Positions 1 through 64,000 of a DNA stretch of 64,000 nt are shown here, one piece after another. Location of the stretch: assembly GCF_026125785.1 (NCBI RefSeq), contig NZ_JAHCKL010000010.1, forward strand, positions 1 to 64,000, in the 5' to 3' direction. Numbering within the stretch: position 1 is the first letter of the stretch; every line of letters starts with the position of its first letter. This stretch comes from Hydrogenophaga sp. Lineage in GTDB: Bacteria; Pseudomonadota; Gammaproteobacteria; Burkholderiales; Burkholderiaceae_C. The notes beneath the pieces were generated by a model. It saw only the letters and a program-made list of their open reading frames with translations, did no database searches and was not told where the DNA came from. The position numbers and the translations under genes were made by a program.

Positions 1-564
1 GGCCACCACGCGGGTGCAGACTTCCTGGGCGGCTACTGTTTCCTGAACAACGCGGCCATCGCCGCGCAGGCACTGCGCGACGCCGGCTGCGCCAGGGTGG
101 CGGTGCTGGACGTGGACTACCACCATGGCAACGGCACGCAGGCCATCTTCTACGAACGCGCCGACGTGCTCACGGTCTCGATCCACGGCGACCCCACGAC
201 CGAGTACCCCTTCTTCCTCGGCCATGCGGACGAGCGCGGGGCGGGCGCGGGTGAAGGCTTCAACCTGAACCTGCCGCTGCCGCGCGGCAGCGGCACCGCC
301 GCCTGGCGCACCGCGCTGGACCAGGCCCTGCAGGCCGTCTCCAACTTCGGCGCGCAGGCCCTGGTGGTGCCCACCGGCCTGGACACCTTCGAGGGCGACC
401 CGATCTCAGGCTTCACCCTGCGCAGCGAAGACTATTTTTCCGTGGGCGCGGCGTTGGCCGAAGTCCGCCTGCCCACGGTGTTCACCTTCGAGGGCGGCTA
501 CGCGGTGGCCGAGGTGGGCACCAACGCGGTCAACCTGCTGGAAGGGTTCCTGCGTGCCGCCTGA
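1..564 (+). CDS. Histone deacetylase / acetylpolyamine amidohydrolase family protein, 3' part
   Basis: The gene is cut by the left edge of the window; only its last 187 codons are present, ending in TGA at 562-564. The visible part carries the hallmarks of zinc-dependent HDAC-like amidohydrolases: GHHA at the very start (the two catalytic histidines), DVDYHHGNGTQ (Asp and His zinc ligands) and TGLDTFEGDP (second zinc Asp), with the GGY motif near the end. The family removes acetyl groups from acetyl-lysine, acetylpolyamines or similar amides in the cytoplasm. Which substrate is used here cannot be read from the sequence. The next gene is convergent, so the upstream partner lies outside the window. 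Confidence 0.9.
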   Translation, partial: GHHAGADFLGGYCFLNNAAIAAQALRDAGCARVAVLDVDYHHGNGTQAIFYERADVLTVSIHGDPTTEYPFFLGHADERGAGAGEGFNLNLPLPRGSGTAAWRTALDQALQAVSNFGAQALVVPTGLDTFEGDPISGFTLRSEDYFSVGAALAEVRLPTVFTFEGGYAVAEVGTNAVNLLEGFLRAA

Positions 565-585
565 AGGCGGCTTCCAGCCCAAGCC

Positions 586-1182
586 TCAGGCGCCAAAGGA
601 CAGCGCCCCCGGTGGCAAGGGGCGGCCCAGCGCCCCAGTGAGCACGGTGAAGTGCATGGTCTCGTCGGCCGCCAAGCGGGCCGCCACCTTGGCCAGTTCC
701 CGGTCCATCAGCGAGGGGATCACCCCCAGATAGGCGTTCGTTGCCCCCAGCTCCAGTCGGGCTGCGAGATCGAGCACATCAGCCTGGCTCTTGAGTGCAG
801 ACGCATTGAGTGCTTTCGCGTAGTCGTCGAGCTTCATCTCGGCCACCGGCTTGCCCCCCAGTTTCTGGATGGTGGCGATCAGCGCATCGCGATGGGTCTT
901 GTGGTGGCCCTGGAATTGCACCGCCACATCGAGCACCGGCTTTTGCAACAGGCCGCTGCCGGCGCCCAGTTGGTAGGCACTGATGGCTTCGTGTTCGAGC
1001 GCCAAGGCCACGTTGAGAATGGCGACGTCCTTGGTGGTGTCGGCCTTCATGCCCTGCGCAAGCGCATCGCGCCCGGCCAGCATGGCCACTGCCACGGCAG
1101 AGAGGGCGCCACCGGTGCGCATGAAGCCTCGGCGCGAGGCGGGAGAGATGCGGAGCAGGTCGGTTTGGGAGATCGTGGTCAT
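586..1182 (-). CDS. Tat-exported ferritin-like protein (Ferritin_2 type)
   Basis: A 198-residue protein. The ATG at 1182 was chosen because it has AGGAAA in front of it and begins a classic leader: SRRGFMRTGG (twin arginine) followed by a hydrophobic stretch ending AxA near residue 42. The mature part has regularly spaced Glu/His of a four-helix ferritin-like bundle (ALEHEAISAY, HHKTHRDAL, LELGATNAYL, ADETMHF). Such proteins are periplasmic, probably metal-binding, and of unknown reaction. The gene is divergent from an ECF sigma factor and appears to share its promoter type, so it is probably a target of that sigma factor and part of an envelope or oxidative stress response (inference). Confidence 0.85.
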   Translation of the reverse strand: MTTISQTDLLRISPASRRGFMRTGGALSAVAVAMLAGRDALAQGMKADTTKDVAILNVALALEHEAISAYQLGAGSGLLQKPVLDVAVQFQGHHKTHRDALIATIQKLGGKPVAEMKLDDYAKALNASALKSQADVLDLAARLELGATNAYLGVIPSLMDRELAKVAARLAADETMHFTVLTGALGRPLPPGALSFGA

Positions 1183-1244
1183 GGTATTTCCTGGTTGGTC
1201 GCAGTGACAGCGGGGAGAACTGCGGAGGAAGAGCCGTCCCACTG

Positions 1245-1273
1245 GATACGCCGACCGCCCCGGGACCGGATGC
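1245..1273 (-). promoter_or_regulatory. Candidate ECF-sigma promoter for the ferritin-like gene
   Basis: On the minus strand GCATCC (1273-1268) is followed after 17 bases by CGTATC (1250-1245), about 60 bases before the ATG. The same pair, with 16-base spacing, occurs on the plus strand in front of the sigma gene. A matching divergent pair beside an ECF sigma/anti-sigma locus is typical of autoregulated ECF promoters. Confidence 0.45.
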
Positions 1274-1308
1274 ACAAAACCCCTGAATGCAGAGGGGCAA
1301 AGCCGTCC

Positions 1309-1336
1309 GCATCCAGCCACCGCTTCGCTGCGTACC
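1309..1336 (+). promoter_or_regulatory. Candidate autoregulatory ECF-sigma promoter
   Basis: GCATCC at 1309-1314 and CGTACC at 1331-1336 are separated by 16 bases. The -35 matches the minus-strand copy exactly and the -10 shares CGTA. It would give the sigma gene at 1453 a leader of roughly 110 bases. Confidence 0.45.
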
Positions 1337-1452
1337 TCCATCAGGAGACGCATGCCCGACGCAGACGCTCCACGCCATGATCTCGACCCGGAAACCCGCG
1401 CCTTTCGCAACAACCCCTGTGGTCGCCATCGGGACTACCGCACAATGCACGC

Positions 1453-2031
1453 ATGCCCCATACCGCGAACTCCGACGAGGAATTGATCGCCCTGATAGAG
1501 CGCGTGGCGCTGCGCGACGAGACCGCGCTCAAAGCGCTGTACGGCCGCACCAGCGCCAAGCTCTATGGCCTGTCGTTGCGGGTGGTCGGTCAGCACGAAT
1601 GGGCCGAAGACGCTTTGCAGGACACGTTTCTTCACATCTGGCGTGCGGCCGGCGACTACCACGCCAGCCTGAGTCCGCCGATGGCCTGGCTTGGCATGAT
1701 CGTGCGCAGCCGATCGCTGGACCTGCTGCGTCGCCGCCGTGCCGAGCGGGCACACCTCACCGACGAGATCGACACAGCGCTGGCAGAGTCGCTCGAAGGC
1801 GACGCGCCCAATCCCATGGACACCAGCCTGGCGAGCCAGCAGGCGTGGGCTTTGCATCAGTGCCTCTCCCGGCTGGAGAACCGCCAGCGGGAAGCGGTCA
1901 GCCTGGCCTACCTTCGCGATCTGAGCCACGGCGAACTGGCCGCGCAGTTGCGACTGCCGTTGGGTACCGTCAAAAGCTGGATACGGCGAGGATTGGAGCA
2001 ATTGCGTGCCTGCATGGCGCGCTTTGCATGA
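1453..2031 (+). CDS. ECF-subfamily RNA polymerase sigma factor
   Basis: A 192-residue group 4 sigma factor. Region 2 runs roughly from residue 25 to 90 (GLSLRVVGQHEWAEDALQDTF, the core-binding and -10 part). Region 4 lies at about 130-185, with the helix-turn-helix LSHGELAAQLRLPLGTVKSW followed by IRRGLEQLR. Proteins of this type (SigK-like group) are held by a membrane anti-sigma factor with an RskA domain, and exactly such a gene follows 13 bases downstream. The ATG at 1453 starts a short normal N-terminus; no strong ribosome site is seen before it. Expected role: turning on an envelope or redox stress regulon including the divergent ferritin-like gene. Confidence 0.92.
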   Translation: MPHTANSDEELIALIERVALRDETALKALYGRTSAKLYGLSLRVVGQHEWAEDALQDTFLHIWRAAGDYHASLSPPMAWLGMIVRSRSLDLLRRRRAERAHLTDEIDTALAESLEGDAPNPMDTSLASQQAWALHQCLSRLENRQREAVSLAYLRDLSHGELAAQLRLPLGTVKSWIRRGLEQLRACMARFA

Positions 2032-2044
2032 ACGGACGCCAGCC

Positions 2045-2821
2045 ATGAACCTGCTGAACAAACCCGAACTGCTGGATCAACTGGCCGCTGCCCATGCGCT
2101 GGGCACCTTGCGGGGAGCTGCGCGCCGCCGCTTCGAAGCGCTGGCGCGCGAGCAGGCGCCAGTGCGCGCCGCAGCGCTCGTCTGGCAGAGCCGCGTGGCC
2201 AGCATGAACGAGTTGCAGGCCCCGCAAAAGCCCGCCCCTGAGGTGTGGACACGCATCGAGAATCTGGTTCGCGCTGAACAGGCGCAGCAGGTCATGGCAA
2301 CCGCGCGCCAGGAACCACTCCCTTCCCTGGGCGGCTGGTTGCGCAGCCTGACCTTCTGGCGCGCAGCCAGCGCCGCCGGCGCGCTGGCCACCCTACTCGT
2401 GGTGGTGCATGGCATCTCCTTGCGCAGTGAACTCGGGGCTCAGGTCGATGCACTGCAAGCACGGCTGCAGGCCACGCCCGAAGTGCGGTATGTGGCCGTT
2501 CTCAACGACGACAAGGCCAGCGCAGCCATGTTGGTGACCTTCGACCCCAGAAACGGACGGCTGAATCTGCAGCGCGTGGGCAGCTTCAAGGAGGCAGAGG
2601 ACAAGTCGCTGCAACTCTGGGCGCTGCCACCTGGCGCGACTCCACGGTCGTTGGGTGTACTGGGCCCGCAACGCGTGTTGCAACTGACCGCTGGCGAGGC
2701 CGATGTGCGCGAAGTACCCGTGCTGGCCATCAGCCTGGAGCCGCTGGGCGGAGTGTCCGGCGAGCGTGGGCCTACAGGCCCGGTGTTGTTCAAGGGTCCC
2801 TTGATACAAAGCATGTTGTAA
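2045..2821 (+). CDS. Anti-sigma factor, RskA family
   Basis: A 258-residue single-pass membrane protein. The N-terminal cytoplasmic part (1-100) is rich in Ala/Arg/Glu like other anti-sigma domains, one membrane helix spans about 104-126 (ASAAGALATLLVVVHGIS), and the periplasmic part has the RskA pattern of repeated VAVLNDD, TFDPRNGRL and LQLWALPPG blocks. It should bind the upstream sigma factor and release it after a signal. The ATG at 2045 is preferred because it follows the sigma stop without overlap; an in-frame ATG at 2006 would overlap the sigma gene by 26 bases. The zinc-binding HxxxCxxC motif of ZAS-type anti-sigmas is absent. Confidence 0.88.
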   Translation: MNLLNKPELLDQLAAAHALGTLRGAARRRFEALAREQAPVRAAALVWQSRVASMNELQAPQKPAPEVWTRIENLVRAEQAQQVMATARQEPLPSLGGWLRSLTFWRAASAAGALATLLVVVHGISLRSELGAQVDALQARLQATPEVRYVAVLNDDKASAAMLVTFDPRNGRLNLQRVGSFKEAEDKSLQLWALPPGATPRSLGVLGPQRVLQLTAGEADVREVPVLAISLEPLGGVSGERGPTGPVLFKGPLIQSML

Positions 2822-2997
2822 AACGGCGGCTCTACCGACCGCGACGAGGAGCCTACGATGCAATGGCCCGCGTGCAAGACCCATGCGGGGCTGCTGGCAA
2901 TGCGAATTGGCCGCGCGCGTGACGGCGCGCTCATGCGAGGACGTGCGCCGCTTTCTCGACGAGGTGATGCCCGCGCGCTGAACCGGACGGCGTGGCG
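2822..2997. other. Intergenic stretch with a doubtful tiny reading frame
   Basis: This gap separates the convergent anti-sigma and queF genes. It has no clear terminator. An ATG at 2858 has a good GAGGAG site, but its plus-strand frame runs into queF and reads like noise. A 32-codon frame at 2883-2981 (CWQCELAARV, then CEDVRRFLDE) looks more protein-like but has no ribosome site. It may be the remnant of a small Cys-containing gene. I do not call it as a gene. Confidence 0.25.
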
Positions 2998-3843
2998 TCA
3001 CTGGCGCGCGGTGCGCGCATTGGCCGGCGGCGTGCAGGGGTGGCTGCTGCGCCAGGGGTTGATGTCCAGCCCCCCGCGGCGCGTGTAGCGCGCATAGACC
3101 ATCAGCCGGGCCGGTTTGCAGCGCTGCCAGATGTCCATGTAGATCCGCTCCACGCACTGCTCGTGGAATTCGTTGTGGTTGCGAAAGCTCACGATGTACT
3201 GGAGCAGGCCGGCCTGGTCGATCTGCGGGCCGCTGTAGCGGATCTGCACGCTGCCCCAGTCGGGCTGACCCGTCACCAGGCAATTGCTCTTGAGCAGGTG
3301 GCTGACCAGGGTCTCGGTCACCGGCTGTTCGGTCAGCGCGGCCGTGAGCAGCTCGGGCGCGGGCTGGTAGCGGCTGCACTCCACGTCCAGCCGGTCGAGC
3401 GCAAGGCCTTCGAGCTCGCGCAGCGGCTCCTGCCCGAACTGTTCGGGCAGCACCAGACGAACGCCGGCGCCGGCCTGCACCGGCCCGCCGTGCCAGATGG
3501 CGGCGCTCACGTCGTTGCGGATGCGCTCGCGCACCGCATCCGCGCTGGCAAAGGGCGTGTTGTTGAAGCTGTTGAGGTAGAGCTTGAACGACTTGCTCTC
3601 CACGATGTGCGTGCTCTCGCACGGCACCGTGATGTGGGCCAGCGCCACCATGGGCTTGCCGCGCGGGTTGAGCCAGCTCAGCTCGAAGGCGGTCCACAGG
3701 TCCGCACCGAGGAACGGCACGCTGCCGGTGATGCCGATCTCGCGCCGCTTGGTCTCGCGCGGCAGCGGAAACAGCAGGGAGGCGTCGTAGCGGTCGACGT
3801 AGGCCGAGGCCTTGCCCAGTTGGGAGAGCTCCGGCGTGTTCAT
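2998..3843 (-). CDS. queF: NADPH-dependent 7-cyano-7-deazaguanine reductase QueF
   Basis: Reduces preQ0 to preQ1 in queuosine biosynthesis, in the cytoplasm. At 281 residues it is the long, two-domain form of QueF. The NADPH/QueF motif [12 protein letters not shown] lies at 82-93 in the N-half. The catalytic half has C188 within [14 protein letters not shown] and the partner D195, followed by QIRYSGP. The C-terminal FHEQCVERI segment is also typical. The start ATG at 3843 overlaps the stop of the upstream gene by four bases (ATGA), so the two are translationally coupled. No other queuosine gene is in the window. Confidence 0.96.
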
Positions 3844-4745
3844 GCGAACTCACGCTCCCGCAGCCATTTGGTGGCCACCCATTTCTCGCCCTCGATCACC
3901 GGCGCGCCGCCGTGCAGCGTGCGCGTGGAAGGATGTGGGCGGTCGTAGCTGAAAAACACCGCATGGCCGCGCTTGGGTGCGACCTCGAAGCCCACGTCCG
4001 GGAAGGTGGTGCCGCCGCCGCGCGCAGGTTCGTTGAGGTACATCACCAATGTGGCCACGCGCTGGCCGCCGCGCCGCAGGATGGTGGGCGTCCCGGGTTC
4101 GTCCGGATCGAAGTAGTCGTAGTGAGGCTTGTACTCCGCCCCGGGGCGGTAATGCAGCACCTGGATGCCCTCGCCGTTCTCCACCGGCCAGCCAACCAGG
4201 CGTGCGATGCGCGCCTCCACGCGCGCCACCACCGGGTTCTGCCCCCGCGTGAAGAACATGCCGCTGCTGGTGCGGTCGGGGTTGAGCTCTTCGCCTCCGG
4301 TCTTGGTCTCGACCGTGAGCGAGCGCGCGAGCTGCGGCTTGGCCGCTTCGATCAGGGCATCGCACTCCTCGGCACTGAGCAGATTGCCCAGCACCACCAC
4401 GCGCGGATGCCCCATGGAGGCGATGACGTCGACCACGCGGTCGCCGGCATCGATCTGGCGCGGCGACTGGCTCAGGTCCAGATCGGGCACGGACACGCCG
4501 GCCGGCTGCGCCAGCGTGCCGCTTGCGGCTGCCGCGGCCTGCAGCGGCGGTGCGGCGACCACCGCGCGGCCAGCCGACTGCTGGCGCAGATGGTCGCGCA
4601 GCGTGGTCTCCAGGGCCTGCACCGCAACCGGCTCACGCCAGCCCGATGCGACCATGGAAGCCAGCACCACGTCGGGTGTGAAACCGGCCTGCGCCTGTTC
4701 GACGATCCAGCGGCGCAACTCGGGGGTGATGGTCTGGTGGCTCAT
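3840..4745 (-). CDS. 2-oxoglutarate/Fe(II)-dependent prolyl 4-hydroxylase-like oxygenase
   Basis: A 301-residue protein. Residues 1-95 form a non-catalytic N-terminal part with an Ala-rich linker. The C-terminal P4H domain (about 115-300) has the iron ligands H208 and D210 (KPHYDYFD) and H278 (TLHGGAPV), with K288 (GEKWVATK) expected to bind 2-oxoglutarate. Family members hydroxylate proline, free or in proteins, using O2. The substrate here is unknown. It sits in a tightly overlapping operon between yaaA (4-base overlap upstream) and queF (4-base overlap downstream), so all three are probably made from one message. Confidence 0.9.
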
Positions 4746-5530
4746 GCGGTCCTCGCGGGCGGGGCTTCGCGGCGGAACACCAGCCGGTCGCTGGCCGACG
4801 CCGCTTCGTGGAAACGGTAGCCCTCCAGGTCGAAGCGCCTGAGCTGCTCGACCAGGGTCAGGCGGTGCTTGACCGCATAACGCGCCATCAGCCCGCGGGC
4901 GCGCTTGGCCATGAAGCTGATGACCTTGTAGCCCTCGGCCTTGCGCTCCTCGAATACGCAGGTGACCACGCGCGGCACCAGCGCCTTGCGATCAACCACC
5001 TTGAAGTATTCCTCGCTCGCCAGGTTGACGATGACCGGCGTCTTGTCGGCCATGGCGCGCTCGTTGAGGTACTCGGCCACCTGACGGCCCCAGAACTCAT
5101 AGAGATTGCGGCCACGCGCGGTCTTCAGGCGTGTGCCCATCTCCAGCCGGTAGGGCTGCATCAGGTCCAGAGGCCGCAGCACGCCATACAGGCCGCTGAG
5201 AATGCACAGGTGCTGCTGCAGCCAGTCCAGTTCAGTGGCGGAGAGCGTCTTCGCGTCCAGCCCGCCGTACACGTCGCCATCGAAAGCCAGCGCCGCCTGC
5301 TTGGCATTGCGGGTGGTGAAGCGCGGCCTCCAGGCTTCGTAGCGCGCCGCGTTGAGCCCGGCCAGCGCGTCGGACAGGTCCATCAGCTCCGCGATCTGTT
5401 GCGGCGACTTCTCCCGCATCACACCGACCAGTTCGGTCGCCTGCTTCACGAACAGGGGCTGCGTGTGGGTGGCGACATGGGCCGGCGTCTCGTAGTCGAG
5501 TGCCTTGGCGGGGGAAATCAGGAACAGCAT
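4742..5530 (-). CDS. yaaA: Peroxide stress protein YaaA (DUF328/UPF0246)
   Basis: A 262-residue protein with the family signature MLFLISPAKAL at the N-terminus, YGVLRPLDLMQPYRLEMGT in the middle and VISFMAKRARGLMARY near the C-terminus. In Escherichia coli YaaA limits free iron during hydrogen peroxide stress; it is cytoplasmic and binds DNA. The ATG at 5530 was chosen because it begins exactly at the conserved family N-terminus; longer frames upstream have no family similarity. It is the first gene of a three-gene overlapping operon. A CATAAT box about 40 bases upstream on the minus strand may be its -10. Confidence 0.93.
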   Translation of the reverse strand: MLFLISPAKALDYETPAHVATHTQPLFVKQATELVGVMREKSPQQIAELMDLSDALAGLNAARYEAWRPRFTTRNAKQAALAFDGDVYGGLDAKTLSATELDWLQQHLCILSGLYGVLRPLDLMQPYRLEMGTRLKTARGRNLYEFWGRQVAEYLNERAMADKTPVIVNLASEEYFKVVDRKALVPRVVTCVFEERKAEGYKVISFMAKRARGLMARYAVKHRLTLVEQLRRFDLEGYRFHEAASASDRLVFRREAPPARTA

Positions 5531-5680
5531 GGCCAAAGAGCGGAATGAAAGTTGCCCGGGGGACCCCTGATTATGACCAAGGGCCCATGCCCTCACGGAC
5601 CTGCTGCACAGGCCGACCCCTGCGAGCACGGACCTCTGCCACCGCCCTGAAGGGCATGGCAACGGCAGCAGTGCCGGGCG

Positions 5681-6271
5681 CTACCGGAAATCCCCGGCGA
5701 GACTCGCCAAAGTCTCGGGGGGAATCTGCACGTGCGCGGGGTAGTGGGTGTGGTCGCAGCCGAGCTTCACCGCCGCGCCGGCCTGAATGGCCGCGCGCAT
5801 GGCCGGCGTGAACTCGAAGCGCACGAAGTGCACCGCCGAGGTCTTCTGTTCGTTTTCCCGGTCGAGGTCCTCGTCAGCGATGGCGTAGACGCGGGTGCGC
5901 CCTTCCACCTCCACGAACATGCGGTCCTCCACGCCAATGAGACGAGCGAGTTCGCGCCTGCGCTCGTTCTCATCGGGGTACTCGATCATCATCGTGGCCT
6001 TCCAGTTGCTGCCATCGGGCATCAGCGGCGCATAGGCCTCGATCTCGTGCGCGATGCCTTCTTCCTCGAAGATCTTCTCGATGCGCAGCATCTCCTGGAT
6101 CTGGTAGCGGATCGTGGTCTCGCTCTCGAACTGCAGGTGGATGTGTTCACCCAGGTGCACGCTGCGCAGCTTGCGGTGCGCCATGATCTCGGGCTTGTGA
6201 ACCTTGCGCCACTTGGTGTAGGCCTCCAGGCTCATGAGGCTGTCGGCGGTGATGTGTCCGGTGAGTTGCAT
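5681..6271 (-). CDS. DUF3501 family protein
   Basis: A 196-residue soluble protein, rich in charged residues, with MQLTGHITADSLMSLEAY at its start and HFVRFEF plus GCDHTHYPAHV near its end, features I associate with the DUF3501 family. Its function is unknown, but the family is commonly found beside a GlpC-like Fe-S protein and a rubrerythrin, as here. It is the third gene of that set, 91 bases downstream of the Fe-S gene. The ATG at 6271 has GGAAA in front of it. Just upstream of this site lie five tandem copies of a 7-base unit. Confidence 0.82.
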   Translation of the reverse strand: MQLTGHITADSLMSLEAYTKWRKVHKPEIMAHRKLRSVHLGEHIHLQFESETTIRYQIQEMLRIEKIFEEEGIAHEIEAYAPLMPDGSNWKATMMIEYPDENERRRELARLIGVEDRMFVEVEGRTRVYAIADEDLDRENEQKTSAVHFVRFEFTPAMRAAIQAGAAVKLGCDHTHYPAHVQIPPETLASLAGDFR

Positions 6272-6284
6272 GGGGTTTCCTGGC

Positions 6285-6319
6285 TTGTGCGTTGTGCGTT
6301 GGGCGTTGTGCGTTGAGCG
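6285..6319. repeat. Five tandem heptamers upstream of the DUF3501 gene
   Basis: Read on the plus strand the units are TTGTGCG, TTGTGCG, TTGGGCG, TTGTGCG and TTGAGCG, without gaps. They end 13 bases before the start codon of the DUF3501 gene, directly in front of its ribosome site. Slippage here would change spacing in the leader, not the reading frame. Confidence 0.8.
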
Positions 6320-6362
6320 AGCGGGAGGGCCACGCTGAGCGCTCACCCCCCAGCGCCGCACC

Positions 6363-7712
6363 TCACTTCAATCCGTAGGCCTGGGCCACCAGGCTCAGCG
6401 GGTGCCTGAGAACCGGCGTGCCCAGCCCGTTCACCTCGAAGCCCTGCGCGATGTGGTGGCCACCCAGCGGGCAGTCCGAGCTGATGTAGTCGGGTTGACC
6501 GCCGTCCTTCATGCTGGCCATGGCCTTGAACACCGGCTTGCCGATCTTCAGGGCCGTCTGGTGGTACGCCTTCTTCACGCCGAAGGTGCCGGCATGGCCC
6601 GAGCAGCGCTCGATGGTCTGAACCGTGGTCTCCGGGATCATGCGAAGCATCTCTTCGGTCTTTCGGCCGATGTTCTGCACACGGCCGTGGCAGGGGATCT
6701 GGTAGCTCACGTTGCCCAGCTTGCGCGGGAACTCGGTCTTGAGCAGGCCATCGCGCTTGCGCGCCATGAAGTACTCGAACGGGTCCCACATGTGTGCCTT
6801 CACCAACTGGGTATCGGCATCGTCAGGAAACATGAGCGGGATTTCCTGCTTGAACATCAGCGCGCAACTCGGCACTGCGGCCAGGATGGCATAGCCTTCG
6901 CGCGCATAGCGGGCCAGCACGGGTATGTTGGCCTCCTTGCTCCGCTGCACCGATTCCAGGTCGCCCAGCTCCAGCTTGGGCATGCCGCAGCATTTCTCCT
7001 TGTCGACGATCACGTACGGAATGTCGTTGTGGTCGAGGATCTTCAACAGGTCCAGACCGATGCCGGGTTCGTTGTAGTTGATGTAGCAGGTCGCAAAGAT
7101 GGCCACCTTGCCCGGGGTCTTCTCGCCGTCCTTCACCTCCGTGGCGCGGGCGGCCGGCGCGGCACTGCGGAACTTGCGCGTCGCCAGCTCGGGCAGCCAG
7201 GCGTCCTTGTCCACGCCCGCCACGTTCTCCATCAGCTTGCGCGCGGTCTGCGTGCGGTTCACGGCATTGACCGCCTGGACCACGATGGGAATGCCCGCGA
7301 ACTGGCCGTGCACGTCGGTCGAAGCGAGGAATTTCTCCGCCGCGCCCACCTCACCCTTGCGGAACTTGATGGCCTTGGCCCGCAGCATGGTGTGCGGAAA
7401 ATCCAGGTTCCATTCGTGCGGCGGCGTGTAGGGGCATTTGGTCATGTAGCACAGGTCGCACATGTAGCACTGGTCGACCACCTTCCAGTAGTCCGCCTTG
7501 GCCACACCGTCGACCTCCAGCGTCTCGCTCTCGTCCACCAGGTCGAACAGCGTGGGGAAGGCACCGCAGAGGCTGACGCAGCGGCGGCAGCCGTGGCAGA
7601 TGTCGAAGATGCGCTCCAGTTCGTGGAAGCACTTTGCCTCGTCGTAGAAGTCCGGGTTCTTCCAGTCCAGCGCGTGCCGCGTGGGCGGCTGCAGATTGCC
7701 TTCGGTGGCCAT
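6363..7712 (-). CDS. GlpC-like Fe-S oxidoreductase with two 4Fe-4S and two CCG domains
   Basis: A 449-residue protein. Two ferredoxin-type clusters are bound by C39-x2-C42-x2-C45-x3-C49 and C82-x2-C85-x2-C88-x4-C93. Two CCG-type domains follow (KCCGMPKLELG around residue 240; CHGRVQNIG and CSGHAGTFG around 340-370), as in GlpC and heterodisulfide reductase subunit D. The protein should pass electrons, probably between a membrane or flavin donor and a partner protein. It lies between rubrerythrin and DUF3501 in one transcription unit, so the likely partner is the rubrerythrin in peroxide reduction (inference). The ATG has GAGGAGA upstream. Confidence 0.88.
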   Translation of the reverse strand: MATEGNLQPPTRHALDWKNPDFYDEAKCFHELERIFDICHGCRRCVSLCGAFPTLFDLVDESETLEVDGVAKADYWKVVDQCYMCDLCYMTKCPYTPPHEWNLDFPHTMLRAKAIKFRKGEVGAAEKFLASTDVHGQFAGIPIVVQAVNAVNRTQTARKLMENVAGVDKDAWLPELATRKFRSAAPAARATEVKDGEKTPGKVAIFATCYINYNEPGIGLDLLKILDHNDIPYVIVDKEKCCGMPKLELGDLESVQRSKEANIPVLARYAREGYAILAAVPSCALMFKQEIPLMFPDDADTQLVKAHMWDPFEYFMARKRDGLLKTEFPRKLGNVSYQIPCHGRVQNIGRKTEEMLRMIPETTVQTIERCSGHAGTFGVKKAYHQTALKIGKPVFKAMASMKDGGQPDYISSDCPLGGHHIAQGFEVNGLGTPVLRHPLSLVAQAYGLK

Positions 7713-7756
7713 GCTTGTTGTCTCCTCGTCTGGTGCGAGCGTGTTCGTGGGGAAGC

Positions 7757-7787
7757 TTTCGACAAGGCTCGGCGAGCCCTGTCGAAA
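7757..7787. repeat. Inverted repeat between rubrerythrin and Fe-S gene (first of two)
   Basis: TTTCGACA-A-GGCTC, loop GGC, GAGCC-C-TGTCGAAA: a 13-base-pair stem with one symmetrical mismatch. It is transcribed between the two genes on the minus strand and may slow transcription or protect the upstream message. There is no long T run. Confidence 0.6.
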
Positions 7788-7789
7788 AC

Positions 7790-7811
7790 GCTGCGCTCCC
7801 GTGAGCGCAGC
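7790..7811. repeat. Second hairpin between rubrerythrin and Fe-S gene
   Basis: GCTGCGCTC, loop CCGT, GAGCGCAGC: a perfect 9-base-pair stem two bases from the previous repeat and 18 bases after the rubrerythrin stop. Together they form a double stem-loop, probably an attenuator setting the ratio of rubrerythrin to downstream products. Confidence 0.6.
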
Positions 7812-7829
7812 ATCCGGAACGCCGCAGGG

Positions 7830-8252
7830 TCAATCCACGAGTTCGTTCAAGGCCTTCTGGTAGCGGTTGGCGTGCGAGCGCTCCGCTTTGGCCAGTGTCT
7901 CGAACCAGTCGGCAATTTCATCGAAGCCCTCTTCCCGGGCGGTCTTGGCCATGCCGGGGTACATGTCGGTGTACTCGTGGGTCTCGCCGGCCACCGCAGA
8001 GGCCAGGTTGTTGCGGGTGCTGCCGATCGGCAGGCCGGTGGCGGGGTCCCCCGACTGCTCCAGGAATTCCAGGTGGCCATGGGCGTGGCCGGTCTCGCCT
8101 TCGGCGGTGGAGCGGAACAGCGCAGCCACGTCGTTCTGGCCTTCCACGTCGGCCTTGTTGGCGAAGTACAGGTAACGGCGGTTGGCCTGGGATTCACCGG
8201 CAAAAGCGTCCTTGAGGCACTGCTCGGTCTTCGAGCCTTTCAATGCGGGCAT
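7830..8252 (-). CDS. Rubrerythrin-like diiron protein without rubredoxin domain
   Basis: A 140-residue erythrin. The helices carry the diiron ligands: E19 (GESQANRRY), the [10 protein letters not shown] segment near 50, GETHEY near 90 and the final ERSH near 127. The usual C-terminal rubredoxin module with its CxxC pairs is absent, so electrons must come from another protein, plausibly the downstream Fe-S gene. Rubrerythrins reduce hydrogen peroxide. The ATG at 8252 is preferred over one six bases upstream because AGGAG is then spaced six bases from the start rather than touching it. Confidence 0.92.
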
Positions 8253-8414
8253 CGTCATCTCCTTGTTTCCGTGGGTTGAAAAAGTCCTTCGCCCATGGCC
8301 GGTGCCGTGGCCCCGCATCCACTGGGACCGAAGCACCTTACGCCGCTTGGAGAGGCCGGTCTAATTGTTCTGGACTATGCAACCCATTGCTTTCAGCTAT
8401 TGCACTCATCGAAT

Positions 8415-8429
8415 TGATAACGGTTCTCA
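8415..8429. promoter_or_regulatory. Candidate Fur box
   Basis: TGATAACGGTTCTCA matches the 7-1-7 Fur consensus TGATAAT-N-ATTATCA at 11 of 14 positions. It lies about 165 bases before the rubrerythrin gene and 118 before the divergent VOC gene, in an AT-richer part of the 295-base gap 8253-8547, the only gap of that size here. Iron control would suit the diiron protein, but the distance is long. Confidence 0.4.
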
Positions 8430-8547
8430 ACACGGTCGACACCCCGACAGGAAAGTCGCAAACTGAGCCATGCCATGGGTCATGCGATTACGATATGGGA
8501 AATGCGTTGCATAATGTTGAATCACGACACCCCTTCAGGAGACACAC

Positions 8548-9162
8548 ATGCCGTCCAACACCACCCTGCCCGCCCCGGCCCCCATCCAGCAACTGCACCA
8601 CTACGCCTACCGGGCCAAGGACGCAGAAGAGACCCGGCACTTCTATGAAGACATCCTGGGCCTGCCGCTGTACCACATCATCCAGAGCGACTACGTGCCC
8701 AGCACGGGCGAGTACTGCCCTTACACCCACTTCTTCTTCCGCCTGCAGGACGGCTCCTTCATCGCGTTCTTCGACCTGGGCGACGATGAGGCGGCGCTGC
8801 CCAGCCCCAACACGCCCAAGTGGGTCAACCACATCAGCTTTCGCGTGAATACGGTGCAGGAACTGGAGAACACCAAGGCGCGGCTGCAGGCGCATGGGGT
8901 CGAAGTGCTGGGCGTGACGGACCACCACATCTTCAAGAGCATCTATTTCTTCGACCCCAACGGCATCCGCCTGGAGCTCACCGCGCAACTGGCCGACGAG
9001 TTCCAGATGCTGCAGGAAAGCAAGACCGCGCACGCGCGCCTGGGCGAGTGGAATGCCCGCAAGGAACAGTGGCGCCGCGAGCGCGCCGAAGGCAAGACCT
9101 CCGCGCCCCTCAAGCCACAGCAGAACGACCGGCCCGAGGTGGCCGAGCGCGCCAAAGCCTGA
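8548..9162 (+). CDS. VOC family protein (glyoxalase / extradiol dioxygenase fold)
   Basis: A 204-residue protein with one VOC domain (about 12-150). LHHYAYRAKD near residue 18, WVNHISFRV near 93 and GIRLELTAQ near 140 supply the His, His, Glu triad that binds metal in this superfamily. The last 50 residues are a charged tail. The gene is followed 16 bases later by a flavoprotein hydroxylase and then DUF2783, so a ring-cleavage or lactoylglutathione-like reaction on an aromatic intermediate is likely, but the exact reaction is not readable. The ATG has CAGGAGA in front. A CATAAT box is near 8512. Confidence 0.82.
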   Translation: MPSNTTLPAPAPIQQLHHYAYRAKDAEETRHFYEDILGLPLYHIIQSDYVPSTGEYCPYTHFFFRLQDGSFIAFFDLGDDEAALPSPNTPKWVNHISFRVNTVQELENTKARLQAHGVEVLGVTDHHIFKSIYFFDPNGIRLELTAQLADEFQMLQESKTAHARLGEWNARKEQWRRERAEGKTSAPLKPQQNDRPEVAERAKA

Positions 9163-9178
9163 GACGGGAGCGCCGCGC

Positions 9179-10921
9179 ATGACCACGTCGACGACGGCGG
9201 GCTACCAGGCCACCGCCCTGACCAACCATTACGAGTTCACCGAGGGCAGTGGCTACACCTTGCCCGAATACCCTTTCGTGCCGCCTGCGGAGTTGCAGGG
9301 CGGCCCGATGGTGCGCCATCCCATCGTCATCGTGGGCGGTGGCATCACCGGCCTGACCATGGCCTGCTCGCTGGCGCGCCTGGGTGTGCGTGCGGTGCTG
9401 ATCGACGAAGACAACACGGTAGGTGTCAAGGGTGCCTCCTCGCGCGGCATCTGCTACACCCAGAAGTCGCTGGAGATCTTTGAACGCCTGGGCATCTACG
9501 AACGCATCGCGTCCAAGGGCGTGCAGTGGAGTGTGGGTCGCACCTTCGCGGGCGACGACGAGGTCTACAGCTTCGACCTGCGCCAGCAGGGCAACTTCCA
9601 CCTCTCCAGCCAGCCGCCCTTCATCAACATCCAGCAGTTCTACATCGAGGGCTACCTGGTCGAGCGCATCCAGCAACTGGGTGTGGTGGAGCTGCGCTGG
9701 CAGAACCGCCTGACCGGCTTCGAGCAGGACGGCGAATGCGCCACGCTCACGGTGGAGACGCCCGATGGCACCTACCGCATGCAGGCCGAACACGTGATCG
9801 ACGCGACCGGCTCGCACAGCCCGCTGCGCAAGTGGCTGGCCGTACCCTTCGATTCGCGCCGCGGCGATGACCGCTGGTGCATCGCCGACGTGCGCTTCAC
9901 CACACGCCCCCCGGCGGAACGCCACACCTGGATCGAGGCGCCGTTCAACGAGAACCGCGCGGTCTGGCAGCACCTCATGGGTGACGATGTCTGGCGCATC
10001 GACTACCAGATGGCGCCCAACGCGGACCCCGAGTACGTCAGCCGCGAGGAGGTGGTGCGCGAACGCCTGGCGCGCCAGTTCGGCCCCGGCGTGGAGGTCG
10101 AGATCATCTGGGTCGGCCCCTATGCCTACCGCAGCGAATGCGTGCACGCCATGCGCCATGGCCATGTGTTCCTGATGGGCGACTCGGCCAAGGTGGTCAG
10201 CCCCTTTGGTGCGCGCGGTGGCAACACCGGCGTGGCCGACGCCGACAACCTGGCCTGGAAACTGGCGGCCGTGCTGCGCGGCAAGGCCGACGCCAGCCTG
10301 CTCGACAGCTACCACGATGAACGCCTGGAAGCGGCACAGCAGAACGTGAACGTGACCAACCGCACCGCGCGCTTCCTGCGCCCTGCGGACGGCGCCGAGC
10401 GCCTGTTCCGGGACGCGGCCATCGGTCTGGCGCGGCGGTATCCGTTCGCGCGCAGCCTCATCAACACCGGCCGCATGGCGGTGGCCAACCCCTACAGCCG
10501 CTCGCGCGTCTGCACCTACCTCCCTGGCGGCGCGGCCGGCCAGTCGGTGCAGAACGTGCCCTTCCACTGGGCCGACGGCACCACCGGCGATGTGAACGAC
10601 CTGTTGAACTGGGCCGCCGGCGACCTGCTGCTGCTGGCCTTTGGCGACCTCGGTACCACCGCCCGGCAGCGCCTGCGCCGCCTGGCCGAGGAGACACCCG
10701 TGCGCTGCGTGCAGGTGGTCACCGCCGACGCCCCTGCGCAGGCCATGGAGCACGTGCGCGACCCCAAGGGCCATCTCCAGGGTGCCTGCCATGTGTTCGG
10801 CCATGCCTGGGCGCTGGTGCGCCCGGACGGCTACCTCGCCGCCACCGGTGAAACCATAGACGCCGGCCTGGTTGCCGCGATCTCGCGCGCCCTCGGCCTG
10901 CCAGGAGACCTCCAGTCATGA
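9179..10921 (+). CDS. FAD-dependent aromatic hydroxylase, MhpA/PheA-like
   Basis: A 580-residue flavoprotein monooxygenase. [13 protein letters not shown] near residue 47 is the FAD Rossmann motif, [13 protein letters not shown] lies near 205, and [16 protein letters not shown] near 335 is the second FAD-binding motif of the PHBH family. About 150 C-terminal residues form the thioredoxin-like domain seen in MhpA-type enzymes. Such enzymes add one hydroxyl group to a phenolic ring using NAD(P)H and O2. The ATG at 9179 follows GGGAG; longer upstream frames overlap the VOC gene. It overlaps the next gene by four bases. Confidence 0.9.
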
Positions 10922-11115
10922 AGACCAACGCCCATTTCCAGGACGCCGACACGTTCTACGAGCAGCTCATCGACGCCCATGCCGGCCTGGACCGGACACA
11001 GTCCGAACAGCTCAATGCCCGCCTCATCCTGCTGCTGGCCAACCAGATCGGCGATACCCGCGTGCTGGCCGAATGCATCGCGGCCGCGCGCCTGAGCCCC
11101 GTCGCCGCGGACTGA
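10918..11115 (+). CDS. DUF2783 small protein
   Basis: A 65-residue helical protein ([16 protein letters not shown], then [19 protein letters not shown]). The pattern is that of DUF2783, a short family usually found directly after FAD-dependent ring hydroxylases, as here. Its ATG overlaps the hydroxylase stop (ATGA), so its translation is coupled. A role as an accessory or stabilising subunit of the hydroxylase is plausible but unproven. Confidence 0.85.
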
Positions 11116-11160
11116 AGGACAGGTCGAATAAAATCCACCAGGTACCCCTGCCCCCTTTCG

Positions 11161-11186
11161 ACGGCATCCCGCGGGATGCCGTTTTC
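11161..11186 (+). terminator. Rho-independent terminator-like palindrome
   Basis: A perfect 22-base palindrome (11 bases and their complement, starting ACGGCATCCCG) is followed by TTTT. It ends the VOC / hydroxylase / DUF2783 operon 45 bases after the last stop and lies about 20 bases before the valS start, so it could also influence valS transcripts. Confidence 0.65.
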
Positions 11187-11201
11187 CATTCTGGCGAGCC
11201 C

Positions 11202-14093
11202 ATGACCGACACCCTGAACCAGCCTGGCCTGCAGTCCCTGGCCAAATCGTTCGAACCCGCCCCCATCGAAGCCCGCTGGGGCCCGGAATGGGAACGGCGC
11301 GGTGTGGGCCGGGCCGGCTTTCGCGGCACCGGGCAGCCGCAGGCAGGCGTGCCCTCGTTCGCCATCCAGTTGCCGCCACCCAACGTCACGGGCACGCTGC
11401 ACATGGGCCATGCGTTCAACCAGACCATCATGGACAGCCTCACGCGCTACCACCGCATGGCCGGCGCGAACACGGTCTGGGTGCCGGGCACGGACCACGC
11501 CGGCATCGCCACGCAGATCGTGGTGGAGCGGCAGTTGCAGGAGCAGAAAGTCAGCCGCCACGACCTGGGCCGCAAGAACTTCGTGGCCAAGGTCTGGGAG
11601 TGGAAGGAAAAGTCCGGCAACACCATCACCACGCAGATGCGCCGCATGGGCGACAGCGTGGACTGGAGCCGCGAGTACTTCACCATGGACGACAAGCTCT
11701 CGGCCATCGTCACCGAGACCTTCGTGCGCCTGTACGAGCAGGGCCTCATCTACCGCGGCAAACGGCTGGTCAACTGGGACCCGGTGCTCAAGACCGCGGT
11801 GTCGGACCTGGAGGTCGAGAGCGAGGAGGAGGACGGCTTCCTCTGGCACATCGCCTACCCGCTGGCCGACGGCAGTGGCTCGTTGACGGTGGCCACCACC
11901 CGCCCGGAAACCATGCTGGGCGATGTGGCCGTCATGGTGCACCCCGAGGACGAGCGCTACACCGCGCTCATCGGCAAGATGGTCCGCCTGCCGCTGTGCG
12001 ACCGGGAGATCCCGGTCATCGCCGACGCCTACGTGGACCGCGCCTTCGGCACCGGCGTGGTCAAGGTCACACCGGCCCACGACAACAACGACTACGCCGT
12101 CGGGCAGCGGCATGGCCTGCCCATGATCGGTGTGCTCACGCTGGACGCCGCCATCAACGAGAACGCACCCGCCAAGTACCAGGGCATGGACCGTTTCGTC
12201 GCCCGCAAGGCCGTGGTGGCCGATCTGGAGGCCGCGGGCCTGCTGGTGGAGACCAAGAAGCACCGCCTCATGGTGCCGCGCTGCGCGCGCACCGGCCAGG
12301 TCATCGAGCCCATGCTGACCGACCAGTGGTTCGTCGCCATGTCCAAGGTCAGCGACCAGGACCCCACGGGCAAGTCCATCGCGCAGAAGGCCATCGATGC
12401 GGTGGCCAGTGGCGAAGTCCGCTTCGTGCCCGAGAACTGGGTCAACACCTACAACCAGTGGATGAACAACATCCAGGACTGGTGCATCAGCCGCCAGCTC
12501 TGGTGGGGCCACCAGATTCCCGCCTGGTACGACGAGGATGGCCGCGTGATCGTCGCGCGCGACGAAGCCGCGGCACAAGCCCAGGCCCCGGGGCGCAAGC
12601 TCACGCGCGACCCCGACGTGCTCGACACCTGGTACTCGAGCGCGCTGGTGCCTTTCAGCACCATGGGCTGGCCCGAGGCGGCTGCCGCACCCCGGGGCGG
12701 CCTCGGCGACTACGACCTCTACCTGCCCAGCACCGTGCTGGTGACCGGCTACGACATCATCTTCTTCTGGGTCGCCCGCATGATCATGATGACGACCCAC
12801 TTCACCGGCCGCGTGCCCTTCCGGCACGTCTACATCCACGGCCTGGTGCGCGACGCGCAGGGCCGCAAGATGAGCAAGAGCGAAGGCAATGTGCTCGATC
12901 CGGTGGACCTGATCGACGGCATCGCCCTCGCCCCCTTGCTGGACAAGCGCACCACCGGCCTGCGCAAGCCCGAGACCGCGCCCAAGGTGCGCAAGGAAAC
13001 CGAAAAGGAATTCCCTGAGGGCATTCCCGCCTACGGCGCGGACGCGCTGCGCTTCACCTTCGCGGCACTGGCCTCGCTGGGCCGCAGCATCAACTTCGAC
13101 GCCAAGCGCTGCGAGGGCTACCGCAACTTCTGCAACAAGCTCTGGAACGCCACGCGCTTCGTGCTGATGAACTGCGAGGGTCAGGACTGCGGCCTGAAGG
13201 AACACACCAAGGCCGAGTGCGAGCCGGGCGGTCCTTTCCACGGCTACATGCACTTCAGCCAGGCCGACCGCTGGATCAGTTCCGTGCTGCAGAAGGTCGA
13301 GGCCGAGGTCGCCCGAGGTTTTGCCGAGTACCGCCTGGACAACGTCGCCAACGCCATCTACGACTTTGTCTGGAATGAGTTCTGCGACTGGTACCTGGAA
13401 ATCGCCAAGGTCCAGATCCAGACCGGCAACGAGGCGCAGCAGCGGGCCACGCGGCGCACGCTGATCCGCACCCTGGAGGCCATCCTGCGGCTGGCGCATC
13501 CGGTCATTCCCTTCATCACGGAAGAGCTCTGGCAGAAGGTCGCGCCGGTGGCCGGCCTGCCCGGCGACTCGGTGAGCACCGCGCGCTACCCCGAGAGCCA
13601 GCCGAACAAGATCGACGAAAACGCCATCGCCCACGTGGCGCGGCTGAAGTCTCTGGTGGAGGCCTGCCGCACGCTGCGCGGCGAAATGAACGTCTCGCCG
13701 GCCACGCGCCTGCCGCTCTACGTGGTGGGTGATGCCGACTTCATGCGCGCCAACGGCCCTGTGCTGCAGGCCCTGGCCAAGCTCGGCGAGGTGCGTGTCT
13801 TCGACGACGAGGCCGCCTGGGCCGCCGCCGCGCAGGCCGCGCCGGTCGCCGTGGTCGGCGAAGCCCGCCTGTGCCTGTTCATGGAAATCGATGTTGCGGC
13901 CGAAAAGATCCGCCTCGGCAAGGAGGCCACGCGCCTCGAAACCGAGATCGCCAAGGCCAACAGCAAGCTCTCCAATGAGGCCTTCGTCGCCAAGGCCCCG
14001 CCGGCCGTGATCGAACAGGAAAAGAAACGCGTGGCCGATTTCAGCGCCACGCTGGTGAAAGTGCGGGACCAGTTGCAGCGCCTGAGCGCCTGA
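11202..14093 (+). CDS. valS: Valyl-tRNA synthetase
   Basis: A 963-residue class Ia aminoacyl-tRNA synthetase that charges tRNA-Val in the cytoplasm. The HIGH-type signature is [16 protein letters not shown] near residue 52, the KMSKS loop is [10 protein letters not shown] near 555, and the editing domain lies in between ([13 protein letters not shown] near 230). A C-terminal coiled-coil ([19 protein letters not shown] onward) ends the protein, as in other ValRS. The ATG at 11202 starts [17 protein letters not shown] box is near 11131, before the palindrome. It is monocistronic: the next gene is convergent. Confidence 0.98.
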
Positions 14094-14164
14094 TATCCCC
14101 CTTCCTGAGGCACCGGGGGCCAGGCTTCGCCAGCCCGGGATGCCGCGCCATGTGCACAAGTAGG

Positions 14165-14181
14165 GCGCCGCCCGGCGGCGC
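14165..14181. terminator. Hairpin between convergent valS and hydroxyacid dehydrogenase
   Basis: GCGCCGC, loop CCG, GCGGCGC: a perfect 7-base-pair GC stem seven bases beyond the minus-strand stop. There is no T run, so termination is uncertain. Confidence 0.35.
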
Positions 14182-14187
14182 GAGAGC

Positions 14188-15231
14188 TCAGTTCCTGTGC
14201 AAGGCGATCGAACTCCACTGCGACGGCGTGACCGTCTGTGGATCGCCCGGCTCCTGGTAGTCCAGGTTGTCCAGCATGGAGAAGTCGGTGGTGCGGGCGT
14301 CGGTCTGAGCCACCGCCCCCGGCGTGAGCGTCTCGTGGATGCGGTGGGCCACATACCAGCTCGCGCGCAGCTTGGCCTCGCGCGTGTGCGAGCCCAGGCG
14401 CGGGGTCAGGTGCAGGTTGGGAATACCGTGCAGCGCCGTCCCTTCGGCCGCGAACTGCGGATTCGCACCATCGAGCAAGCAGGCGTCGATGCGACCGTCG
14501 CACAGCGCCAGTGCCAAAGCTTCCGGGTCGAACAGGGAACTCCGGCTCACGCCCACCCAGAGCTGCCCGGGCTTGCAGTGGTTGAGCAGGCGCTCATTGA
14601 TCCATCCCTTGAAGCGAGAGGCGTACACCATCTGCAGCGAGATCGCGTCCGAGTGGCTCAGCAACTCCTGCAACGAGACGGGCTCGACCTTGAGCTTGTC
14701 CCAGATGTCCGCCGCGTGGTGCACCGCCGGGTCGTAGCCCAGCAGGCGCACGCCCAGGCTGCGCAGCATGGGCGCCAGCGTGTGGGCCACCGGCGCCAGG
14801 CCGAGCAAGCCCACCGTGCTGCCCGCGAGTTCACGGCCCATGCGCACCTGCGAGATCTTGCGCCCCAGCAGCGCGCTGATCATGCCCCTGCGGTAGAGCA
14901 TCAGCAGGCCGTAGAGCAGGTACTCGGCATTGGAGCGCACCGTGGCGCTGCGCGCCTGCAGCACCCGCACGTTGCGCCGCGCACAAGCGTCCAGGTCGGT
15001 GTTGTCGCTGGAGATCTGCATGCGCGCGATGATCTCCAGCTTGGGCGCGAAGTCGAGAAATTCGTGCGACACCACCACATGCGGCGGCAGCACGATGGCA
15101 CGCGTCTTGTACGTGCTCTTGCGCAGCTCCGGCGGGTCGTCGGCCAGTTCAGGGCGGAAACTCACCTCGTAGCGTTCCTGCAGCCAGGCCAGCGCCTCGG
15201 GCACGAGCGGATCCAGCAACAGGACTTCCAT
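14188..15231 (-). CDS. D-isomer-specific 2-hydroxyacid dehydrogenase family protein, divergent
   Basis: A 347-residue protein with the layout of the D-2-hydroxyacid dehydrogenase superfamily. The nucleotide domain begins STVGLLGLAPVAHTLAPMLR near residue 140 and is followed by LLGYDP (acidic end of the second strand). The catalytic Arg region is VGVSRSSLFDPEALA and the His region is LTPRLGSHTREA. The usual GxGxxG is degenerate (GLAPVA) and the catalytic pattern is altered, so it may bind NAD weakly or act on an unusual substrate. The ATG at 15231 was chosen because it begins the folded domain; longer frames are Arg/Ser-rich noise. Confidence 0.78.
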   Translation of the reverse strand: MEVLLLDPLVPEALAWLQERYEVSFRPELADDPPELRKSTYKTRAIVLPPHVVVSHEFLDFAPKLEIIARMQISSDNTDLDACARRNVRVLQARSATVRSNAEYLLYGLLMLYRRGMISALLGRKISQVRMGRELAGSTVGLLGLAPVAHTLAPMLRSLGVRLLGYDPAVHHAADIWDKLKVEPVSLQELLSHSDAISLQMVYASRFKGWINERLLNHCKPGQLWVGVSRSSLFDPEALALALCDGRIDACLLDGANPQFAAEGTALHGIPNLHLTPRLGSHTREAKLRASWYVAHRIHETLTPGAVAQTDARTTDFSMLDNLDYQEPGDPQTVTPSQWSSIALHRN

Positions 15232-15274
15232 GGTGCTTGAGGGAAGTGGGTGGAAAAAAAGAAGGAAGGAGCGG

Positions 15275-15502
15275 TCAGCGGCGTTTGAGCACGGTGATGT
15301 GCTCGCCACCCAGCGTCTGCTGTTCGACCAGCACATTGCCGGTCTGCTTGGCGAAAGCCTGGAAGTCCCGCACCGAACCCGCGTCGGTGGCAATGACCTT
15401 GAGCGTCTGGCCACTGAGCATGTCGGCCAGGGCCTTCTTGGCTTTCAGGATGGGCAGGGGGCAGTTCAGCCCGCGGGCGTCGAGTTCTCGGTCAGCATTC
15501 AT
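15275..15502 (-). CDS. TusA/SirA-like sulfur carrier protein
   Basis: A 75-residue protein with the family CPxP motif (ARGLNCPLPILKAKKAL, Cys14), which carries a persulfide on the cysteine in sulfur relay. The end EHITVLKRR is also family-like. It may serve tRNA thiolation or sulfur oxidation. The ATG at 15502 is the usual start point for this family; an ATG nine codons upstream would add a short tail. It lies 43 bases upstream of the hydroxyacid dehydrogenase gene on the same strand and close to cysM, a cysteine synthase, which is a sensible sulfur-metabolism neighbour. Confidence 0.9.
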   Translation of the reverse strand: MNADRELDARGLNCPLPILKAKKALADMLSGQTLKVIATDAGSVRDFQAFAKQTGNVLVEQQTLGGEHITVLKRR

Positions 15503-15597
15503 GGGGGGGTATTCCTGGGTTGCCGACATTCTAAGCGTGACGCCCGCCGCGCGCAGGCACGGCGGGCCCGCAACCCGCGGCCACGCCGCTGGCCGGT

Positions 15598-16155
15598 TCA
15601 GGTGGCCGGACTCGCGGCGACCGGGCGTGGCGGATCGTCCCGGAACCGCGGCTCTATGCCGCGCCCGCGCAGCCACTGGGCCAGCGCCAGGCCGGTACCG
15701 GCACGCCAGCAGCGCACCTCTTCGGGCGGAGAGAGGCGGTAGTCCACCAGCTCGGGCGAGAGCTTCACCGTGCCGTGCGCGCGGGCATGGTAGGTGATGA
15801 TGACCTGGTTCATGCGCTGGAAATCGTGCACCGCCACCAGCGAGAGCTCGTCCACCACCAGCGAGGTCTCCTCGGCGATCTCGCGGCGAATGCCATCCTC
15901 GGGCGTCTCGCCGGCCTCCATGAAACCGGTGATCAGCGCGTACATGTCCGGGTTGGTCCAGGCGGCATTGCGCGCCAGCAGGATGCGCCCATCCAGCTCC
16001 ACGATGCCGGCCAGCACCGGCGTCGGGTTGTTCCAGTGGGTGAAGCCGCAGGCGGCGCAGCGCAAGCGTTCGACGAGGCCGCTGTCCTCTTCCAGGCCCA
16101 GCATCGCCAGCGGATGGGCGCACTGCGGACAGAAACGGTAGTTGCTGCTGTTCAT
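15598..16155 (-). CDS. NUDIX hydrolase with N-terminal zinc ribbon
   Basis: A 185-residue protein. C9-x2-C12 and C33-x2-C36 form a zinc ribbon, and the Nudix box spans about 77-100 (GFMEAGETPEDGIRREIAEE), with the catalytic REIAEE helix intact. This arrangement resembles NudC-type NADH pyrophosphatases and decapping enzymes, but the protein is shorter than NudC (about 260), so I leave the substrate open (a nucleoside diphosphate derivative). It follows cysM after seven bases and is probably cotranscribed with it. Confidence 0.9.
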   Translation of the reverse strand: MNSSNYRFCPQCAHPLAMLGLEEDSGLVERLRCAACGFTHWNNPTPVLAGIVELDGRILLARNAAWTNPDMYALITGFMEAGETPEDGIRREIAEETSLVVDELSLVAVHDFQRMNQVIITYHARAHGTVKLSPELVDYRLSPPEEVRCWRAGTGLALAQWLRGRGIEPRFRDDPPRPVAASPAT

Positions 16156-16162
16156 GGCTGCC

Positions 16163-17065
16163 TCAGGCCGGAAACACGCCGGTGGACAGGTAGCGGTCGC
16201 CCCGGTCGCAGACGATGAAAACGATGGTGGCATTCTCCACTTGGCGCGCGATCTGCTGCGCCACCCAGCAGGCGCCGGCGGCCGAGATGCCGCCGAAGAT
16301 GCCTTCCTCGCGTGCGAGCTGGCGGCACATCTCTTCGGCATCGGTCTGGTCCACGTACACCAGTTCGTCGACCCGGCTGGGGTCGTAGATCCGGGGCAGG
16401 TACTCCGCGGGCCACTTGCGGATACCGGGGATGCGCGAGCCCTCGCTGGGCTGCGCGCCGATGATGCGCACCGCCGGGTTCTGTTCCTTGAGGAAGCGGG
16501 AAACGCCGGTGATGGTGCCGGTGGTGCCCATGGCGCTCACGAAGTGGGTGATGCGGCCTTCGGTCTGCCGCCAGATCTCGGGGCCCGTGGCCTCGTAGTG
16601 CACGCGCGGGTTGTCCTCGTTGGCGAACTGGTCGAGCACGCGGCCCTTGCCGTCGGCCACCATGCGGTCGGCCAGGTCGCGGGCGGACTCCATGCCACCG
16701 CTCTTGGGCGTGAGGATGAGTTCGGCACCGAAGGCCTTCATGGTCTGCGCGCGTTCGATCGACAGGTCCTCGGGCATGATCAGCACCATCCGGTAGCCCT
16801 TGATCGCTGCGGCCATGGCCAGCGCGATCCCGGTGTTGCCCGAGGTGGCCTCGATCAGCGTGTCGCCGGGCTGGATGTCGCCGCGCTCTTCGGCGCGCCG
16901 GATCATGGACAGCGCGGGCCGGTCCTTCACCGAGCCCGCAGGGTTGTTCCCTTCCAGCTTGCCCAGGATCACGTTGCCGCGCCGGGCGTTGTCGGCAGCG
17001 CCGATGCGCTGCAGCGCCACCAGGGGCGTGTTGCCGATGGCGTCTTCAATCGTCGGGTATTTCAT
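16163..17065 (-). CDS. cysM: Cysteine synthase B
   Basis: A 300-residue fold-type II PLP enzyme that makes cysteine (or S-sulfocysteine) from O-acetylserine and sulfide or thiosulfate. The PLP lysine is K47 in NNPAGSVKDRP, TSGNTGIALA near 73 is the substrate loop, and the Gly-rich phosphate-binding loop is SAMGTTGTITG near 180. CysM rather than CysK is suggested by the EGNNPAGSVKDR form and the short C-terminus. The ATG at 17065 gives the standard N-terminus MKYPTIEDAIGNTPLV. It reads away from the tRNA-Leu gene and leads a possible operon with the NUDIX gene. Confidence 0.95.
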   Translation of the reverse strand: MKYPTIEDAIGNTPLVALQRIGAADNARRGNVILGKLEGNNPAGSVKDRPALSMIRRAEERGDIQPGDTLIEATSGNTGIALAMAAAIKGYRMVLIMPEDLSIERAQTMKAFGAELILTPKSGGMESARDLADRMVADGKGRVLDQFANEDNPRVHYEATGPEIWRQTEGRITHFVSAMGTTGTITGVSRFLKEQNPAVRIIGAQPSEGSRIPGIRKWPAEYLPRIYDPSRVDELVYVDQTDAEEMCRQLAREEGIFGGISAAGACWVAQQIARQVENATIVFIVCDRGDRYLSTGVFPA

Positions 17066-17105
17066 GGCGCCACTGTGCCATAATTTCGGGCTGCCGTTTG
17101 GCAAC

Positions 17106-17190
17106 GCCCGGGTGGTGAAATTGGTAGACGCGCCGGACTCAAAATCCGGTTCCGAAAGGAGTGTCGGTTCGATTCCGACCCCGGGCACCA
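17106..17190 (+). tRNA. tRNA-Leu (anticodon CAA)
   Basis: An 85-base class II tRNA. Acceptor arms GCCCGGG (17106-17112) and CCCGGGC (17180-17186) pair fully and CCA is encoded at the 3' end. The anticodon stem CCGGA/TCCGG encloses CTCAAAA, giving anticodon CAA (reads UUG). A long variable arm is present, and the T arm is GTCGG-TTCGATT-CCGAC. A CATAAT box at 17079-17084 is a possible -10. Confidence 0.97.
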
Positions 17191-17205
17191 CCATCGACAG
17201 ACACC

Positions 17206-17230
17206 ACCGCGCCGCTGCGCGGTTTTTTTT
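17206..17230 (+). terminator. Rho-independent terminator of tRNA-Leu
   Basis: ACCGCGC, loop CGCT, GCGCGGT, then a run of eight T. It is a strong intrinsic terminator 16 bases after the tRNA. Confidence 0.92.
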
Positions 17231-17258
17231 CGCCCGTTTTTGCCCCGTTGGCGCGGCC

Positions 17259-18188
17259 TCAGCGCGCGCCCGAGCGCAGCCCCTGCGCCACCGTGGGATG
17301 GTGCAGGCGCAGGCGCAACTCGTCCTTCATGCGCTGGTTGCGCAGTCGACGCGACTCGCTCATGAAGCTCAGCAGCATCAGCGGCAACTGGTCGTTCGCC
17401 GACACGCGGTCCAGCCGTGGCGGACGCGGGAGGCCATAGAGGTCGGCGGCCAGGTCGAAGTAGTCGCCCATCTTCAACTCGGTGTCGTCCACCACATTGA
17501 TGTTGCGCTGCGGCCGCCCCCGCCAGAGCGCGAGCACACAGGCGCGCGCCAGATCATCTGCGTGGATGTGGTTGGTGTACACGTCGTCTTCCGGCCGCAG
17601 CACGGGTGTGCCGCGCTGCAGCCGTTCACGCGGCGTCCCCCCTGGGCGATCGGGCGCATAGATGCCCGGAATGCGCAGCACGCTGGTCCGCACGCCCAGC
17701 GCGCGGCCCAGCCAGTGCACCGATGCCTCGGCATCAACGCGGCGCCAGGCGCGTGGCGTGCGGGGCTGGGCGGGCATGGCCTCGCTCACCCATCGGCCCT
17801 GCGCATCCCCATACACACCGCTGGTGGACCCATACACCAGCGACAGCGGCGGGGAGCGCTGCGCCAACGCCCGCGTCAGGGCACGGGTGCGCGTGTCCAG
17901 CCGCCAGTCGGGCATGTCCCCCGAAGGCGGCGGCGCCAGGTGAAGCACGCGCGTGGCCAGGCCGGCCAGCCGGCGCAGGTCCGCGGGGTCGTCCAGGTTG
18001 CCCCGCAGCGGGGTGATGCCCTGCTCGCGCAGCAGGGGTGCACGCTCGGGGCTGGAGGTCAGGGCCAGCACGCGCACGCGCTGCGGCTGGCCCAGCACAC
18101 GGGCCGCGCGAAGACCCACGTCGCCGCAGCCGATGATAAGAACCCGTTCACGCCGGAAGCGTGCGGGCAAGGCGCCAGTGAGGCTCAT
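17259..18188 (-). CDS. NAD(P)-binding epimerase-like protein (extended SDR, YeeZ type)
   Basis: A 309-residue protein. VLIIGCGDVGLRAARVL near residue 16 is the nucleotide-binding GxGxxG. SLVYGSTSGVYGDAQG near 118 corresponds to the Ser/Tyr active-site region of extended SDRs, and VYTNHIHADDLARACVLAL near 206 is the family's typical C-terminal segment. The classical YxxxK pair is not evident, so a catalytic role is uncertain. The ATG at 18188 begins just before the Rossmann strand. It is divergent from the reductase gene at 18260, with 71 bases between. Confidence 0.82.
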   Translation of the reverse strand: MSLTGALPARFRRERVLIIGCGDVGLRAARVLGQPQRVRVLALTSSPERAPLLREQGITPLRGNLDDPADLRRLAGLATRVLHLAPPPSGDMPDWRLDTRTRALTRALAQRSPPLSLVYGSTSGVYGDAQGRWVSEAMPAQPRTPRAWRRVDAEASVHWLGRALGVRTSVLRIPGIYAPDRPGGTPRERLQRGTPVLRPEDDVYTNHIHADDLARACVLALWRGRPQRNINVVDDTELKMGDYFDLAADLYGLPRPPRLDRVSANDQLPLMLLSFMSESRRLRNQRMKDELRLRLHHPTVAQGLRSGAR

Positions 18189-18259
18189 GCAATATCCGGA
18201 TTTGAGACAATGGCCGGTTGCTGCGCGCGCAGACCCGTACCCGTTAGAGATTTGCCAGT

Positions 18260-19294
18260 ATGACATTCACGATCACCGTCCAGCCCAGTGGGCGCACTTT
18301 CACTGCCGAGCCGCAGGAGGCCATGCTGGCCGCGGGTATACGCCAGGGCATTGGCCTGCCCTATGGCTGCAAGGACGGCGCCTGCGGTTCCTGCAAATGC
18401 AGGTTGCTCGAAGGCAGCGTGGTGCACGGCCCGCACCAGGCCAAGGCGCTGAGTCCGGAAGAGGAGGCGGCGGGCTTTGTGCTCACCTGCTGCGGCGTGG
18501 CCCAGACGGACGTGGTGCTGGAGTCGCGCCAGGTGACGGAGGCCGGCGCCTTTCCCATCAAGAAGATGCCGGTTCGCGTGGCCTCGATGGAGCGCGCCTC
18601 GCACGATGTGATCGTGCTGCGCCTGCAACTGCCGGCCGCCGACCGCTTCCAGTACCACGCGGGCCAGTACGTCGAATTCCTGCTGCGCGACGGCGACCGC
18701 CGCAGCTATTCCATGGCCAATGCGCCGCACACGCAGGCCGAGCAGCCGGGCCTGGAACTGCATCTGCGCCACATGCCCGGTGGCAAGTTCACCGACCACG
18801 TGTTCGGCGCCATGAAGGAAAAGGACATCCTGCGCATCGAAGGCCCTTACGGCAGCTTCTTCCTGCGCGAGGACAGCAACAAACCCATCGTGCTGCTGGC
18901 CTCGGGCACCGGCTTCGCGCCGATCAAGGCGATCGTGGAGCACATGCAGCACAAGGGCATCACGCGGCCCGCCACGCTGTACTGGGGTGGTCGCCGCCCG
19001 GCCGACCTCTACCAGAGCGCCTGGATCGAGGCCCGCCTGGCCGAGATGCCGAACCTGCGCTATGTGCCGGTGGTCTCCGACGCATTGCCCGAGGACGCCT
19101 GGACCGGCCGCACCGGCTTCGTGCACATGGCCGTGCTGCAGGACTTCCCTGACCTGTCTGGCCATGAGGTGTATGCCTGCGGAGCCCCCATCGTGGTGGA
19201 GTCGGCCAGGCGCGACTACGTCGAGAAGGCCGGTCTGCCGGAAGAGGCCTTCTTCGCGGATTCCTTCACGAGCGCCGCCGACAAGGCGGCCTGA
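18260..19294 (+). CDS. 2Fe-2S ferredoxin / flavodoxin-reductase fusion protein (CDP-6-deoxyglucoseen reductase-like)
   Basis: A 344-residue electron-transfer protein. Residues 1-90 are a plant-type ferredoxin with C37, C42, C45 and C77 or C78 as cluster ligands (YGCKDGACGSCKC; LTCCG). Residues 100-200 bind FAD (RRSYSMANAP), and residues 210-335 bind NAD(P)H (VLLASGTGFAPIKA; VYACGAPIVVESAR). It passes electrons from NAD(P)H through FAD to the iron-sulfur cluster and on to an oxygenase or other acceptor. The name CDP-6-deoxyglucoseen reductase is the usual annotation, but no sugar genes are nearby, so the partner is unknown. Confidence 0.9.
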   Translation: MTFTITVQPSGRTFTAEPQEAMLAAGIRQGIGLPYGCKDGACGSCKCRLLEGSVVHGPHQAKALSPEEEAAGFVLTCCGVAQTDVVLESRQVTEAGAFPIKKMPVRVASMERASHDVIVLRLQLPAADRFQYHAGQYVEFLLRDGDRRSYSMANAPHTQAEQPGLELHLRHMPGGKFTDHVFGAMKEKDILRIEGPYGSFFLREDSNKPIVLLASGTGFAPIKAIVEHMQHKGITRPATLYWGGRRPADLYQSAWIEARLAEMPNLRYVPVVSDALPEDAWTGRTGFVHMAVLQDFPDLSGHEVYACGAPIVVESARRDYVEKAGLPEEAFFADSFTSAADKAA

Positions 19295-19326
19295 TCTTTC
19301 CCGCCAGCCCATCAGGAGACACCACC

Positions 19327-20304
19327 ATGAGCAGCCGCCGCCACGTGATCCAGGCCCTCGCCGCCACCGCCACCAGTCTTGCCGTGCCCGGCCTGACCTG
19401 GGCGCAGGCCAACCCCACACGCATCGTCGTGCCTTTCGCCCCCGGCGGACCGATCGACGTGACTGCCCGCATCCTGGCGGAAGCCGTCAAGGGCACGCTG
19501 GGCACGGTGATTGTGGAGAACCGGCCCGGTGCCGGCGGCAACATCGGCGTGAGCGCCGTGGCCAAAGCCCCCGCCGACGGCCTGACGCTGGGCATCGCCA
19601 CCACCGCCTCGCACGGCATCAACCCCTGGCTGTTCAAGCAACTGCCCTACGACCCGGCCAGGGACTTCGCCGCCATCACGCAGATGCTGCGTGTGCCCAA
19701 TGTGCTGGTGATGAACGCCGACACCGCCAGCCGCCTGAAGATCCAGACCGTGGCGGACCTGATCGCCTACGGCAAGGCCAACCCCGGCAAGCTCAACTAC
19801 GGCTCCGGTGGCAACGGCAGCGCCGGCCACCTGGCTGGCGAACTGTTCAAGAACCAGGCCGGCATCTTCGCGGTGCACATCCCCTACAACGGCGGCAACC
19901 CGGCGCAGTTGGGGCTGCTTTCGGGGCAGGTCGATTTCAACTTCGACAACCTCGCCACCGCCGCGGCCAACATCCGCTCGGGCAAACTCAAGGCGCTGGC
20001 CATGACCACGCAACAGCGCAGCAGCGTGATGCCTGATGTCCCCACCGTCGCCGCCACACTGCCGGGCTTCGACATCGACACCTGGTGGGGGCTGATCGCG
20101 CCAGCGGGCACGCCGGCCGAGACCGTGCGCAAGCTCAATACGGCCTTCAACGCAGCACTGAACTCGCCCGAGGTGAAGACCCGCTTCGCCCAGTTGCTGG
20201 CCGAGCCCGCACCCAGCACGCCCGAGCAGTTCGACGACTTCATGAAGCGCGAGCGTGCGAAGTACGAGCGCATGGTCAAGCTGTCGGGCGCGCAGGTGGA
20301 CTGA
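19327..20304 (+). CDS. Bug-family (tripartite tricarboxylate transporter) substrate-binding protein
   Basis: A 325-residue periplasmic protein with a signal peptide of about 26 residues (VIQALAATATSLAVPGLTWA). IVVPFAPGGPIDVTARIL and VENRPGAGGNIG are the two N-terminal Bug signatures, and the IPYNGGNPAQ segment follows near 180. The family binds small carboxylates or related compounds. The membrane partners TctA and TctB are not in the window. It follows the 2Fe-2S reductase after 32 bases and has a good AGGAG site, so the two may be cotranscribed. A bidirectional terminator follows. Confidence 0.93.
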   Translation: MSSRRHVIQALAATATSLAVPGLTWAQANPTRIVVPFAPGGPIDVTARILAEAVKGTLGTVIVENRPGAGGNIGVSAVAKAPADGLTLGIATTASHGINPWLFKQLPYDPARDFAAITQMLRVPNVLVMNADTASRLKIQTVADLIAYGKANPGKLNYGSGGNGSAGHLAGELFKNQAGIFAVHIPYNGGNPAQLGLLSGQVDFNFDNLATAAANIRSGKLKALAMTTQQRSSVMPDVPTVAATLPGFDIDTWWGLIAPAGTPAETVRKLNTAFNAALNSPEVKTRFAQLLAEPAPSTPEQFDDFMKRERAKYERMVKLSGAQVD

Positions 20305-20320
20305 TTCCCCGAACAAAAAA

Positions 20321-20340
20321 CCCCGCGCAGGCGGGGTTTG
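20321..20340. terminator. Bidirectional terminator between Bug and TRAP genes
   Basis: CCCCGC, loop GCAG, GCGGGG, preceded by six A and followed by TTT. It serves the convergent genes ending at 20304 (plus) and 20359 (minus). Confidence 0.85.
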
Positions 20341-20358
20341 GGGTGATCGCGGCTCAGT

Positions 20359-21396
20359 TCACTTGCGGGCGGCCACGGCCTTCTCGGCCTTGGTCACGAG
20401 GTCGGCACCGATCTGCTTCTTCCACTTCTCATAGACCGGGCGCGTCACCTTGACGAACTCGGCGCGCTGCTCGGGCGTCAGTTCGGTGACGGTCACGCCC
20501 ATGTCGGTGAGCTGCTTGACCAGCGGCTTGCCAGGTTCGACCAGACCCTTGCGCGCCAGCGCCTTGCCCTCCTTGCCGGCCTCGATGGCGGCCTGCTTGA
20601 CAATGGCGCGGTCGGCCTCGCTCCAGCTCGCCCACACGTCCTTGTTGACGACGAAGATCAGCGGATCGGCGACGTAGCCCCACAGGGTGAGGTGCTTCTG
20701 CTCCACCGAAGGCAGCTTGGCCGCGAGGAACACCGACAGCGGGTTCTCCTGGCCGTCCACGGCACGGCTGGCCATGGCGGGCTGGGCATCGGCCCAGCTC
20801 ATCTGCGTGGGGTTGGCGCCCAGCGCGGTGAAGGTGTCGAGGAACAGCGGCGAGCCGACCACGCGGATCTTCAGGCCCTTGAGGTCGGCCGGTGACTTGA
20901 TGGCGTGCTTGGAGTTGGAGATCTCGCGGTAGCCGTTCTCACCCCATGCCAGCGGCACCGCGCCCGCGCGCTCGATGTCCTTGAAGAGCTGGGCACCCAC
21001 CTCACCCGAGGTCAGCGCATCGATGGCGGCGAAGTCGGGCATCAGGAAGGGCATGGAGAACAGGTTGAGCTGGCGCACCTGCGGCGACCAGTTGATGGTC
21101 GAACCGACGGCGAGGTCGATCACGCCCTGGCGCAGGCCGCTGAACTCGCGCGTCTGGTCACCCTGTAGCAGCGACACGCCTGGATAGAGCTTGATGTTGA
21201 TGCGGCCCTGCGTGCGCTCGCGCACGAGGTTGGCCCAGATCTCGCCGCTCTTGCCCCATGGGAAGGCGGTGCCCAGCACCAGCGACATGCGGTACTCGGC
21301 CTTGTAGGGCTGCTGCTGGGCCAGGGCGGTGCCTGTTCCCAATGCCAGCGTGGCGGCCGTGACGGCCAGGGTGGTGAGGAAGGAACGCAGTTTCAT
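20359..21396 (-). CDS. TRAP transporter substrate-binding protein (DctP family)
   Basis: A 345-residue periplasmic protein with a signal peptide ending TALAQ near residue 26. The DctP family pattern is clear: YRMSLVLGTAFPWGKSGEIW near the mature start and ADLKGLKIRVVGSPLFLDTF with the conserved Arg that binds a carboxylate. The C-terminal helices carry KWKKQIGADLV. It captures an acidic solute for the DctQM permease encoded upstream on the same strand. An AGGAGA site precedes the ATG at 21396. It is the last gene of the QMP operon, 44 bases after DctM. Confidence 0.93.
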   Translation of the reverse strand: MKLRSFLTTLAVTAATLALGTGTALAQQQPYKAEYRMSLVLGTAFPWGKSGEIWANLVRERTQGRINIKLYPGVSLLQGDQTREFSGLRQGVIDLAVGSTINWSPQVRQLNLFSMPFLMPDFAAIDALTSGEVGAQLFKDIERAGAVPLAWGENGYREISNSKHAIKSPADLKGLKIRVVGSPLFLDTFTALGANPTQMSWADAQPAMASRAVDGQENPLSVFLAAKLPSVEQKHLTLWGYVADPLIFVVNKDVWASWSEADRAIVKQAAIEAGKEGKALARKGLVEPGKPLVKQLTDMGVTVTELTPEQRAEFVKVTRPVYEKWKKQIGADLVTKAEKAVAARK

Positions 21397-21440
21397 CTCG
21401 TGTCTCCTTGGTTGAAAAATGACGAGGCCGCTCGCGCGCC

Positions 21441-22739
21441 TCAGTAGCCCAGCCGGGTGGGAAGCCACAGCGCAAGCTGCGGGAAGGCCACCACCAGAAT
21501 GGTCACGCACAGCATGGCGACGACCATCCAGCCGACCCAGCGAACAGTGTCTTCAATGCGCACCTTCGCAATGCGGCAGGACACCATCAGATTGACCGCC
21601 AGCGGCGGCGTGAACTGACCCAGGGCGACCATCATGGTAAGGACCACGCCGAACCACACCATGTCCCACTGAAAGTGCTGTGCGATGGGCATGAGCAGCG
21701 GCACGAAGATCAGGAAGATGGAGATGCCGTCGAGGAACATGCCCGCGAACGTGAGGAGCAGGATGATGAGCAGCATCACGCCGATCTCGCCCAGCCCCGA
21801 GTGCACGATGGCCTGGGTGATGGGATCGATGACGCCCAGTGTGGACAGCGAGAAGGCAAAGATACCTGCCAGGGAGACGACAATGAGAATCACGGCGGAG
21901 AGTTCTCCCGCCTCGCGAAAGATGTCGAAGAGGTCACGCACGCGGATCGTGCGGTGGACCACCATGCCAATGAACAAGCCATAGAACACAGCCACCACCG
22001 CGGCTTCGGTCGGCGTGAACCAGCCCATGCGCATGCCTCCGAGAATGAGCACGGGAGCGGCCAAGCCCCAGGAGGCCTCGCGCAGGCTGGACCAGAACGG
22101 CGGGCGTTCGAGCTCACCCTCGCGCTGGCCCATGCCGTGGCGACGCGCAAGCCAGACCGCCGGCACCACCAGGGCCAGGCCAACGAGCAGGCCCGGCACC
22201 ATGCCTGCGGCAAACAGCGCCGGCACCGGCGCGCCCGGCACCAGCACCGAGTAGACGATGAACGCCACCGAGGGAGGAATGAGGATGTCGGTGGCGGCGG
22301 CCGCGCCCACCACGCTGGCGGAGTAGGCATCGGGGTAGCCGGCACGCTTCATGGCGGCAATCATCACGGCGCCCACGGCGGCAGCCGTGGCGGGCCCAGA
22401 GCCCGAGATGCCCCCCAGGAACATGGCCACCACGATGGCCACCAACGGCAGCATGCCGGGGCCGTGGCCCACGATGGACATGGCAAAGCGCACCAGACGC
22501 GAGGCCACGCCCGAGCGGTCGAAGATGGAGCCCACCAGCACGAACATCGGGATCGCCAGCAGCGGGTACTTGCCCAGGCCGGCGTAGAAGTTCTGCGGCA
22601 CCGCGAGCAAACCGAACCATTGCGCGCTGTGATCGGCCAGGGCAATGGCGGCGGCCCCGGCCAGCCCGAGCGAGGCGGCGATGGGCACGCCCGCGAACAT
22701 CGCGAGCAGGAAGATGAGGAACAGCAGCGCCGCGATCAT
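21441..22739 (-). CDS. TRAP transporter large permease (DctM family)
   Basis: A 432-residue inner-membrane protein with about 12 hydrophobic segments beginning MIAALLFLIFLLAMFAGVPI. The family motifs FLGGISGSGPATAAAVGAVM and PPSVAFIVYSVLV (substrate/ion pathway) are present, as is TFAGMFLDGISIFLIFVPLL. It should use the sodium gradient to import the solute delivered by the SBP. Its ATG overlaps the DctQ stop by four bases. Confidence 0.95.
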   Translation of the reverse strand: MIAALLFLIFLLAMFAGVPIAASLGLAGAAAIALADHSAQWFGLLAVPQNFYAGLGKYPLLAIPMFVLVGSIFDRSGVASRLVRFAMSIVGHGPGMLPLVAIVVAMFLGGISGSGPATAAAVGAVMIAAMKRAGYPDAYSASVVGAAAATDILIPPSVAFIVYSVLVPGAPVPALFAAGMVPGLLVGLALVVPAVWLARRHGMGQREGELERPPFWSSLREASWGLAAPVLILGGMRMGWFTPTEAAVVAVFYGLFIGMVVHRTIRVRDLFDIFREAGELSAVILIVVSLAGIFAFSLSTLGVIDPITQAIVHSGLGEIGVMLLIILLLTFAGMFLDGISIFLIFVPLLMPIAQHFQWDMVWFGVVLTMMVALGQFTPPLAVNLMVSCRIAKVRIEDTVRWVGWMVVAMLCVTILVVAFPQLALWLPTRLGY

Positions 22740-23287
22740 GGCTGGGGACCCGCCTTGCGCAGACGGTTGAAGCGCCCCAGGGCACGCAACGCGATGGCCA
22801 GCGACAACACCGGCAGCCAGACCGAGTACCACCACTGCGGCAGCCCCAGCCCGGGAGAGATTTCCTCATAGACGTAGTGGTCCCAGACCATGCGCACACT
22901 CAGCCCCGCCATCAGCAGGAACAGCAGGGCCATGGCCAGCGCGCCCCAGAGTGCCAGCAGGTGGCGCCGGCGCGGCGAACCGGCGTCGGCGATGAACTCG
23001 ATGCGGATATGGCGGTGCCGTGCCACGGCGGCCGAACTGGCCACCAGGGTGAGCACGATCATGAGGAAGACGGAAAACTCCTCCGTCCAGGCGAAGGACT
23101 GGTCGGTGAAGTAGCGCACGATGACGTTGGCGAACGTGATCAGCGCCAGCAGTGCCATCGAGATGACGGTGAGCCAGTCCTCGATGCGCAGGGGCACCCG
23201 GGTGTTTTCGTCGCTGGCGGGCGCTTCGGGAGCGGCTGGGCCGGCTTCGACGCGGCCATCGGGAGTGAGGTCGGATGGAGAAGACAT
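22736..23287 (-). CDS. TRAP transporter small permease (DctQ family)
   Basis: A 183-residue membrane protein with four predicted helices: near 42 (LTVISMALLALITFANVIVRY), 72 (FSVFLMIVLTLVASSAAV), 113 and 150. SFAWTEEFSVFLMI is the usual DctQ helix-2 region. About 35 residues of polar N-terminal tail precede the first helix. I place the start at the ATG at 23287; no good ribosome site supports it, and an ATG 13 codons upstream remains possible. The gene opens the QMP operon. Confidence 0.88.
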   Translation of the reverse strand: MSSPSDLTPDGRVEAGPAAPEAPASDENTRVPLRIEDWLTVISMALLALITFANVIVRYFTDQSFAWTEEFSVFLMIVLTLVASSAAVARHRHIRIEFIADAGSPRRRHLLALWGALAMALLFLLMAGLSVRMVWDHYVYEEISPGLGLPQWWYSVWLPVLSLAIALRALGRFNRLRKAGPQP

Positions 23288-23383
23288 GGGAGCTGGGAGC
23301 GGCGGCCCGTGGGGCCTGGGCTGCAACGGGGCGGCCCAGGATCATAGACGCATCCGCCCAGCGCCCCTGTCCTGTGGGCGCCA

Positions 23384-23400
23384 CCCGCCGCGAGGGCGGG
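23384..23400. terminator. Hairpin after the Do-type protease gene
   Basis: CCCGCC, loop GCGAG, GGCGGG: a 6-base-pair GC stem 13 bases beyond the minus-strand protease stop and 97 bases upstream of the TRAP operon. There is no T run on the minus strand. Confidence 0.35.
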
Positions 23401-23412
23401 CTTTCGGGGTTC

Positions 23413-24900
23413 TCAGCCCAGGCGCACCGGCACGAAGATCTGGTCGCCGTCGCGCTGGATCAGCAGCGCCAGCGACTTGCGCGAACCATCGAGCAACGCC
23501 CGCACCTGCTCCACGTTCTGCACCGACTCGCCGTTCACCGCCAGCAGCACATCGCCTGGCTGTACGCCCGCCAGCGCGGCCGGGCCCTGGGCGTCTTCCA
23601 CCAGCAGCCCGCCGCTCACGCCCGCCTCGCGCCGCTCCTGCGGCGCCAGCGGCCGCAGCGCGAGGCCCAGGCGGCCCTGGTCGGCCGGGTTGTCCGCGCG
23701 CGCGGTCTTCACGCCGGTGTCGGCCGCATCGCCCAGGCGCGCATTCAGGGCGAGATCCTTGCCGTCACGCCAGACATTGAGCCGCACCTGTTCGCCGGGT
23801 TTGGCCTGGCCGATGAGCGTCGGCAGATCGCCGGAGCCCACGATGGCCTGGCCGTTGACCTGGCGGACCACGTCGCCCACCTTCAGGCCAGCCTTGTCCG
23901 CGGGCCCACCGGGCTCCACGCTGCTGACCAGCGCGCCCTCGGGCCTGTCGAGGCGGAAGGACTCGGCCAGCGTCTGGTTGATCTCCTGGACCGCCACGCC
24001 CAGGCGGGCATGGCTCACCTTGCCGTGCGCCACGATCTCGTCCTTGACCTTGAGCACGGTCTCCATCGGGATGGCAAACGACAGGCCCTGGTAGCCTCCG
24101 GTGCGGCTGTAGATCTGCGAGTTGATGCCGACGACCTCGCCACGCGAGTTGAACAACGGCCCTCCGGAATTGCCTGGATTGACCGCCACGTCGGTCTGGA
24201 TGAAGGGCACCATGCTGTCGTCCGGCAGCGAACGGCCCTTGGCACTCACCACACCCGCGGTCACGCTGTTCTCGAAGCCGAAAGGCGAGCCGATGGCCAG
24301 CACCCATTCCCCCACCTTCAAATCACGCGTGCTGCCCAGCGGCACGACGGGCAGGTCCTTGGCCTCGATCTTGAGCACGGCCACATCGGTCTTGGGGTCG
24401 CTGCCCAGCACCTTGGCGACGAACTCGCGCCGGTCGGTCAGCTTGACGGTCACGCGCTGCGCGTTGTGCACCACGTGGGCGTTCGTGAGGATCAAGCCAT
24501 CGGCACTGACGATGAAACCCGACCCCTGGCCACGCTCCGGCACCTCGCGCCCGGCGCCATTGCCCTGACCACCCGGCATCTGGAAGCGCTTGAAGAACTC
24601 GAAGAACGGGTCATTGGGGTCGACCCCTGGCGGCAGGCGGCCGGCATCGGCGCGCTGCTCGCCCTGCGCGGGCGTCTTGCCGACCACGCTGATGTTGACC
24701 ACGGCGGCGCCATGGCGCTGCGCGATCTGCGAGAAGTCCGGCATGGCGACGGTGGGCACGGCCGCCTGCTGCACGGCGGCCACCGGCGCGGCGGCACTGG
24801 CATGCCGGCCCGTGGCCAGACCGACGCTGGCGCCACCCACAATGCCCGCTGCGGCCAGGGAGAGCACCAGACGCGTCGCGGTGAGAGACAAGGTTTTCAT
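23413..24900 (-). CDS. Do-family periplasmic serine protease (DegP/MucD-like)
   Basis: A 495-residue protein with a signal peptide of about 36 residues. The trypsin-like domain has the triad H142 (LTNAHVV), D172 (KTDVAVLKI) and S245 (GNSGGPLF). Two PDZ domains follow, at roughly 290-380 (GALVSSVEPGGPADKAGL) and 405-490 (GLLVEDAQGPAALAGVQPGD). Such proteases and chaperones remove misfolded envelope proteins. The start is the ATG at 24900, with GGAGCTC upstream. No regulator of the MucD/RseP type is adjacent. It is followed by the TRAP operon on the same strand after a hairpin and a 125-base gap. Confidence 0.95.
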   Translation of the reverse strand: MKTLSLTATRLVLSLAAAGIVGGASVGLATGRHASAAAPVAAVQQAAVPTVAMPDFSQIAQRHGAAVVNISVVGKTPAQGEQRADAGRLPPGVDPNDPFFEFFKRFQMPGGQGNGAGREVPERGQGSGFIVSADGLILTNAHVVHNAQRVTVKLTDRREFVAKVLGSDPKTDVAVLKIEAKDLPVVPLGSTRDLKVGEWVLAIGSPFGFENSVTAGVVSAKGRSLPDDSMVPFIQTDVAVNPGNSGGPLFNSRGEVVGINSQIYSRTGGYQGLSFAIPMETVLKVKDEIVAHGKVSHARLGVAVQEINQTLAESFRLDRPEGALVSSVEPGGPADKAGLKVGDVVRQVNGQAIVGSGDLPTLIGQAKPGEQVRLNVWRDGKDLALNARLGDAADTGVKTARADNPADQGRLGLALRPLAPQERREAGVSGGLLVEDAQGPAALAGVQPGDVLLAVNGESVQNVEQVRALLDGSRKSLALLIQRDGDQIFVPVRLG

Positions 24901-25011
24901 GAGAGCTCCTTGAGCAAGAACAGGTTGGACATGCCGCCACTGTGCGCCGCCAGAGTTAGAGGAGGCTTAGGAAGGGGGCTTCGTCCCGGTTCCGCGCCAA
25001 TGGATTTAAAA

Positions 25012-25022
25012 TGGACTGACCA
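25012..25022. promoter_or_regulatory. Operator-like motif TGGACTGACCA (1 of 8)
   Basis: It sits 15 bases before the ATG at 25038 inside the longer dyad AAATGG-ACTGA-CCATTT (25009-25025). One mismatch to TGGTNNGACCA. A TAAAAT box overlaps its left edge, so binding would block transcription. Confidence 0.5.
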
Positions 25023-25037
25023 TTTAAAGGATGAATC

Positions 25038-26021
25038 ATGAAAGCCATCGTCTGCCGCGAATTTGCCCCCGTTGACCAACTGGTCTACATCGACATGCCC
25101 CGCAGGCCGCTGGCCCCAGGTGAGGTTCGCATCGCCATCAAGGCCGCCGGCACCAACTTCCCGGACTCTCTCAAGGTCGAAGGCCTGCACCAGATCAAAC
25201 CCGAACTGCCCTGGGTGCCTGGCAGCGAATCCGCTGGCGTGGTGTCCGAGGTCGCGCCAGACGTCACGCAGTTCAAGGCAGGTGACCGCGTGATGGGCGT
25301 CTCCCGTGCGGACGGAGGTGGCTTCGCGCAGGAGATCGTGCTGCCCCAGGAACGCGTGTTCGCGCTCGCTCCCGCCATGAGCTTCGAGGCCGCCGCAGCC
25401 ACGCCGGTGGTCTACGGCACCACGCTGTACGCCCTCAAGCAGCGCGGCCAGCTCCAGCCCGGCGAAACCGTGCTCGTGCTCGGCGCCGCCGGCGGTGTGG
25501 GCCTGGCCACGGTGCACCTGGCCAAGGCCATGGGTGCGCGCGTGATCGCCGCCGCCAGCACGCCCGAGAAACGCGCGCTCACGCTGCAACATGGCGCGGA
25601 CCATGCCGTTGACTACACGCAACCGGACTGGCGCCTGCAAGTGAAGGAGCTGACCGGCGGCAAAGGAGCCGATGTGGTGTACGACCCGGTGGGTGGCGAT
25701 GCCTTCGACGAAGCGGTCCGCGCCATCGGCTGGGGCGGCCGCTACCTGGTGATCGGCTTCACCTCGGGACGCATCCCCACGCTCAAGATCAACATGCCCC
25801 TGGTCAAGGGCTACGACGTGATCGGTGTGCGCTACGACGTGTGGCGCGACGGCTGGTGGCACGAGGCGCGCCTGAATCTGGAACAGATCCTGCGCTGGTG
25901 CGCCGAGGGCAAATTCCAGCCGCTGGTTTCGGCCAGCTACCCGCTGGCCGACGCCGTCGCCGCGCTGCGCAGCATCACCAGCCGCCAGACCAGCGGCAAG
26001 GTGGTGCTGGTCAACGACTGA
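25038..26021 (+). CDS. NADPH:quinone oxidoreductase / MDR-family zinc-free reductase
   Basis: A 327-residue protein of the quinone-oxidoreductase branch of medium-chain dehydrogenases. The N-terminal catalytic domain has GTNFPDSLKVEG and PWVPGSESAGVV. The Rossmann domain begins VLVLGAAGGVGLATVHLAKA near 148 (family motif AAxGGVG). The Cys and His zinc ligands of alcohol dehydrogenases are missing, so it should reduce an enone, quinone or enoyl-CoA with NADPH. The ribosome site AAAGGA precedes the ATG. An operator-like dyad lies directly upstream, and the next gene converges nine bases away. Confidence 0.9.
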   Translation: MKAIVCREFAPVDQLVYIDMPRRPLAPGEVRIAIKAAGTNFPDSLKVEGLHQIKPELPWVPGSESAGVVSEVAPDVTQFKAGDRVMGVSRADGGGFAQEIVLPQERVFALAPAMSFEAAAATPVVYGTTLYALKQRGQLQPGETVLVLGAAGGVGLATVHLAKAMGARVIAAASTPEKRALTLQHGADHAVDYTQPDWRLQVKELTGGKGADVVYDPVGGDAFDEAVRAIGWGGRYLVIGFTSGRIPTLKINMPLVKGYDVIGVRYDVWRDGWWHEARLNLEQILRWCAEGKFQPLVSASYPLADAVAALRSITSRQTSGKVVLVND

Positions 26022-26030
26022 GAGGCCGGC

Positions 26031-26996
26031 TCATCCGCCGAACTTCACCGGCGTAGTCTCCAGGATGCGCCGGATGCTGGCGTCCTCCCGTCTGGCCATC
26101 TGCATGACATCGGCTGCGGGGGTTGGCTTGAGAGACAGGCCTTGGGCGTGGAAGCGCTCGGCAAGTCCTGGCTCGGACAGTACCTTGCCCAGCGCGTCCT
26201 GCAGCCTGGCCATCACGTCTGCAGGGGTTCCAGCTGGCGCGAACATCGCGAAGGCAATCTCTTGCACGAAGCCCGGCACATGGCGACTGATGGGTTGACC
26301 TCCTGGAAACAGACTGGAGGGCTCCGCACTTGTCACGCCGATAACCTTTAGACGACCCGCCTTGAGGTGCTCCGCTGTCAAGGCCGATGGGGTATTGAAG
26401 TAGAACTTCACGTCGCCCGCCAGCACAGCCTGTACGGCGGGCGCGGCCCCCCGGTAGCCGATATAGACCAGATTCAAACGGGCCTCACGGGCCAGTAGTG
26501 CCGTCGTCACTTCGATGATCGGACCGGCGCCCGCGATGTCTACTCCCTTGGGCTGCTGGCGGGCCCAGGCCAGGAAACTGGGTACGTCGTCCGCTGGCAC
26601 GCTGGGATGCGCCAGGATCGCCAGGGGCGTCACACCGACGCCCATGATCGGCATGAGGCTGCTGAAAGGATCGAAGTTTTCGTCCTTGGTCACCAGCGGG
26701 ACCTGGACCAGACCGGTCACGGTAGAGTACAGCAGGTTGTAGCCATCGGCCGGTGAGCGTGCAGCGGCCAGGATGCCCACCGCCCCACCGCCCCCTGTAC
26801 GGTTCTCCACAATCACGGACTGCCCTAGTGTTGCGCCCATCTGCTGCGCCAAGTAGCGAGAGATGGCATCTCCAGGGCCTCCGGGGGCGAAGTTGTAGAT
26901 GAGTTTGATAGGGCGCACAGGGTACTGTTGCGCGTGGGCCAGCGGGGCCAATGCGGTCAACGACGAAGCGGCAATGATCTGGCGGCGGTTGAGCAT
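26031..26996 (-). CDS. Bug-family substrate-binding protein
   Basis: A 321-residue periplasmic protein with a signal peptide of about 22 residues (QIIAASSLTALAPLAHAQQ). IKLIYNFAPGGPGDAISRYL, VENRTGGGGAVGIL and IGYRGAAPAVQAV are Bug signatures. It most resembles the Bug gene at 47340 in this window (shared APGGPGDA, VENRTG and SPADGY blocks). It is the last gene of the dioxygenase / aldehyde dehydrogenase unit, 56 bases after the dehydrogenase. Its codons use more A and T than neighbours, a weak hint of separate origin. A GAGGAGA site is present. Confidence 0.92.
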   Translation of the reverse strand: MLNRRQIIAASSLTALAPLAHAQQYPVRPIKLIYNFAPGGPGDAISRYLAQQMGATLGQSVIVENRTGGGGAVGILAAARSPADGYNLLYSTVTGLVQVPLVTKDENFDPFSSLMPIMGVGVTPLAILAHPSVPADDVPSFLAWARQQPKGVDIAGAGPIIEVTTALLAREARLNLVYIGYRGAAPAVQAVLAGDVKFYFNTPSALTAEHLKAGRLKVIGVTSAEPSSLFPGGQPISRHVPGFVQEIAFAMFAPAGTPADVMARLQDALGKVLSEPGLAERFHAQGLSLKPTPAADVMQMARREDASIRRILETTPVKFGG

Positions 26997-27052
26997 GATC
27001 GTGGTCTCCTCTTTCTGGATGGGGTGAAATTCAGGGAACGCGCTGGCCGTGT

Positions 27053-28579
27053 TCAGCGTTTCTCAGGTGGGTTCTTGACCCATACGGCCTTGGTCTGGAG
27101 GTACTCCTCCATGTGCTCGGTGCCGGACTCGCGCCCGTAGCCGCTCATCTTGTAGCCCCCGAACGGCACCGCCGGGTCCATGGCCTGGTAGCAGTTCACC
27201 CACACCGAGCCCGTGCGCAAACCGCGCGAGACCCTCTGCGCATTGCCGATGTCCCTCGTCCACACCCCCGCACCCAGCCCGTAGGGCGTGTCGTTGCCCC
27301 GCCGGATCACTTCCTCGATGCTGTCGAACGGCATCGCCGAGATCACCGGCCCGAAGATCTCCTCCCGCGCGATCGCCATGCTGTCGGTCACGTTGGCGAA
27401 AATCGTCGGCGCCACGAAGTACCCATCGGCCAGCGCCCCCTCGGTGATGCGCTGACCGCCCGAGAGCGCCTGCGCCCCCTCGGCCTTGCCACTGGCCAGG
27501 TAGCCCGTCACCCGCTCCAACTGCGTGTCGCTCACCAGCGGACCGAGTTGCGTCTGCGGGTCCAGCGGGTCGCCCACGCGCAGCGTCTTGGCAAAGGCCG
27601 CCACGCGCTGCACGAATTCGTCGTGGATGCTGCGCTGCACGAACAGGCGCGTGCCCGCGCTGCAGATCTGCCCGGAGTTGTTGAACACCGCCATCGCCGC
27701 TCCCGGCACCGCCTGGTCTAGGTCGGCATCGGCGAAGACGATGTTGGGTGACTTGCCACCGAGTTCGACCGAGACGCGCTTCATGTTGCCCGCCGAGGCG
27801 CGCACGATGTGCTGCCCCACTTCGGTGGAGCCGGTGAAGGCGATCTTGTCCACCCCGGGGTGCGCGGAGAGCGCCGCGCCCGCTTCCCCGAAGCCGGTGA
27901 CGATGTTGACCACGCCAGCGGGCACGCCCGCCTCCAGGCACAGCTCTCCCAGGCGCAGCGGCGACAGCGGCGCCTGCTCGGCGGGCTTGAGCACCATGGT
28001 GCAGCCCGTGGCCAGCACCGGGGCGATCTTCCAGATGGCCAGACCCAGCGGGCCGTTCCAGGGGTTGATGGCCGCCACCACCCCCACCGGCTCCTTGAGG
28101 GTGTAGGAGAAGATGTCGCCGTCCACCGAGTTGTCGATGGTGTGGCCGTGCGTGGCCGTGGCCAGGCCCGCGTAGTAGCGCAGCAGCGCCACGCCGCGGC
28201 GCCGCGCGGCCGAGGTGCGGGCGATGGGGCCACCCATGTCCAGGGTGTCGATCAGGCACAGTTCGTCGAAGTGCTTCTCCACCAGATCGGCCAGGCGCAG
28301 CAGCACGGCCTGGCGGTCAAAGGGCTTGAAGCGGCTCCACGGGCCTTCTTCGAAGGCGCGCCGCGCAGCCGCCACCGCGCGGTCGATGTCTTCCCGACCG
28401 GCTTCGGCCACTTCGGCCAGAACCTTGCCCGTGCTCGGGTTGTAGGTCTTGAACGTCTTGCCAGAGACCGACGGCACCAGCTTGCCGTCGATCAGCAGCA
28501 GCTTGGCCTTGCCGTCGAGAAAGGCGGGAGGATGGACGCGGTACTGCACACGGGCCTCTTCGGTTAGGGATGTATGCAT
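27053..28579 (-). CDS. NAD-dependent aldehyde dehydrogenase
   Basis: A 508-residue ALDH-superfamily enzyme that oxidises an aldehyde to the acid. The catalytic Cys is C306 (NNSGQICSAGTR), the general base E272 (VSVELGGKSPN), and the NAD loop is FTGSTEVGQHI near 248. VAAINPWNGPL is the usual oxyanion Asn region. It lies 11 bases downstream of a TauD-type dioxygenase, so an aldehyde released by that oxygenase is a likely substrate (inference). The ATG at 28579 begins MHTSLTEEAR; longer frames extend into the dioxygenase gene. The Bug gene follows. Confidence 0.94.
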   Translation of the reverse strand: MHTSLTEEARVQYRVHPPAFLDGKAKLLLIDGKLVPSVSGKTFKTYNPSTGKVLAEVAEAGREDIDRAVAAARRAFEEGPWSRFKPFDRQAVLLRLADLVEKHFDELCLIDTLDMGGPIARTSAARRRGVALLRYYAGLATATHGHTIDNSVDGDIFSYTLKEPVGVVAAINPWNGPLGLAIWKIAPVLATGCTMVLKPAEQAPLSPLRLGELCLEAGVPAGVVNIVTGFGEAGAALSAHPGVDKIAFTGSTEVGQHIVRASAGNMKRVSVELGGKSPNIVFADADLDQAVPGAAMAVFNNSGQICSAGTRLFVQRSIHDEFVQRVAAFAKTLRVGDPLDPQTQLGPLVSDTQLERVTGYLASGKAEGAQALSGGQRITEGALADGYFVAPTIFANVTDSMAIAREEIFGPVISAMPFDSIEEVIRRGNDTPYGLGAGVWTRDIGNAQRVSRGLRTGSVWVNCYQAMDPAVPFGGYKMSGYGRESGTEHMEEYLQTKAVWVKNPPEKR

Positions 28580-28590
28580 GAAAGGCCCCG

Positions 28591-29541
28591 TCAATGCGGA
28601 CGGTCTCCGATGATGGTCGCACGCATCATGCTGCGGACGTTGGGGTAGTAATCCATGATGGCGTAGTGCTGGACCGACCGGTTGTCCCAGAACACGATCG
28701 TGTTCTTGCGCCACTGGATCCGCACCTGAAATTCAGGCGTGCGCGCCTGGCGCAGGAGAAAGGCAAAAAGGTCGCGCGCCTGGGTCGGCGCATCGCGGTT
28801 CCAAACCCCCTCATTGATTTGCCGGTAGTTGGCGAAATGGGTTGTGAAAGCCTCATTGACATAGAGGATCTTCTCGCCGGTCTCGGGATGGGTGCGCACC
28901 ACAGGATGCTCGACTGGGGGAATCTCTTCGCGCAGCTTGGCCCGGCCTTCAGACGTTGGCGTGCGGTTGGAGAAGACCACCGAAGCGTCGTGCATCGCGT
29001 TCAGGCCGATGAGCTTCTCCTTGACCGTATCGGGCAGGGATTCGTACGCGGCCACCATGTTCACAAAGATGGTGTCGCCGCCCACTTCCGGGCATTCGAC
29101 GCAGCGAAGCACCGAACCCATCGATGGCTCCGGATAGAACGACGTATCCGAGTGGTAAACGTTCTCGACGCCGACGTTGACGTCGTTGTGCACGAACGTC
29201 ACCAGTTCAGGATGGTCCGGATGGCGCTTGATGATCGGGTGCACTTCAAGTTTGCCGAAACGCCTGGCAAAGGCCACATGCTGCGCCGGCGTGACGTCCT
29301 GTTCGCGAAACACGAGCACCTTATGCCTTGCCAGCAGTTGGCGCAGCATCGCCACCTCCTGTTCATCGAATTCCGTCGCCAGGGAAATCCCGGAGAGTTC
29401 AAGACCCAGCGTGGGTGAAAGAAGCTTCCCCTGCCATGGGCCGAAGGAACCTCTGGCCATGGCAGGCGCTGGCGCTGTGCGGGGCGGCTTGGCCATCACG
29501 GCCACTGAGGGGTCTTTGGAAACTGCGCTCACGGTACTCAT
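28591..29541 (-). CDS. TauD/TfdA-family 2-oxoglutarate-dependent dioxygenase
   Basis: A 316-residue iron enzyme. The facial triad is H130-x-D132 (NVYHSDTSF) and H292 (SVQHYAIMD), with R307 (MMRATI) for 2-oxoglutarate. Family members hydroxylate substrates so that they fall apart (taurine, 2,4-D, alkyl sulfates); the product is often an aldehyde, matching the downstream aldehyde dehydrogenase. The substrate here is unknown. About 30 residues of unstructured N-terminus precede the domain. The ATG at 29541 has CAGGAGC in front. It is divergent from a TetR regulator across a 132-base AT-rich control region. Confidence 0.92.
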   Translation of the reverse strand: MSTVSAVSKDPSVAVMAKPPRTAPAPAMARGSFGPWQGKLLSPTLGLELSGISLATEFDEQEVAMLRQLLARHKVLVFREQDVTPAQHVAFARRFGKLEVHPIIKRHPDHPELVTFVHNDVNVGVENVYHSDTSFYPEPSMGSVLRCVECPEVGGDTIFVNMVAAYESLPDTVKEKLIGLNAMHDASVVFSNRTPTSEGRAKLREEIPPVEHPVVRTHPETGEKILYVNEAFTTHFANYRQINEGVWNRDAPTQARDLFAFLLRQARTPEFQVRIQWRKNTIVFWDNRSVQHYAIMDYYPNVRSMMRATIIGDRPH

Positions 29542-29569
29542 GTGTGCTCCTGAAGGTTTTGATAAAAAT

Positions 29570-29583
29570 AGAATTGTTATTCT
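29570..29583. promoter_or_regulatory. AT-rich dyad in the TauD-TetR control region
   Basis: AGAAT-TGTT-ATTCT is a perfect inverted repeat, followed by CTGATTTTATTTTCAG (29582-29597), a second short dyad. Both lie between the divergent dioxygenase and TetR genes in a strikingly AT-rich patch, as expected for a TetR operator. Confidence 0.45.
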
Positions 29584-29606
29584 GATTTTATTTTCAGAAA
29601 TATCAA

Positions 29607-29617
29607 TGGTCCTTCCA
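29607..29617. promoter_or_regulatory. Operator-like motif TGGAAGGACCA (2 of 8)
   Basis: Read on the minus strand. One mismatch to TGGTNNGACCA. It lies 65 bases upstream of the dioxygenase start and 57 before the TetR start. Confidence 0.4.
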
Positions 29618-29673
29618 ATAGGGTTTTCACCAAGTCCAGCCCGCCACGAACACAAGGCTAAAGTAGCGCCACC

Positions 29674-30399
29674 ATGAAGACAGGCAAAAACGCTCCAAGA
29701 GCACGCGAAACCGCCAAAACGCGTACGGCGCCGGCGATCGATCACCAACTGCTTGGAAGCCTGCGCGACTGGATAGCGCAAGGACGGCTGCCCGAACTCA
29801 ACCCAACGCAGCAGGACCGCAGCCTGCGCACGGCGCTGGCCATGATCGAGGCGGGCCGGACCCTGCTCAGGGACCGTTCACTCGAAGATCTTTCGGTGGA
29901 AGCGGTGTGCCGCGCCGCGGGTACGACCGTAGGCGCCTTCTACGGAAGGTTCGAGAACAAGCAGGCTTTCTTTCTCACCATGGAACGCGTGCAAACCATG
30001 CAATCCGAAGCCGTACTGGCCGACTTCGCGGCCAGGCACGTGATCGGCAAGACCCGCCTGGACGATCTCTGCCAGGACATGGTGCACCTCACCGTGCAGG
30101 GTTTTCGCTCCAACGTTGGTGTACTGCGCGCTGCCCTGCAGCACACCAAGGAGGGCATGTGGGATCTCTTCAAGGCTTCCGGCGACCGCTACCGCGCCGC
30201 GCTCACCGTGCGAATGAAGCCACTGCTCACCCACCTTCCACCGAAGGAGCGAGAACTGCGGATCCTCTTCGCCTACCAGGCCCTTGCAGGCACGCTGGTG
30301 CACGCCACGCTGAACAACCCCGGACCGCTCCTCCTGGAGGACGAGGCTTTGATCACCGAACTGGCGCGCATGGTCAAGACCTACCTCAAGGCACCTTGA
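29674..30399 (+). CDS. TetR-family transcriptional regulator
   Basis: A 241-residue repressor-type protein. The DNA-binding helix-turn-helix is at about 72-96 (LSVEAVCRAAGTTVGAFYGRFENK), after an unusually long N-terminal arm of about 45 residues. The C-terminal helices would bind the effector. It is divergent from the dioxygenase operon and most likely controls it and itself through the dyads between them. Its 3' end overlaps the convergent aldo/keto reductase gene by 14 bases. Confidence 0.92.
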   Translation: MKTGKNAPRARETAKTRTAPAIDHQLLGSLRDWIAQGRLPELNPTQQDRSLRTALAMIEAGRTLLRDRSLEDLSVEAVCRAAGTTVGAFYGRFENKQAFFLTMERVQTMQSEAVLADFAARHVIGKTRLDDLCQDMVHLTVQGFRSNVGVLRAALQHTKEGMWDLFKASGDRYRAALTVRMKPLLTHLPPKERELRILFAYQALAGTLVHATLNNPGPLLLEDEALITELARMVKTYLKAP

Positions 30400-31351
30400 G
30401 ATCGGACGCCTGGTCCAGCGCGTTCACGTCCTCGGCATTCAGCTTCAGCGACACCGCGCTCACGAGGTCCTTGAGCTGTTCCAGCGTGGTCGCGCTGGCG
30501 ATGGGCGCGGTGATGCCAGGCTTGGCAAGCTGCCAGGCAATGGCCACCTGGGCCGGCGCGCAACCGTGGCGGGCGGCCACGGTGTCCAGCGCGTCCAGAA
30601 TCGCCAGGCCGCGCGGATTGAGGTACTTGCCAATGGTGCTGGTGCCGCGCGCGCTCTTGGCGGCGTCCTCGGGCTTGCGGTACTTGCCGCTGAGGAAACC
30701 GGCGGCCAGCGCGTAGAACGTCAACACACCCACGCCGTGCGCCTGGCAGACCGGCAACAGATCGGTCTCGAATCCCTGACGGTCGTAGAGGTTGTAGAGC
30801 GGCTGCAAGGTCTCGTAGCGCGGCAGCCCGAGGCGCTCGCTCTCCGCCAGCGCCTGGCTCAGGCGGGCACCGCTGTAGTTGGAGGCACCGATGGCGCGCA
30901 CCTTGCCCTCGCGGATCAGGTCGGCAAAGGCACCCAGTGTGTCGGCCAGCGGCGTGTCGGCATCGTCGTCGTGCGACTGGTAGAGGTCGATGCGGTCGGT
31001 CTTCAGGCGTTGGAGGGAAGCTTCGACAGCCTGGCGGATGTAGGCGGGGCGCAGTCCCTTCTTGTCCGGTCCCATGGGTTTGCCGACCTTGGTGGCGATC
31101 ACGACCTTGTCGCGCTTGCCGCTGGCCTGCAACCAGTTGCCGATGATGGTCTCGGATTCACCACCCTGGTTGCCAGGCGCCCAGCTCGAATAGACGTCGG
31201 CGGTGTCGATGAGGTTGAAGCCGGCATCGACCCAGGCGTCCAGCAGACGGAAGGACTGCGCCTGATCCACGGTCCAGCCGAAGACATTGCCCCCAAAGGC
31301 AAGGGGCATGACCTGAATGCCGGAACGGCCGAGCGAACGGGTGGAGACCAT
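30386..31351 (-). CDS. Aldo/keto reductase
   Basis: A 321-residue TIM-barrel oxidoreductase. The catalytic tetrad is D49 and Y54 (LIDTADVYSSW), K88 (ATKVG) and H127 (YQSHDDD). The NADPH-binding end is ITAPIASATTLEQLKDL near 285. It interconverts carbonyl and alcohol groups; the substrate is unknown. The ATG at 31351 is preceded by AAGGAGG. It lies 38 bases downstream of the SDR gene on the same strand and is probably cotranscribed with it. Confidence 0.93.
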   Translation of the reverse strand: MVSTRSLGRSGIQVMPLAFGGNVFGWTVDQAQSFRLLDAWVDAGFNLIDTADVYSSWAPGNQGGESETIIGNWLQASGKRDKVVIATKVGKPMGPDKKGLRPAYIRQAVEASLQRLKTDRIDLYQSHDDDADTPLADTLGAFADLIREGKVRAIGASNYSGARLSQALAESERLGLPRYETLQPLYNLYDRQGFETDLLPVCQAHGVGVLTFYALAAGFLSGKYRKPEDAAKSARGTSTIGKYLNPRGLAILDALDTVAARHGCAPAQVAIAWQLAKPGITAPIASATTLEQLKDLVSAVSLKLNAEDVNALDQASDLKVP

Positions 31352-31389
31352 GGCGCAATACCTCCTTGGGATGTAACGGGAGGCCGAGC

Positions 31390-32094
31390 TTAGCTCAGAC
31401 CCGACACCGGCACACTGGCGCCGTGAATATCCCTCGCGGCATCCGAGGCCAGGAAAGCGATGACGCCTGCCAGCGATGCAGGCGATACCCACCGGGAGGG
31501 GTCCGCCTTGGGCATGTCCTTGCGGTTCTCCGGCGTGTCGATGATGCTGGGCAGCACACAGTTGACGTTGATGCCGCGCTCACGCAACTCGGCCGACATC
31601 GACTCCGTCAACCGCGCCACCGCGCTCTTGGATGCCGCATAGGCCCCCATGTTCGCACCGCCCTTGCCCGCCGCACCGGCACCGATGTTCACGATGCGGC
31701 CGCCACCTGCGGCCAGCATCGCGGGCACCACGGCGCGCGCGGTGTGCAGCACCGAGCGCACGTTGAGCCCCATGAGGAAATCCCAGGTGCCGTCCGACGT
31801 TTCGTGCACCGGCTCACCCATGCGGAAGCCGCCTGCCAGGTTGCAGAGCACGTCGATGCGGCCGAAGCGCTGCAAGGCCTGCTGCACCGCACTCTGCACG
31901 GACGCCGCGTCCAGCAGGTTGGCGGCCAGGCTGAGCTGGCGTTCGCCATCCGTGCCGAACACGCTGTTGAGCTGCGCCTGTTCTCGATCCAGCAGGACCA
32001 AGGTCCAACCATTTGAGGAAAACATCTGGGCAACCGCTTTTCCGAGATTGCCGCAAGCACCGGTGATCAGGACAGTTTGCATATCTTTTTTCAT
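31390..32094 (-). CDS. Short-chain dehydrogenase/reductase (SDR)
   Basis: A 234-residue classical-type SDR. The cofactor loop is TGACGNLGKAVA near residue 11, NLAGG replaces the usual NNAG near 85, the active-site Tyr/Lys pair is YAASKSAVARL near 150, and VNCVLPSIIDT follows. It oxidises or reduces a hydroxyl/carbonyl group. The ATG at 32094 lies where transcription should start from the mapped -10, so the message may be leaderless. An in-frame ATG four codons later (32082) is an alternative. The operator motif lies 13 bases upstream. Confidence 0.9.
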   Translation of the reverse strand: MKKDMQTVLITGACGNLGKAVAQMFSSNGWTLVLLDREQAQLNSVFGTDGERQLSLAANLLDAASVQSAVQQALQRFGRIDVLCNLAGGFRMGEPVHETSDGTWDFLMGLNVRSVLHTARAVVPAMLAAGGGRIVNIGAGAAGKGGANMGAYAASKSAVARLTESMSAELRERGINVNCVLPSIIDTPENRKDMPKADPSRWVSPASLAGVIAFLASDAARDIHGASVPVSGLS

Positions 32095-32100
32095 TCAACT

Positions 32101-32130
32101 AGTATATGGTCTTACCATTCTTTGAGCCAA
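32101..32130 (-). promoter_or_regulatory. Minus-strand promoter with operator in its spacer
   Basis: Reading the minus strand: -35 TTGGCT (32130-32125), 18-base spacer, -10 TATACT (32106-32101). The spacer contains TGGTAAGACCA. Transcription would start at about 32094, on the ATG of the SDR gene. Confidence 0.55.
32107..32117. promoter_or_regulatory. Operator-like motif TGGTAAGACCA (3 of 8, exact)
   Basis: An exact match on the minus strand to TGGTNNGACCA, the pattern bound by FadR/PdhR-type GntR regulators. The 12-mer TGGTAAGACCAT is identical to the copy at 63642 and has the same position relative to -10 and -35. Confidence 0.6.
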
Positions 32131-32207
32131 GCACAGGCAAGCCTTGGATCAGGATGGGGTCGCCATTATTCAACGCCCCGTCCGATTCGGTTGGCAATAT
32201 TCAAATT

Positions 32208-32242
32208 GTTGCAATGTCAACCTATTATGTTGACATTGCAAC
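32208..32242. promoter_or_regulatory. Perfect 14-base inverted repeat in the amidohydrolase promoter
   Basis: GTTGCAATGTCAAC, spacer CTATTAT, GTTGACATTGCAAC. Each arm is itself a dyad (GTTG-N6-CAAC). The right arm contains a perfect TTGACA -35 (32230-32235). It is most likely a double operator for a dimeric repressor or activator; as RNA it would form a 14-base-pair stem only if transcribed from further upstream. Confidence 0.65.
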
Positions 32243-32258
32243 CTGATGCAGCGAGAAT
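32230..32258 (+). promoter_or_regulatory. Candidate promoter of the amidohydrolase/Bug operon
   Basis: TTGACA (32230-32235), 17-base spacer, GAGAAT (32253-32258), predicting a leader of about 77 bases before the ATG at 32342. Confidence 0.5.
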
Positions 32259-32341
32259 CCCGTACCTCGCGGGGCATGCGGCGCGTCTGCGCCAGAGGCC
32301 CTCCGCGCGGTGGAGACAAGATTTCAGAAGGACGAACGACG

Positions 32342-34063
32342 ATGAGCAGCACCTTGGACCTGGTGATTCGTGGCGGCGCGGTGGCAGACGGCCTGGGCGG
32401 CCCACTGGTGCAAGCCGACGTGGCGATCGACAAAGGCGTGATCGTGCAAGTGGGCAAGGTGACGGCCCAGGGCCGCGAGGAAATCGACGCACGGCACCAC
32501 ATGGTGGCGCCGGGTTTCGTCGACATCCACACCCACTACGATGGCCAGGCCGTCTGGGACCAGCGCTTCGCGCCATCCAGCTGGCACGGCGTGACCACCG
32601 CCGTCATGGGCAACTGCGGCGTGGGTTTCGCGCCCGTGCGCAAGCAGGATCGCGACCGCCTCATCGACCTGATGGAAGGGGTGGAGGACATCCCTGGCGT
32701 GGCGCTGCAGGAAGGCCTGGACTGGGCCTGGGAGAGTTTCTCCGACTACCTGGATGCGCTGGAGCGCAAGCCGCACGACATCGACTTCGGCGCCCAGCTT
32801 CCCCACGCCGCCTTGCGCGTGTACGTGATGGGCGAGCGCGCCTCGCGGCTCGAAATAGCCACCGCCGAGGACCGTGCCCGCATGCGGACACTGACCACCG
32901 AGGCCATGCGCGCCGGCGCGATCGGCTTCTCCACCTCGCGCTCGATCAACCACAAATCCATCAAGGGCACGCCCACCCCCACGCTCAAGGCGTCGGAAGA
33001 AGAGCTGATGGCCATCGCCATGGGCGTGAAGGACGCCGGGCGCGGCGTGCTGCAGATGATCACCGACTTCGACGGCGAGGACGTGGACGGCGAGTTCCAG
33101 CTCATGCGCCGCCTGACGGAGGCCTCCGGCCGGCCGCTGTCGTTCTCGCTGATGCAGAAACACAAGAACCCGCGCGGCTGGCAGCGCATCCTGGAGCTCA
33201 CGCGCCAGGCCAACCAGGACGGCCTGCGCATGCTGGCCCAGGTGGCACCGCGCGGCGTGGGCATCATGCTGGGCCTGCAGGGCAGCCGCAACGTGTTCTC
33301 CGAGTGCCCCAGCTACCAGGCGATTGCCGAGCTGCCTTTCGCCGAGCGCGTGGCCCGCATGCGGCAGCCCGAGGTGCGTGCCGCCTTGTTGCGGGAGCTG
33401 CCGCACAGCGGCAAGACGCCGCTGGGCATGCGCCTGGTGGAGTTCACCAACATCTTCGCTTTCGGCAATCCGCCCGAGTACGACCCCGGCCCGGAGAAGT
33501 CGGTGGCCGCCATCGCCGCACGCGAGGGCCGCGAACCGGGCGAAGTGGCGTACGACCTGATGATGGCCGACGACGGTCACGGCATGCTGTACTCGCCCTT
33601 TGCCAACTACGCGGACCGCAGCCTGGATGCTTGCGGCGACATGATCGCGCACCCGGACACCGTGATCGGCCTGGGTGATGGCGGAGCGCACGTGGGCCTG
33701 GTCTGTGACTCCAGCTTCCAGACCTTCGTGCTCAGCCACTGGGGCGGCGAGAAGGGCCGCTTCGACCTGCCCTGGCTGATCAAGCGCCAGTCGCACGACA
33801 CCGCTCGCGCGGTTGGCCTGAGCGACCGTGGCGTGATCGCACCCGGCATGAAGGCCGACATCAATGTGCTCAACCCGGATGCGCTGGGCATGGCCGTGCC
33901 GCACATGCAGTTCGACCTGCCTGCCGGAGGCCGCCGCCTCATGCAGCGCGCCCAGGGCTATGCCGCGACCATCGTGTCGGGCACGCCGGTGTACCGCCAT
34001 GGCGAAGCCACCGGCGCCCTGCCTGGCCGCCTGGTGCGCGGCCCCCAGAACGCACCGGCCTGA
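32342..34063 (+). CDS. N-acyl-D-amino-acid deacylase family amidohydrolase (copy 1)
   Basis: A 573-residue metal-dependent amidohydrolase. The zinc motif is H63-x-H65 ([12 protein letters not shown]), followed by [10 protein letters not shown] (the Cys that bridges metal in D-aminoacylases). Two further His lie in SINHKSIKG and [10 protein letters not shown], and the catalytic Asp is in LGDGGAHVG near 445. The family hydrolyses N-acyl-D-amino acids, hydantoins and related cyclic amides; the real substrate is unknown. Copy 2 (35120) is closely similar along its length. The ATG follows AGAAGGA. It opens a plus-strand operon and is followed by a Bug gene after 62 bases. Confidence 0.87.
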
Positions 34064-34071
34064 GTGCGCGC

Positions 34072-34091
34072 GACCCGTTCGCGGACGGGTC
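34072..34091 (+). other. Intercistronic hairpin, amidohydrolase 1 to Bug
   Basis: GACCCGT, loop TCGCGG, ACGGGTC: a perfect 7-base-pair stem in the junction before the Bug gene. It may act as an RNA-stability element. The second module has a hairpin in the same place. Confidence 0.45.
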
Positions 34092-34125
34092 TCTTCGCGA
34101 CCACGACAACGACAGGAGACACACC

Positions 34126-35109
34126 ATGACATCCCTACGCTTCCTGCGCCGCACGGCATGGGCCGCGCTGCTTTCGCTGGCAGCCGCCTGGCATGCCCCC
34201 GCCCTGGCCGAATGGCCGGAAAAACCGGTCCGCATGGTGTGGCCTTTCGCCGCTGGCGGCCTGGGCGCCAACCTGGCGCGCATCCTGGCAGAAGGCCTGC
34301 AACAACAACTGGGTCAGCCGGTGTATGTGGATGCCAAGCCCGGCGGCGGTGGCGTGGTGGCGTTCCAGCTCACCAAGCAGGCGGAGCCGGACGGCTACAC
34401 CATCATGCTCGGCACCAACAGCACATCCACGCTGCTGCCCTCCATCCAGAAGAACCTGCCCTTCGACCCGAGCAAGGACTTCGAGCACGTGGCCATGGTC
34501 TACGTGGGTGGCAATGCGGTGGTGGTGCGCGCGGACAGCCCGATCAAGGACTTCGCCGACCTGCGCGCGCAAGCCAAGGCCAACCCCGGCAAGCTGAACT
34601 TCGGCTCGGCGGGCAACGGCACCACCTACCACCTGATGCCCTCCATGTTCGATCTGCTCAACGGCTCGAAGATGGTTCACGTCCCGTACAAGGGCGGGGC
34701 CCCAGCCTACATGGGCCTGCTGGGCGGCGAGGTGTCGGTGGTCTTCGGCGACCTGTCGTCCCTGCCACACGTGCGCGCGGGCAAGATGCGCGCCCTGGCC
34801 GTGATGAGCCCCAAGCGCCTGGAAGCAGCGCCCGAGATCCCCACCACCGCCGAGCTGGGCATGCCGGATCTGGTGATGGAGTCGTTCTACGGCATCTTCG
34901 CCCCGCTGGGCACGCCCAAGCCCATCCTGGACAAGCTGAACAAGGCCACCATCGCCGTGTTGGGCATGCCGTCCACGCAGGCTCAGCTCAAGACGCTGAT
35001 GATGGAAGCCGCCCCGGACCAGAGCCCCAAGTATTTCGCCGACAAGATCAAGTCCGAAACCGCCCGCTGGCGGCCGGTGATCGAGAAGGCTGGCATCACC
35101 GCAGAATAA
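34126..35109 (+). CDS. Bug-family substrate-binding protein
   Basis: A 327-residue periplasmic protein with a signal peptide ending near residue 28 (WAALLSLAAAWHAPALAEW). Bug signatures are VRMVWPFAAGGLGANLARIL, VDAKPGGGGVVAFQ and VPYKGGAPAYMGLLGGEV. It is very similar to the Bug protein at 36919, including the unusual AAGGLGANLAR ligand loop, so both may bind the same kind of compound. It lies between two amidohydrolase genes, which suggests import of the amidohydrolase substrate (inference). AGGAGA precedes the ATG. Confidence 0.93.
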   Translation: MTSLRFLRRTAWAALLSLAAAWHAPALAEWPEKPVRMVWPFAAGGLGANLARILAEGLQQQLGQPVYVDAKPGGGGVVAFQLTKQAEPDGYTIMLGTNSTSTLLPSIQKNLPFDPSKDFEHVAMVYVGGNAVVVRADSPIKDFADLRAQAKANPGKLNFGSAGNGTTYHLMPSMFDLLNGSKMVHVPYKGGAPAYMGLLGGEVSVVFGDLSSLPHVRAGKMRALAVMSPKRLEAAPEIPTTAELGMPDLVMESFYGIFAPLGTPKPILDKLNKATIAVLGMPSTQAQLKTLMMEAAPDQSPKYFADKIKSETARWRPVIEKAGITAE

Positions 35110-35119
35110 GGATTCCCGC

Positions 35120-36868
35120 ATGACGACCGCAACCGAGTTCGACCTGGTCATACGCAACGGCCAGGTGGTGGACGGCACCGGCGCTCCCGCCTTTGCCGCC
35201 GACGTGGCCATCAAGGACGGCCGCATCGCGGCCGTGGGCCAGGTGGCTGGCAAGGGACGCCAGGAACTGGACGCCCAGGGTCTGCTGGTTACTCCGGGCT
35301 TCGTCGACATCCACACCCACTACGACGGCCAGGCCATCTGGGACCGGCAGCTCACACCCGGTTCGTGGCACGGCGTGACCACGGTGGTCATGGGCAACTG
35401 CGGCGTGGGTTTCGCGCCCGTGCGCCCGACCGACCGCGATGCGCTGATCGAGCTCATGGAAGGCGTTGAAGACATCCCCGGCCCCTGCCTGGTCGAAGGC
35501 CTGCAATGGAACTGGGAGAGCTTCGGGGAATACCTGGACGCGCTGGACGCGCACCAGCGCGACACCGACATCTGCGCCCAACTGCCACACGGTCCCCTGC
35601 GCGTGTACGTGATGGGCGAGCGCGCATTGCGCCTGGAGAACGCCACGGCGGAAGACATCGCGCAGATGCGAGAGATCGCCGCCGAGGCCATGCGCGCCGG
35701 TGCCCTGGGCTTCTCCACCTCGCGCACCATCAGCCACAAGACCGCCAAGGGCGACCCCACCCCCATGCTGCGCGCGCAGGAAGAGGAACTGCTGGGCATC
35801 GCCATGGGCCTGGCCGACGCGGGCCATGGCCAGCTGGAATTCGTGTCCGACTGGGACCAGCCCAGCCCGGCCGGCGAGTTCGCGATGATGCGCCGCCTGG
35901 TGGAAAAGTCCGGGCGCAGTTGCGTGTTCTCGCTCAATCAGCGGCACGGTGACCGCAAGGACGTCTGGCGTGAACTGCTGGCGCTCTCGGACCAGGCGGC
36001 CGCAGACGGGCTTCGCATCCGTCCCGTGACCGCGCCGCGGCCCATCGGTTCGCTGTTCGGCCTCAGCGGCACGCAGAATCCGTTCGCGGCCACGCCCACC
36101 TACCGCAGCATCGCGAACCTGCCTCTGGCCGAACGCGTGGCCCGCATGCGCGACCCCGAGGTGCGCCGCCGCATCCTGAGCGAGGACCCCTACAAGGACA
36201 GCACTTTCCCACTGTTCGAGCGCATGGGCTTCGAGAAGATGTACGAGCACATGTTCCTGCTGGGCGATCCGCCGAACTACGAACCGCCGCGCGAGAGTTC
36301 CATCGCCAACATCGCCCGCCGCGAGGGCCGCAGCGGCTCGGAAGTGGCGTACGACATGCTGCTCGAAGACGGCGGACACAGCTTCCTCTACGCCACGTTC
36401 ACGGGCTTTCACGACTACGTCTGCGAGCCGACGCGCGAGATGCTCAACCACCCCAACGCCATGATCGGTCTGGGCGACGGCGGCGCACACGTGGGCTTCA
36501 TCACCGACGCCTGCTTCCCCACCTACCTGCTTACGCACTGGGGCCGCGACCGCGCCAGCGGCCGCCAGCCGGTGGAAGAGCTGGTGCGCCGTTACACCAG
36601 CGACCCGGCGTTCACCGTCGGCCTTCTGGACCGTGGCGTGATCAAGCCGGGCATGAAGGCCGATGTCAACATCATCGACTTCGACCGCCTCGCGCTGGGC
36701 AAGCCCTACGTGGTGGACGACCTGCCCGCTGGCGGCAAACGCCTGCTGCAGAAGGCCAGCGGCTACAAGGCCACCATCCTCTCGGGCGAAATCACCTACC
36801 TGGATGGCGAGTCCACCGGCGCCACGCCAGGCCGCTTGGTGCGCGGACCGCAGAACACCCCGGCCTGA
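35120..36868 (+). CDS. N-acyl-D-amino-acid deacylase family amidohydrolase (copy 2)
   Basis: A 582-residue paralogue of the gene at 32342. The motifs are conserved: H65-x-H67 ([12 protein letters not shown]), [10 protein letters not shown], His in TISHKTAKG and in LNQRHGDRK, and LGDGGAHVG near 452. Differences concentrate in the middle part (residues 290-360), where the substrate pocket is expected, so the two copies may act on different N-acyl or cyclic amides. It starts 10 bases after the Bug stop and is clearly in the same operon. Confidence 0.87.
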   Translation: MTTATEFDLVIRNGQVVDGTGAPAFAADVAIKDGRIAAVGQVAGKGRQELDAQGLLVTPGFVDIHTHYDGQAIWDRQLTPGSWHGVTTVVMGNCGVGFAPVRPTDRDALIELMEGVEDIPGPCLVEGLQWNWESFGEYLDALDAHQRDTDICAQLPHGPLRVYVMGERALRLENATAEDIAQMREIAAEAMRAGALGFSTSRTISHKTAKGDPTPMLRAQEEELLGIAMGLADAGHGQLEFVSDWDQPSPAGEFAMMRRLVEKSGRSCVFSLNQRHGDRKDVWRELLALSDQAAADGLRIRPVTAPRPIGSLFGLSGTQNPFAATPTYRSIANLPLAERVARMRDPEVRRRILSEDPYKDSTFPLFERMGFEKMYEHMFLLGDPPNYEPPRESSIANIARREGRSGSEVAYDMLLEDGGHSFLYATFTGFHDYVCEPTREMLNHPNAMIGLGDGGAHVGFITDACFPTYLLTHWGRDRASGRQPVEELVRRYTSDPAFTVGLLDRGVIKPGMKADVNIIDFDRLALGKPYVVDDLPAGGKRLLQKASGYKATILSGEITYLDGESTGATPGRLVRGPQNTPA

Positions 36869-36882
36869 CGACGGTCCGTCAG
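36865..36882 (+). other. Intercistronic hairpin, amidohydrolase 2 to Bug
   Basis: CTGACG, loop ACGGTC, CGTCAG, overlapping the amidohydrolase stop codon. It occupies the position of the 34072-34091 hairpin in the first module, though its sequence differs. Confidence 0.4.
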
Positions 36883-36918
36883 CCCTCGCATTCCATCTTT
36901 CAACACACGGAGACAACC

Positions 36919-37905
36919 ATGACGTCCTTCAAGATGATGCGCCGCACCGCGGTGACCGCCCTGGTCGCGCTGGTCGCCAGCTGGCAAGCGCCCGCCCTTG
37001 CCCAGCAATACCCCGACAGGCCCATCAAGTTCGTCTGGCCTTACGCCGCCGGCGGCCTGGGCGCCAACCTGGCGCGCCTGCTCACCGACGGTCTGCAGGA
37101 ACGTCTGGGCCAGCCGGTGGTGATGGACGTGCGTCCCGGTGCCGGCGGTACGCTGGGCACGGCGGCGATCAAGAACGCCGCGCCCGACGGCTACACCATT
37201 GGCCTGAGCACCATCGCGCCGCTGTCCCTGGGCCCCAGCCTGTACAAGAACCTGCCCTACGACTCGACCAAGGACTTCGAGCCGGTGGCCATGACCTTCA
37301 TCGGCCCCAACCTCATCGTGGTGAACTCGTCCAGCCCGATCAAGACTTTTGGTGATCTGGTGGCCTTCGCCAAGGCCAACCCGGGCAAGCTGAGCTACGG
37401 CACAGCGGGCAATGGCAGCACCTTCCACCTCACGGCCGGCCTGTTCTCTCAGCTCACCAATGGCCAGATGATCAACGTGCCCTACCGCGGCGGCGCGCCG
37501 GCCTTCATGGGTCTGCTCGGCGGTGAGGTGCAGGTGGTCTTCGGCAACACCGACTCCCTGCCGCACGTGGCCGCGGGCAAGATGCGCGCGCTCGCCGTCA
37601 TGAGCCCCAAGCGTGTCTCCATCGCGCCCGACGTGCCCACCACCGCCGAACTCGGCATGCCCGAGCTGATGCTCGAGTCCTGGTACGGTGTGATCGCACC
37701 CGCCGGCACGCCCAAGCCCATCATCGACCGGCTCAACCGCGAGATCGCGGCCGTGCTGGAGACGCCGCGCGTGAAGGACGCGCTGAAGACACTCAATACC
37801 GAAGTGGCGCCCGACACCAGCACGGCCACCTTCCGCAAGACCATCGCCAGCGAGATCGCTCGCTGGAAGCCGGTGATCCAGGCCGCCGGCATCACGGCGG
37901 AATAA
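36919..37905 (+). CDS. Bug-family substrate-binding protein
   Basis: A 328-residue periplasmic protein with a signal peptide ending near residue 29 (VALVASWQAPALAQQ). IKFVWPYAAGGLGANLARLL and VPYRGGAPAFMGLLGGEV match the Bug protein at 34126 nearly residue for residue, and both end IxxAGITAE. It is the second half of a duplicated amidohydrolase-Bug module. No TctAB permease is nearby, so it may work with a permease encoded elsewhere or as a sensor. ACGGAGA precedes the ATG. Confidence 0.93.
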   Translation: MTSFKMMRRTAVTALVALVASWQAPALAQQYPDRPIKFVWPYAAGGLGANLARLLTDGLQERLGQPVVMDVRPGAGGTLGTAAIKNAAPDGYTIGLSTIAPLSLGPSLYKNLPYDSTKDFEPVAMTFIGPNLIVVNSSSPIKTFGDLVAFAKANPGKLSYGTAGNGSTFHLTAGLFSQLTNGQMINVPYRGGAPAFMGLLGGEVQVVFGNTDSLPHVAAGKMRALAVMSPKRVSIAPDVPTTAELGMPELMLESWYGVIAPAGTPKPIIDRLNREIAAVLETPRVKDALKTLNTEVAPDTSTATFRKTIASEIARWKPVIQAAGITAE

Positions 37906-37922
37906 GCCGCCGTCCGCGCCGA

Positions 37923-37942
37923 GGCCCGGGCCTCCCCGGGCC
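37923..37942 (+). terminator. Hairpin between Bug and BKACE genes
   Basis: GGCCCGGG, loop CCTC, CCCGGGCC, then GTTTCTCT. It is a strong GC stem with a weak T tract, probably a partial terminator that lowers expression of the BKACE part. Confidence 0.5.
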
Positions 37943-37971
37943 GTTTCTCTCGCTTCACCGGAGGGCTGTCC

Positions 37972-38841
37972 ATGCGCGTGGTGATGATCGAGTCGGCGAT
38001 CAATGGCAACCAGATGCGCGACCGCAACCCGCATGTGCCATGGTCGACCAGCGAGATCGTGGCGGATGCGATCGCCGTCTGCCGCGCAGGCGCTTCGCTG
38101 GTCCATTTTCATGTGCGCGACCCGCACGACGGAGCCTGGGTGCACGACGTGCCGAGCTACGCCGCGGCCATCCGGGGCATACGCGCCGGCTGCGACGCCC
38201 TGCTGTGGCCCACGCTGGCCAATGGCACAGATCCCGTGCTGCGCTACCAGCACATGTTCGGCCTCGCGGCAGACCCGGCCACGCGGCCCGACCTGGGCCT
38301 GTGCGACCCCGGTTCAGTCAACCTGGCGGGCTACGACCCGATCACGCGGCAACTGCGCGGCGAACGCACCTACCTGAACAGCGCGGAGAACAGCCGCTAC
38401 TTTCTGCAGGCATGTAAAGAGCTGGGCCTGCGCCCCAGCGTGCAGGTGTTCGACGCCAGCTTCCTGCGGGCCGCGCTGGTGTTCCTGGAGCAGGGCCTGC
38501 TGGCCGAACCCCTGATGCTCAAGTTCTACCTGGGCGGACCCGCCGTTCCCGTGGGGCTGCCTCCCACACGCGCCAGCCTGCTGGCCTGCCTCCAGATGCT
38601 GGCCGGGGTGCGCTGCCACTGGTTTGCCGGCGCGCTGGGCGCGGACATCGCACCGCTCATACCGGACATCGTGGAGCTCGGTGGCCACGTGCGCGTGGGC
38701 TTCGAAGACTGTCTGCATGCCGACGGCCCCTCGCCGCCACTGACCAATCCGCAGATCGTCGAGCGCGCGGCGGATGCCATCCGAGCGCTCGGACACCAGG
38801 TCGCCACGCCGGCGGACGCTCGTCGCCTGATCGAACCCTGA
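37972..38841 (+). CDS. BKACE family beta-keto acid cleavage enzyme (copy 1)
   Basis: A 289-residue TIM-barrel protein of the DUF849/Kce family. Zinc ligands H45 and H47 lie in SLVHFHVRD, and NGNQMRDRNPHVPWS is the family's N-terminal block. Known members cleave a beta-keto acid using acetyl-CoA, giving acetoacetate and a CoA thioester, as in lysine fermentation. Here the beta-keto acid is unknown; the flanking SDR could make it from a 3-hydroxy acid. The ATG at 37972 follows GGAGGG. Confidence 0.87.
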   Translation: MRVVMIESAINGNQMRDRNPHVPWSTSEIVADAIAVCRAGASLVHFHVRDPHDGAWVHDVPSYAAAIRGIRAGCDALLWPTLANGTDPVLRYQHMFGLAADPATRPDLGLCDPGSVNLAGYDPITRQLRGERTYLNSAENSRYFLQACKELGLRPSVQVFDASFLRAALVFLEQGLLAEPLMLKFYLGGPAVPVGLPPTRASLLACLQMLAGVRCHWFAGALGADIAPLIPDIVELGGHVRVGFEDCLHADGPSPPLTNPQIVERAADAIRALGHQVATPADARRLIEP

Positions 38842-38851
38842 GGACCGCTGC

Positions 38852-39769
38852 ATGCCCGAACGCAAAAAACTCATCATCGAGGTGCGCGCGAATGAGTACG
38901 CCATGCGAGCGCGCAACCCGCATGTGCCCTGGAGCGCCGAGGAGATCGGCCAGGATGCGGCGGAGTGCCGCGCCGCAGGCGCGTCCATCGTGCACTTCCA
39001 TGCGCGCGGACCCGCCGGCGAACCGGCCTTCGGGCTGGAGAGCTACCGGGCACCCATCAGGGCCATCCGCGCGCGCTGCGACATGCTGGTCTACCCCACG
39101 CTGGGCGCCTTCGAACGGCCACTGTCGGCGCAGGAACGTGTCGCCCACATCGTCGAACTCGCCCGCCAGGGAGAAGCACCCGACATCGCCCCCATGGACA
39201 TGGGGTCGACCAACGCGGACCGTTTCGACGCCGCCAGCGGCTGGTTCACCACCGAAGACCGCACCTACATCAACAGCCATGCCACGCTGCGTCATTTCGC
39301 CCATGCCTTGGGCGAGGCCGGCGTCAAGCCGCAACTGGTGTGCTGGAACCTGCCCATGCTGCGCAGCGCCACCGCTTTCCTGCGCGCCGGCCTGATCGCG
39401 CAGCCCGCCTGGATCTACCTGGGACTGAGCGCGGCCTCGCTCGCGCACCACCCGCCGACCTTGCGCGGATTGATGGCGCTGGTGGATTTCCTGCCAGACG
39501 ATGTCCGTTGCGAGTGGACGGTCGCGCTGACCGGCGCCAACCTGCTGCCACTCGCCGCCACGGCCGTGGCGCTGGGTGGGCATGTCTCCATCGGCGTTGG
39601 CGACCACGACTACGCCGAACTGGGCTCGCCACGCAACGCCGAGCTGGTGCGCCGCGTGGTCGAGATGGCGCGCAACTGCGGCCGTGAACCCGCCACGCCC
39701 GACGAGGCCCGCGCCATGCTGGGCATGCCGGCTCGAAACACCGTCCATTCGACGAAAGACCTGGCATGA
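38852..39769 (+). CDS. BKACE family beta-keto acid cleavage enzyme (copy 2)
   Basis: A 305-residue paralogue of the previous gene, starting 10 bases after it. H48 and H50 lie in SIVHFHARG; the Asp that follows the zinc motif in copy 1 (HVRD) is replaced by Gly, so substrate binding probably differs. ARNPHVPWS and VALGGHVSIGVGDHDY are family blocks. Two unequal copies side by side suggest a two-subunit enzyme or two related substrates. Its end overlaps the SDR start by four bases. Confidence 0.85.
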   Translation: MPERKKLIIEVRANEYAMRARNPHVPWSAEEIGQDAAECRAAGASIVHFHARGPAGEPAFGLESYRAPIRAIRARCDMLVYPTLGAFERPLSAQERVAHIVELARQGEAPDIAPMDMGSTNADRFDAASGWFTTEDRTYINSHATLRHFAHALGEAGVKPQLVCWNLPMLRSATAFLRAGLIAQPAWIYLGLSAASLAHHPPTLRGLMALVDFLPDDVRCEWTVALTGANLLPLAATAVALGGHVSIGVGDHDYAELGSPRNAELVRRVVEMARNCGREPATPDEARAMLGMPARNTVHSTKDLA

Positions 39770-40626
39770 CCCCCTCGAACCGACTCGACGCCCGCGTGGC
39801 GGTCATCACCGGCGCAGCGGGCGGACTGGGTGCCGGCATCGCGCGCCATCTGGCGCGCCTCGGCGCACACCTGGCGTTGCTGGAGCCTCGCGGCGAGAGT
39901 CTCGACAACCTGATCGAGGAGCTCCGCGGCTGCGGCGCCACGGTCCAGGCCGTGGCCTGTGACGTTACGGACGAGTCCGCTGTGGCCCGCGCTGCGCAAA
40001 CCGTACTGGCCCAACAGGGACGCTGCGACATCCTGGTCAACAACGCCGGCATCCTGGTGCCTGCGAGTCCGCTGGAGAAGCTATCGCTGAGCGACTGGAA
40101 CCGCAGCATGGCGGTCAACCTCACGGGCGTGCTGCTCTGTACCCAGTCCTTTGGACGCGCCATGCTGCGCCAGGCCAGCGGCAGCATCATCAACATCGGC
40201 TCCATCGGTGCGCAGAGCCCCAATACCTCGCCCCCCTACAGCGTGACCAAGGCCGGCGTGCTGGCGTTGACGCGCCACACCGCCGTGGAATGGGGACCCA
40301 TGGGTGTGCGCACCAACTCGGTCAGCCCCGGTTTTCTGCGCACACCCCTGTCAGAGGTGCACTACGCGAACCCCGACATGCTGCAGTTGCGCACGCAGGT
40401 CATTCCTGTGCGGCGCCTGGGAACGGCGGACGACATTGCGGCGGTGGTGGCTTTCTTGGCCAGCGACGCGGCAGCCTTCGTCAACGGGCAGGACATCGTG
40501 GCCGACGGCGGCTTCCTGCACACCACGCTGATGCATGTGCACAAGCACGCCGACCAGTATGGCGGCACCCATCAGGCGGACCTGAGTCCTTTCGCGCGGC
40601 TCCAGGCCAAGACATCCTCTGGCTGA
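39766..40626 (+). CDS. Short-chain dehydrogenase/reductase
   Basis: A 286-residue classical SDR. The cofactor loop is TGAAGGLGAGIA near residue 16, NNAG near 92, and the catalytic Tyr/Lys pair YSVTKAGVLAL near 160. VSPGFLRTPLSE and VNGQDIVADGGF are typical C-terminal blocks. A tail of about 25 residues (HKHADQYGG onward) is extra. It is coupled to BKACE copy 2 by an ATGA overlap and closely resembles the SDR at 44388 (same GPMGVRTNSVSPG type segment). A likely role is oxidation of a 3-hydroxy acid to the keto acid used by BKACE (inference). Confidence 0.93.
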   Translation: MTPSNRLDARVAVITGAAGGLGAGIARHLARLGAHLALLEPRGESLDNLIEELRGCGATVQAVACDVTDESAVARAAQTVLAQQGRCDILVNNAGILVPASPLEKLSLSDWNRSMAVNLTGVLLCTQSFGRAMLRQASGSIINIGSIGAQSPNTSPPYSVTKAGVLALTRHTAVEWGPMGVRTNSVSPGFLRTPLSEVHYANPDMLQLRTQVIPVRRLGTADDIAAVVAFLASDAAAFVNGQDIVADGGFLHTTLMHVHKHADQYGGTHQADLSPFARLQAKTSSG

Positions 40627-40641
40627 GTATCAACGATTCAT

Positions 40642-40652
40642 TGGACCGACCT
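40642..40652. promoter_or_regulatory. Operator-like motif TGGACCGACCT (4 of 8)
   Basis: Two mismatches to TGGTNNGACCA, but with the following GTT it differs by one base from the E. coli FadR-type site TGGTCCGACCTGTT. It lies 75 bases before the second TRAP operon, in an AT-rich stretch with a TATAGT box at 40676-40681. Confidence 0.45.
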
Positions 40653-40727
40653 GTTAATAGGTTTAATATTTCAAATATAGTCTCACCTCCCATCTCTCAA
40701 CTGAAAATCTCAAATGGAGACACATCG

Positions 40728-41744
40728 ATGACCTTCCGGAAATTGGCCGCGCCGCTTTCGCTGTTGGCCGCCCTGCTGATGGCAGGCGGCGCCTCGGCGC
40801 AGGACATCCAGACCCGTACCATCCGCTTCGGCCACCTCACCCCCGTGGGTCACCCCATCAGCCAGGGCGTTCAACGCTTCGCCGAGCTGGTGGCCCAGAA
40901 GAGCGGAGGCAAGCTCACCGTCAAGGAATTCCCGGCATCGGTGCTGGGCGGTGAACTGCAACAGCAGGCCGCGGTGCAAGGCGGCGTGCAGGAAATGTTC
41001 ACCCCCGCCACCACCACCGCCGCCGCGCTGGTCAAGGAGTTCGGCATCCTGGACGCCCCTTTCTCCATCACCAATGCCCAGCAGGCCGACGCCTTGCTGC
41101 AGGGCCGCTTCGGCAAAGCCCTGCTGGACCGCCTGCCGGAGAAGGGCATCGTCGGACTGGACTACTGGGAGACCGGCTTTCGCAACTTCACCAACAGCCG
41201 CAAGCCGATCCTGGCGGCCGACGACGTCAAGGGCCTGAAGATCCGCGTGATGGCCAATCCGGTGTTCGTGGAGAGCTTCGGCGCGCTCGGCACCAACCCG
41301 GTGCCGATGGCGTTCGGCGAGCTGTACGGTGCGCTGGAATCCAAGGCCCTGGACGCGCAGGAGAACCCGTACACCATCATCCTGTCCAACAAGTTCTACG
41401 AAGTGCAGAAGTTCGTGAGCGTGACCAACCACGTCTACACCGCGAACCTGATCGAGGTGAGCAAGAAGTTCTGGGACAGGCTCTCGGCCACCGAGCAGAA
41501 GATCCTGCAGGATGCCGCGCGCGAAGCGGGTGCCTACCAGCGCAAGGTCAGCCGCGAATCGGCAGACAAGAGCCGCCAGGAGCTCGAAGCCAAAGGCATG
41601 AAGATCAATGAAGTCCCCGCCGCCGAACTGGCCCGGATGCGCCAGTCCACAGTGCCGGTGGTGGACAAGTTCGCCGCCAGCTACGACCCCGCGCTGATGA
41701 AGATCTACCGCGAGGAAATGGACAAGATCCACAGCGGCCGCTGA
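40728..41744 (+). CDS. TRAP transporter substrate-binding protein (DctP family)
   Basis: A 338-residue periplasmic protein with a signal peptide ending GASAQD near residue 24. The DctP pattern is clear: IRFGHLTPVGHPISQGVQRF at the mature start, DDVKGLKIRVMANPVFVESF with the ligand-binding Arg, and ENPYTIILSNKFYEVQKFV near 215. The ATG at 40728 has a GGAGA site; longer frames run back through the SDR gene. Its permease genes lie 0.8 kb downstream, beyond a gene on the opposite strand. Confidence 0.93.
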   Translation: MTFRKLAAPLSLLAALLMAGGASAQDIQTRTIRFGHLTPVGHPISQGVQRFAELVAQKSGGKLTVKEFPASVLGGELQQQAAVQGGVQEMFTPATTTAAALVKEFGILDAPFSITNAQQADALLQGRFGKALLDRLPEKGIVGLDYWETGFRNFTNSRKPILAADDVKGLKIRVMANPVFVESFGALGTNPVPMAFGELYGALESKALDAQENPYTIILSNKFYEVQKFVSVTNHVYTANLIEVSKKFWDRLSATEQKILQDAAREAGAYQRKVSRESADKSRQELEAKGMKINEVPAAELARMRQSTVPVVDKFAASYDPALMKIYREEMDKIHSGR

Positions 41745-41768
41745 GTGCGCACGCAGCGCACGAGCGAC

Positions 41769-42458
41769 TCAGGCGGCCTGGGCTTCAAGCAGGTAGCTCA
41801 GGCCGTAGAGGCGCGCGTGCACGCTCGATGCGCCACCGATGTGCCGCCCCAGGGCCTGCCCGATACCGGACAGGCGCTCCTGCAAAGCCAGGCCGTTGGC
41901 CGATTCGACCAGCAGGACATGATCGTCCGCCGCCTCCTGGCCCACGGCCCCCTGCGCGCGCAGCTCGCGCTCACGCGTCTGCACAGCGGCGACCGATGCC
42001 AGAGGAACGCCCACATGGCAGCCCACCACCACGGTGTCGTGCAGCAGGCCTTCGCACAGCGCCTGCGCGGCCGCCTCGACCTGCGCCAGCGGCGCCTGGA
42101 AGCGCAGCGTGGCCAATACCCCGCCTACGTTGCGGCCATGGGAGGCGATGGTGCGTCCGCCCATGCGCTGGAAGTTCGTCAGGTGCGGCATCACGCGCTG
42201 CGTCTGTGGCGTGGGGTGGTTCAGGCAATGCAGGTAGGCCGCACCCGTCATCACGTCGGCGTCACTGATCTCGTAGAAATTGAAGTAACGGTGCGGCGGC
42301 GCGCCATCCAGCGCCACGTAGCGCCGGCCCCGAAGGAAACCCGGTACGCCCATGCGTTCGGGCATGTGCTCATGGGTCAGCCAGGCGTCGTACGCCACGT
42401 CTTCAATCTGGTCGATGTCGTTCCAGATCGCGAGGAACGATGTGCCGCGCAGGGTCAT
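41769..42458 (-). CDS. Conserved hypothetical protein, possible dimeric alpha-beta barrel (EthD-like)
   Basis: A 229-residue soluble protein of unknown function. FLAIWNDIDQIEDVAYDAWL, then THEHMPERMGVPGFLRGRRY and YFNFYEISDADVMTGAAYL recall the EthD/ABM-type folds, where HxxxR-like segments are common. The second half (110-229) may repeat the fold. It lies on the minus strand inside a plus-strand TRAP operon. The ATG at 42458 follows AAGGAGA, so the gene looks intact and translated. Sequence alone does not give a function. Confidence 0.75.
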   Translation of the reverse strand: MTLRGTSFLAIWNDIDQIEDVAYDAWLTHEHMPERMGVPGFLRGRRYVALDGAPPHRYFNFYEISDADVMTGAAYLHCLNHPTPQTQRVMPHLTNFQRMGGRTIASHGRNVGGVLATLRFQAPLAQVEAAAQALCEGLLHDTVVVGCHVGVPLASVAAVQTRERELRAQGAVGQEAADDHVLLVESANGLALQERLSGIGQALGRHIGGASSVHARLYGLSYLLEAQAA

Positions 42459-42531
42459 GGGGCCGGTCTCCTTGGGTCGGGCCCCGCATTCTCCGGCGGA
42501 TTCACCGCCGCCACCTGAAAAAGGTCTTTTC

Positions 42532-43068
42532 ATGAACCGCTTGCTCGACGGCTACTGCCGTCTGCTGGATTTTCTCTGTGCACTGGCGCTGGCCACCATG
42601 GTCGTGCTGGTCTTTGGCAACGTGGTGTTGCGCTATGGCTTCAATTCCAACATTGCCATATCCGAAGAGCTCTCACGCTGGCTCTTCGTATGGCTGACCT
42701 TCCTCGGCGCCATCGTCGCGCTCAAGGAGCGCGGCCATCTGGGCACGGATGTGCTGACCTCGCGCCTGCCGCCGCTGGCCCGGCGGGTCTGCCTGTTCAT
42801 CGCCCACGCCCTGATGCTGTGGGCCACCTGGCTGCTGCTCACCGGCGGCATGGAACAGGCCAGGATCAACCTGGAGTCCACCGCGCCGGTGACCGGCCTG
42901 TCCATGGCTGTCTTCTATGCCTCGGGCATCGTCTTTGCCATGTCCGCCATCGCGCTGCTGTTGCGCGAGATGTGGCGCATCGCCAGCGGGCAGGCCAGCG
43001 ACGCCGAGCTGGCTGCCGTCACCGAATCGGAAGAACTGGCCTCGTTCGAGCGCCACCAAAAGCACTGA
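42532..43068 (+). CDS. TRAP transporter small permease (DctQ family)
   Basis: A 178-residue inner-membrane protein with four helices: near 12 (LLDFLCALALATMVVLVFGNVV), 48 (LSRWLFVWLTFLGAIVAL), 88 and 125. SRWLFVWLTFLGAIVALKERGHLG is the DctQ signature region; the window quotes only its first part: SRWLFVWLTFLGAIVA. It follows the divergent hypothetical gene and precedes DctM by 14 bases. It should anchor the docking of the DctP protein at 40728. Confidence 0.92.
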   Translation: MNRLLDGYCRLLDFLCALALATMVVLVFGNVVLRYGFNSNIAISEELSRWLFVWLTFLGAIVALKERGHLGTDVLTSRLPPLARRVCLFIAHALMLWATWLLLTGGMEQARINLESTAPVTGLSMAVFYASGIVFAMSAIALLLREMWRIASGQASDAELAAVTESEELASFERHQKH

Positions 43069-43082
43069 GCGAGAGACCACCC

Positions 43083-44363
43083 ATGACCATCTGGATTTTT
43101 GTTCTTGCCCTGCTGGGCGCCATGCTGATCGGGGTGCCGATCGCCTATGCGCTGCTGCTCTCCGGCGTGGCGCTGATGTGGCACCTGGACCTTTTCGATG
43201 CGCAGATCCTGGCGCAGAACGTCATCAATGGCGCTGACAGCTTTCCGCTGCTGGCCGTTCCCTTCTTCATGCTCGCTGGCGAAATCATGAACGTGGGCGG
43301 CCTGTCGCAGCGCATCGTCAACCTGGCAATGACGCTGGTGGGTCATCGCCGGGGCGGACTGGGTTACGTGGCGGTGGTGGCGGGCTGCCTGATGGCTGCG
43401 TTGTCGGGCTCTGCCGTGGCCGACACCGCCGCGCTGGCCGCGCTGCTGCTGCCCATGATGACGCGCGCCGGCCACGACAAGGCACGGGCCGGCGGACTGA
43501 TCGCTTCCGCGGGCGTGATCGCGCCCGTGATTCCACCGTCCATCGCCTTCATCATCTTCGGCGTGGCGGGCAACGTCTCCATCGGCAAGCTGTTTCTCGC
43601 CGGCATCGTGCCCGGCCTGCTCATGGGCCTGGCCATCGCCATCACCTGGTACCTGGTGGCGCGCCGCGAGCAGGTGCAGACGCCGCCCAAGGCCAGCACG
43701 GCGGAACGCCTGAAGGCGCTGCGCGAGTCGACCTGGGCGCTCATGCTGCCGGTGATCGTGCTGGTGGGCCTGAAGCTGGGCGTGTTCACCCCCACCGAGG
43801 CCGCGGTGGTGGCCGCCGTCTACGCGCTCTTCGTGGCCACCGTGGTCTACCGCGAACTGCACGTGTCGCAGCTCTACGCGGTGTTTGTCAGTGCTGCGCG
43901 CACCACCGCCATCGTGATGTTCCTGATCGCCGCCGCCATGGTGTCGGCCTGGCTGATCACGGTGGCCGACATCCCCGGCCAGGTCGTGGAGTTGCTGCAA
44001 CCCTTCATGGACAACCAGCTCCTGCTGCTGTTGATGATCATGCTGCTGGTGATGGCCGTGGGCACGGCCATGGACATGACGCCCACCATCCTGATCCTCA
44101 CGCCTGTGCTCATGCCCGTGGTCAAGGCCGCGGGCATAGACCCGGTCTATTTCGGCGTGCTGTTCATCATGAACAACGCCATCGGCCTGGTGACACCGCC
44201 GGTGGGTGTGGTGCTCAACGTGGTGGCCGGCGTGGGCAAGATGAAAATGGACGAGGTCACGCGCGGCGTGCTGCCTTTCATGACCGCGCAGTTCCTGGTG
44301 TTGTTCCTGCTGATCCTCTGCCCCTGGATCGTCACCGTGCCCGCCAGGTGGCTGGGCGGCTGA
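43083..44363 (+). CDS. TRAP transporter large permease (DctM family)
   Basis: A 426-residue inner-membrane protein with about 12 helices starting MTIWIFVLALLGAMLIGVPI. AALSGSAVADTAALAALLLP and PPSIAFIIFGVAG are the family's ion and substrate motifs, and GTAMDMTPTILILTPVLMPV is the C-terminal signature. Together with DctP (40728) and DctQ (42532) it forms the second complete TRAP importer in this window, in the P, Q, M order rather than the Q, M, P order of the first. A hairpin follows at 44382. Confidence 0.95.
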   Translation: MTIWIFVLALLGAMLIGVPIAYALLLSGVALMWHLDLFDAQILAQNVINGADSFPLLAVPFFMLAGEIMNVGGLSQRIVNLAMTLVGHRRGGLGYVAVVAGCLMAALSGSAVADTAALAALLLPMMTRAGHDKARAGGLIASAGVIAPVIPPSIAFIIFGVAGNVSIGKLFLAGIVPGLLMGLAIAITWYLVARREQVQTPPKASTAERLKALRESTWALMLPVIVLVGLKLGVFTPTEAAVVAAVYALFVATVVYRELHVSQLYAVFVSAARTTAIVMFLIAAAMVSAWLITVADIPGQVVELLQPFMDNQLLLLLMIMLLVMAVGTAMDMTPTILILTPVLMPVVKAAGIDPVYFGVLFIMNNAIGLVTPPVGVVLNVVAGVGKMKMDEVTRGVLPFMTAQFLVLFLLILCPWIVTVPARWLGG

Positions 44364-44381
44364 GCGCCCCCCTGCCACACG

Positions 44382-44401
44382 CCGTCTTCAGGCGAAGACG
44401 G
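44382..44401. terminator. Hairpin between convergent DctM and SDR genes
   Basis: CCGTCTTC, loop AGGC, GAAGACGG: a perfect 8-base-pair stem that includes the minus-strand SDR stop codon. There is no T run, so it is probably a transcript-end stabiliser or weak bidirectional terminator. Confidence 0.45.
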
Positions 44402-45176
44402 CCGGCTGCACGTTCATCAGCGCGGTGCGCATGAAGCCACCGTCCACGATGATGTCCTGCCCGTTCATGTAGGACGCAGCGTCGCTGGCCAGGAAGGCGA
44501 TCGCGTCGGCGATGTCGTCGGGGCGGCCGATGCGGCCCGTGGGCACCACCTTGATGCGCCCCTGGTGCAGCTTCTCGTTCTGGTAGAAATGCTCGGACAT
44601 GGGCGTGCGGATCATGCCCGGGCTGACCGAGTTGGCCCGCACGCCGCGCGGCCCCCACTCCACCGCCATCTGGTGCGTCAGGCCCAGCACGCCAGCCTTG
44701 CTCGGGCCGTAGGGCCCGATGTCGTTGGGGACGCGCGCACCAATGGAGGCGATGTTGATGATGGCACCGCTCTTCTGGGCCAGCATCATGCGCACCAGGT
44801 GCTTGGCACAGAGAAAGGAACCACGCAGGTTGACCGACATGACCTTGTCCCAGGTCTCCACCGGCAACTCTTCCAGCGGGATCACGGGCGCCATCACGCC
44901 GGCGTTGTTGACCAGGATGTCACAGCGGCCGAAGCGCTCCTTCACCTGCGCGGCCATGGCTGCGATGGATGCCTCATCGGTCACGTCGCAAGCCAGGGCC
45001 TGAGCGGCCAACGGGTTCTGCGGCGCCTTCATGTCCACGGCCACGACGCTCGCGCCCATGGCGTGCAGGCGCGCGACCATGGCGCCGCCGAGGCCACCGC
45101 CGGCCCCGGTAACGACGGCCACGCGGCCTTTGAGGGCCTCTTTGTCAAAGGTGGTACTGGGCTTGGGGGTGCTCAT
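44388..45176 (-). CDS. Short-chain dehydrogenase/reductase
   Basis: A 262-residue classical SDR. The cofactor loop is TGAGGGLGGAMVA near residue 24, NNAG near 88, Tyr/Lys active site YGPSKAGVLGL near 158, and the C-terminal NGQDIIVDGGF. It closely resembles the SDR at 39766. It is the last gene of the acyl-CoA dehydrogenase operon or has its own promoter: an operator-like motif lies 36 bases upstream. The ATG at 45176 follows GCGAGACAAGC with only a weak ribosome site. Confidence 0.93.
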   Translation of the reverse strand: MSTPKPSTTFDKEALKGRVAVVTGAGGGLGGAMVARLHAMGASVVAVDMKAPQNPLAAQALACDVTDEASIAAMAAQVKERFGRCDILVNNAGVMAPVIPLEELPVETWDKVMSVNLRGSFLCAKHLVRMMLAQKSGAIINIASIGARVPNDIGPYGPSKAGVLGLTHQMAVEWGPRGVRANSVSPGMIRTPMSEHFYQNEKLHQGRIKVVPTGRIGRPDDIADAIAFLASDAASYMNGQDIIVDGGFMRTALMNVQPAVFA

Positions 45177-45211
45177 GCTTGTCTCGCTCCTGGTCAGGTG
45201 GTGGTTGTGAA

Positions 45212-45222
45212 AAGACTGACCA
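45212..45222. promoter_or_regulatory. Operator-like motif half-site AAGACTGACCA (5 of 8)
   Basis: Only the GACCA side matches TGGTNNGACCA well. It shares the 11-mer GACTGACCATT with the motif at 25012. It lies 36 bases upstream of the SDR gene. Confidence 0.3.
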
Positions 45223-45249
45223 TTGTGCCAAGCAGTGGCATCGCGCAGT

Positions 45250-46518
45250 TCAGGCCGCGCCGAAAGCCCCGGCCTGGCGCAGCGTTTCCAGCCGCGCGTC
45301 GTCACAGCCCAGCACCTCGCGCAACACCTCCTGGGTGTGCTGCCCCAGCGCCGGAGCCACCACCGGGTCCACCACCGGCGTTTCCTGCAGCCGGGGCGGC
45401 GGCGTGATGTTGGGCACCCAGCCGGCCTGGGGATGGGCGATGCGCGTGACCAGGCCCCGCGCCGCCGCTTCGCGGGACGCCAGCGCCTGCGGCACGGTGC
45501 GCACCTCGCCGCTGGGAATGCCTGCCTCACGGAACTTGTCCCGCCAGTGCGCCCAGGGCTGCCTGGCAAAGGCCTCCTCCAGGATGGGGAACAGGGTGTC
45601 GCGGTGGCGCGTGCGGCCTACCCGGTTGTTGTAGCGGGGATCGGCCGCGACGTCAGGACGCTGCAGCACGCCGGCCACCAGCCGCTCGAAGATGCGGTCG
45701 TTGCCGCTGTTGACGTAGAAGGTGGCGTCTGTGCAATGGAAGACGCCGGATGGCGAGGTGTCCGGGCTCACGTTGCCGTTGCGCTGCGGCTCCACGCCGC
45801 CCAGCAGGTACTGCATGGGCGCATAGCCCAGCATGGCCACCGCGCTGTCGAACAGCGAGACTTCGCAGTACTGCCCCTTGCCCGTGTGTCCACGCGCCAT
45901 GAGCGCGGCCAGCACGGTGTTGCACACCATCAGCGAGGTGCCGATGTCCATCACAGGCGACAGCGCCCGAACCCCGTCGCGGTCGGCGTAGCCGTTCATG
46001 GACATGAAGCCGCTCTCGGCCTGCACCACCGGGTCGAAGCCGGGACGGTCGGCGAACTCGCCGTCGCGGCTGTAGGCCGGCACCGAGCAATACACCAGCC
46101 GAGGATTGAGCGCCAGGCAGGTCTCGGGGTCGAGGCCGAAGCGCTGCATCACGCCGGTGGAGAAGTTCTCTACCAGCACGTCGCTTTCGGCAATGAGCTC
46201 GCGCACCAGCGCCAGCGCGGCAGGGTTCTTCAGGTCCAGCGCCACGCTGCGTTTGTTGCGGTTGGCAAAGAAGAAGGACGCGCCCTGCGCGGGCAAGGCA
46301 GGGTCGGTCGGCGGGTAGTGGCGAAAGTCGTCGCCTTTGGCGGGCGCCTCGATCTTGATGACGTCGGCGCCAAAATCGGCCAGCATCATGGTCGCATACG
46401 GACCGGCAATGAAATGACTGAAGTCCACCACGCGGATGCCGCCGAGCGCGGTCGGCGCGCCGGGCTTGCGGGGTTGTGCGGTGGGGAGCTGTTTCTCGAT
46501 GTCTTCAAGCTTGAACAT
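45250..46518 (-). CDS. CaiB/BaiF family III CoA-transferase
   Basis: A 422-residue enzyme that moves CoA from a donor thioester to a carboxylic acid. GGIRVVDFSHFIAGPYATM near 26 is the N-terminal signature, NKRSVALDLK near 88 follows, and the catalytic Asp is D191 in SPVMDIGTSLM. The C-terminal part ends with the usual QHTQEVLREVLG. It lies five bases after the class II aldolase gene and probably activates the acid that the upstream acyl-CoA dehydrogenase then oxidises (inference). The ATG at 46518 begins MFKLEDIEKQ. Confidence 0.94.
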   Translation of the reverse strand: MFKLEDIEKQLPTAQPRKPGAPTALGGIRVVDFSHFIAGPYATMMLADFGADVIKIEAPAKGDDFRHYPPTDPALPAQGASFFFANRNKRSVALDLKNPAALALVRELIAESDVLVENFSTGVMQRFGLDPETCLALNPRLVYCSVPAYSRDGEFADRPGFDPVVQAESGFMSMNGYADRDGVRALSPVMDIGTSLMVCNTVLAALMARGHTGKGQYCEVSLFDSAVAMLGYAPMQYLLGGVEPQRNGNVSPDTSPSGVFHCTDATFYVNSGNDRIFERLVAGVLQRPDVAADPRYNNRVGRTRHRDTLFPILEEAFARQPWAHWRDKFREAGIPSGEVRTVPQALASREAAARGLVTRIAHPQAGWVPNITPPPRLQETPVVDPVVAPALGQHTQEVLREVLGCDDARLETLRQAGAFGAA

Positions 46519-46523
46519 AAGGG

Positions 46524-47330
46524 TCAGTCGCGGTAGGAGGGATCGGTCCGTTCGAGTTGGCGCACCAACGCGGCCCATTCGCGCTGGCCGTTCCAGTTGC
46601 CCAGCGAGGCCTCGTTGCCGGTGCGGCCGGTGAAGGTGGGTGGTGCCAGGATGCGTGCCGTCTTCTCCATCACCTCCGGGGTCGGCATGTGCAACGCCGT
46701 GCCGGCGGCCATCAGGTCCACCTGCACGCGGCAGGCCATTTCCAGGCGGTGCATGAGCAGAAAGGCCTCGGCGATGCTGCGACCGCAGGTGAGCAGGCCG
46801 TGGTTGCGCAGCACCATGGCGTCGTGAACGCCGAGGTCGCTCACCAGGCGCTCCCGCTCGCCTTCGTCCACGGCCGGCCCTTCAAAGTCGTGATAAGCCA
46901 GGCGCCCGTGGAAACGCAGCGCGCCCTGTGTGGCCGGCAGCAGGCCGCAGGCCATGGCGGACACGGCCATGCCCGCGCGGGTGTGGGTGTGCAGCACGCA
47001 GGCCACGTCGTGACGCGCGGCATGCACCGCGCTGTGGATGACGAAGCCAGCGCGGTTGACCTCGATGTCCCCGGGCAGGTCGGGCCTTTCGATGACGCGG
47101 CCTTCGAAGTCGATCTTGAACAGGCTGGACGCGGTGATCTCCGCGTACATCAGGCCAAACGGGTTGATGAGGAAGTGGCCCTCCTCGCCCGGTACGCGGA
47201 CCGTGATGTGGTTGTAGATCAGGTCGGCCATGCCATACAGGGCCACCAGCCGGTAGCAGGCCGCCAGGTCAACCCGGGCGGCCCACTCGGCCTCGCTGAC
47301 GCGTTCGCGCATCGGCGCAGACGGCTTCAT
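46524..47330 (-). CDS. Class II aldolase/adducin family protein
   Basis: A 268-residue protein. Zinc ligands H114 and H116 (VLHTHTRAG) and a distal His in LRNHGLLTCGRS are intact, and YNHITVRVPG near 40 is the substrate-binding segment. Family members are fuculose-phosphate-type aldolases or decarboxylases and dehydratases acting on hydroxy acids. The exact reaction here is not readable. The ATG at 47330 with GAGG upstream is preferred to a TTG two codons earlier. It lies nine bases after the Bug gene and five before the CoA-transferase. Confidence 0.9.
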   Translation of the reverse strand: MKPSAPMRERVSEAEWAARVDLAACYRLVALYGMADLIYNHITVRVPGEEGHFLINPFGLMYAEITASSLFKIDFEGRVIERPDLPGDIEVNRAGFVIHSAVHAARHDVACVLHTHTRAGMAVSAMACGLLPATQGALRFHGRLAYHDFEGPAVDEGERERLVSDLGVHDAMVLRNHGLLTCGRSIAEAFLLMHRLEMACRVQVDLMAAGTALHMPTPEVMEKTARILAPPTFTGRTGNEASLGNWNGQREWAALVRQLERTDPSYRD

Positions 47331-47339
47331 GGCCAAGCC

Positions 47340-48308
47340 TCACTCACCGTAGCGGATGGTGGCGATTTCCATCGCACGCTTGATGTTGGCTGCCTCGTGC
47401 TGCGTGATGCTCACCACCTTGGCCGCCTCGGCGTGCGCGGGTGTCATGCCCATCATGCCCAGCTTCTCGGCCATCTCCGGCACCGCCATGGCCTTGCGGA
47501 TGGATTCGGTCACCTTGGCCATCACAGGCTCCGGCACGCCAGGCGGCCCCCAGACGGCGAAGTTGATGTCCTGCACATAGCCGGGCACGTACTTGCCGAT
47601 CGGCTCGGCGCCGGGGATCAACGGCGACGCCTGCGCGGAGGTCACGCCCAGCACCTTGACCTTGCCCTGCTTCACGAAGTCGAGCAGGGCCGCCGAGGGC
47701 GTGGTGAAGTAGAGCTTGACCTCGCCACCGAGCAGCGCCTGGAAGGCCGGCGCCGCGCCGCGGTAAGGCACGTTCACCATCTTGATGTTGGCGCCTTTGT
47801 TGACCAGCGCGGAGGCCACTTCCAGCGTCGGGCCCGAAACGGCCACGTGCACGCCTTCGGGCTGCTTGCGCATCCATTCCACGAAAGCCAGAAAGTCGTT
47901 GGCCGGCACGCTGGGGTGGGCCACCAGCACCAGCGGCTGCGTGGCGACATTGGCCACCTGCGTGAGCGACTTCACGGGGTCGAAACTGTTGTCGCGCATC
48001 ACCATGGGAATCTGCACCACGGTGGTGATGGTGGTGAGCAGGAAGGTGTAGCCATCGGCAGGCGAACGGGCTGCCGCCATCACGCCCACGCCGCCGGAGG
48101 CGCCGGTGCGGTTCTCCACCACCACGGGCTGGCCAAGCAACGGCCCCATGTGCGTGGCCAGCAGGCGCGTGAGCGCGTCACCGGGGCCGCCGGGCGCATA
48201 GGTGTAGAGGATCTTCACCGGACGGTCCGGATAGGCCTGGGCATGCGCGGCGGGCGCGATGGCCAGCGCGCAGGCGGCTGCCAGCAGGGTGCGGCGAGTG
48301 GTGCTCAT
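47340..48308 (-). CDS. Bug-family substrate-binding protein
   Basis: A 322-residue periplasmic protein with a signal peptide ending near residue 23 (LLAAACALAIAPAAHAQA). VKILYTYAPGGPGDALTRLL, VENRTGASGGVGVM and VPYRGAAPAFQALLGGEV are Bug signatures; it most resembles the Bug protein at 26031. It sits inside an operon of CoA-dependent degradation genes, so it probably binds the acid that the pathway uses. AAGGAGA precedes the ATG. No TctAB genes are nearby. Confidence 0.93.
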   Translation of the reverse strand: MSTTRRTLLAAACALAIAPAAHAQAYPDRPVKILYTYAPGGPGDALTRLLATHMGPLLGQPVVVENRTGASGGVGVMAAARSPADGYTFLLTTITTVVQIPMVMRDNSFDPVKSLTQVANVATQPLVLVAHPSVPANDFLAFVEWMRKQPEGVHVAVSGPTLEVASALVNKGANIKMVNVPYRGAAPAFQALLGGEVKLYFTTPSAALLDFVKQGKVKVLGVTSAQASPLIPGAEPIGKYVPGYVQDINFAVWGPPGVPEPVMAKVTESIRKAMAVPEMAEKLGMMGMTPAHAEAAKVVSITQHEAANIKRAMEIATIRYGE

Positions 48309-48363
48309 GGAGGGTCTCCTTCTGGGTGGTACGGGTTCAAAGAAAGCCGCCTGCGCGGCGCGC

Positions 48364-50658
48364 TCAGCGAGGCATCCCCAAGCCTCTCTGGGCAATCAGG
48401 GTGCGCTGGATTTCGTTCGTGCCGCCGCCGATGGTGTAGAGCAGAGCGTCGCGCACGGCGTATTCGAAGCGGCCATCGAGCAAGGCGCCGGCGGCGGCGC
48501 CATCCAGCGTCGCGCCGGTGCCGACCAGGTCGAACACAGCTTCGGAAAGGGATTCCATCAGTTCGCTGGCGAACACCTTGACCATCGCGGCCTGGTGCAC
48601 CGGCACCTCGCCGTCCTGCACCACCAGCGCGGTGTTCACCGCGAGCAGACGCGCCGCCTCGATGCGCGCGGCGAGGTCGCCGATGCGGTCGCGCACCAGC
48701 GGGTCTTCGGCCATCGGCTTGCCGCCCAGGCGGGCCGTCTGCACATGCGCGAGCAGCAGATCGAAGTAGCCCCGGATGCGCGCCGCGCTGGCCGCGAGCG
48801 ACACGCGCTCGAAGGCCAGCGCGGCGGTGATCACCTCCCAGCCGCCATGCAGGTCGCCCACCAGCGCATCCTCACCCACCACCACATCGTCCAGGAAAGT
48901 GACATTGGCGCGGTGGCCATTGAGGCCCAGCATGGGCTGCAGCGTGATGCCCGGTGCGTTGAGCGGCACGATGAAGACGCTGATGCCGCGGTGGCGCGCC
49001 TGCTGGGGGTCGCTGCGCGCGGCCAGCCACAGGTGCGTGGAGAACCCTGCGGTCGAGGTGAATATCTTCTGGCCGCGGATGCGCCAGCCGCCCTGCGGCA
49101 GCGGCGTGGCGGCGGTGCGGATGCCCGCGAGGTCCGAGCCGTGGTCGGGTTCGCTGTAGCCCAGCGCAAAAGACACCTCGCCCTGGGCAATGCCGGGCAG
49201 GAAGATCTGCTTCTGCGCCTCGCTGCCGTAGCGGATCAACGCCGGCCCGATCATGGTGGCCGCGGTGTTGTGGAACGTCACTGGCGCTTCGCTGTAGGCC
49301 ATCTCTTCCTCGAAAGCCAGGTGCTCCAGCGCACTGCGCCCCTGACCACCGTAGGCCTTGGGCCAGCTCACACCCAGCCAGCCGCGCTGGCCCAGCTTGC
49401 GGCTGAAGTCCTGCCGGGCCTTGCGGTGGTTCACCGGCAGAGCGGCGGTCTCGGGCGGGTACCGGTGGTCCCAGTGGGCCTGCAGCCATTCGCGCACCTC
49501 GTGGCGGAAAGCGTCTGCCTGCGGGCTCAGCGAAAACGAGGGAATGCGAGCACCTGGCACCAGCAATGCCGCAGCCAGCACCTCACGCGCGGCCCCCACG
49601 CCACCCAGACGGACGAGGTCCGCGTGCACGCGGCGGAAGATGCGCGGCATCTCATGCTCTTCCCAGAACGAGATGCCACCAAAACCATGGTGCAACTCCA
49701 GCACCACCTGGCGCAGGTACTGGCCCGCCAGGGCACAAGCCAGTGCGGCACGGTAGGCCCGCGTCCCGGCACTGCGCGCCTCGCCTGCATGCAGCAGCGC
49801 GAGCCGGCAAACCTCGGTACCCATGAGGCAGTTGGCCAGCTTGTGCTGAATGGCCTGGAACTGGCCGATCTTCTGGCCAAACTGTGAGCGCACGCGGGCG
49901 TACTCGCACAACAGGTCCAGACCGTGGCTGGCAGCGCCCTGCGCCCGCGCCGCCAGCAACAGACGCGCCAGGGACGGCAGCGCCGCCAGATCGAAACCGG
50001 TGCTCAGGCGATCGAAACCCGTCACCTGGTCGAGCACCACCTCCGCCAGCGCGGGCCGCGCCAGGCCAGGTGTGGGACGCACCATGGCCTGCGCCATGTG
50101 CACCACCAGCACCTCGCCAGGAGCGCCGGTGGCGATGAAGAGATGGGTCGCCACGGCGGTGTTCTCCACATGCGACAGACGGGCGCTCAGGCCCTTGTCG
50201 TCCTGCGTCAGCGTGAACGCATCCACCTCGCCCGCCGCGGGGCCATGGCACCAGGCCGGCACCAGATGGCCCTCGTGCAGCGCGGTGCGCAGCAAGTCCG
50301 CCTGCGGCTGATCCTTGCAAGCCGCCAGGACCGCCTCGGCGAGCACCGCCTCGGTCAGCGGCAGCGGACATTCGGCTCGACCGAGCTCCTGCTGCAGCAC
50401 CAGCGCTGCGGCCAGGCCCATGTCGACATCATCGAGTTCGAGGCCCGTCCAACCCTGGCGCACCGCCTGCCGCCACAGGCGCAGCAGCGCATCGGGCTGC
50501 TGCGCCCAGGCCGCGGCACTGACCGATGGCCAGTGGGTGGCCAGCATGTCCCGCGCAGCGTCGCGCAACATGGTCAGTTCGGCGCTTTCCCGCAGGGGCA
50601 GCGAGCCGACCTGGTCGTCGCCGTCGTGGCGCTCGGGGCTGGGTGAGGTATCACGCAT
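48364..50658 (-). CDS. Fused double-domain acyl-CoA dehydrogenase
   Basis: A 764-residue protein made of two acyl-CoA dehydrogenase units. The N-terminal unit (1 to about 375) has the C-terminal helical core of the family (RVRSQFGQKIGQFQAIQHKL near 260) but a poor FAD region. The C-terminal unit (380-764) is complete, with FALGYSEPDHGSDLAGIRT, KIFTSTAGF and the closing YTIGGGTNEIQRTLIAQRG. Single-unit enzymes are about 390 residues. Fused or heteromeric pairs are known for bulky substrates such as steroid side-chain CoA esters (FadE34, ChsE types). It opens the operon and is divergent from a LysR gene. Confidence 0.92.
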   Translation of the reverse strand: MRDTSPSPERHDGDDQVGSLPLRESAELTMLRDAARDMLATHWPSVSAAAWAQQPDALLRLWRQAVRQGWTGLELDDVDMGLAAALVLQQELGRAECPLPLTEAVLAEAVLAACKDQPQADLLRTALHEGHLVPAWCHGPAAGEVDAFTLTQDDKGLSARLSHVENTAVATHLFIATGAPGEVLVVHMAQAMVRPTPGLARPALAEVVLDQVTGFDRLSTGFDLAALPSLARLLLAARAQGAASHGLDLLCEYARVRSQFGQKIGQFQAIQHKLANCLMGTEVCRLALLHAGEARSAGTRAYRAALACALAGQYLRQVVLELHHGFGGISFWEEHEMPRIFRRVHADLVRLGGVGAAREVLAAALLVPGARIPSFSLSPQADAFRHEVREWLQAHWDHRYPPETAALPVNHRKARQDFSRKLGQRGWLGVSWPKAYGGQGRSALEHLAFEEEMAYSEAPVTFHNTAATMIGPALIRYGSEAQKQIFLPGIAQGEVSFALGYSEPDHGSDLAGIRTAATPLPQGGWRIRGQKIFTSTAGFSTHLWLAARSDPQQARHRGISVFIVPLNAPGITLQPMLGLNGHRANVTFLDDVVVGEDALVGDLHGGWEVITAALAFERVSLAASAARIRGYFDLLLAHVQTARLGGKPMAEDPLVRDRIGDLAARIEAARLLAVNTALVVQDGEVPVHQAAMVKVFASELMESLSEAVFDLVGTGATLDGAAAGALLDGRFEYAVRDALLYTIGGGTNEIQRTLIAQRGLGMPR

Positions 50659-50825
50659 GGCTATGTGTCCTGCATTGCGCGCGCCACGGACCGATCCGCC
50701 TGGCCATGGGACGCGAATGGGTTGTCTCCAGTGCCGTCAGCCTGGCCTTCACCACTGGGAAGACCGGTCTCGGCGGCGTTGCGGAATTAGACCGGCGCGG
50801 GCTCTCTTCGGCAACAAAGGACCTA

Positions 50826-50836
50826 GAATAAGACCA
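50826..50836. promoter_or_regulatory. Operator-like motif half-site GAATAAGACCA (6 of 8)
   Basis: The AAGACCATT part equals the right side of the exact copies at 32107 and 63642. The left half is missing. It touches the LysR-type dyad next to it. Confidence 0.3.
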
Positions 50837-50850
50837 TTCAAGTCTTGAAT
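50836..50850. promoter_or_regulatory. LysR-type palindrome at the LysR start
   Basis: ATTCAAG-T-CTTGAAT is a perfect 7-1-7 dyad containing a T-N11-A LysR box (50837 to 50849). It overlaps the upstream start codon of the LysR gene, suggesting autoregulation and control of the divergent operon. Confidence 0.6.
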
Positions 50851-51826
50851 GATTGGTCCAAAAATGGGCGGAGAGCGCATAGAAATCGGCCTGCTGTACT
50901 GCCTGGAGGCGCTGCTGTCCGAGCGCTCCGTGACGCGCGCGGCGAACCGCCTGGGCATGAGCCAGCCCGGCATGAGCAACGCCCTGAACCGGCTGCGCCA
51001 CCTCACGCGCGACCCGCTGCTGGTGCGCACCGGCAAGGGCATGGAGCTCACGCCGCGCGCGGTGGAACTGGCGGTGCTCGTGAAATCGGGCCTGTCGGTG
51101 TTCGATGACATCTTTTCCGACCCACGCCCTTTCGAACCCGCACGCGCGGAAGGCGTCATCACCGTCGCCATGTCCGACTCGATGGCCCTGGAGCTCGGCC
51201 CTCGGCTGACTGCGCGGCTGGACCGCGAGGCGCCGGCGCTGTGCCTGCACATCCAGCGCCTGGACCAGGCCAACCTTTTCAGCCTGCTGGCCGAGGGCAA
51301 GCTGGACCTGGGGATCGGCTACGCCACTTCGGTACCCGAACAGATGTACGCGAGCGACCTGCTGAGCCAGTCGCTCTCGGCCATACGCGCCAATGACCAT
51401 CCGCGCATACGCGACCGCCGGCTCTCGCTGGACACCTTCATGCGCGAGCGGCATGTGCTGACCGCCGCACCCCGGCACTCCATTTCCTGGGCCGAGTCCT
51501 CGGTGGCGGACGCGCTGAAGGCGCGCAACCTCGTGCGTACCGTTGGGGCACGGGTCAATTCCATCCTGCTCGCGCCGCCCATCGTGGCCAGTTCGGGCAT
51601 GCTCTGCACCATGCCCACCTGGCTGGCACGGCGCAGCCAGGCGGTCCTGCCGATCACGCTGCATGCCCTGCCTTTCGAGACAGCGGCCTTCAAGACCACC
51701 ATGGTCTGGCACGAGCGCACCCATCGCCAGGCACTGCATCAGTGGGTGCGCGGCGTGGTGCGTGAGCTGGTGAAGACCTTGTGCGAGGGCTGCCAGCATA
51801 CCGATGGGCTTCCGCATCTGGCCTGA
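50849..51826 (+). CDS. LysR-family transcriptional regulator
   Basis: A 325-residue regulator. The winged helix-turn-helix is at about 18-70 (LEALLSERSVTRAANRLGMSQPGMSNALNRLR, shown in part: SVTRAANRLGMSQPGMSNAL), and the effector-binding domain starts near 95 (GVITVAMSDSMALELGP). It resembles the NodD/nahR-type group. It is divergent from the acyl-CoA dehydrogenase operon and probably activates it in response to a pathway intermediate. The start is uncertain: the ATG at 50849 lies inside the operator dyad, and the ATG at 50864 would free it. Neither has a good ribosome site. Confidence 0.92.
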   Translation: MIGPKMGGERIEIGLLYCLEALLSERSVTRAANRLGMSQPGMSNALNRLRHLTRDPLLVRTGKGMELTPRAVELAVLVKSGLSVFDDIFSDPRPFEPARAEGVITVAMSDSMALELGPRLTARLDREAPALCLHIQRLDQANLFSLLAEGKLDLGIGYATSVPEQMYASDLLSQSLSAIRANDHPRIRDRRLSLDTFMRERHVLTAAPRHSISWAESSVADALKARNLVRTVGARVNSILLAPPIVASSGMLCTMPTWLARRSQAVLPITLHALPFETAAFKTTMVWHERTHRQALHQWVRGVVRELVKTLCEGCQHTDGLPHLA

Positions 51827-51832
51827 GTGCCA

Positions 51833-53386
51833 TCACGACGGCACGAAGACGTTGAGCCCATCGACCTGAGAAACCTTGCCGCGCAGACCGATGGCGCCAT
51901 CGCTCTGCAACCGCGCCAGGGTCGCGGGATCCGCGGGCGAGTTGGCCAGGAAGCGCTCACCCGAGGAAACCAGGCGGCCGAACAGCACACCGCGCTCGGG
52001 GCCTTTCTTGCCATGCAGCACGGCGCAGGTCTCGATCACGGCCTCGCCCTGCGGCTGGTGGTTGAGGGGCTCGCGGGGCGTCATGCGATCGATCTGGTCC
52101 TGGATCACGGAGGCGGGTTCGCGCACGAAAGGCTTGTCCGGCCGCTGTGTGGAGAACACCCCCACGGCCTCCTTGGTGACCAGACCCCCATTGGCCATGA
52201 CCAGGCCAAAGGACCCGGGCTGGCCGCGCACACGCAGCACCATCTCGGCGATCGCGTGCGTCACGTAGTTGTTGCCCGGTCCACCAAAGTACGGCAGGCC
52301 GCCCGTCACCGAGAGCTGGCGCGGGTCCTCGGGCGAAATGCCCAGCTCCTTGCAGGCGATCTGCACCGCCGACGGAAAGCAGCTGTAGAGATCGAAGAAC
52401 GCCACCTCGTCCAGTGTGCGGCCGGCCTGCGCCAGCGCGTGCTGTGCGCACAGGCGCATGGCCGGTGACGCGTCCAGCCGGGGGCGCTCGCTCACGAACC
52501 ACTGGTCATGGGCCGCCGCGCTGCCGTGCAGGTAGACACGCCTGTCCACCGGTATGCCCAGCGCATCGGCCTTCGCCTCCGAGACCACCACGAACGCCGC
52601 CGACTGGTCGATGTAGGCGCTGGCCGTCATCAGCTTGGTGAAGGGAAATCCCACATAGGGGTTGTCCGTGTTCACGGCCGCAATGGCTTCGGCGCTGTAG
52701 CCGGCGCGGCGCGTGGCCAGCGGGTTGGCCTTGGCCACCGCGGCCAGGCCGGCAAACAGGCGCGCGCTGGCCTCTCGGTACTGGTCCACGGTCTGCCTGG
52801 CGGATGCGCGCAACGACTGGCCGATCAGCCCGTACATGGCGATGGCCGAGCGCATGCCGTGCGCCTCCTCCTCGGCGGTGTACATGTCCTTCACGCCGTC
52901 CAGCCCGTCGGGCGGACTGGGTGCGTCCTCGCCCCAGACCAGTTGCAGGCCCGCGCGCTTGGCCGCCAGCTCCGTGCGCAGCGCCTCGCCCCCTACGATC
53001 AGCGCGGCCTGCGACTGCCCCTGTGCAATGCGTTCGCACGCACGGGCCAGCAGCACCTGGGGCGTGTCGCCGCCTTGCGGTGGGTACACCAGATCCGTCG
53101 CCGCCCGCGCACCGAGCCGCCGGGCCACCGACCAGGGCGGGTTGGCCAGCTTGCCAAATGGCGAGGCAAAACGCGGCACGGTGTCGGCGAACAGCCGTAT
53201 CACCGTCACCGAGTCCAGCGAGCGCAGCAGCGCCTCACCGGCAGTGCTGTCGGCCGCGGCCAGGCGGGCGGCCTCCACCATCAGTTCCAGGGGCGAGCGA
53301 GCGCTCTCGGGGGGAGATGCCGTGTCGGTCACCTGGCCGGCCCCGACGATGACGGGAACGCGGGTCTTGTCGTGCGCCATGTTCAT
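51833..53386 (-). CDS. Thiolase-like protein with extra C-terminal domain (TLP1 type)
   Basis: A 517-residue thiolase-superfamily protein. VPVIVGAGQVTD at the start and QAALIVGGEALRTE near 125 (the region of the usual nucleophilic Cys, here without a clear Cys) are seen. DLYSCFPSAVQIACKELG and GGLPYFGGPGNNYVTHAIAEM correspond to the NEAF and GHP blocks. About 110 residues at the end form an added domain typical of thiolase-like protein type 1. Such proteins may lack normal thiolase activity and act in steroid or lipid pathways. The ATG at 53386 has GAGGGGG before it and lies seven bases after the crotonase. Confidence 0.88.
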   Translation of the reverse strand: MNMAHDKTRVPVIVGAGQVTDTASPPESARSPLELMVEAARLAAADSTAGEALLRSLDSVTVIRLFADTVPRFASPFGKLANPPWSVARRLGARAATDLVYPPQGGDTPQVLLARACERIAQGQSQAALIVGGEALRTELAAKRAGLQLVWGEDAPSPPDGLDGVKDMYTAEEEAHGMRSAIAMYGLIGQSLRASARQTVDQYREASARLFAGLAAVAKANPLATRRAGYSAEAIAAVNTDNPYVGFPFTKLMTASAYIDQSAAFVVVSEAKADALGIPVDRRVYLHGSAAAHDQWFVSERPRLDASPAMRLCAQHALAQAGRTLDEVAFFDLYSCFPSAVQIACKELGISPEDPRQLSVTGGLPYFGGPGNNYVTHAIAEMVLRVRGQPGSFGLVMANGGLVTKEAVGVFSTQRPDKPFVREPASVIQDQIDRMTPREPLNHQPQGEAVIETCAVLHGKKGPERGVLFGRLVSSGERFLANSPADPATLARLQSDGAIGLRGKVSQVDGLNVFVPS

Positions 53387-53393
53387 CGCCCCC

Positions 53394-54188
53394 TCAACGG
53401 TTCTTCCACTGTGGCTTGCGTTTCTCGGCAAAGGCGCGCGGCCCCTCCTTGTAGTCCTCACTGCTCCGCAAGCGCTGCGCGGCGGGAAACTCGCGGGCGG
53501 CCATCAGCTTGGTCTCGAAGTCATCGCCCAGCATGGTCTTGCGCGCCACTTCCTTGGTGGCACGCAGCGACAGCGGCGAGCACTCCAGCATCTGGTCGGC
53601 CCACTTGCGGGCCTCGGCCATCGCACCGCCGGCCGGTGCCAGCGCGGTCACGAAACCCAGGTCAAAGGCCTCCGCCGCGGGCACGCGCCGACCCGTAAGC
53701 AGGATGCCCATGGCACGCGGCAAACCAATGGCGCGCGGCAGGTACTGCACACCGCCGGCCAGCGCCGCCAGGCCCACGCGCGGCTCAGAGAGCGCAAAGA
53801 ATGCGTTCTCCGCCGCGATCACCAGGTCGCAGGCCAGCGCGAGTTCAAACCCTCCGCCCATGGCGATGCCGTTGACGGCCGCGATCACCGGCTTGTCCAG
53901 GTCGAACCGCGTCGTCAGCCCGGCAAAGCCGGTGGGCGGGAAGTGGCGCACGCCTCGCTGCGCATGCACCTTCAGGTCGTTACCGGTGCTGAAAGCCTTG
54001 TCGCCCGCGCCGGTGATGATGCCCACCCACTGCTCATCGTCGGCAGCGAATTCGTTCCAGACTTCATGCAACTCCTGGTCGGCTTCGAAGTGGGTGGAGT
54101 TCATCACATCGGGCCGGTTGATGGTGACGATGGTGAGATGGCCGTCGCGTTCGACGGTGCAAAACTCTTTGTGCGTGATCTGGCTCAT
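53394..54188 (-). CDS. Enoyl-CoA hydratase/isomerase family protein
   Basis: A 264-residue crotonase. The oxyanion-hole segments are GDKAFSTGNDLKVHAQ near 64 and GIAMGGGFELALACD near 111. FALSEPRVGLAALAGGVQYLPR near 131 is the catalytic region; the usual second Glu of hydratases is not obvious, so isomerase, hydratase or ring-cleavage hydrolase activity is possible. The end FAEKRKPQWKNR is typical. It sits between the nitronate-monooxygenase-like gene (21 bases) and the thiolase-like gene (7 bases). Confidence 0.93.
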   Translation of the reverse strand: MSQITHKEFCTVERDGHLTIVTINRPDVMNSTHFEADQELHEVWNEFAADDEQWVGIITGAGDKAFSTGNDLKVHAQRGVRHFPPTGFAGLTTRFDLDKPVIAAVNGIAMGGGFELALACDLVIAAENAFFALSEPRVGLAALAGGVQYLPRAIGLPRAMGILLTGRRVPAAEAFDLGFVTALAPAGGAMAEARKWADQMLECSPLSLRATKEVARKTMLGDDFETKLMAAREFPAAQRLRSSEDYKEGPRAFAEKRKPQWKNR

Positions 54189-54209
54189 GCGGTGTGTCCG
54201 GTTGAGGTA

Positions 54210-55334
54210 TCAGAGGTTGATCAGGGGAGACAGCCGCTCGGCCGTCTCGGCGTATTCGTTCATCAGGTCCGCCATGACCTGGCGCACCGAGGTCTCCTCG
54301 CGCAGGGTGCCCACCACCTGACCCGCGGGAAAGGAGCAGAGGTCGGCGCGCCGCGCCTTCTCGATGCGGATGCGCGCGCTGTGGTAGAGCACGTTCTGCA
54401 GCGGCGGCGGCAGGTGCTTGGGAGCGCCGGGCTTTTCCCAGGCTTCGGAGGCCTTGCTGCGGATCATGCGCACCGTCTTGCCGGTCTGGTACTTGCGCTG
54501 CACCGCATCCTCGGTGCGCGCCTTGAACAGCACGTCCTTCTCCATGGGTGTGAGTTCGCTCTCACGCGTGCCCAGCCAGACCGTGCCCATCCAGACGCCC
54601 TGCGCACCCAGCGCGAAGGCCGCGGCGATCTGGCGGCCGCGGCTGATGCCGCCGGCGGCCAGCACCGCGACCTGGGGCGACACCAGGTCCACCACCTGCG
54701 GCACCAGCACCATGGTGGAAATCTGCCCTGTGTGGCCGCCCGCCTCCGTGCCCTGCGCAACGATGAGGTCCACGCCCGCATCGCGCTGGTCCACCGCGTG
54801 CTCGGGTTTTCCGCAGAGCGAGCCCACCAGAATGCCGCGCGCATGCAGCTCATCCACCAGCGCGCGCGACGGCGTGCCCAGCGCACTCACGATCAGCTTC
54901 ACCTGCGGGTGCCGCAGCGCCACGTCGATCAGCTTGCGAGCACCCGCCGGCGTGGAATTGCGTCCGCGGCCAATCAGCTCTTCGCGTGCGACCTGCGCAT
55001 CGTCCGCGCTCAGCGGTGGTACGCCTTCGCGCGCCAGCAGGTCTTCCATGAACCGGCGCTGCTCGTCGGGCAGCAGGTCCTGCACGGGTTGCTCGGCCGC
55101 TTCGGCCGCCTTGTCGTAGTTGGCGGGAATCAGCACGTCAACGCCATAAGGCTTTCCATCGACGTGCTCGTCGATCCACTTGAGCTCGCGCTCGAGCTGC
55201 TCGGGCGAGAAGCTCACCGCTCCCAGCACGCCAAAACCGCCGGCCCGGGTGGCTTCCACCACGACGTCGCGGCAATGGGAAAAGGCAAACACGGGCGCCT
55301 CGCAGCCGAGGCGCTCACATATATCGGTACGCAT
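54210..55334 (-). CDS. Nitronate monooxygenase-family flavoprotein
   Basis: A 374-residue FMN-dependent TIM-barrel protein. The catalytic-site signature QGTEAGGHTGQ near 195 and the flavin loop VLAAGGISRGRQIAAAFALG near 225 are clear, as is PVFAFSHCRDVVVEATRAGG at the N-terminus. Enzymes of this family oxidise alkyl nitronates, but many homologues in degradation operons have other redox roles such as NADH:quinone or enone reduction. Its place at the head of a crotonase/thiolase operon favours a non-nitronate role (inference). A strong promoter lies upstream. AAGGAGA precedes the ATG. Confidence 0.9.
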   Translation of the reverse strand: MRTDICERLGCEAPVFAFSHCRDVVVEATRAGGFGVLGAVSFSPEQLERELKWIDEHVDGKPYGVDVLIPANYDKAAEAAEQPVQDLLPDEQRRFMEDLLAREGVPPLSADDAQVAREELIGRGRNSTPAGARKLIDVALRHPQVKLIVSALGTPSRALVDELHARGILVGSLCGKPEHAVDQRDAGVDLIVAQGTEAGGHTGQISTMVLVPQVVDLVSPQVAVLAAGGISRGRQIAAAFALGAQGVWMGTVWLGTRESELTPMEKDVLFKARTEDAVQRKYQTGKTVRMIRSKASEAWEKPGAPKHLPPPLQNVLYHSARIRIEKARRADLCSFPAGQVVGTLREETSVRQVMADLMNEYAETAERLSPLINL

Positions 55335-55390
55335 GCAGGTCTCCTTCTGTTGGCGCGTGGTGCGCCGCTTCAATCATGTTGTTTGCATAC

Positions 55391-55405
55391 GAACTATATC
55401 TGTTC
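55391..55405. promoter_or_regulatory. Candidate MarR operator
   Basis: GAAC-TATATCT-GTTC overlaps the -10 box of the minus-strand promoter, so binding of the neighbouring MarR protein would block the nitronate-monooxygenase operon. Confidence 0.45.
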
Positions 55406-55421
55406 AAATAAAATCTGCCAA
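55393..55421 (-). promoter_or_regulatory. Strong sigma70-type promoter of the nitronate-monooxygenase operon
   Basis: On the minus strand TTGGCA (55421-55416) is followed after exactly 17 bases by TATAGT (55398-55393), each one mismatch from consensus. It lies about 60 bases upstream of the ATG at 55334. Confidence 0.6.
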
Positions 55422-55464
55422 GTGGCGTTGGAACCTGCCCGTGCACTGCCCCTACACTGCGCCC

Positions 55465-55953
55465 ATGGCCACACTCTCGATCAAAGACCTTCGACAGGCA
55501 CCCGGCTACCTGTTCCGCCGGGCGTTCCAGATCTCGGTGTCCATCGCCACCGAGCAACTCACTCCACACAACCTCACCACGGTGCAGTTCGCGTCGCTGG
55601 TGGGTATTCACGAACACCCCGGAGTGGATGCCACCCGGCTGTCGGCCATCATCAAGTTCGACAAAGCCACGCTCACCGGCGTACTCGACCGCCTGGAGGC
55701 GAAGGCGCTGATCGTTCGTCAGCCGCACCCCACCGACCGGCGCACCCGCATGCTGTTCCTCACGCAGGAAGGCGAGCGGGTGCTGGCCGAGGCCAGCATC
55801 GCCGCGCGCGATACGCGCGAGGCCGTGCTGGAACCCCTGCCGCGCGCAGAGCGCAAGCAGCTGATGCTGCTGCTCAACAAACTGATAGCACTCCATGCGG
55901 ACCGCGAGAACGCGGAAACCCATGACCCGGAGCAGAAGGTGACGCCGCCATGA
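55465..55953 (+). CDS. MarR-family transcriptional regulator
   Basis: A 162-residue winged-helix regulator. The recognition region is GVDATRLSAIIKFDKATLTG near 53-75, and the wing has HPTDRRTRMLFLTQEG near 93-108, the classic MarR DxRxxxxxLT block. It is divergent from the nitronate-monooxygenase operon and likely represses it. The ATG at 55465 has no ribosome site and lies six bases after a TACACT box, so the message could be leaderless. Its stop overlaps the next start (ATGA). Confidence 0.92.
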   Translation: MATLSIKDLRQAPGYLFRRAFQISVSIATEQLTPHNLTTVQFASLVGIHEHPGVDATRLSAIIKFDKATLTGVLDRLEAKALIVRQPHPTDRRTRMLFLTQEGERVLAEASIAARDTREAVLEPLPRAERKQLMLLLNKLIALHADRENAETHDPEQKVTPP

Positions 55954-56927
55954 AGATCGCGGTCTTTGGAGCGGGTGCTACCGGCGGGCACTTCGCTGCC
56001 CTGCTCGCCCGGGCCGGTGCCGAGGTGAGCGTCGTGGTGCGGGGTGCCACGCTGGCGGCGGTGCGGCAGGCCGGCCTCACGCTGCGCACCGACCACGGTG
56101 AGCTGCAAGCCAGCGTGCAGGCCAGCGACGACGCGCGCGAGCTCGGCCCGCAGGATCTCGTGCTCGTGACGCTGAAATCTCATGCGCTGGCGGATGCCGC
56201 CGACGCGATGGCCCCGTTGCTGGGCGTGCGGACGCCCGTGGTGTTCCTGCAGAACGGCATACCCTGGTGGTACCACCATGCGGAGGGAGGGTTGCGCGAG
56301 GGCCGGCGCCTGCCCGCGCTGGATCCGCGCGACCGGCTGTGGCAGGCCATAGGTCCCGAGCGCGTGATCGGCGGCGTCACCTCCAGTGCCTGCACGGTGG
56401 TGGCGCCCGGGGTGATCGAAGTCCGGGGCGGCAACCGGCCGCTCACGCTCGGGGAACCCTCCGGCCAGGACACCGAACGTCTTCGCACGACGGCCGCCGT
56501 GCTGCGCGATGCCGGCTTCCCGGTGGAGGCGACGGCCGCCATCCGCGGCGCGATCTGGGCCAAGCTGGCGCAGAACCTGGCCTCCGGCCCCATGGGTGTG
56601 CTGGCGCCGGTACCGATGAAAGAGCTCTTTGCCGAACAGGTTCTGATCGACGCGCGCCTGCGCATCCAGGCAGAGGTGACCGCCATCGCCTTGGCCGAGG
56701 GCTGCAGCATGAGCATGGACTTCGGCGCGCAGATGGCCTTCGTGCGCCAGTCGTCCCACGTGCCGAGCATCGCGCAGGATGCCGCCGAGGGGCGCCGCAT
56801 GGAACTGGAGAGCATGTTCCTGGCGCCACTGCGCCTGGCGCGCGAACACGGGGTGGCCACACCCACGCTGGACCTGCTGGTCGCGCTGGCCACGCTCAAG
56901 GCCCGCGCGCTCGGTCTCTACCCCTGA
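55950..56927 (+). CDS. 2-dehydropantoate 2-reductase family protein
   Basis: A 325-residue ketopantoate-reductase (ApbA/PanE) fold protein. The NADPH loop is FGAGATGGHF (6-15); K76 (TLKSHAL), N102 (QNGIPWW) and K205 (AIWAKLAQNL) are at the expected active-site positions. The real PanE makes pantoate, but paralogues in degradation clusters reduce other 2-keto acids. Coupling to a MarR regulator rather than to pantothenate genes favours a catabolic role. It is convergent with the isomerase gene. Confidence 0.9.
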   Translation: MKIAVFGAGATGGHFAALLARAGAEVSVVVRGATLAAVRQAGLTLRTDHGELQASVQASDDARELGPQDLVLVTLKSHALADAADAMAPLLGVRTPVVFLQNGIPWWYHHAEGGLREGRRLPALDPRDRLWQAIGPERVIGGVTSSACTVVAPGVIEVRGGNRPLTLGEPSGQDTERLRTTAAVLRDAGFPVEATAAIRGAIWAKLAQNLASGPMGVLAPVPMKELFAEQVLIDARLRIQAEVTAIALAEGCSMSMDFGAQMAFVRQSSHVPSIAQDAAEGRRMELESMFLAPLRLAREHGVATPTLDLLVALATLKARALGLYP

Positions 56928-56932
56928 GCAAA

Positions 56933-56946
56933 GGGCCTGTTCACCC
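56933..56946. repeat. 14-base repeat GGGCCTGTTCACCC (copy 1)
   Basis: Found between the convergent ketopantoate-reductase-like and isomerase genes, including the minus-strand stop codon. An identical copy is at 61881-61894, also between convergent genes. Confidence 0.6.
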
Positions 56947-57810
56947 GGTTTTTCCCTGTGCAACCGGGTCGGACAAGCCCTGGAAATGCCGGTCGAAGAA
57001 GCGCTGCGCCGCCTCGGCCGCATGGCGCGCGCGCGGCACCGGTGCCAGCGCGGCATGCTGCACGGCCGGTGTCTCCAGTTCCAGCTCGGCCTGGGGTGGC
57101 AGTGCCTGCACCAGGCCCACGAGGTCCAGGCCGCCATCGCCCAGCAGGCGTCGGCCCGCCATCGCTTCGTTGAACAGCGTGTCACCTTCGGCCAGCGTCG
57201 CGGGCGCATCGCACAGCTGGGTCAGGTAGATCGACGCTGGATCGAGCGCGGCCACGTCGCGGGCGCTGGCACCGGAGCGTGCCAGGTGCAGCGCGTCGAT
57301 GAGCACACCGACATTCCCGGCACCGCTGGCGGCGATGATGTCCTGCGTCTGCGCCAGGGTCTTGAGCTCGCTCATCGGCATGAACTCCAGCGCGATGCGC
57401 ACGCCCGCCTCACGGGCCGCGGCGGCGTAGTCGCGCACCAGCGCGGTGACGCGCGCGGCATCGCCGTCGAAGCAGCCCTGCAGGATCATGGGCGCGCCCA
57501 CGGCGCGCGCCGCGTTCACGTTGGCCAGCATGTGGTCCAGCGTGACCTGGGGTGAGATGTAGTAGCCGCTGACACTGGATATGCGCACGCCACGCGCGGC
57601 CGCGGTGCGGCGAATCTCGTCGAACGCATCGGCGCGGCCGTCCACCGAGGGCCAGGCATCGCCCGGGTAGCGTCCGCTGACACGCGGACCCGCCGCGCCA
57701 AAGCCGGCCTGCGCCGCCGCGTCGATCACGTCCAGCGGTTCGGCATTCACGCCCAGCGTGAGAAAGCCCAGGGTGAGGTCGGCGGTGCGCCGGTGGCGTG
57801 GGTGGGTCAT
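56941..57810 (-). CDS. Sugar phosphate isomerase/epimerase family protein (TIM barrel)
   Basis: A 289-residue protein of the AP-endonuclease-2-like xylose-isomerase superfamily. IALEFMPMSELKTL near 150 and VGVLIDALHLARSG near 178 supply the Glu and Asp/His metal ligands, QLCDAPA near 207 gives another, and ELELETPAV closes the barrel. Such proteins isomerise, epimerise or dehydrate hydroxy-carbonyl compounds. The substrate is unknown. The ATG at 57810 gives MTHPRHRRTA. It is last in the minus-strand unit with the PRISE and KstD-like genes. Confidence 0.87.
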   Translation of the reverse strand: MTHPRHRRTADLTLGFLTLGVNAEPLDVIDAAAQAGFGAAGPRVSGRYPGDAWPSVDGRADAFDEIRRTAAARGVRISSVSGYYISPQVTLDHMLANVNAARAVGAPMILQGCFDGDAARVTALVRDYAAAAREAGVRIALEFMPMSELKTLAQTQDIIAASGAGNVGVLIDALHLARSGASARDVAALDPASIYLTQLCDAPATLAEGDTLFNEAMAGRRLLGDGGLDLVGLVQALPPQAELELETPAVQHAALAPVPRARHAAEAAQRFFDRHFQGLSDPVAQGKTG

Positions 57811-57835
57811 GCGGGTGTCTCCGTGCCGGTCTCGG

Positions 57836-58897
57836 TCAGGTCGGCAGAATCTTGTGTTGCTGCAGCTCACGCAAGCGCTGCACGAACACCGCATCGGTGT
57901 CCACGCATTCGTGGAAGCCGGCGCGGCGGATCTTGTTGGTTTCCAGCAGCACGTCGTGCGACATGCGCAGCATGTAGTCCACCCAGGCCCAGTTGACGAT
58001 GCGGTTGATGGCAATCTCGCGCAGGCCATGGCGCTGGGTGATGCGGTCCCAGAGCGCCTGCTGGTCGGGCATCACGTCGGCCAGGGGCATGGTCTTGGTA
58101 TCGGCCCAGGCCATGCCCAGCGCATCGGCAATCACCGGCCAGTTGTTGCGCCAGCGCGCCGGGTCGCCATTGGTGACGTTGAAAGCCTGGTTCGAGGCGG
58201 CATCCGAATGCGCCGCCCAGCAAGCGGCGCCACCGATCACGTGGGCGTCGGCGATCTGGTGCACGGCGTCGTACGCCCCCTGGCTGCCGGGGAAGCGCAA
58301 CGGCAAGCCCATCTCCTTGCACACCGCGGCGTAGATGCCCACGCCCATCACCAGGTTCATGGGGTTGCCCACCGCGAAACCGGAGACGAAAGGCGGAATG
58401 AGGTTCACCCAAGACCACTTCTGGCCCTGCTGCGCTTCGCGCAGGAAATCTTCCTGGTCGTAGTAGAAGTTGGGCGGCAACTGGCGCGGGTCGGTCTCGC
58501 GGCAGGGCGTCTTGCTCTGCCCCCACTGGATGCCGTAGAACTTGGCACCGGTGGTCAGCACCACCTTGCTGAGCGCCGGCAGCACCGCGCTGGCCGCTTC
58601 CACCAGGTTCCGGAGCATGGCCAGGTTGGGCGCCACCTCGGCGGCGCGGCTGGGCGCGGGCTGGTAGGCGGCAAAGAAGAGGTGCGTGATCTCAGGGTGA
58701 CGGGCCAGCGCATCGCGACAGGCCTTGGGGTCCATCAGGTCCAGCGCGAGCCCTTCGGTGCCGGCGATCTGGCCTCCGCCCGAACGCGAGGCGCACAGCA
58801 CGCGCCAGCCATCGGCCACGAGGCGCTGAGCCACACCGGTGCCCACGATACCGCTGGCGCCGGCAACCAGAGCGACAGATTGAACTGCAGAAGTCAT
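57836..58897 (-). CDS. PRISE-like enone reductase (atypical SDR)
   Basis: A 353-residue atypical SDR resembling plant progesterone 5-beta-reductase / iridoid synthase. The cofactor loop is VAGASGIVGTGVAQ near residue 11. The catalytic Lys and Tyr are in TTGAKFYGIQWG (K119) and NFYYDQEDFL (about Y145), the PRISE hallmark. These enzymes reduce activated double bonds of enones, including 3-oxo-4-ene steroids, with NADPH. The position directly downstream of a ketosteroid-dehydrogenase-like gene is notable. The gene starts at the ATG at 58897. Confidence 0.87.
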   Translation of the reverse strand: MTSAVQSVALVAGASGIVGTGVAQRLVADGWRVLCASRSGGGQIAGTEGLALDLMDPKACRDALARHPEITHLFFAAYQPAPSRAAEVAPNLAMLRNLVEAASAVLPALSKVVLTTGAKFYGIQWGQSKTPCRETDPRQLPPNFYYDQEDFLREAQQGQKWSWVNLIPPFVSGFAVGNPMNLVMGVGIYAAVCKEMGLPLRFPGSQGAYDAVHQIADAHVIGGAACWAAHSDAASNQAFNVTNGDPARWRNNWPVIADALGMAWADTKTMPLADVMPDQQALWDRITQRHGLREIAINRIVNWAWVDYMLRMSHDVLLETNKIRRAGFHECVDTDAVFVQRLRELQQHKILPT

Positions 58898-58951
58898 GTT
58901 GTTTTCCGTAAAGTTGAGAGATCAACGCGCATGGTAGCGCCGCACACGGTC

Positions 58952-60676
58952 TCAGTTCATGGGCTGCTGCGCGGCATGCATGGCGGCGCGGTAGCCGAAC
59001 ACCATCGCCGGGCCGATGGTCGCGCCCGGCCCGGGATAGGTGCCGCGCATGAGCGATGCGCTGTCGTTGCCACAGGCGTAGAGCCCGGGGATCGGCGCGC
59101 CTTCGGTGTCGAGGACCCGACCGTCCTCGTCGGTGGCCAGACCCGCATCGGCCGCCGCATCCCCCGGCCACACAGCCATGGCGCAGAAGGGTGCCTGGGC
59201 AATCGGCCCCAGGCAAGGATTGGGCTGGTGGTCCGGATCGCCGTTGAAACGGCTCACCTCGGTGGAGCCCTTGCCAAAGTCGGTGTCCACGCCCGTGCGC
59301 GCGAAGCCGTTGTTGCGCTCAACGCTGTCGCGCAGGCCCTGCGCGTCCACGCCGATGTCGCGCGCCAGCGCCTCCAGCGTGTCCGCGCTGTGCAGGTAGC
59401 CGCTCTTGAGGTGCAGGCGCAGGTCGGTGGTGCCGGGGTGGATCAGGCCCAGGCCGTACTTGCGCACGAAGGCGGCGTCACAGACCAGCCAGGCCGGTAT
59501 GCAGGGGGTCGTCGCATGGCGTTTGACCATGTCGCTGCAGAAGTAATGGTAGGAAGCGCCTTCGTTGGTGAAGCGGCGGCCCGCGCTGTCCACGGCGATC
59601 AGGCCCGGCTTGGCGCGGTCCAGGAACAGATGTGGAAACAGCCCGGTGCCGCCCTGACCATCGGGCGTCACGGAAACCGGCTGCCAGAGCACGCCCTCGC
59701 CATGTGCCGCTCGGTCCACCGCCGCACCGGCCTGCACCGCCGCGCGCACGCCACCGCCCTGGTTGCCCTCGAAGATCAGCGAGGGCCAGCGGTCGTGACC
59801 CTGGGCCATCCACTGCTTGCGCAACGCGGGGTTGCGCCCGATGCCACCGGCGGCCAGCACCACGCCGCGCCGCGCCTCCACCTCCAGGCGCTCACCGCTG
59901 CCCAGCATGAAGCAGGCGCCGGTCACACGGCCACCGCCATCGCGCCGCAATTCATCGAGCTGCGCACCGAATTCGATGGCGGTGCCGGCGTCGCGCAGGC
60001 TGGCAAAGAGCCGCGCGACCAGTGCGTTGCCCATCACCAGCCGGGTGCCGCGCGCATGGCGCAACCGGTCCGTCAGGTAGCGCAGCACCAGGCCGGCGCT
60101 GTACTTGAAACTGGCCCACGACTTGAAGCGGTTGAGCAGATGCCCGATGTCCGCCTTGCCGACCATCATGCCGCCCAGCACCATGAACTCTTTCATCGGC
60201 GGCCGGATCCGGTGGAAGTCGCGCCCTAGCAGCCGCCCGTCGTACGGCAGCGGCGCCAGGGCGCGCCCCGCCACGCGCGAGCCGGGAATGTCCACATAGT
60301 CCGGGTGCTTGCCCGCCGCCATGAACTTCACCTGGCTGCGCCGCACGATCTCGTCGACGATGCGCGGACCGCTGGCCAGATACACCTCGCGCAAACGCCG
60401 CAGTTCGCCCGAAGGCACCAGCCCGTCCAGGTAGCGCATGGCGTCTTCCAGGCTGTCTTCAAAGCCCGCGGCCTTGGAGGGCGTGTTGTTGGGCAGCCAG
60501 ACCGTACCTGCCGCGGTGGCCGTGGTGCCGCCCACCTGCTCGGTGCCCTCGCACAGCAGCACGTCCAGGCCGGCCAAGGTCGCCATCAGGGCGGCCGTCA
60601 TGCCACCAGACCCAGCCCCCACGACGACCAGGTCGACCGTCTTGCGCACCGTCTTCACATCACTGCTGCTGCTCAC
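58952..60676 (-). CDS. FAD-dependent 3-ketosteroid-dehydrogenase-like protein
   Basis: A 574-residue flavoprotein of the fumarate reductase/KstD family. The FAD loop is LVVVGAGSGGMTAAL near residue 16, GTEQVGGTTATAAGTVWLPN near 44 is the typical KstD segment, and the C-terminus has GLYACGNDSASLMRGTYPGPGAT. It should desaturate or reduce a 3-keto ring next to the carbonyl. It starts with GTG at 60676, supported by AAAAGG seven bases upstream; no ATG fits. It heads the minus-strand unit with PRISE (54 bases) and the isomerase. Confidence 0.9.
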   Translation of the reverse strand: MSSSSDVKTVRKTVDLVVVGAGSGGMTAALMATLAGLDVLLCEGTEQVGGTTATAAGTVWLPNNTPSKAAGFEDSLEDAMRYLDGLVPSGELRRLREVYLASGPRIVDEIVRRSQVKFMAAGKHPDYVDIPGSRVAGRALAPLPYDGRLLGRDFHRIRPPMKEFMVLGGMMVGKADIGHLLNRFKSWASFKYSAGLVLRYLTDRLRHARGTRLVMGNALVARLFASLRDAGTAIEFGAQLDELRRDGGGRVTGACFMLGSGERLEVEARRGVVLAAGGIGRNPALRKQWMAQGHDRWPSLIFEGNQGGGVRAAVQAGAAVDRAAHGEGVLWQPVSVTPDGQGGTGLFPHLFLDRAKPGLIAVDSAGRRFTNEGASYHYFCSDMVKRHATTPCIPAWLVCDAAFVRKYGLGLIHPGTTDLRLHLKSGYLHSADTLEALARDIGVDAQGLRDSVERNNGFARTGVDTDFGKGSTEVSRFNGDPDHQPNPCLGPIAQAPFCAMAVWPGDAAADAGLATDEDGRVLDTEGAPIPGLYACGNDSASLMRGTYPGPGATIGPAMVFGYRAAMHAAQQPMN

Positions 60677-60761
60677 ATTGAACCTTTTCTGGCTGTCGGG
60701 GCGGGTCGCGCGGCGAACGCCGAGACGGCGTGTCGGATGCGGACGGGTCAGACCCCATGTT

Positions 60762-60772
60762 TGGTTGGACCT
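60762..60772. promoter_or_regulatory. Operator-like motif TGGTTGGACCT (7 of 8)
   Basis: One mismatch to TGGTNNGACCA. It lies between the divergent KstD-like and Gfo/Idh genes (86 and 66 bases from their starts). A TAGGAT box follows directly on the plus strand, the same order as at 32107 and 63642. Confidence 0.45.
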
Positions 60773-60837
60773 TAGGATACCATCGCCCCCATACCCATCC
60801 TTTCCACCCCCCTACTTCTCGATCCACCTGCTCCGCC

Positions 60838-61881
60838 ATGACCCCATCCGCCGCCCGCATGCCCGTCGCCGTCATTGGCGCGGGCGCCATTGGCCGCATG
60901 CACATCGAGCGCATGCTCCGCCACCCCGACGTGTCCGTTGCCGCCATCGCCGACCCCACCCCGGCCGCGCGCACGCTGGCCGAGAGCCTGGGCCTGGCCT
61001 GGTTCGCCGACCACCGCGAGCTGTTGGAGAAATCTCCCGCGCGCGCCGCCATCGTGGCCACGCCCAACCACACGCACGCCGACGTGGGCATCCACTGCAT
61101 CGAGCGCGGCCTGCCGGTGCTGATGGAAAAGCCCGTGGCCGACACCGTGGAAAACGCAGAGCGCCTCTGCCAGGCCGGCGAGCGCGCGGGCGTTCCCATC
61201 ATGGTCGGCCACCAGCGCCGACACAACCCCATCATCCAGCGCGCCCGCGCGCTGGTGAACGAAGGCGTTCTGGGCCGGCCCGTCAGCGTCAACGGCATGG
61301 CCACCTGGCTCAAGCCGGACAGCTATTTCGAACTCGCCTGGCGCCGCGAGAAGGGGGGCGGGCCGGTGCTGATCAACCTGATCCACGACCTGGATCTGCT
61401 GCGCTTCCTCGTCGGCGAGATCGACAGCGTGCAGGCCATCACCTCCAGCGCCGTTCGCGGCTACGAGGTCGAGGACACCGCCGCGGTGCTGCTGCGCTTC
61501 GCCAACGGCGCGCTCGGCACGCTCGCGGTCTCCGATGCCGCGGTGACACCCTGGAACTGGGACCTCGCGGCCGGCGAGGCAGCGCACTACGCCCAGGTGT
61601 CGGTGGACACCCATTTCCTCAGCGGCACCGAAGGCTCGCTCACCCTGCCCCGCCTCAACGTCTGGCGCTTTGACGGCCAGCGCGGCTGGCACGAACCCCT
61701 GACCCTGCAACGCAACATGCTGCACCGGCAGGACCCTTACATCGAGCAACTGCGCCACGTCCGGGCGGTGGCGGAAGGACGCGAGCAGCCGCTGTGCTCG
61801 GGCCGCGATGGGTTGCGAACCTTGCGCACGGCGCTGGCGGTGCATGAGGCAGCGGCCTCCGGGCGGGGGGTGGCGGTCTAG
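60838..61881 (+). CDS. Gfo/Idh/MocA family oxidoreductase
   Basis: A 347-residue NAD(P)-dependent dehydrogenase. The nucleotide loop is VAVIGAGAIGRMH near 10-22, the conserved E97-K98-P99 is in VLMEKPVAD, and the C-terminal active-site segment is GPVLINLIHDLDLLRFLVG near 176. Family members oxidise hydroxyl groups of sugars, inositols or other polyols. It is divergent from the KstD-like operon and convergent with the monooxygenase. The ATG at 60838 begins MTPSAARMPV; no strong ribosome site is visible. Confidence 0.92.
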   Translation: MTPSAARMPVAVIGAGAIGRMHIERMLRHPDVSVAAIADPTPAARTLAESLGLAWFADHRELLEKSPARAAIVATPNHTHADVGIHCIERGLPVLMEKPVADTVENAERLCQAGERAGVPIMVGHQRRHNPIIQRARALVNEGVLGRPVSVNGMATWLKPDSYFELAWRREKGGGPVLINLIHDLDLLRFLVGEIDSVQAITSSAVRGYEVEDTAAVLLRFANGALGTLAVSDAAVTPWNWDLAAGEAAHYAQVSVDTHFLSGTEGSLTLPRLNVWRFDGQRGWHEPLTLQRNMLHRQDPYIEQLRHVRAVAEGREQPLCSGRDGLRTLRTALAVHEAAASGRGVAV

Positions 61882-61894
61882 GGCCTGTTCACCC
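61881..61894. repeat. 14-base repeat GGGCCTGTTCACCC (copy 2)
   Basis: Identical to 56933-56946, starting directly at the end of the Gfo/Idh gene in front of a hairpin. Confidence 0.6.
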
Positions 61895-61899
61895 TATTC

Positions 61900-61962
61900 C
61901 CTGATGGTTGGGTTGTTGGGGTCTGCAAACCAGAACCACACCAACCACCCCCAAACATCAGG
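61900..61962. terminator. Stem-loop between convergent Gfo/Idh and monooxygenase genes
   Basis: CCTGATGGTTGGG (61900-61912) pairs with CCCAAACATCAGG (61950-61962) at 12 of 13 positions around a 37-base loop. The right arm includes the monooxygenase stop. There is no T run. Confidence 0.4.
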
Positions 61963-63586
61963 CCAACTCGAACCCCCGGTACCCCTGCGCGGCCACCTCG
62001 GTGACGATCTTCCGGTACGCCGGAACCCCGGCCACATACGGCATGAACACCCGCGGCTTGCCGGGCATGTTGGAGCCCATGTACCAGGAGTTGGCCGTCG
62101 GGTAGAGCGTGCGGTCAGCCACCTCATTGACGTGCCTCACCCACTCGTCCTCGGCCGACTGCAAGGCTTCGATGCGCTGCACGCCCTGGGTGCGGGCGTC
62201 CTGCAGGCACTGCGTGAGCCAGTCCACATGCAGTTCGATGGAGTGCACCATGTTGCTCAGCACCGAAGGGCTGCCGGGGCCGGCCAGGATGAACATGTTG
62301 GGAAAGCCCGCCACCGCGAGGCCCAGGTAGGTGCGTGGACCGTGTTCCCACTTGTCGCGCAGCGACACGCCGCCCACGCCACGCACGTCGATCGACTTGA
62401 GGGCCCCGGTCATGGCGTCGAAGCCGGTGGCGAACACGATCATGTCCAGCGGATAGTCCTTGCCCGAGCGGGTGCGCAACCCCGTGGGCGTGGCCTCCAC
62501 CAGCGGGTCGGCCTTGACGTCGACCAGGGACACGTTCGGGCGGTTGAAGGTCTGGTAGTAGTCCGAGTCGACGCACAGGCGCTTGGTGCCGAAGGGAAGG
62601 TCGTCCTTGGGGCACAGCAGCTCGGCCGTGGCGGGGTCCTTGACCGTTTCGCGGATCTTGCCGCGCACGAAGTCCGCGGCCTTCTCGTTGGACTGCTTGT
62701 TGACCATGAGGTCGTTGAAGGCACGCAGCATGCGGAAACCACCGCCCGCGCCCCGCCAGCGGAACTCGAACTCCTTGCGGCGCTCCTCGTCGTTCACCTC
62801 CATGGCCGACTTGTCGTTGGCGATCAGGAAGTGGCCGGTGTGCGTTTCCAGCGCGCGGGCTCGGCGCGCACCGTAGTGGGCCTTGACCTCTTTCAGTTGC
62901 TCTGCGGTGATGGGCTCGTTCTGCGCAGGCACGCTGTAGTTGGCGGTGCGCTGGAACACCGTGAGGTGCGCCGCGCGCGCCGCGATCTCCGGCGTCATCT
63001 GCACGCCGCTCGACCCCGTGCCGATGAGACCCACGCGTTTGCCGGCGAAGTTCACCCCGTCCAGCGGCCAGTTGGCGCTGTGGTGCCATTCACCCTGGAA
63101 ACGCTCCAGGCCCGGAAACTGCGGCGCCTGCGGGATCGACAGGCAGCCGGTGGCCATGATGCAGTAGGGAGCGACGAACCGCTCACCCGCCCCGGTGGTC
63201 ACGGTCCACAGACCGGACACCTCGTCGTAGACGGCGGAGGTCACGCGGGCGTTGAGCTGGATGTCGCGCCGCAGGTCGAAGCGGTCGACCACGTGGTTGA
63301 TGTAGCGCAGGATCTCCGGCTGCGGCGCGTAGCGCTCGGTCCAGTCCCATTCCTGCTGCAGTTCCTCGCTGAAGGAATAGGAGTAGTCCAGGCTCTCCAC
63401 GTCGCAGCGCGCACCGGGGTAGCGGTTCCAGTACCAGGTGCCGCCCACGCCGTCGCCGGCCTCCAGCACGCGGGCCGACAGGCCGATGCGGCGCAGGCTG
63501 TAGAGCTGGTAGATGCCGGCGAAACCGGCCCCCACCACGATGGCGTCCAGCCGGACGGGAGAGGATGGGGTGCTGTTCTCGCTCAC
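61958..63586 (-). CDS. Type I Baeyer-Villiger monooxygenase
   Basis: A 542-residue flavoprotein. The Baeyer-Villiger fingerprint FxGxxxHxxxWP is present as FQGEWHHSANWP (163-174), between the FAD loop VVGAGFAGIYQL (18-29) and the NADPH loop IGTGSSGVQM (188-197). GTWYWNRYPGARCDVES near 49-65 is the cyclohexanone-type signature with its catalytic Arg. It inserts oxygen next to a ketone, turning cyclic ketones into lactones or esters with NADPH and O2. It starts with GTG at 63586 behind AGGAGA; no ATG is available. It is divergent from an SDR. Confidence 0.95.
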   Translation of the reverse strand: MSENSTPSSPVRLDAIVVGAGFAGIYQLYSLRRIGLSARVLEAGDGVGGTWYWNRYPGARCDVESLDYSYSFSEELQQEWDWTERYAPQPEILRYINHVVDRFDLRRDIQLNARVTSAVYDEVSGLWTVTTGAGERFVAPYCIMATGCLSIPQAPQFPGLERFQGEWHHSANWPLDGVNFAGKRVGLIGTGSSGVQMTPEIAARAAHLTVFQRTANYSVPAQNEPITAEQLKEVKAHYGARRARALETHTGHFLIANDKSAMEVNDEERRKEFEFRWRGAGGGFRMLRAFNDLMVNKQSNEKAADFVRGKIRETVKDPATAELLCPKDDLPFGTKRLCVDSDYYQTFNRPNVSLVDVKADPLVEATPTGLRTRSGKDYPLDMIVFATGFDAMTGALKSIDVRGVGGVSLRDKWEHGPRTYLGLAVAGFPNMFILAGPGSPSVLSNMVHSIELHVDWLTQCLQDARTQGVQRIEALQSAEDEWVRHVNEVADRTLYPTANSWYMGSNMPGKPRVFMPYVAGVPAYRKIVTEVAAQGYRGFELA

Positions 63587-63634
63587 GGATGTCTCCTGGG
63601 TCGCGCGCCTGTCGGCGCGGCTAAAGGTCGTAGA

Positions 63635-63664
63635 ATTCTACTGGTAAGACCATTTCAACATCAA
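63635..63664 (-). promoter_or_regulatory. Monooxygenase promoter with operator in its spacer
   Basis: On the minus strand: -35 TTGATG (63664-63659), 18-base spacer, -10 TAGAAT (63640-63635). TGGTCTTACCA lies in the spacer, one base from the -10, as at 32107. A plus-strand TAGAAT (63631-63636) overlaps it. Confidence 0.5.
63642..63652. promoter_or_regulatory. Operator-like motif TGGTAAGACCA (8 of 8, exact)
   Basis: An exact match to TGGTNNGACCA and identical over 12 bases to the copy at 32107. It lies 56 bases before the monooxygenase start and 29 before the SDR start. Confidence 0.6.
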
Positions 63665-63681
63665 CCAAAACAGGAGATGCC

Positions 63682-64000
63682 ATGGACCTGAAGCTGACAG
63701 GACAACATGTGCTGATCACGGGGGGCAGCCGCGGCATCGGCCTGGCCTGCGCATTGGGCTTCCTGCGGGAGGGCGCCCGCGTGAGCATCGTGGGGCGCGA
63801 CACCACCCACCTGCAGACGGCACGGGAGACGCTGCACAAGGAGACCGGCCAGACCGTGGCCACGCACGCCGCCGACCTGAGCGACGCGCAGGCCGCCAGT
63901 GCGATGGTGGACTCGGTGGAACAGGCCGGCGGCCCGGTGGACGTGCTGGTGAACTCCGCGGGTGCGGCCCGGCTCACCCCGTTCGCCGAACTGAGTCCGG
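63682..64000 (+). CDS. Short-chain dehydrogenase/reductase, 5' part
   Basis: The right edge of the window cuts this gene after 106 codons. The visible part is a classical SDR start: LTGQHVLITGGSRGIGLA near residue 5-22 (TGxxxGIG), DLSDAQAASAM near 66 and VDVLVNSAGAARLTPF near 86-101 with NSAG in place of NNAG. The catalytic YxxxK lies beyond the window. The ATG at 63682 has an AGGAG site. It is divergent from the Baeyer-Villiger monooxygenase and shares its operator, so it probably makes that enzyme's ketone from an alcohol, or acts on its product (inference). Confidence 0.92.
   Translation, partial: MDLKLTGQHVLITGGSRGIGLACALGFLREGARVSIVGRDTTHLQTARETLHKETGQTVATHAADLSDAQAASAMVDSVEQAGGPVDVLVNSAGAARLTPFAELSP

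Follow-up and report, generated by a model that had tools for sequence, protein, structure and literature searches.

A FadR-type palindrome at catabolic promoters of Hydrogenophaga sp. and a candidate clade of GntR regulators

Introduction

Regulators of the FadR subfamily (FadR, PdhR, LldR, GlcC, NanR) join a GntR winged helix-turn-helix (wHTH) to an FCD domain, and their sites, TGGT-N3-ACCA with A/T flanks, lie at the promoters of catabolic operons. In PMC4494728 the operator consensus of the subfamily is given as TKGT-N3-ACMA. The PdhR box of E. coli is AATTGGTnnnACCAATT according to PMC7660256. PdhR governs pyruvate metabolism and related functions, with one operator type over several operons. 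NanR is described in PMC8012715 as binding GGTATA repeats.

Here we analyse a 64,000-nt stretch of DNA from Hydrogenophaga sp. (the window), which lies on a 123-kb contig (C2), together with the remaining contigs of the genome. The kind of control proposed is textbook. As in the FadR subfamily, the candidate regulators consist of a GntR wHTH and an FCD domain, and the sites share the box, its A/T flanks and its place at catabolic promoters. The present proteins differ in that they form a separate clade with several paralogues in one genome, that their targets are BVMO/P450/CoA-transferase/TctC clusters, and that the second His of the FCD domain is missing. The E. coli PdhR regulon is alike in its near-identical box and in the use of one operator type over several operons; unlike that regulon, the system described here concerns accessory catabolic clusters and multiple paralogues. 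By profile, the nearest solved structure is that of NanR (6on4, E=1.8e-24), a FadR-subfamily relative by sequence whose GGTATA repeats differ from the present palindrome.

Results

The original prediction comprised eight sites in the window, at 25012, 29607, 32107, 40642, 45212, 50826, 60762 and 63642, and its coordinates and sequences were confirmed. Two sites match TGGTNNGACCA exactly (32107 and 63642), three have one mismatch (25012, 29607 and 60762), one has two (40642), and two are half-sites (45212 and 50826). All eight contain GACC and five of them GACCATT, and with the gene starts set in the present analysis no site is more than about 90 bp away from a start codon. The loose TGGTNNGACCA pattern with up to two mismatches occurs 149 times in the window compared with 165.7 (sd 14.4) in shuffled sequence; it is not enriched, and therefore loose matching alone carries no meaning. 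What carries the signal is a palindrome located in promoters, AWTGGT-N3-ACCAWT. This agrees with TKGT-N3-ACMA and thus bears out the assignment of the pattern to the FadR subfamily of GntR regulators.

Between 25,000 and 64,000, matches to TGGT-N3-ACCA with at most one mismatch were found five times between genes (2.85/kb) and seven times in coding sequence (0.19/kb), with P=1.1e-4 after adjustment of the gene starts by hand. The five intergenic ones must be 25012, 29607, 32107, 60762 and 63642. The original prediction had staked itself on unequal site density inside and between genes, and this is what was found. Genome-wide, TGGTNNGACCA occurs at 26 distinct places, 11 of them intergenic according to the present gene caller and 10 within 250 bp of a predicted start. 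L044 (C27:199, at a contig end and 3' of a gene) was entered as intergenic and excluded from the promoter-proximal places. A reversed control pattern was sampled at 28 distinct places (the first 30 of 92 rows, taken as they follow along the contigs rather than at random): four were intergenic, three of these in places with few or no adjacent gene calls, and none lay within 250 bp of a start, the nearest miss being one at 259 bp. The start-proximal fractions (10/26 and 0/28) differ with a Fisher P of 2.2e-4, or 1.9e-3 when the 259-bp place is counted; for the plain intergenic/coding split P is 0.033. All four genomic copies of TGGTAAGACCA are intergenic. Exact sites without a central G/C (TGGTDNHACCA) were intergenic in 4 of the 20 examined among 23 places, a count that leaves out C24:12851, C34:68911 and C44:188720. 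Location in promoters rather than in genes is a property that the sites share with FadR-subfamily GntR operators.

A weight matrix trained on nine promoter sites, all from other contigs, was applied to C2. Five of the claimed sites took ranks 1 (25012), 2 (63642), 3 (32107), 4 (29607) and 6 (40642), and rank 5 was a new site, C2:75165, with 12.9 bits. At 12 bits or more there were six intergenic matches and none in coding sequence, where shuffled intergenic sequence leads one to expect 0.14. Lower cut-offs reach coding sequence (eight intergenic and three coding matches at 8 bits; 15 and 8 at 6 bits). The matrix thus supports these five of the eight proposed operators, whereas the other three were rejected: the half-site 45212..45222 (5.4 bits, rank 29), the one-mismatch site 60762..60772 (4.9 bits, rank 31) and the half-site 50826..50836 beside a LysR gene (50849-51826, + strand; 4.5 bits, rank 38). 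None of the eight is assigned a strand. An unrelated palindrome, CATTCAAG-CTTGAATG, was seen at the same place as 50826.

The highest score belongs to the predicted operator ttaaaaTGGACTGACCAtttaaa at 25012..25022 (one mismatch, 22.4 bits), 16 bp ahead of a quinone-reductase-like gene (25038-26021, +; ADH_zinc_N by Pfam); a sigma-70-like promoter was sought there and none was found. The exact copy of TGGTAAGACCA at 63642..63652 (22.1 bits), likewise a predicted operator, is flanked by a Baeyer-Villiger-type flavin monooxygenase gene (61958-63586, -; typed by a sub-cut-off NCBIfam match to PtlE) and an SDR-like gene starting at 63682 (+; labelled by reading), and lies in the 18-nt spacer that separates TTGATG from TAGAAT on the minus strand. 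A paralogue of this monooxygenase on contig C23, 74% identical, also has an upstream site. Among 30 loci with homologues of the monooxygenase, two of which were dropped for want of a called gene, a site was found in 2 of 28 upstream regions, both from this genome and none from other genomes.

The third predicted operator, TGGTCTTACCA (32107..32117, exact, 17.1 bits), stands upstream of an SDR gene (31390-32082, -) and 225 bp ahead of a run of amidohydrolase/TctC genes (32342-40626, +); it is situated within the 18-nt spacer of a promoter-like TTGGCT/TATACT on the minus strand. TGGTCCTTCCA (29607..29617, 13.5 bits) is a probable operator between a TauD-family dioxygenase gene (28591-29541, -) and a TetR gene (29674-30399, +), both by Pfam. 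A separate palindrome adjoining it, read from the sequence as AGAAT-TGTT-ATTCT, may be TetR's own site. The probable operator TGGACCGACCT (40642..40652, two mismatches, 12.8 bits) lies 76 bp ahead of a DctP (TRAP transporter) gene (40728-41744, +; Pfam) and directly adjoins a promoter-like site, whose first hexamer is at 40654. In a scan of five promoter regions for sigma-70-like elements the operator overlapped the -10 at C23:305569 (TTGACG-17-TACAAT).

Altogether 24 predicted operators were gathered on contigs C1, C2, C5, C23, C34 and C43. As a set they show TKGT and ACMA boxes 3 nt apart in a palindrome with A/T-rich flanks. G at -3 is conserved in 100%, G at -4 in 98%, T at -5 in 88% and A at -7 in 92%; the sites were chosen by resemblance, so the conservation of the core is partly a product of selection. 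A strict form of the motif has six copies in the genome, on C23, C34 and C43, and none of the window sites has it.

The absence of a GntR gene from the window was confirmed as far as tested: the 20 FCD-domain hits of the genome are all outside, and a Pfam scan of 30 window proteins revealed no GntR protein. A GntR gene overlooked by the original prediction is present on the same contig, 12.3 kb beyond the window end (C2:76285-76992). Its product has both the wHTH (PF00392, 70 bits) and the FCD domain (PF07729, 53.8 bits) of a FadR-subfamily GntR regulator. In total the genome encodes six paralogous regulators of this clade, in clusters on C2, C5, C23 and C43, and each of these four contigs has sites near its regulators (on C5 at 94144). 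The C23 regulator is surrounded by five (305447, 305569, 319447, 324534 and 329224), and C43 has seven. In two paralogues a site separates the regulator gene from a divergently oriented neighbour (C43:160024 and C43:140135). The C2 GntR gene has no strong site at its own promoter, the nearest being 75165. When the recognition-helix residues of the paralogues were compared by eye with the sites, no clear pairing rule was seen.

In metal-binding FCD sensors, conserved His residues serve as ligands. In our alignment the second His is missing in 7/7 clade proteins and present in 12/13 other FCD proteins of the genome; the third is missing in 6/7 and present in 13/13. The clade proteins therefore do not have the conserved ligands of a metal-binding FCD sensor. 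Their closest named relatives are mostly from Burkholderiales, and a survey of titles and abstract openings of open-licence papers found no description of the clade.

The motif accompanies the clade regulators in other genomes. At 27 loci of named genomes (the first listed of 79, the remaining 52 having lower identity and coming for the most part from other phyla than Proteobacteria) there were 40 intergenic and two coding matches of at least 13 bits; several loci are close relatives or lie on one contig, so that the matches are not all independent. Permuted matrices gave a mean of 0.55 intergenic matches and a maximum of 4 in 100 permutations. Eight clade stretches from genomes of the same family had 11 intergenic matches and no coding ones (permuted mean 0.05). 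A match was absent from 5 of the 27 named loci and 2 of the 8 clade stretches. In 27 control loci of the genome itself (81 kb, with L087, which holds site 32107, excluded) no match was found; an earlier control set of 43 loci had five, two of them intergenic, one of which is site 32107 (L087). Three catabolic clusters from Variovorax (51 kb), in which no GntR gene was seen, had one weak match.

As a family-wide marker of the clade the strict motif was rejected. It is present in 39 of 150 genomes. Thirteen genomes have a protein matching the C2 regulator at E<=1e-20, and three of these (this genome, G097 and G122) contain the motif, as do 36 of the other 137; it therefore does not mark the clade at the level of whole genomes. 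None of the matches in the 13 genomes exceeds 46% identity to the C2 GntR; no closer orthologue was found among the 150.

Discussion

We consider it probable (about 0.8) that a clade of FadR-subfamily GntR repressors uses the sites as operators, with the C2 paralogue as the likeliest controller of the window and cross-binding by paralogues likely. A dimer carrying the GntR winged helix and the FCD sensor domain would bind AWTGGT-N3-ACCAWT. This site overlaps the -35/-10 or start region, mostly of catabolic and transport genes, and the bound repressor would block RNA polymerase; a substrate-derived inducer, perhaps a CoA thioester, would bind the FCD domain and release it. In this reading the C2 paralogue most likely controls the five window sites and C2:75165.

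Alternatively, the regulators on C23 or C43 could be the main ones to act on the window sites, the C2 GntR serving its own operon at 66-77 kb only. We regard this as the less likely course, though a serious one: operators of all clusters have one common consensus, the exact 11-mer TGGTAAGACCA is common to C1, C2 and C23, the site nearest to the C2 GntR is the weak 75165, and the C2 protein is the nearest of the six for just 4 of 72 proteins from other genomes. What speaks for the C2 GntR is its position on the same contig as the window, in the same kind of gene cluster, and its conserved recognition-helix residues R54, R58 and E59 (alignment numbering). That the sites belong instead to FadR-type regulators of central metabolism (PdhR, LldR or GlcC type) with the same box is improbable. 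The PdhR box is nearly identical, and the strict motif also occurs in the 36 family genomes in which no clade member was detected; against this, the targets look catabolic, the motif is dense around clade genes, and of the six clade members the two that were scanned both stay below the NCBIfam equivalog cut-offs for PdhR, LldR and GlcC (330, 311 and 301 bits; 67.8, 64.3 and 63.7 for the C2 GntR, 104.8, 89.8 and 63.1 for the C23 GntR).

Still less probable is that each promoter is under a local TetR, LysR or MarR protein and the likeness of the motifs is due to chance and the A/T-rich bias of promoters. The island does have such genes (TetR at 29674, LysR at 50849, MarR at about 55465, by Pfam), other palindromes adjoin 29607, 32107 and 50826, and the explanation suits the three rejected sites. 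It is opposed by ranks 1-4 and 6 from a matrix trained off the contig, with 0.14 matches expected at 12 bits, and by the column-permuted matrices, which have the same base make-up and yield almost nothing.

Returning to control by the GntR clade, the proposal that one regulator coordinates the whole island is not sustained. By our reading the five supported sites serve up to about 8 of about 15 transcription units in the window; there are six paralogues, and the operator is also found on C1, C5, C23, C34 and C43. The analysis revealed neither a site at every unit nor one cognate regulator. We regard the control system as probably genuine but ordinary in kind, and as extending to several gene clusters instead of a single island.

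A motif found by eye has thus become a testable regulon: it now has a matrix and candidate regulators, and 24 operators are predicted in one genome. It links orphan clusters with Baeyer-Villiger-type and P450 oxygenases, CoA-transferases and TctC binding proteins; these may answer to related substrates and therefore help in finding what they degrade. A more far-reaching and rather unlikely possibility is a network in which six FadR-type paralogues, each tuned to another intermediate, compete for one operator in five or more catabolic clusters, and in which a flavin reductase has acquired the sensor domain as well. If this were true, the substrate of one cluster would partly open the others, resulting in coordinated degradation of a compound family. 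The flavin reductase in question (C43:130684-131667) has the same sensor domain, and a predicted operator is present in its own promoter.

Predicted operators in the window

The original prediction placed operator-like sites of FadR/PdhR-type GntR regulators at positions 25012, 29607, 32107, 40642, 45212, 50826, 60762 and 63642 of the window, which spans C2:1-64000 of the 4.17 Mb assembly; all eight were confirmed in sequence and position. The family assignment is likewise correct. The site consensus fits that published for the FadR subfamily, in which TKGT and ACMA boxes separated by 3 nt form an A/T-rich palindrome (PMC4494728). The PdhR box is AATTGGTnnnACCAATT (PMC7660256), and 24 sites collected from this genome give tNNAWTGGT(C/A)N..ACCAWT.

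Loose matching carries no meaning on its own: with up to two mismatches, the window holds 149 matches compared with 165.7 in shuffles. For TGGT-N3-ACCA with at most one mismatch, and with gene starts adjusted by hand, the window from position 25,000 contains 5 intergenic sites (1,753 bases of such sequence) and 7 coding ones (37,248 bases; P=1.1e-4). The intergenic five take in 60762, rejected below by matrix score, and leave out 40642, which has two mismatches. Equal site density inside genes, which would have spoken against an operator set, was thus not observed.

A symmetric 23 bp matrix was built from nine promoter sites on contigs C1, C23, C34 and C43, none from C2, and all 123,229 bases of C2 were scanned. 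Six intergenic matches and no coding match reached at least 12 bits, against an expectation of 0.14 from shuffled intergenic sequence; the C2 sites had suggested the motif class before the matrix was trained on the other contigs. In order of rank, these intergenic matches are 25012 (22.4 bits), 63642 (22.1 bits), 32107 (17.1 bits), 29607 (13.5 bits), the new site 75165 (12.9 bits) and 40642 (12.8 bits). The candidates 45212 (5.4 bits, rank 29), 60762 (4.9 bits, rank 31) and 50826 (4.5 bits, rank 38) are background. By matrix score, five of the eight shared sites hence stand and three do not. Judged from sequence, the predicted operators are a real set of a known kind.

The exact 11-mer TGGTAAGACCA has four copies in the genome, each intergenic and near a start (C1:212579, upstream of a TctC-like gene; C2:32107; C2:63642; C23:305569). 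The pattern TGGTNNGACCA occurs at 26 places, 11 intergenic according to the gene caller and 15 within genes. The two variable central bases are mostly A/T at the intergenic places, which have A/T-rich flanks, and mostly G/C at the coding ones. For the reversed pattern, used as control, 28 places were classified among the matches listed; 4 were intergenic, none lay within 250 bp of a start and one lay at 259 bp. The promoter-proximal contrast is 10/26 versus 0/28 (P=2.2e-4), the plain intergenic one 11/26 versus 4/28 (P=0.033).

Association with a GntR clade

The genome has 20 FCD-domain matches. Six GntR proteins form one clade of the PdhR/NanR/LldR type, with genes at C2:76285-76992, on C5 (91.6 kb), on C23 (313.7 kb) and, three of them, on C43; a seventh clade FCD is part of a flavin reductase on C43. 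The C2 gene lies 12.3 kb past the window end in a minus-strand run, where genes for an AurF-like protein, SDR, ALDH and GMC oxidoreductase were identified by Pfam and ABC-transporter-like genes by reading. Site 75165 heads the SDR-transporter part of this run, and weaker copies occur at 75181 and 75220. In the cluster of the C23 regulator, a ferredoxin reductase-ferredoxin-P450-ALDH-CoA-transferase run (P450 by Pfam, the others by reading) carries two predicted operators. C43 has seven sites across 32 kb, including two at the genes of the regulators themselves. Further sites are C23:319447, C23:324534, C23:329224 and C5:94144. The densest such cluster seen is the catabolic-looking region C43:128000-166000 (loci L076 and L077), which holds three GntR genes of the clade and seven predicted operators.

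At 18 GntR loci of same-family genomes, all 8 matches of at least 10 bits (7 distinct places, 6 loci) were intergenic; 43 control loci gave 5, of which 2 were intergenic, one being the C2 site itself. Among the genome's own 20 FCD loci, matches occurred at 4/7 clade loci versus 1/13 others. A scan of 27 loci from named genomes, among them Xenophilus, Variovorax, Pigmentiphaga and Bradyrhizobium, found matches of at least 13 bits in 22 loci, 40 of them intergenic and 2 coding; not every one of the 40 is independent, since some loci are closely related or on one contig. There, 100 column-permuted matrices gave a mean of 0.55 intergenic matches and a maximum of 4. Eight longer same-family stretches, partly overlapping the 18 loci, held 11 intergenic and no coding matches in 6/8 (permuted mean 0.05). 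No match was found in 81 kb of 27 own control loci (L087, which holds site 32107, left out). One weak match turned up in 51 kb from three clusters on Variovorax plasmids that encode similar enzymes, and no GntR protein was seen by eye among their predicted genes.

When whole genomes are compared, the strict motif does not mark the clade. It was present in 39/150 genomes: 3/13 in which a relative of the C2 regulator was detected and 36/137 in which none was. With six copies, all on C23, C34 and C43, this genome ranks first (the next has four); the sites in the window are of a looser form.

Extent of the predicted regulon

That one regulator coordinates the whole island is not supported: judging from the gene map, the five sites would serve at most 8 of roughly 15 units between 25 and 64 kb. 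The TetR, LysR and MarR genes present there suggest local control of the other units. The operator set, with several clusters and six paralogues, has an extent not visible from the window alone. Among 28 homologues of the monooxygenase at 61958, the upstream site was found for 2, both in this genome, and is not conserved in other genomes.

Other palindromes were noted in the window. A long inverted repeat at 32208-32241 (TTGCAATGTCAAC-ctattat-GTTGACATTGCAA) shares the promoter region of 32107 and is a second, distinct operator-like palindrome. Another (CATTCAAG-CTTGAATG, 50836-50853) lies immediately upstream of the LysR gene 50849, and AGAAT-TGTT-ATTCT at 29570-29590, between TauD-family and TetR genes, is a possible TetR site. 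A tRNA-Leu(caa) gene is located at 17106-17190 (+).

Promoter geometry and possible inducer

Promoter-like sites were sought by consensus match in five promoter regions. At C23:305569 the last base of the -10 element in the promoter-like site TTGACG-17-TACAAT falls within the operator; those at 63642 and 32107 sit in the spacer of promoter-like sites for the monooxygenase and SDR genes, respectively, and the one at 40642 is directly adjacent to the first hexamer. The region of 25012 yielded no promoter-like site. This placement favours repression, in which the bound regulator would sterically block the promoter.

The second conserved FCD histidine is absent in 7/7 clade proteins (reductase fusion counted) and the third in 6/7; in the alignment, which covers the FCD proteins of this genome, the other 13 have the second in 12/13 and the third in 13/13. 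The target clusters hold CoA-transferases and acyl-CoA enzymes. Because of these enzymes and the loss of the putative metal ligands, a CoA thioester is a plausible inducer; acyl-CoA releases FadR, according to PMC7660256.

The fusion protein (C43:130684-131667; L076:2685-3668, minus strand) combines an N-terminal flavin reductase domain with a C-terminal clade FCD (PF01613 and PF07729); the Pfam scan gave no match to a GntR domain. We found no description of such a fusion in a literature search. Its FCD part is 41% identical to a C43 GntR, and a predicted operator (C43:131741) lies in the upstream region of its gene. It looks as if the sensor has been co-opted to gate an enzyme. Three Variovorax plasmids have matches to it with at least 80% coverage and 46-47% identity.
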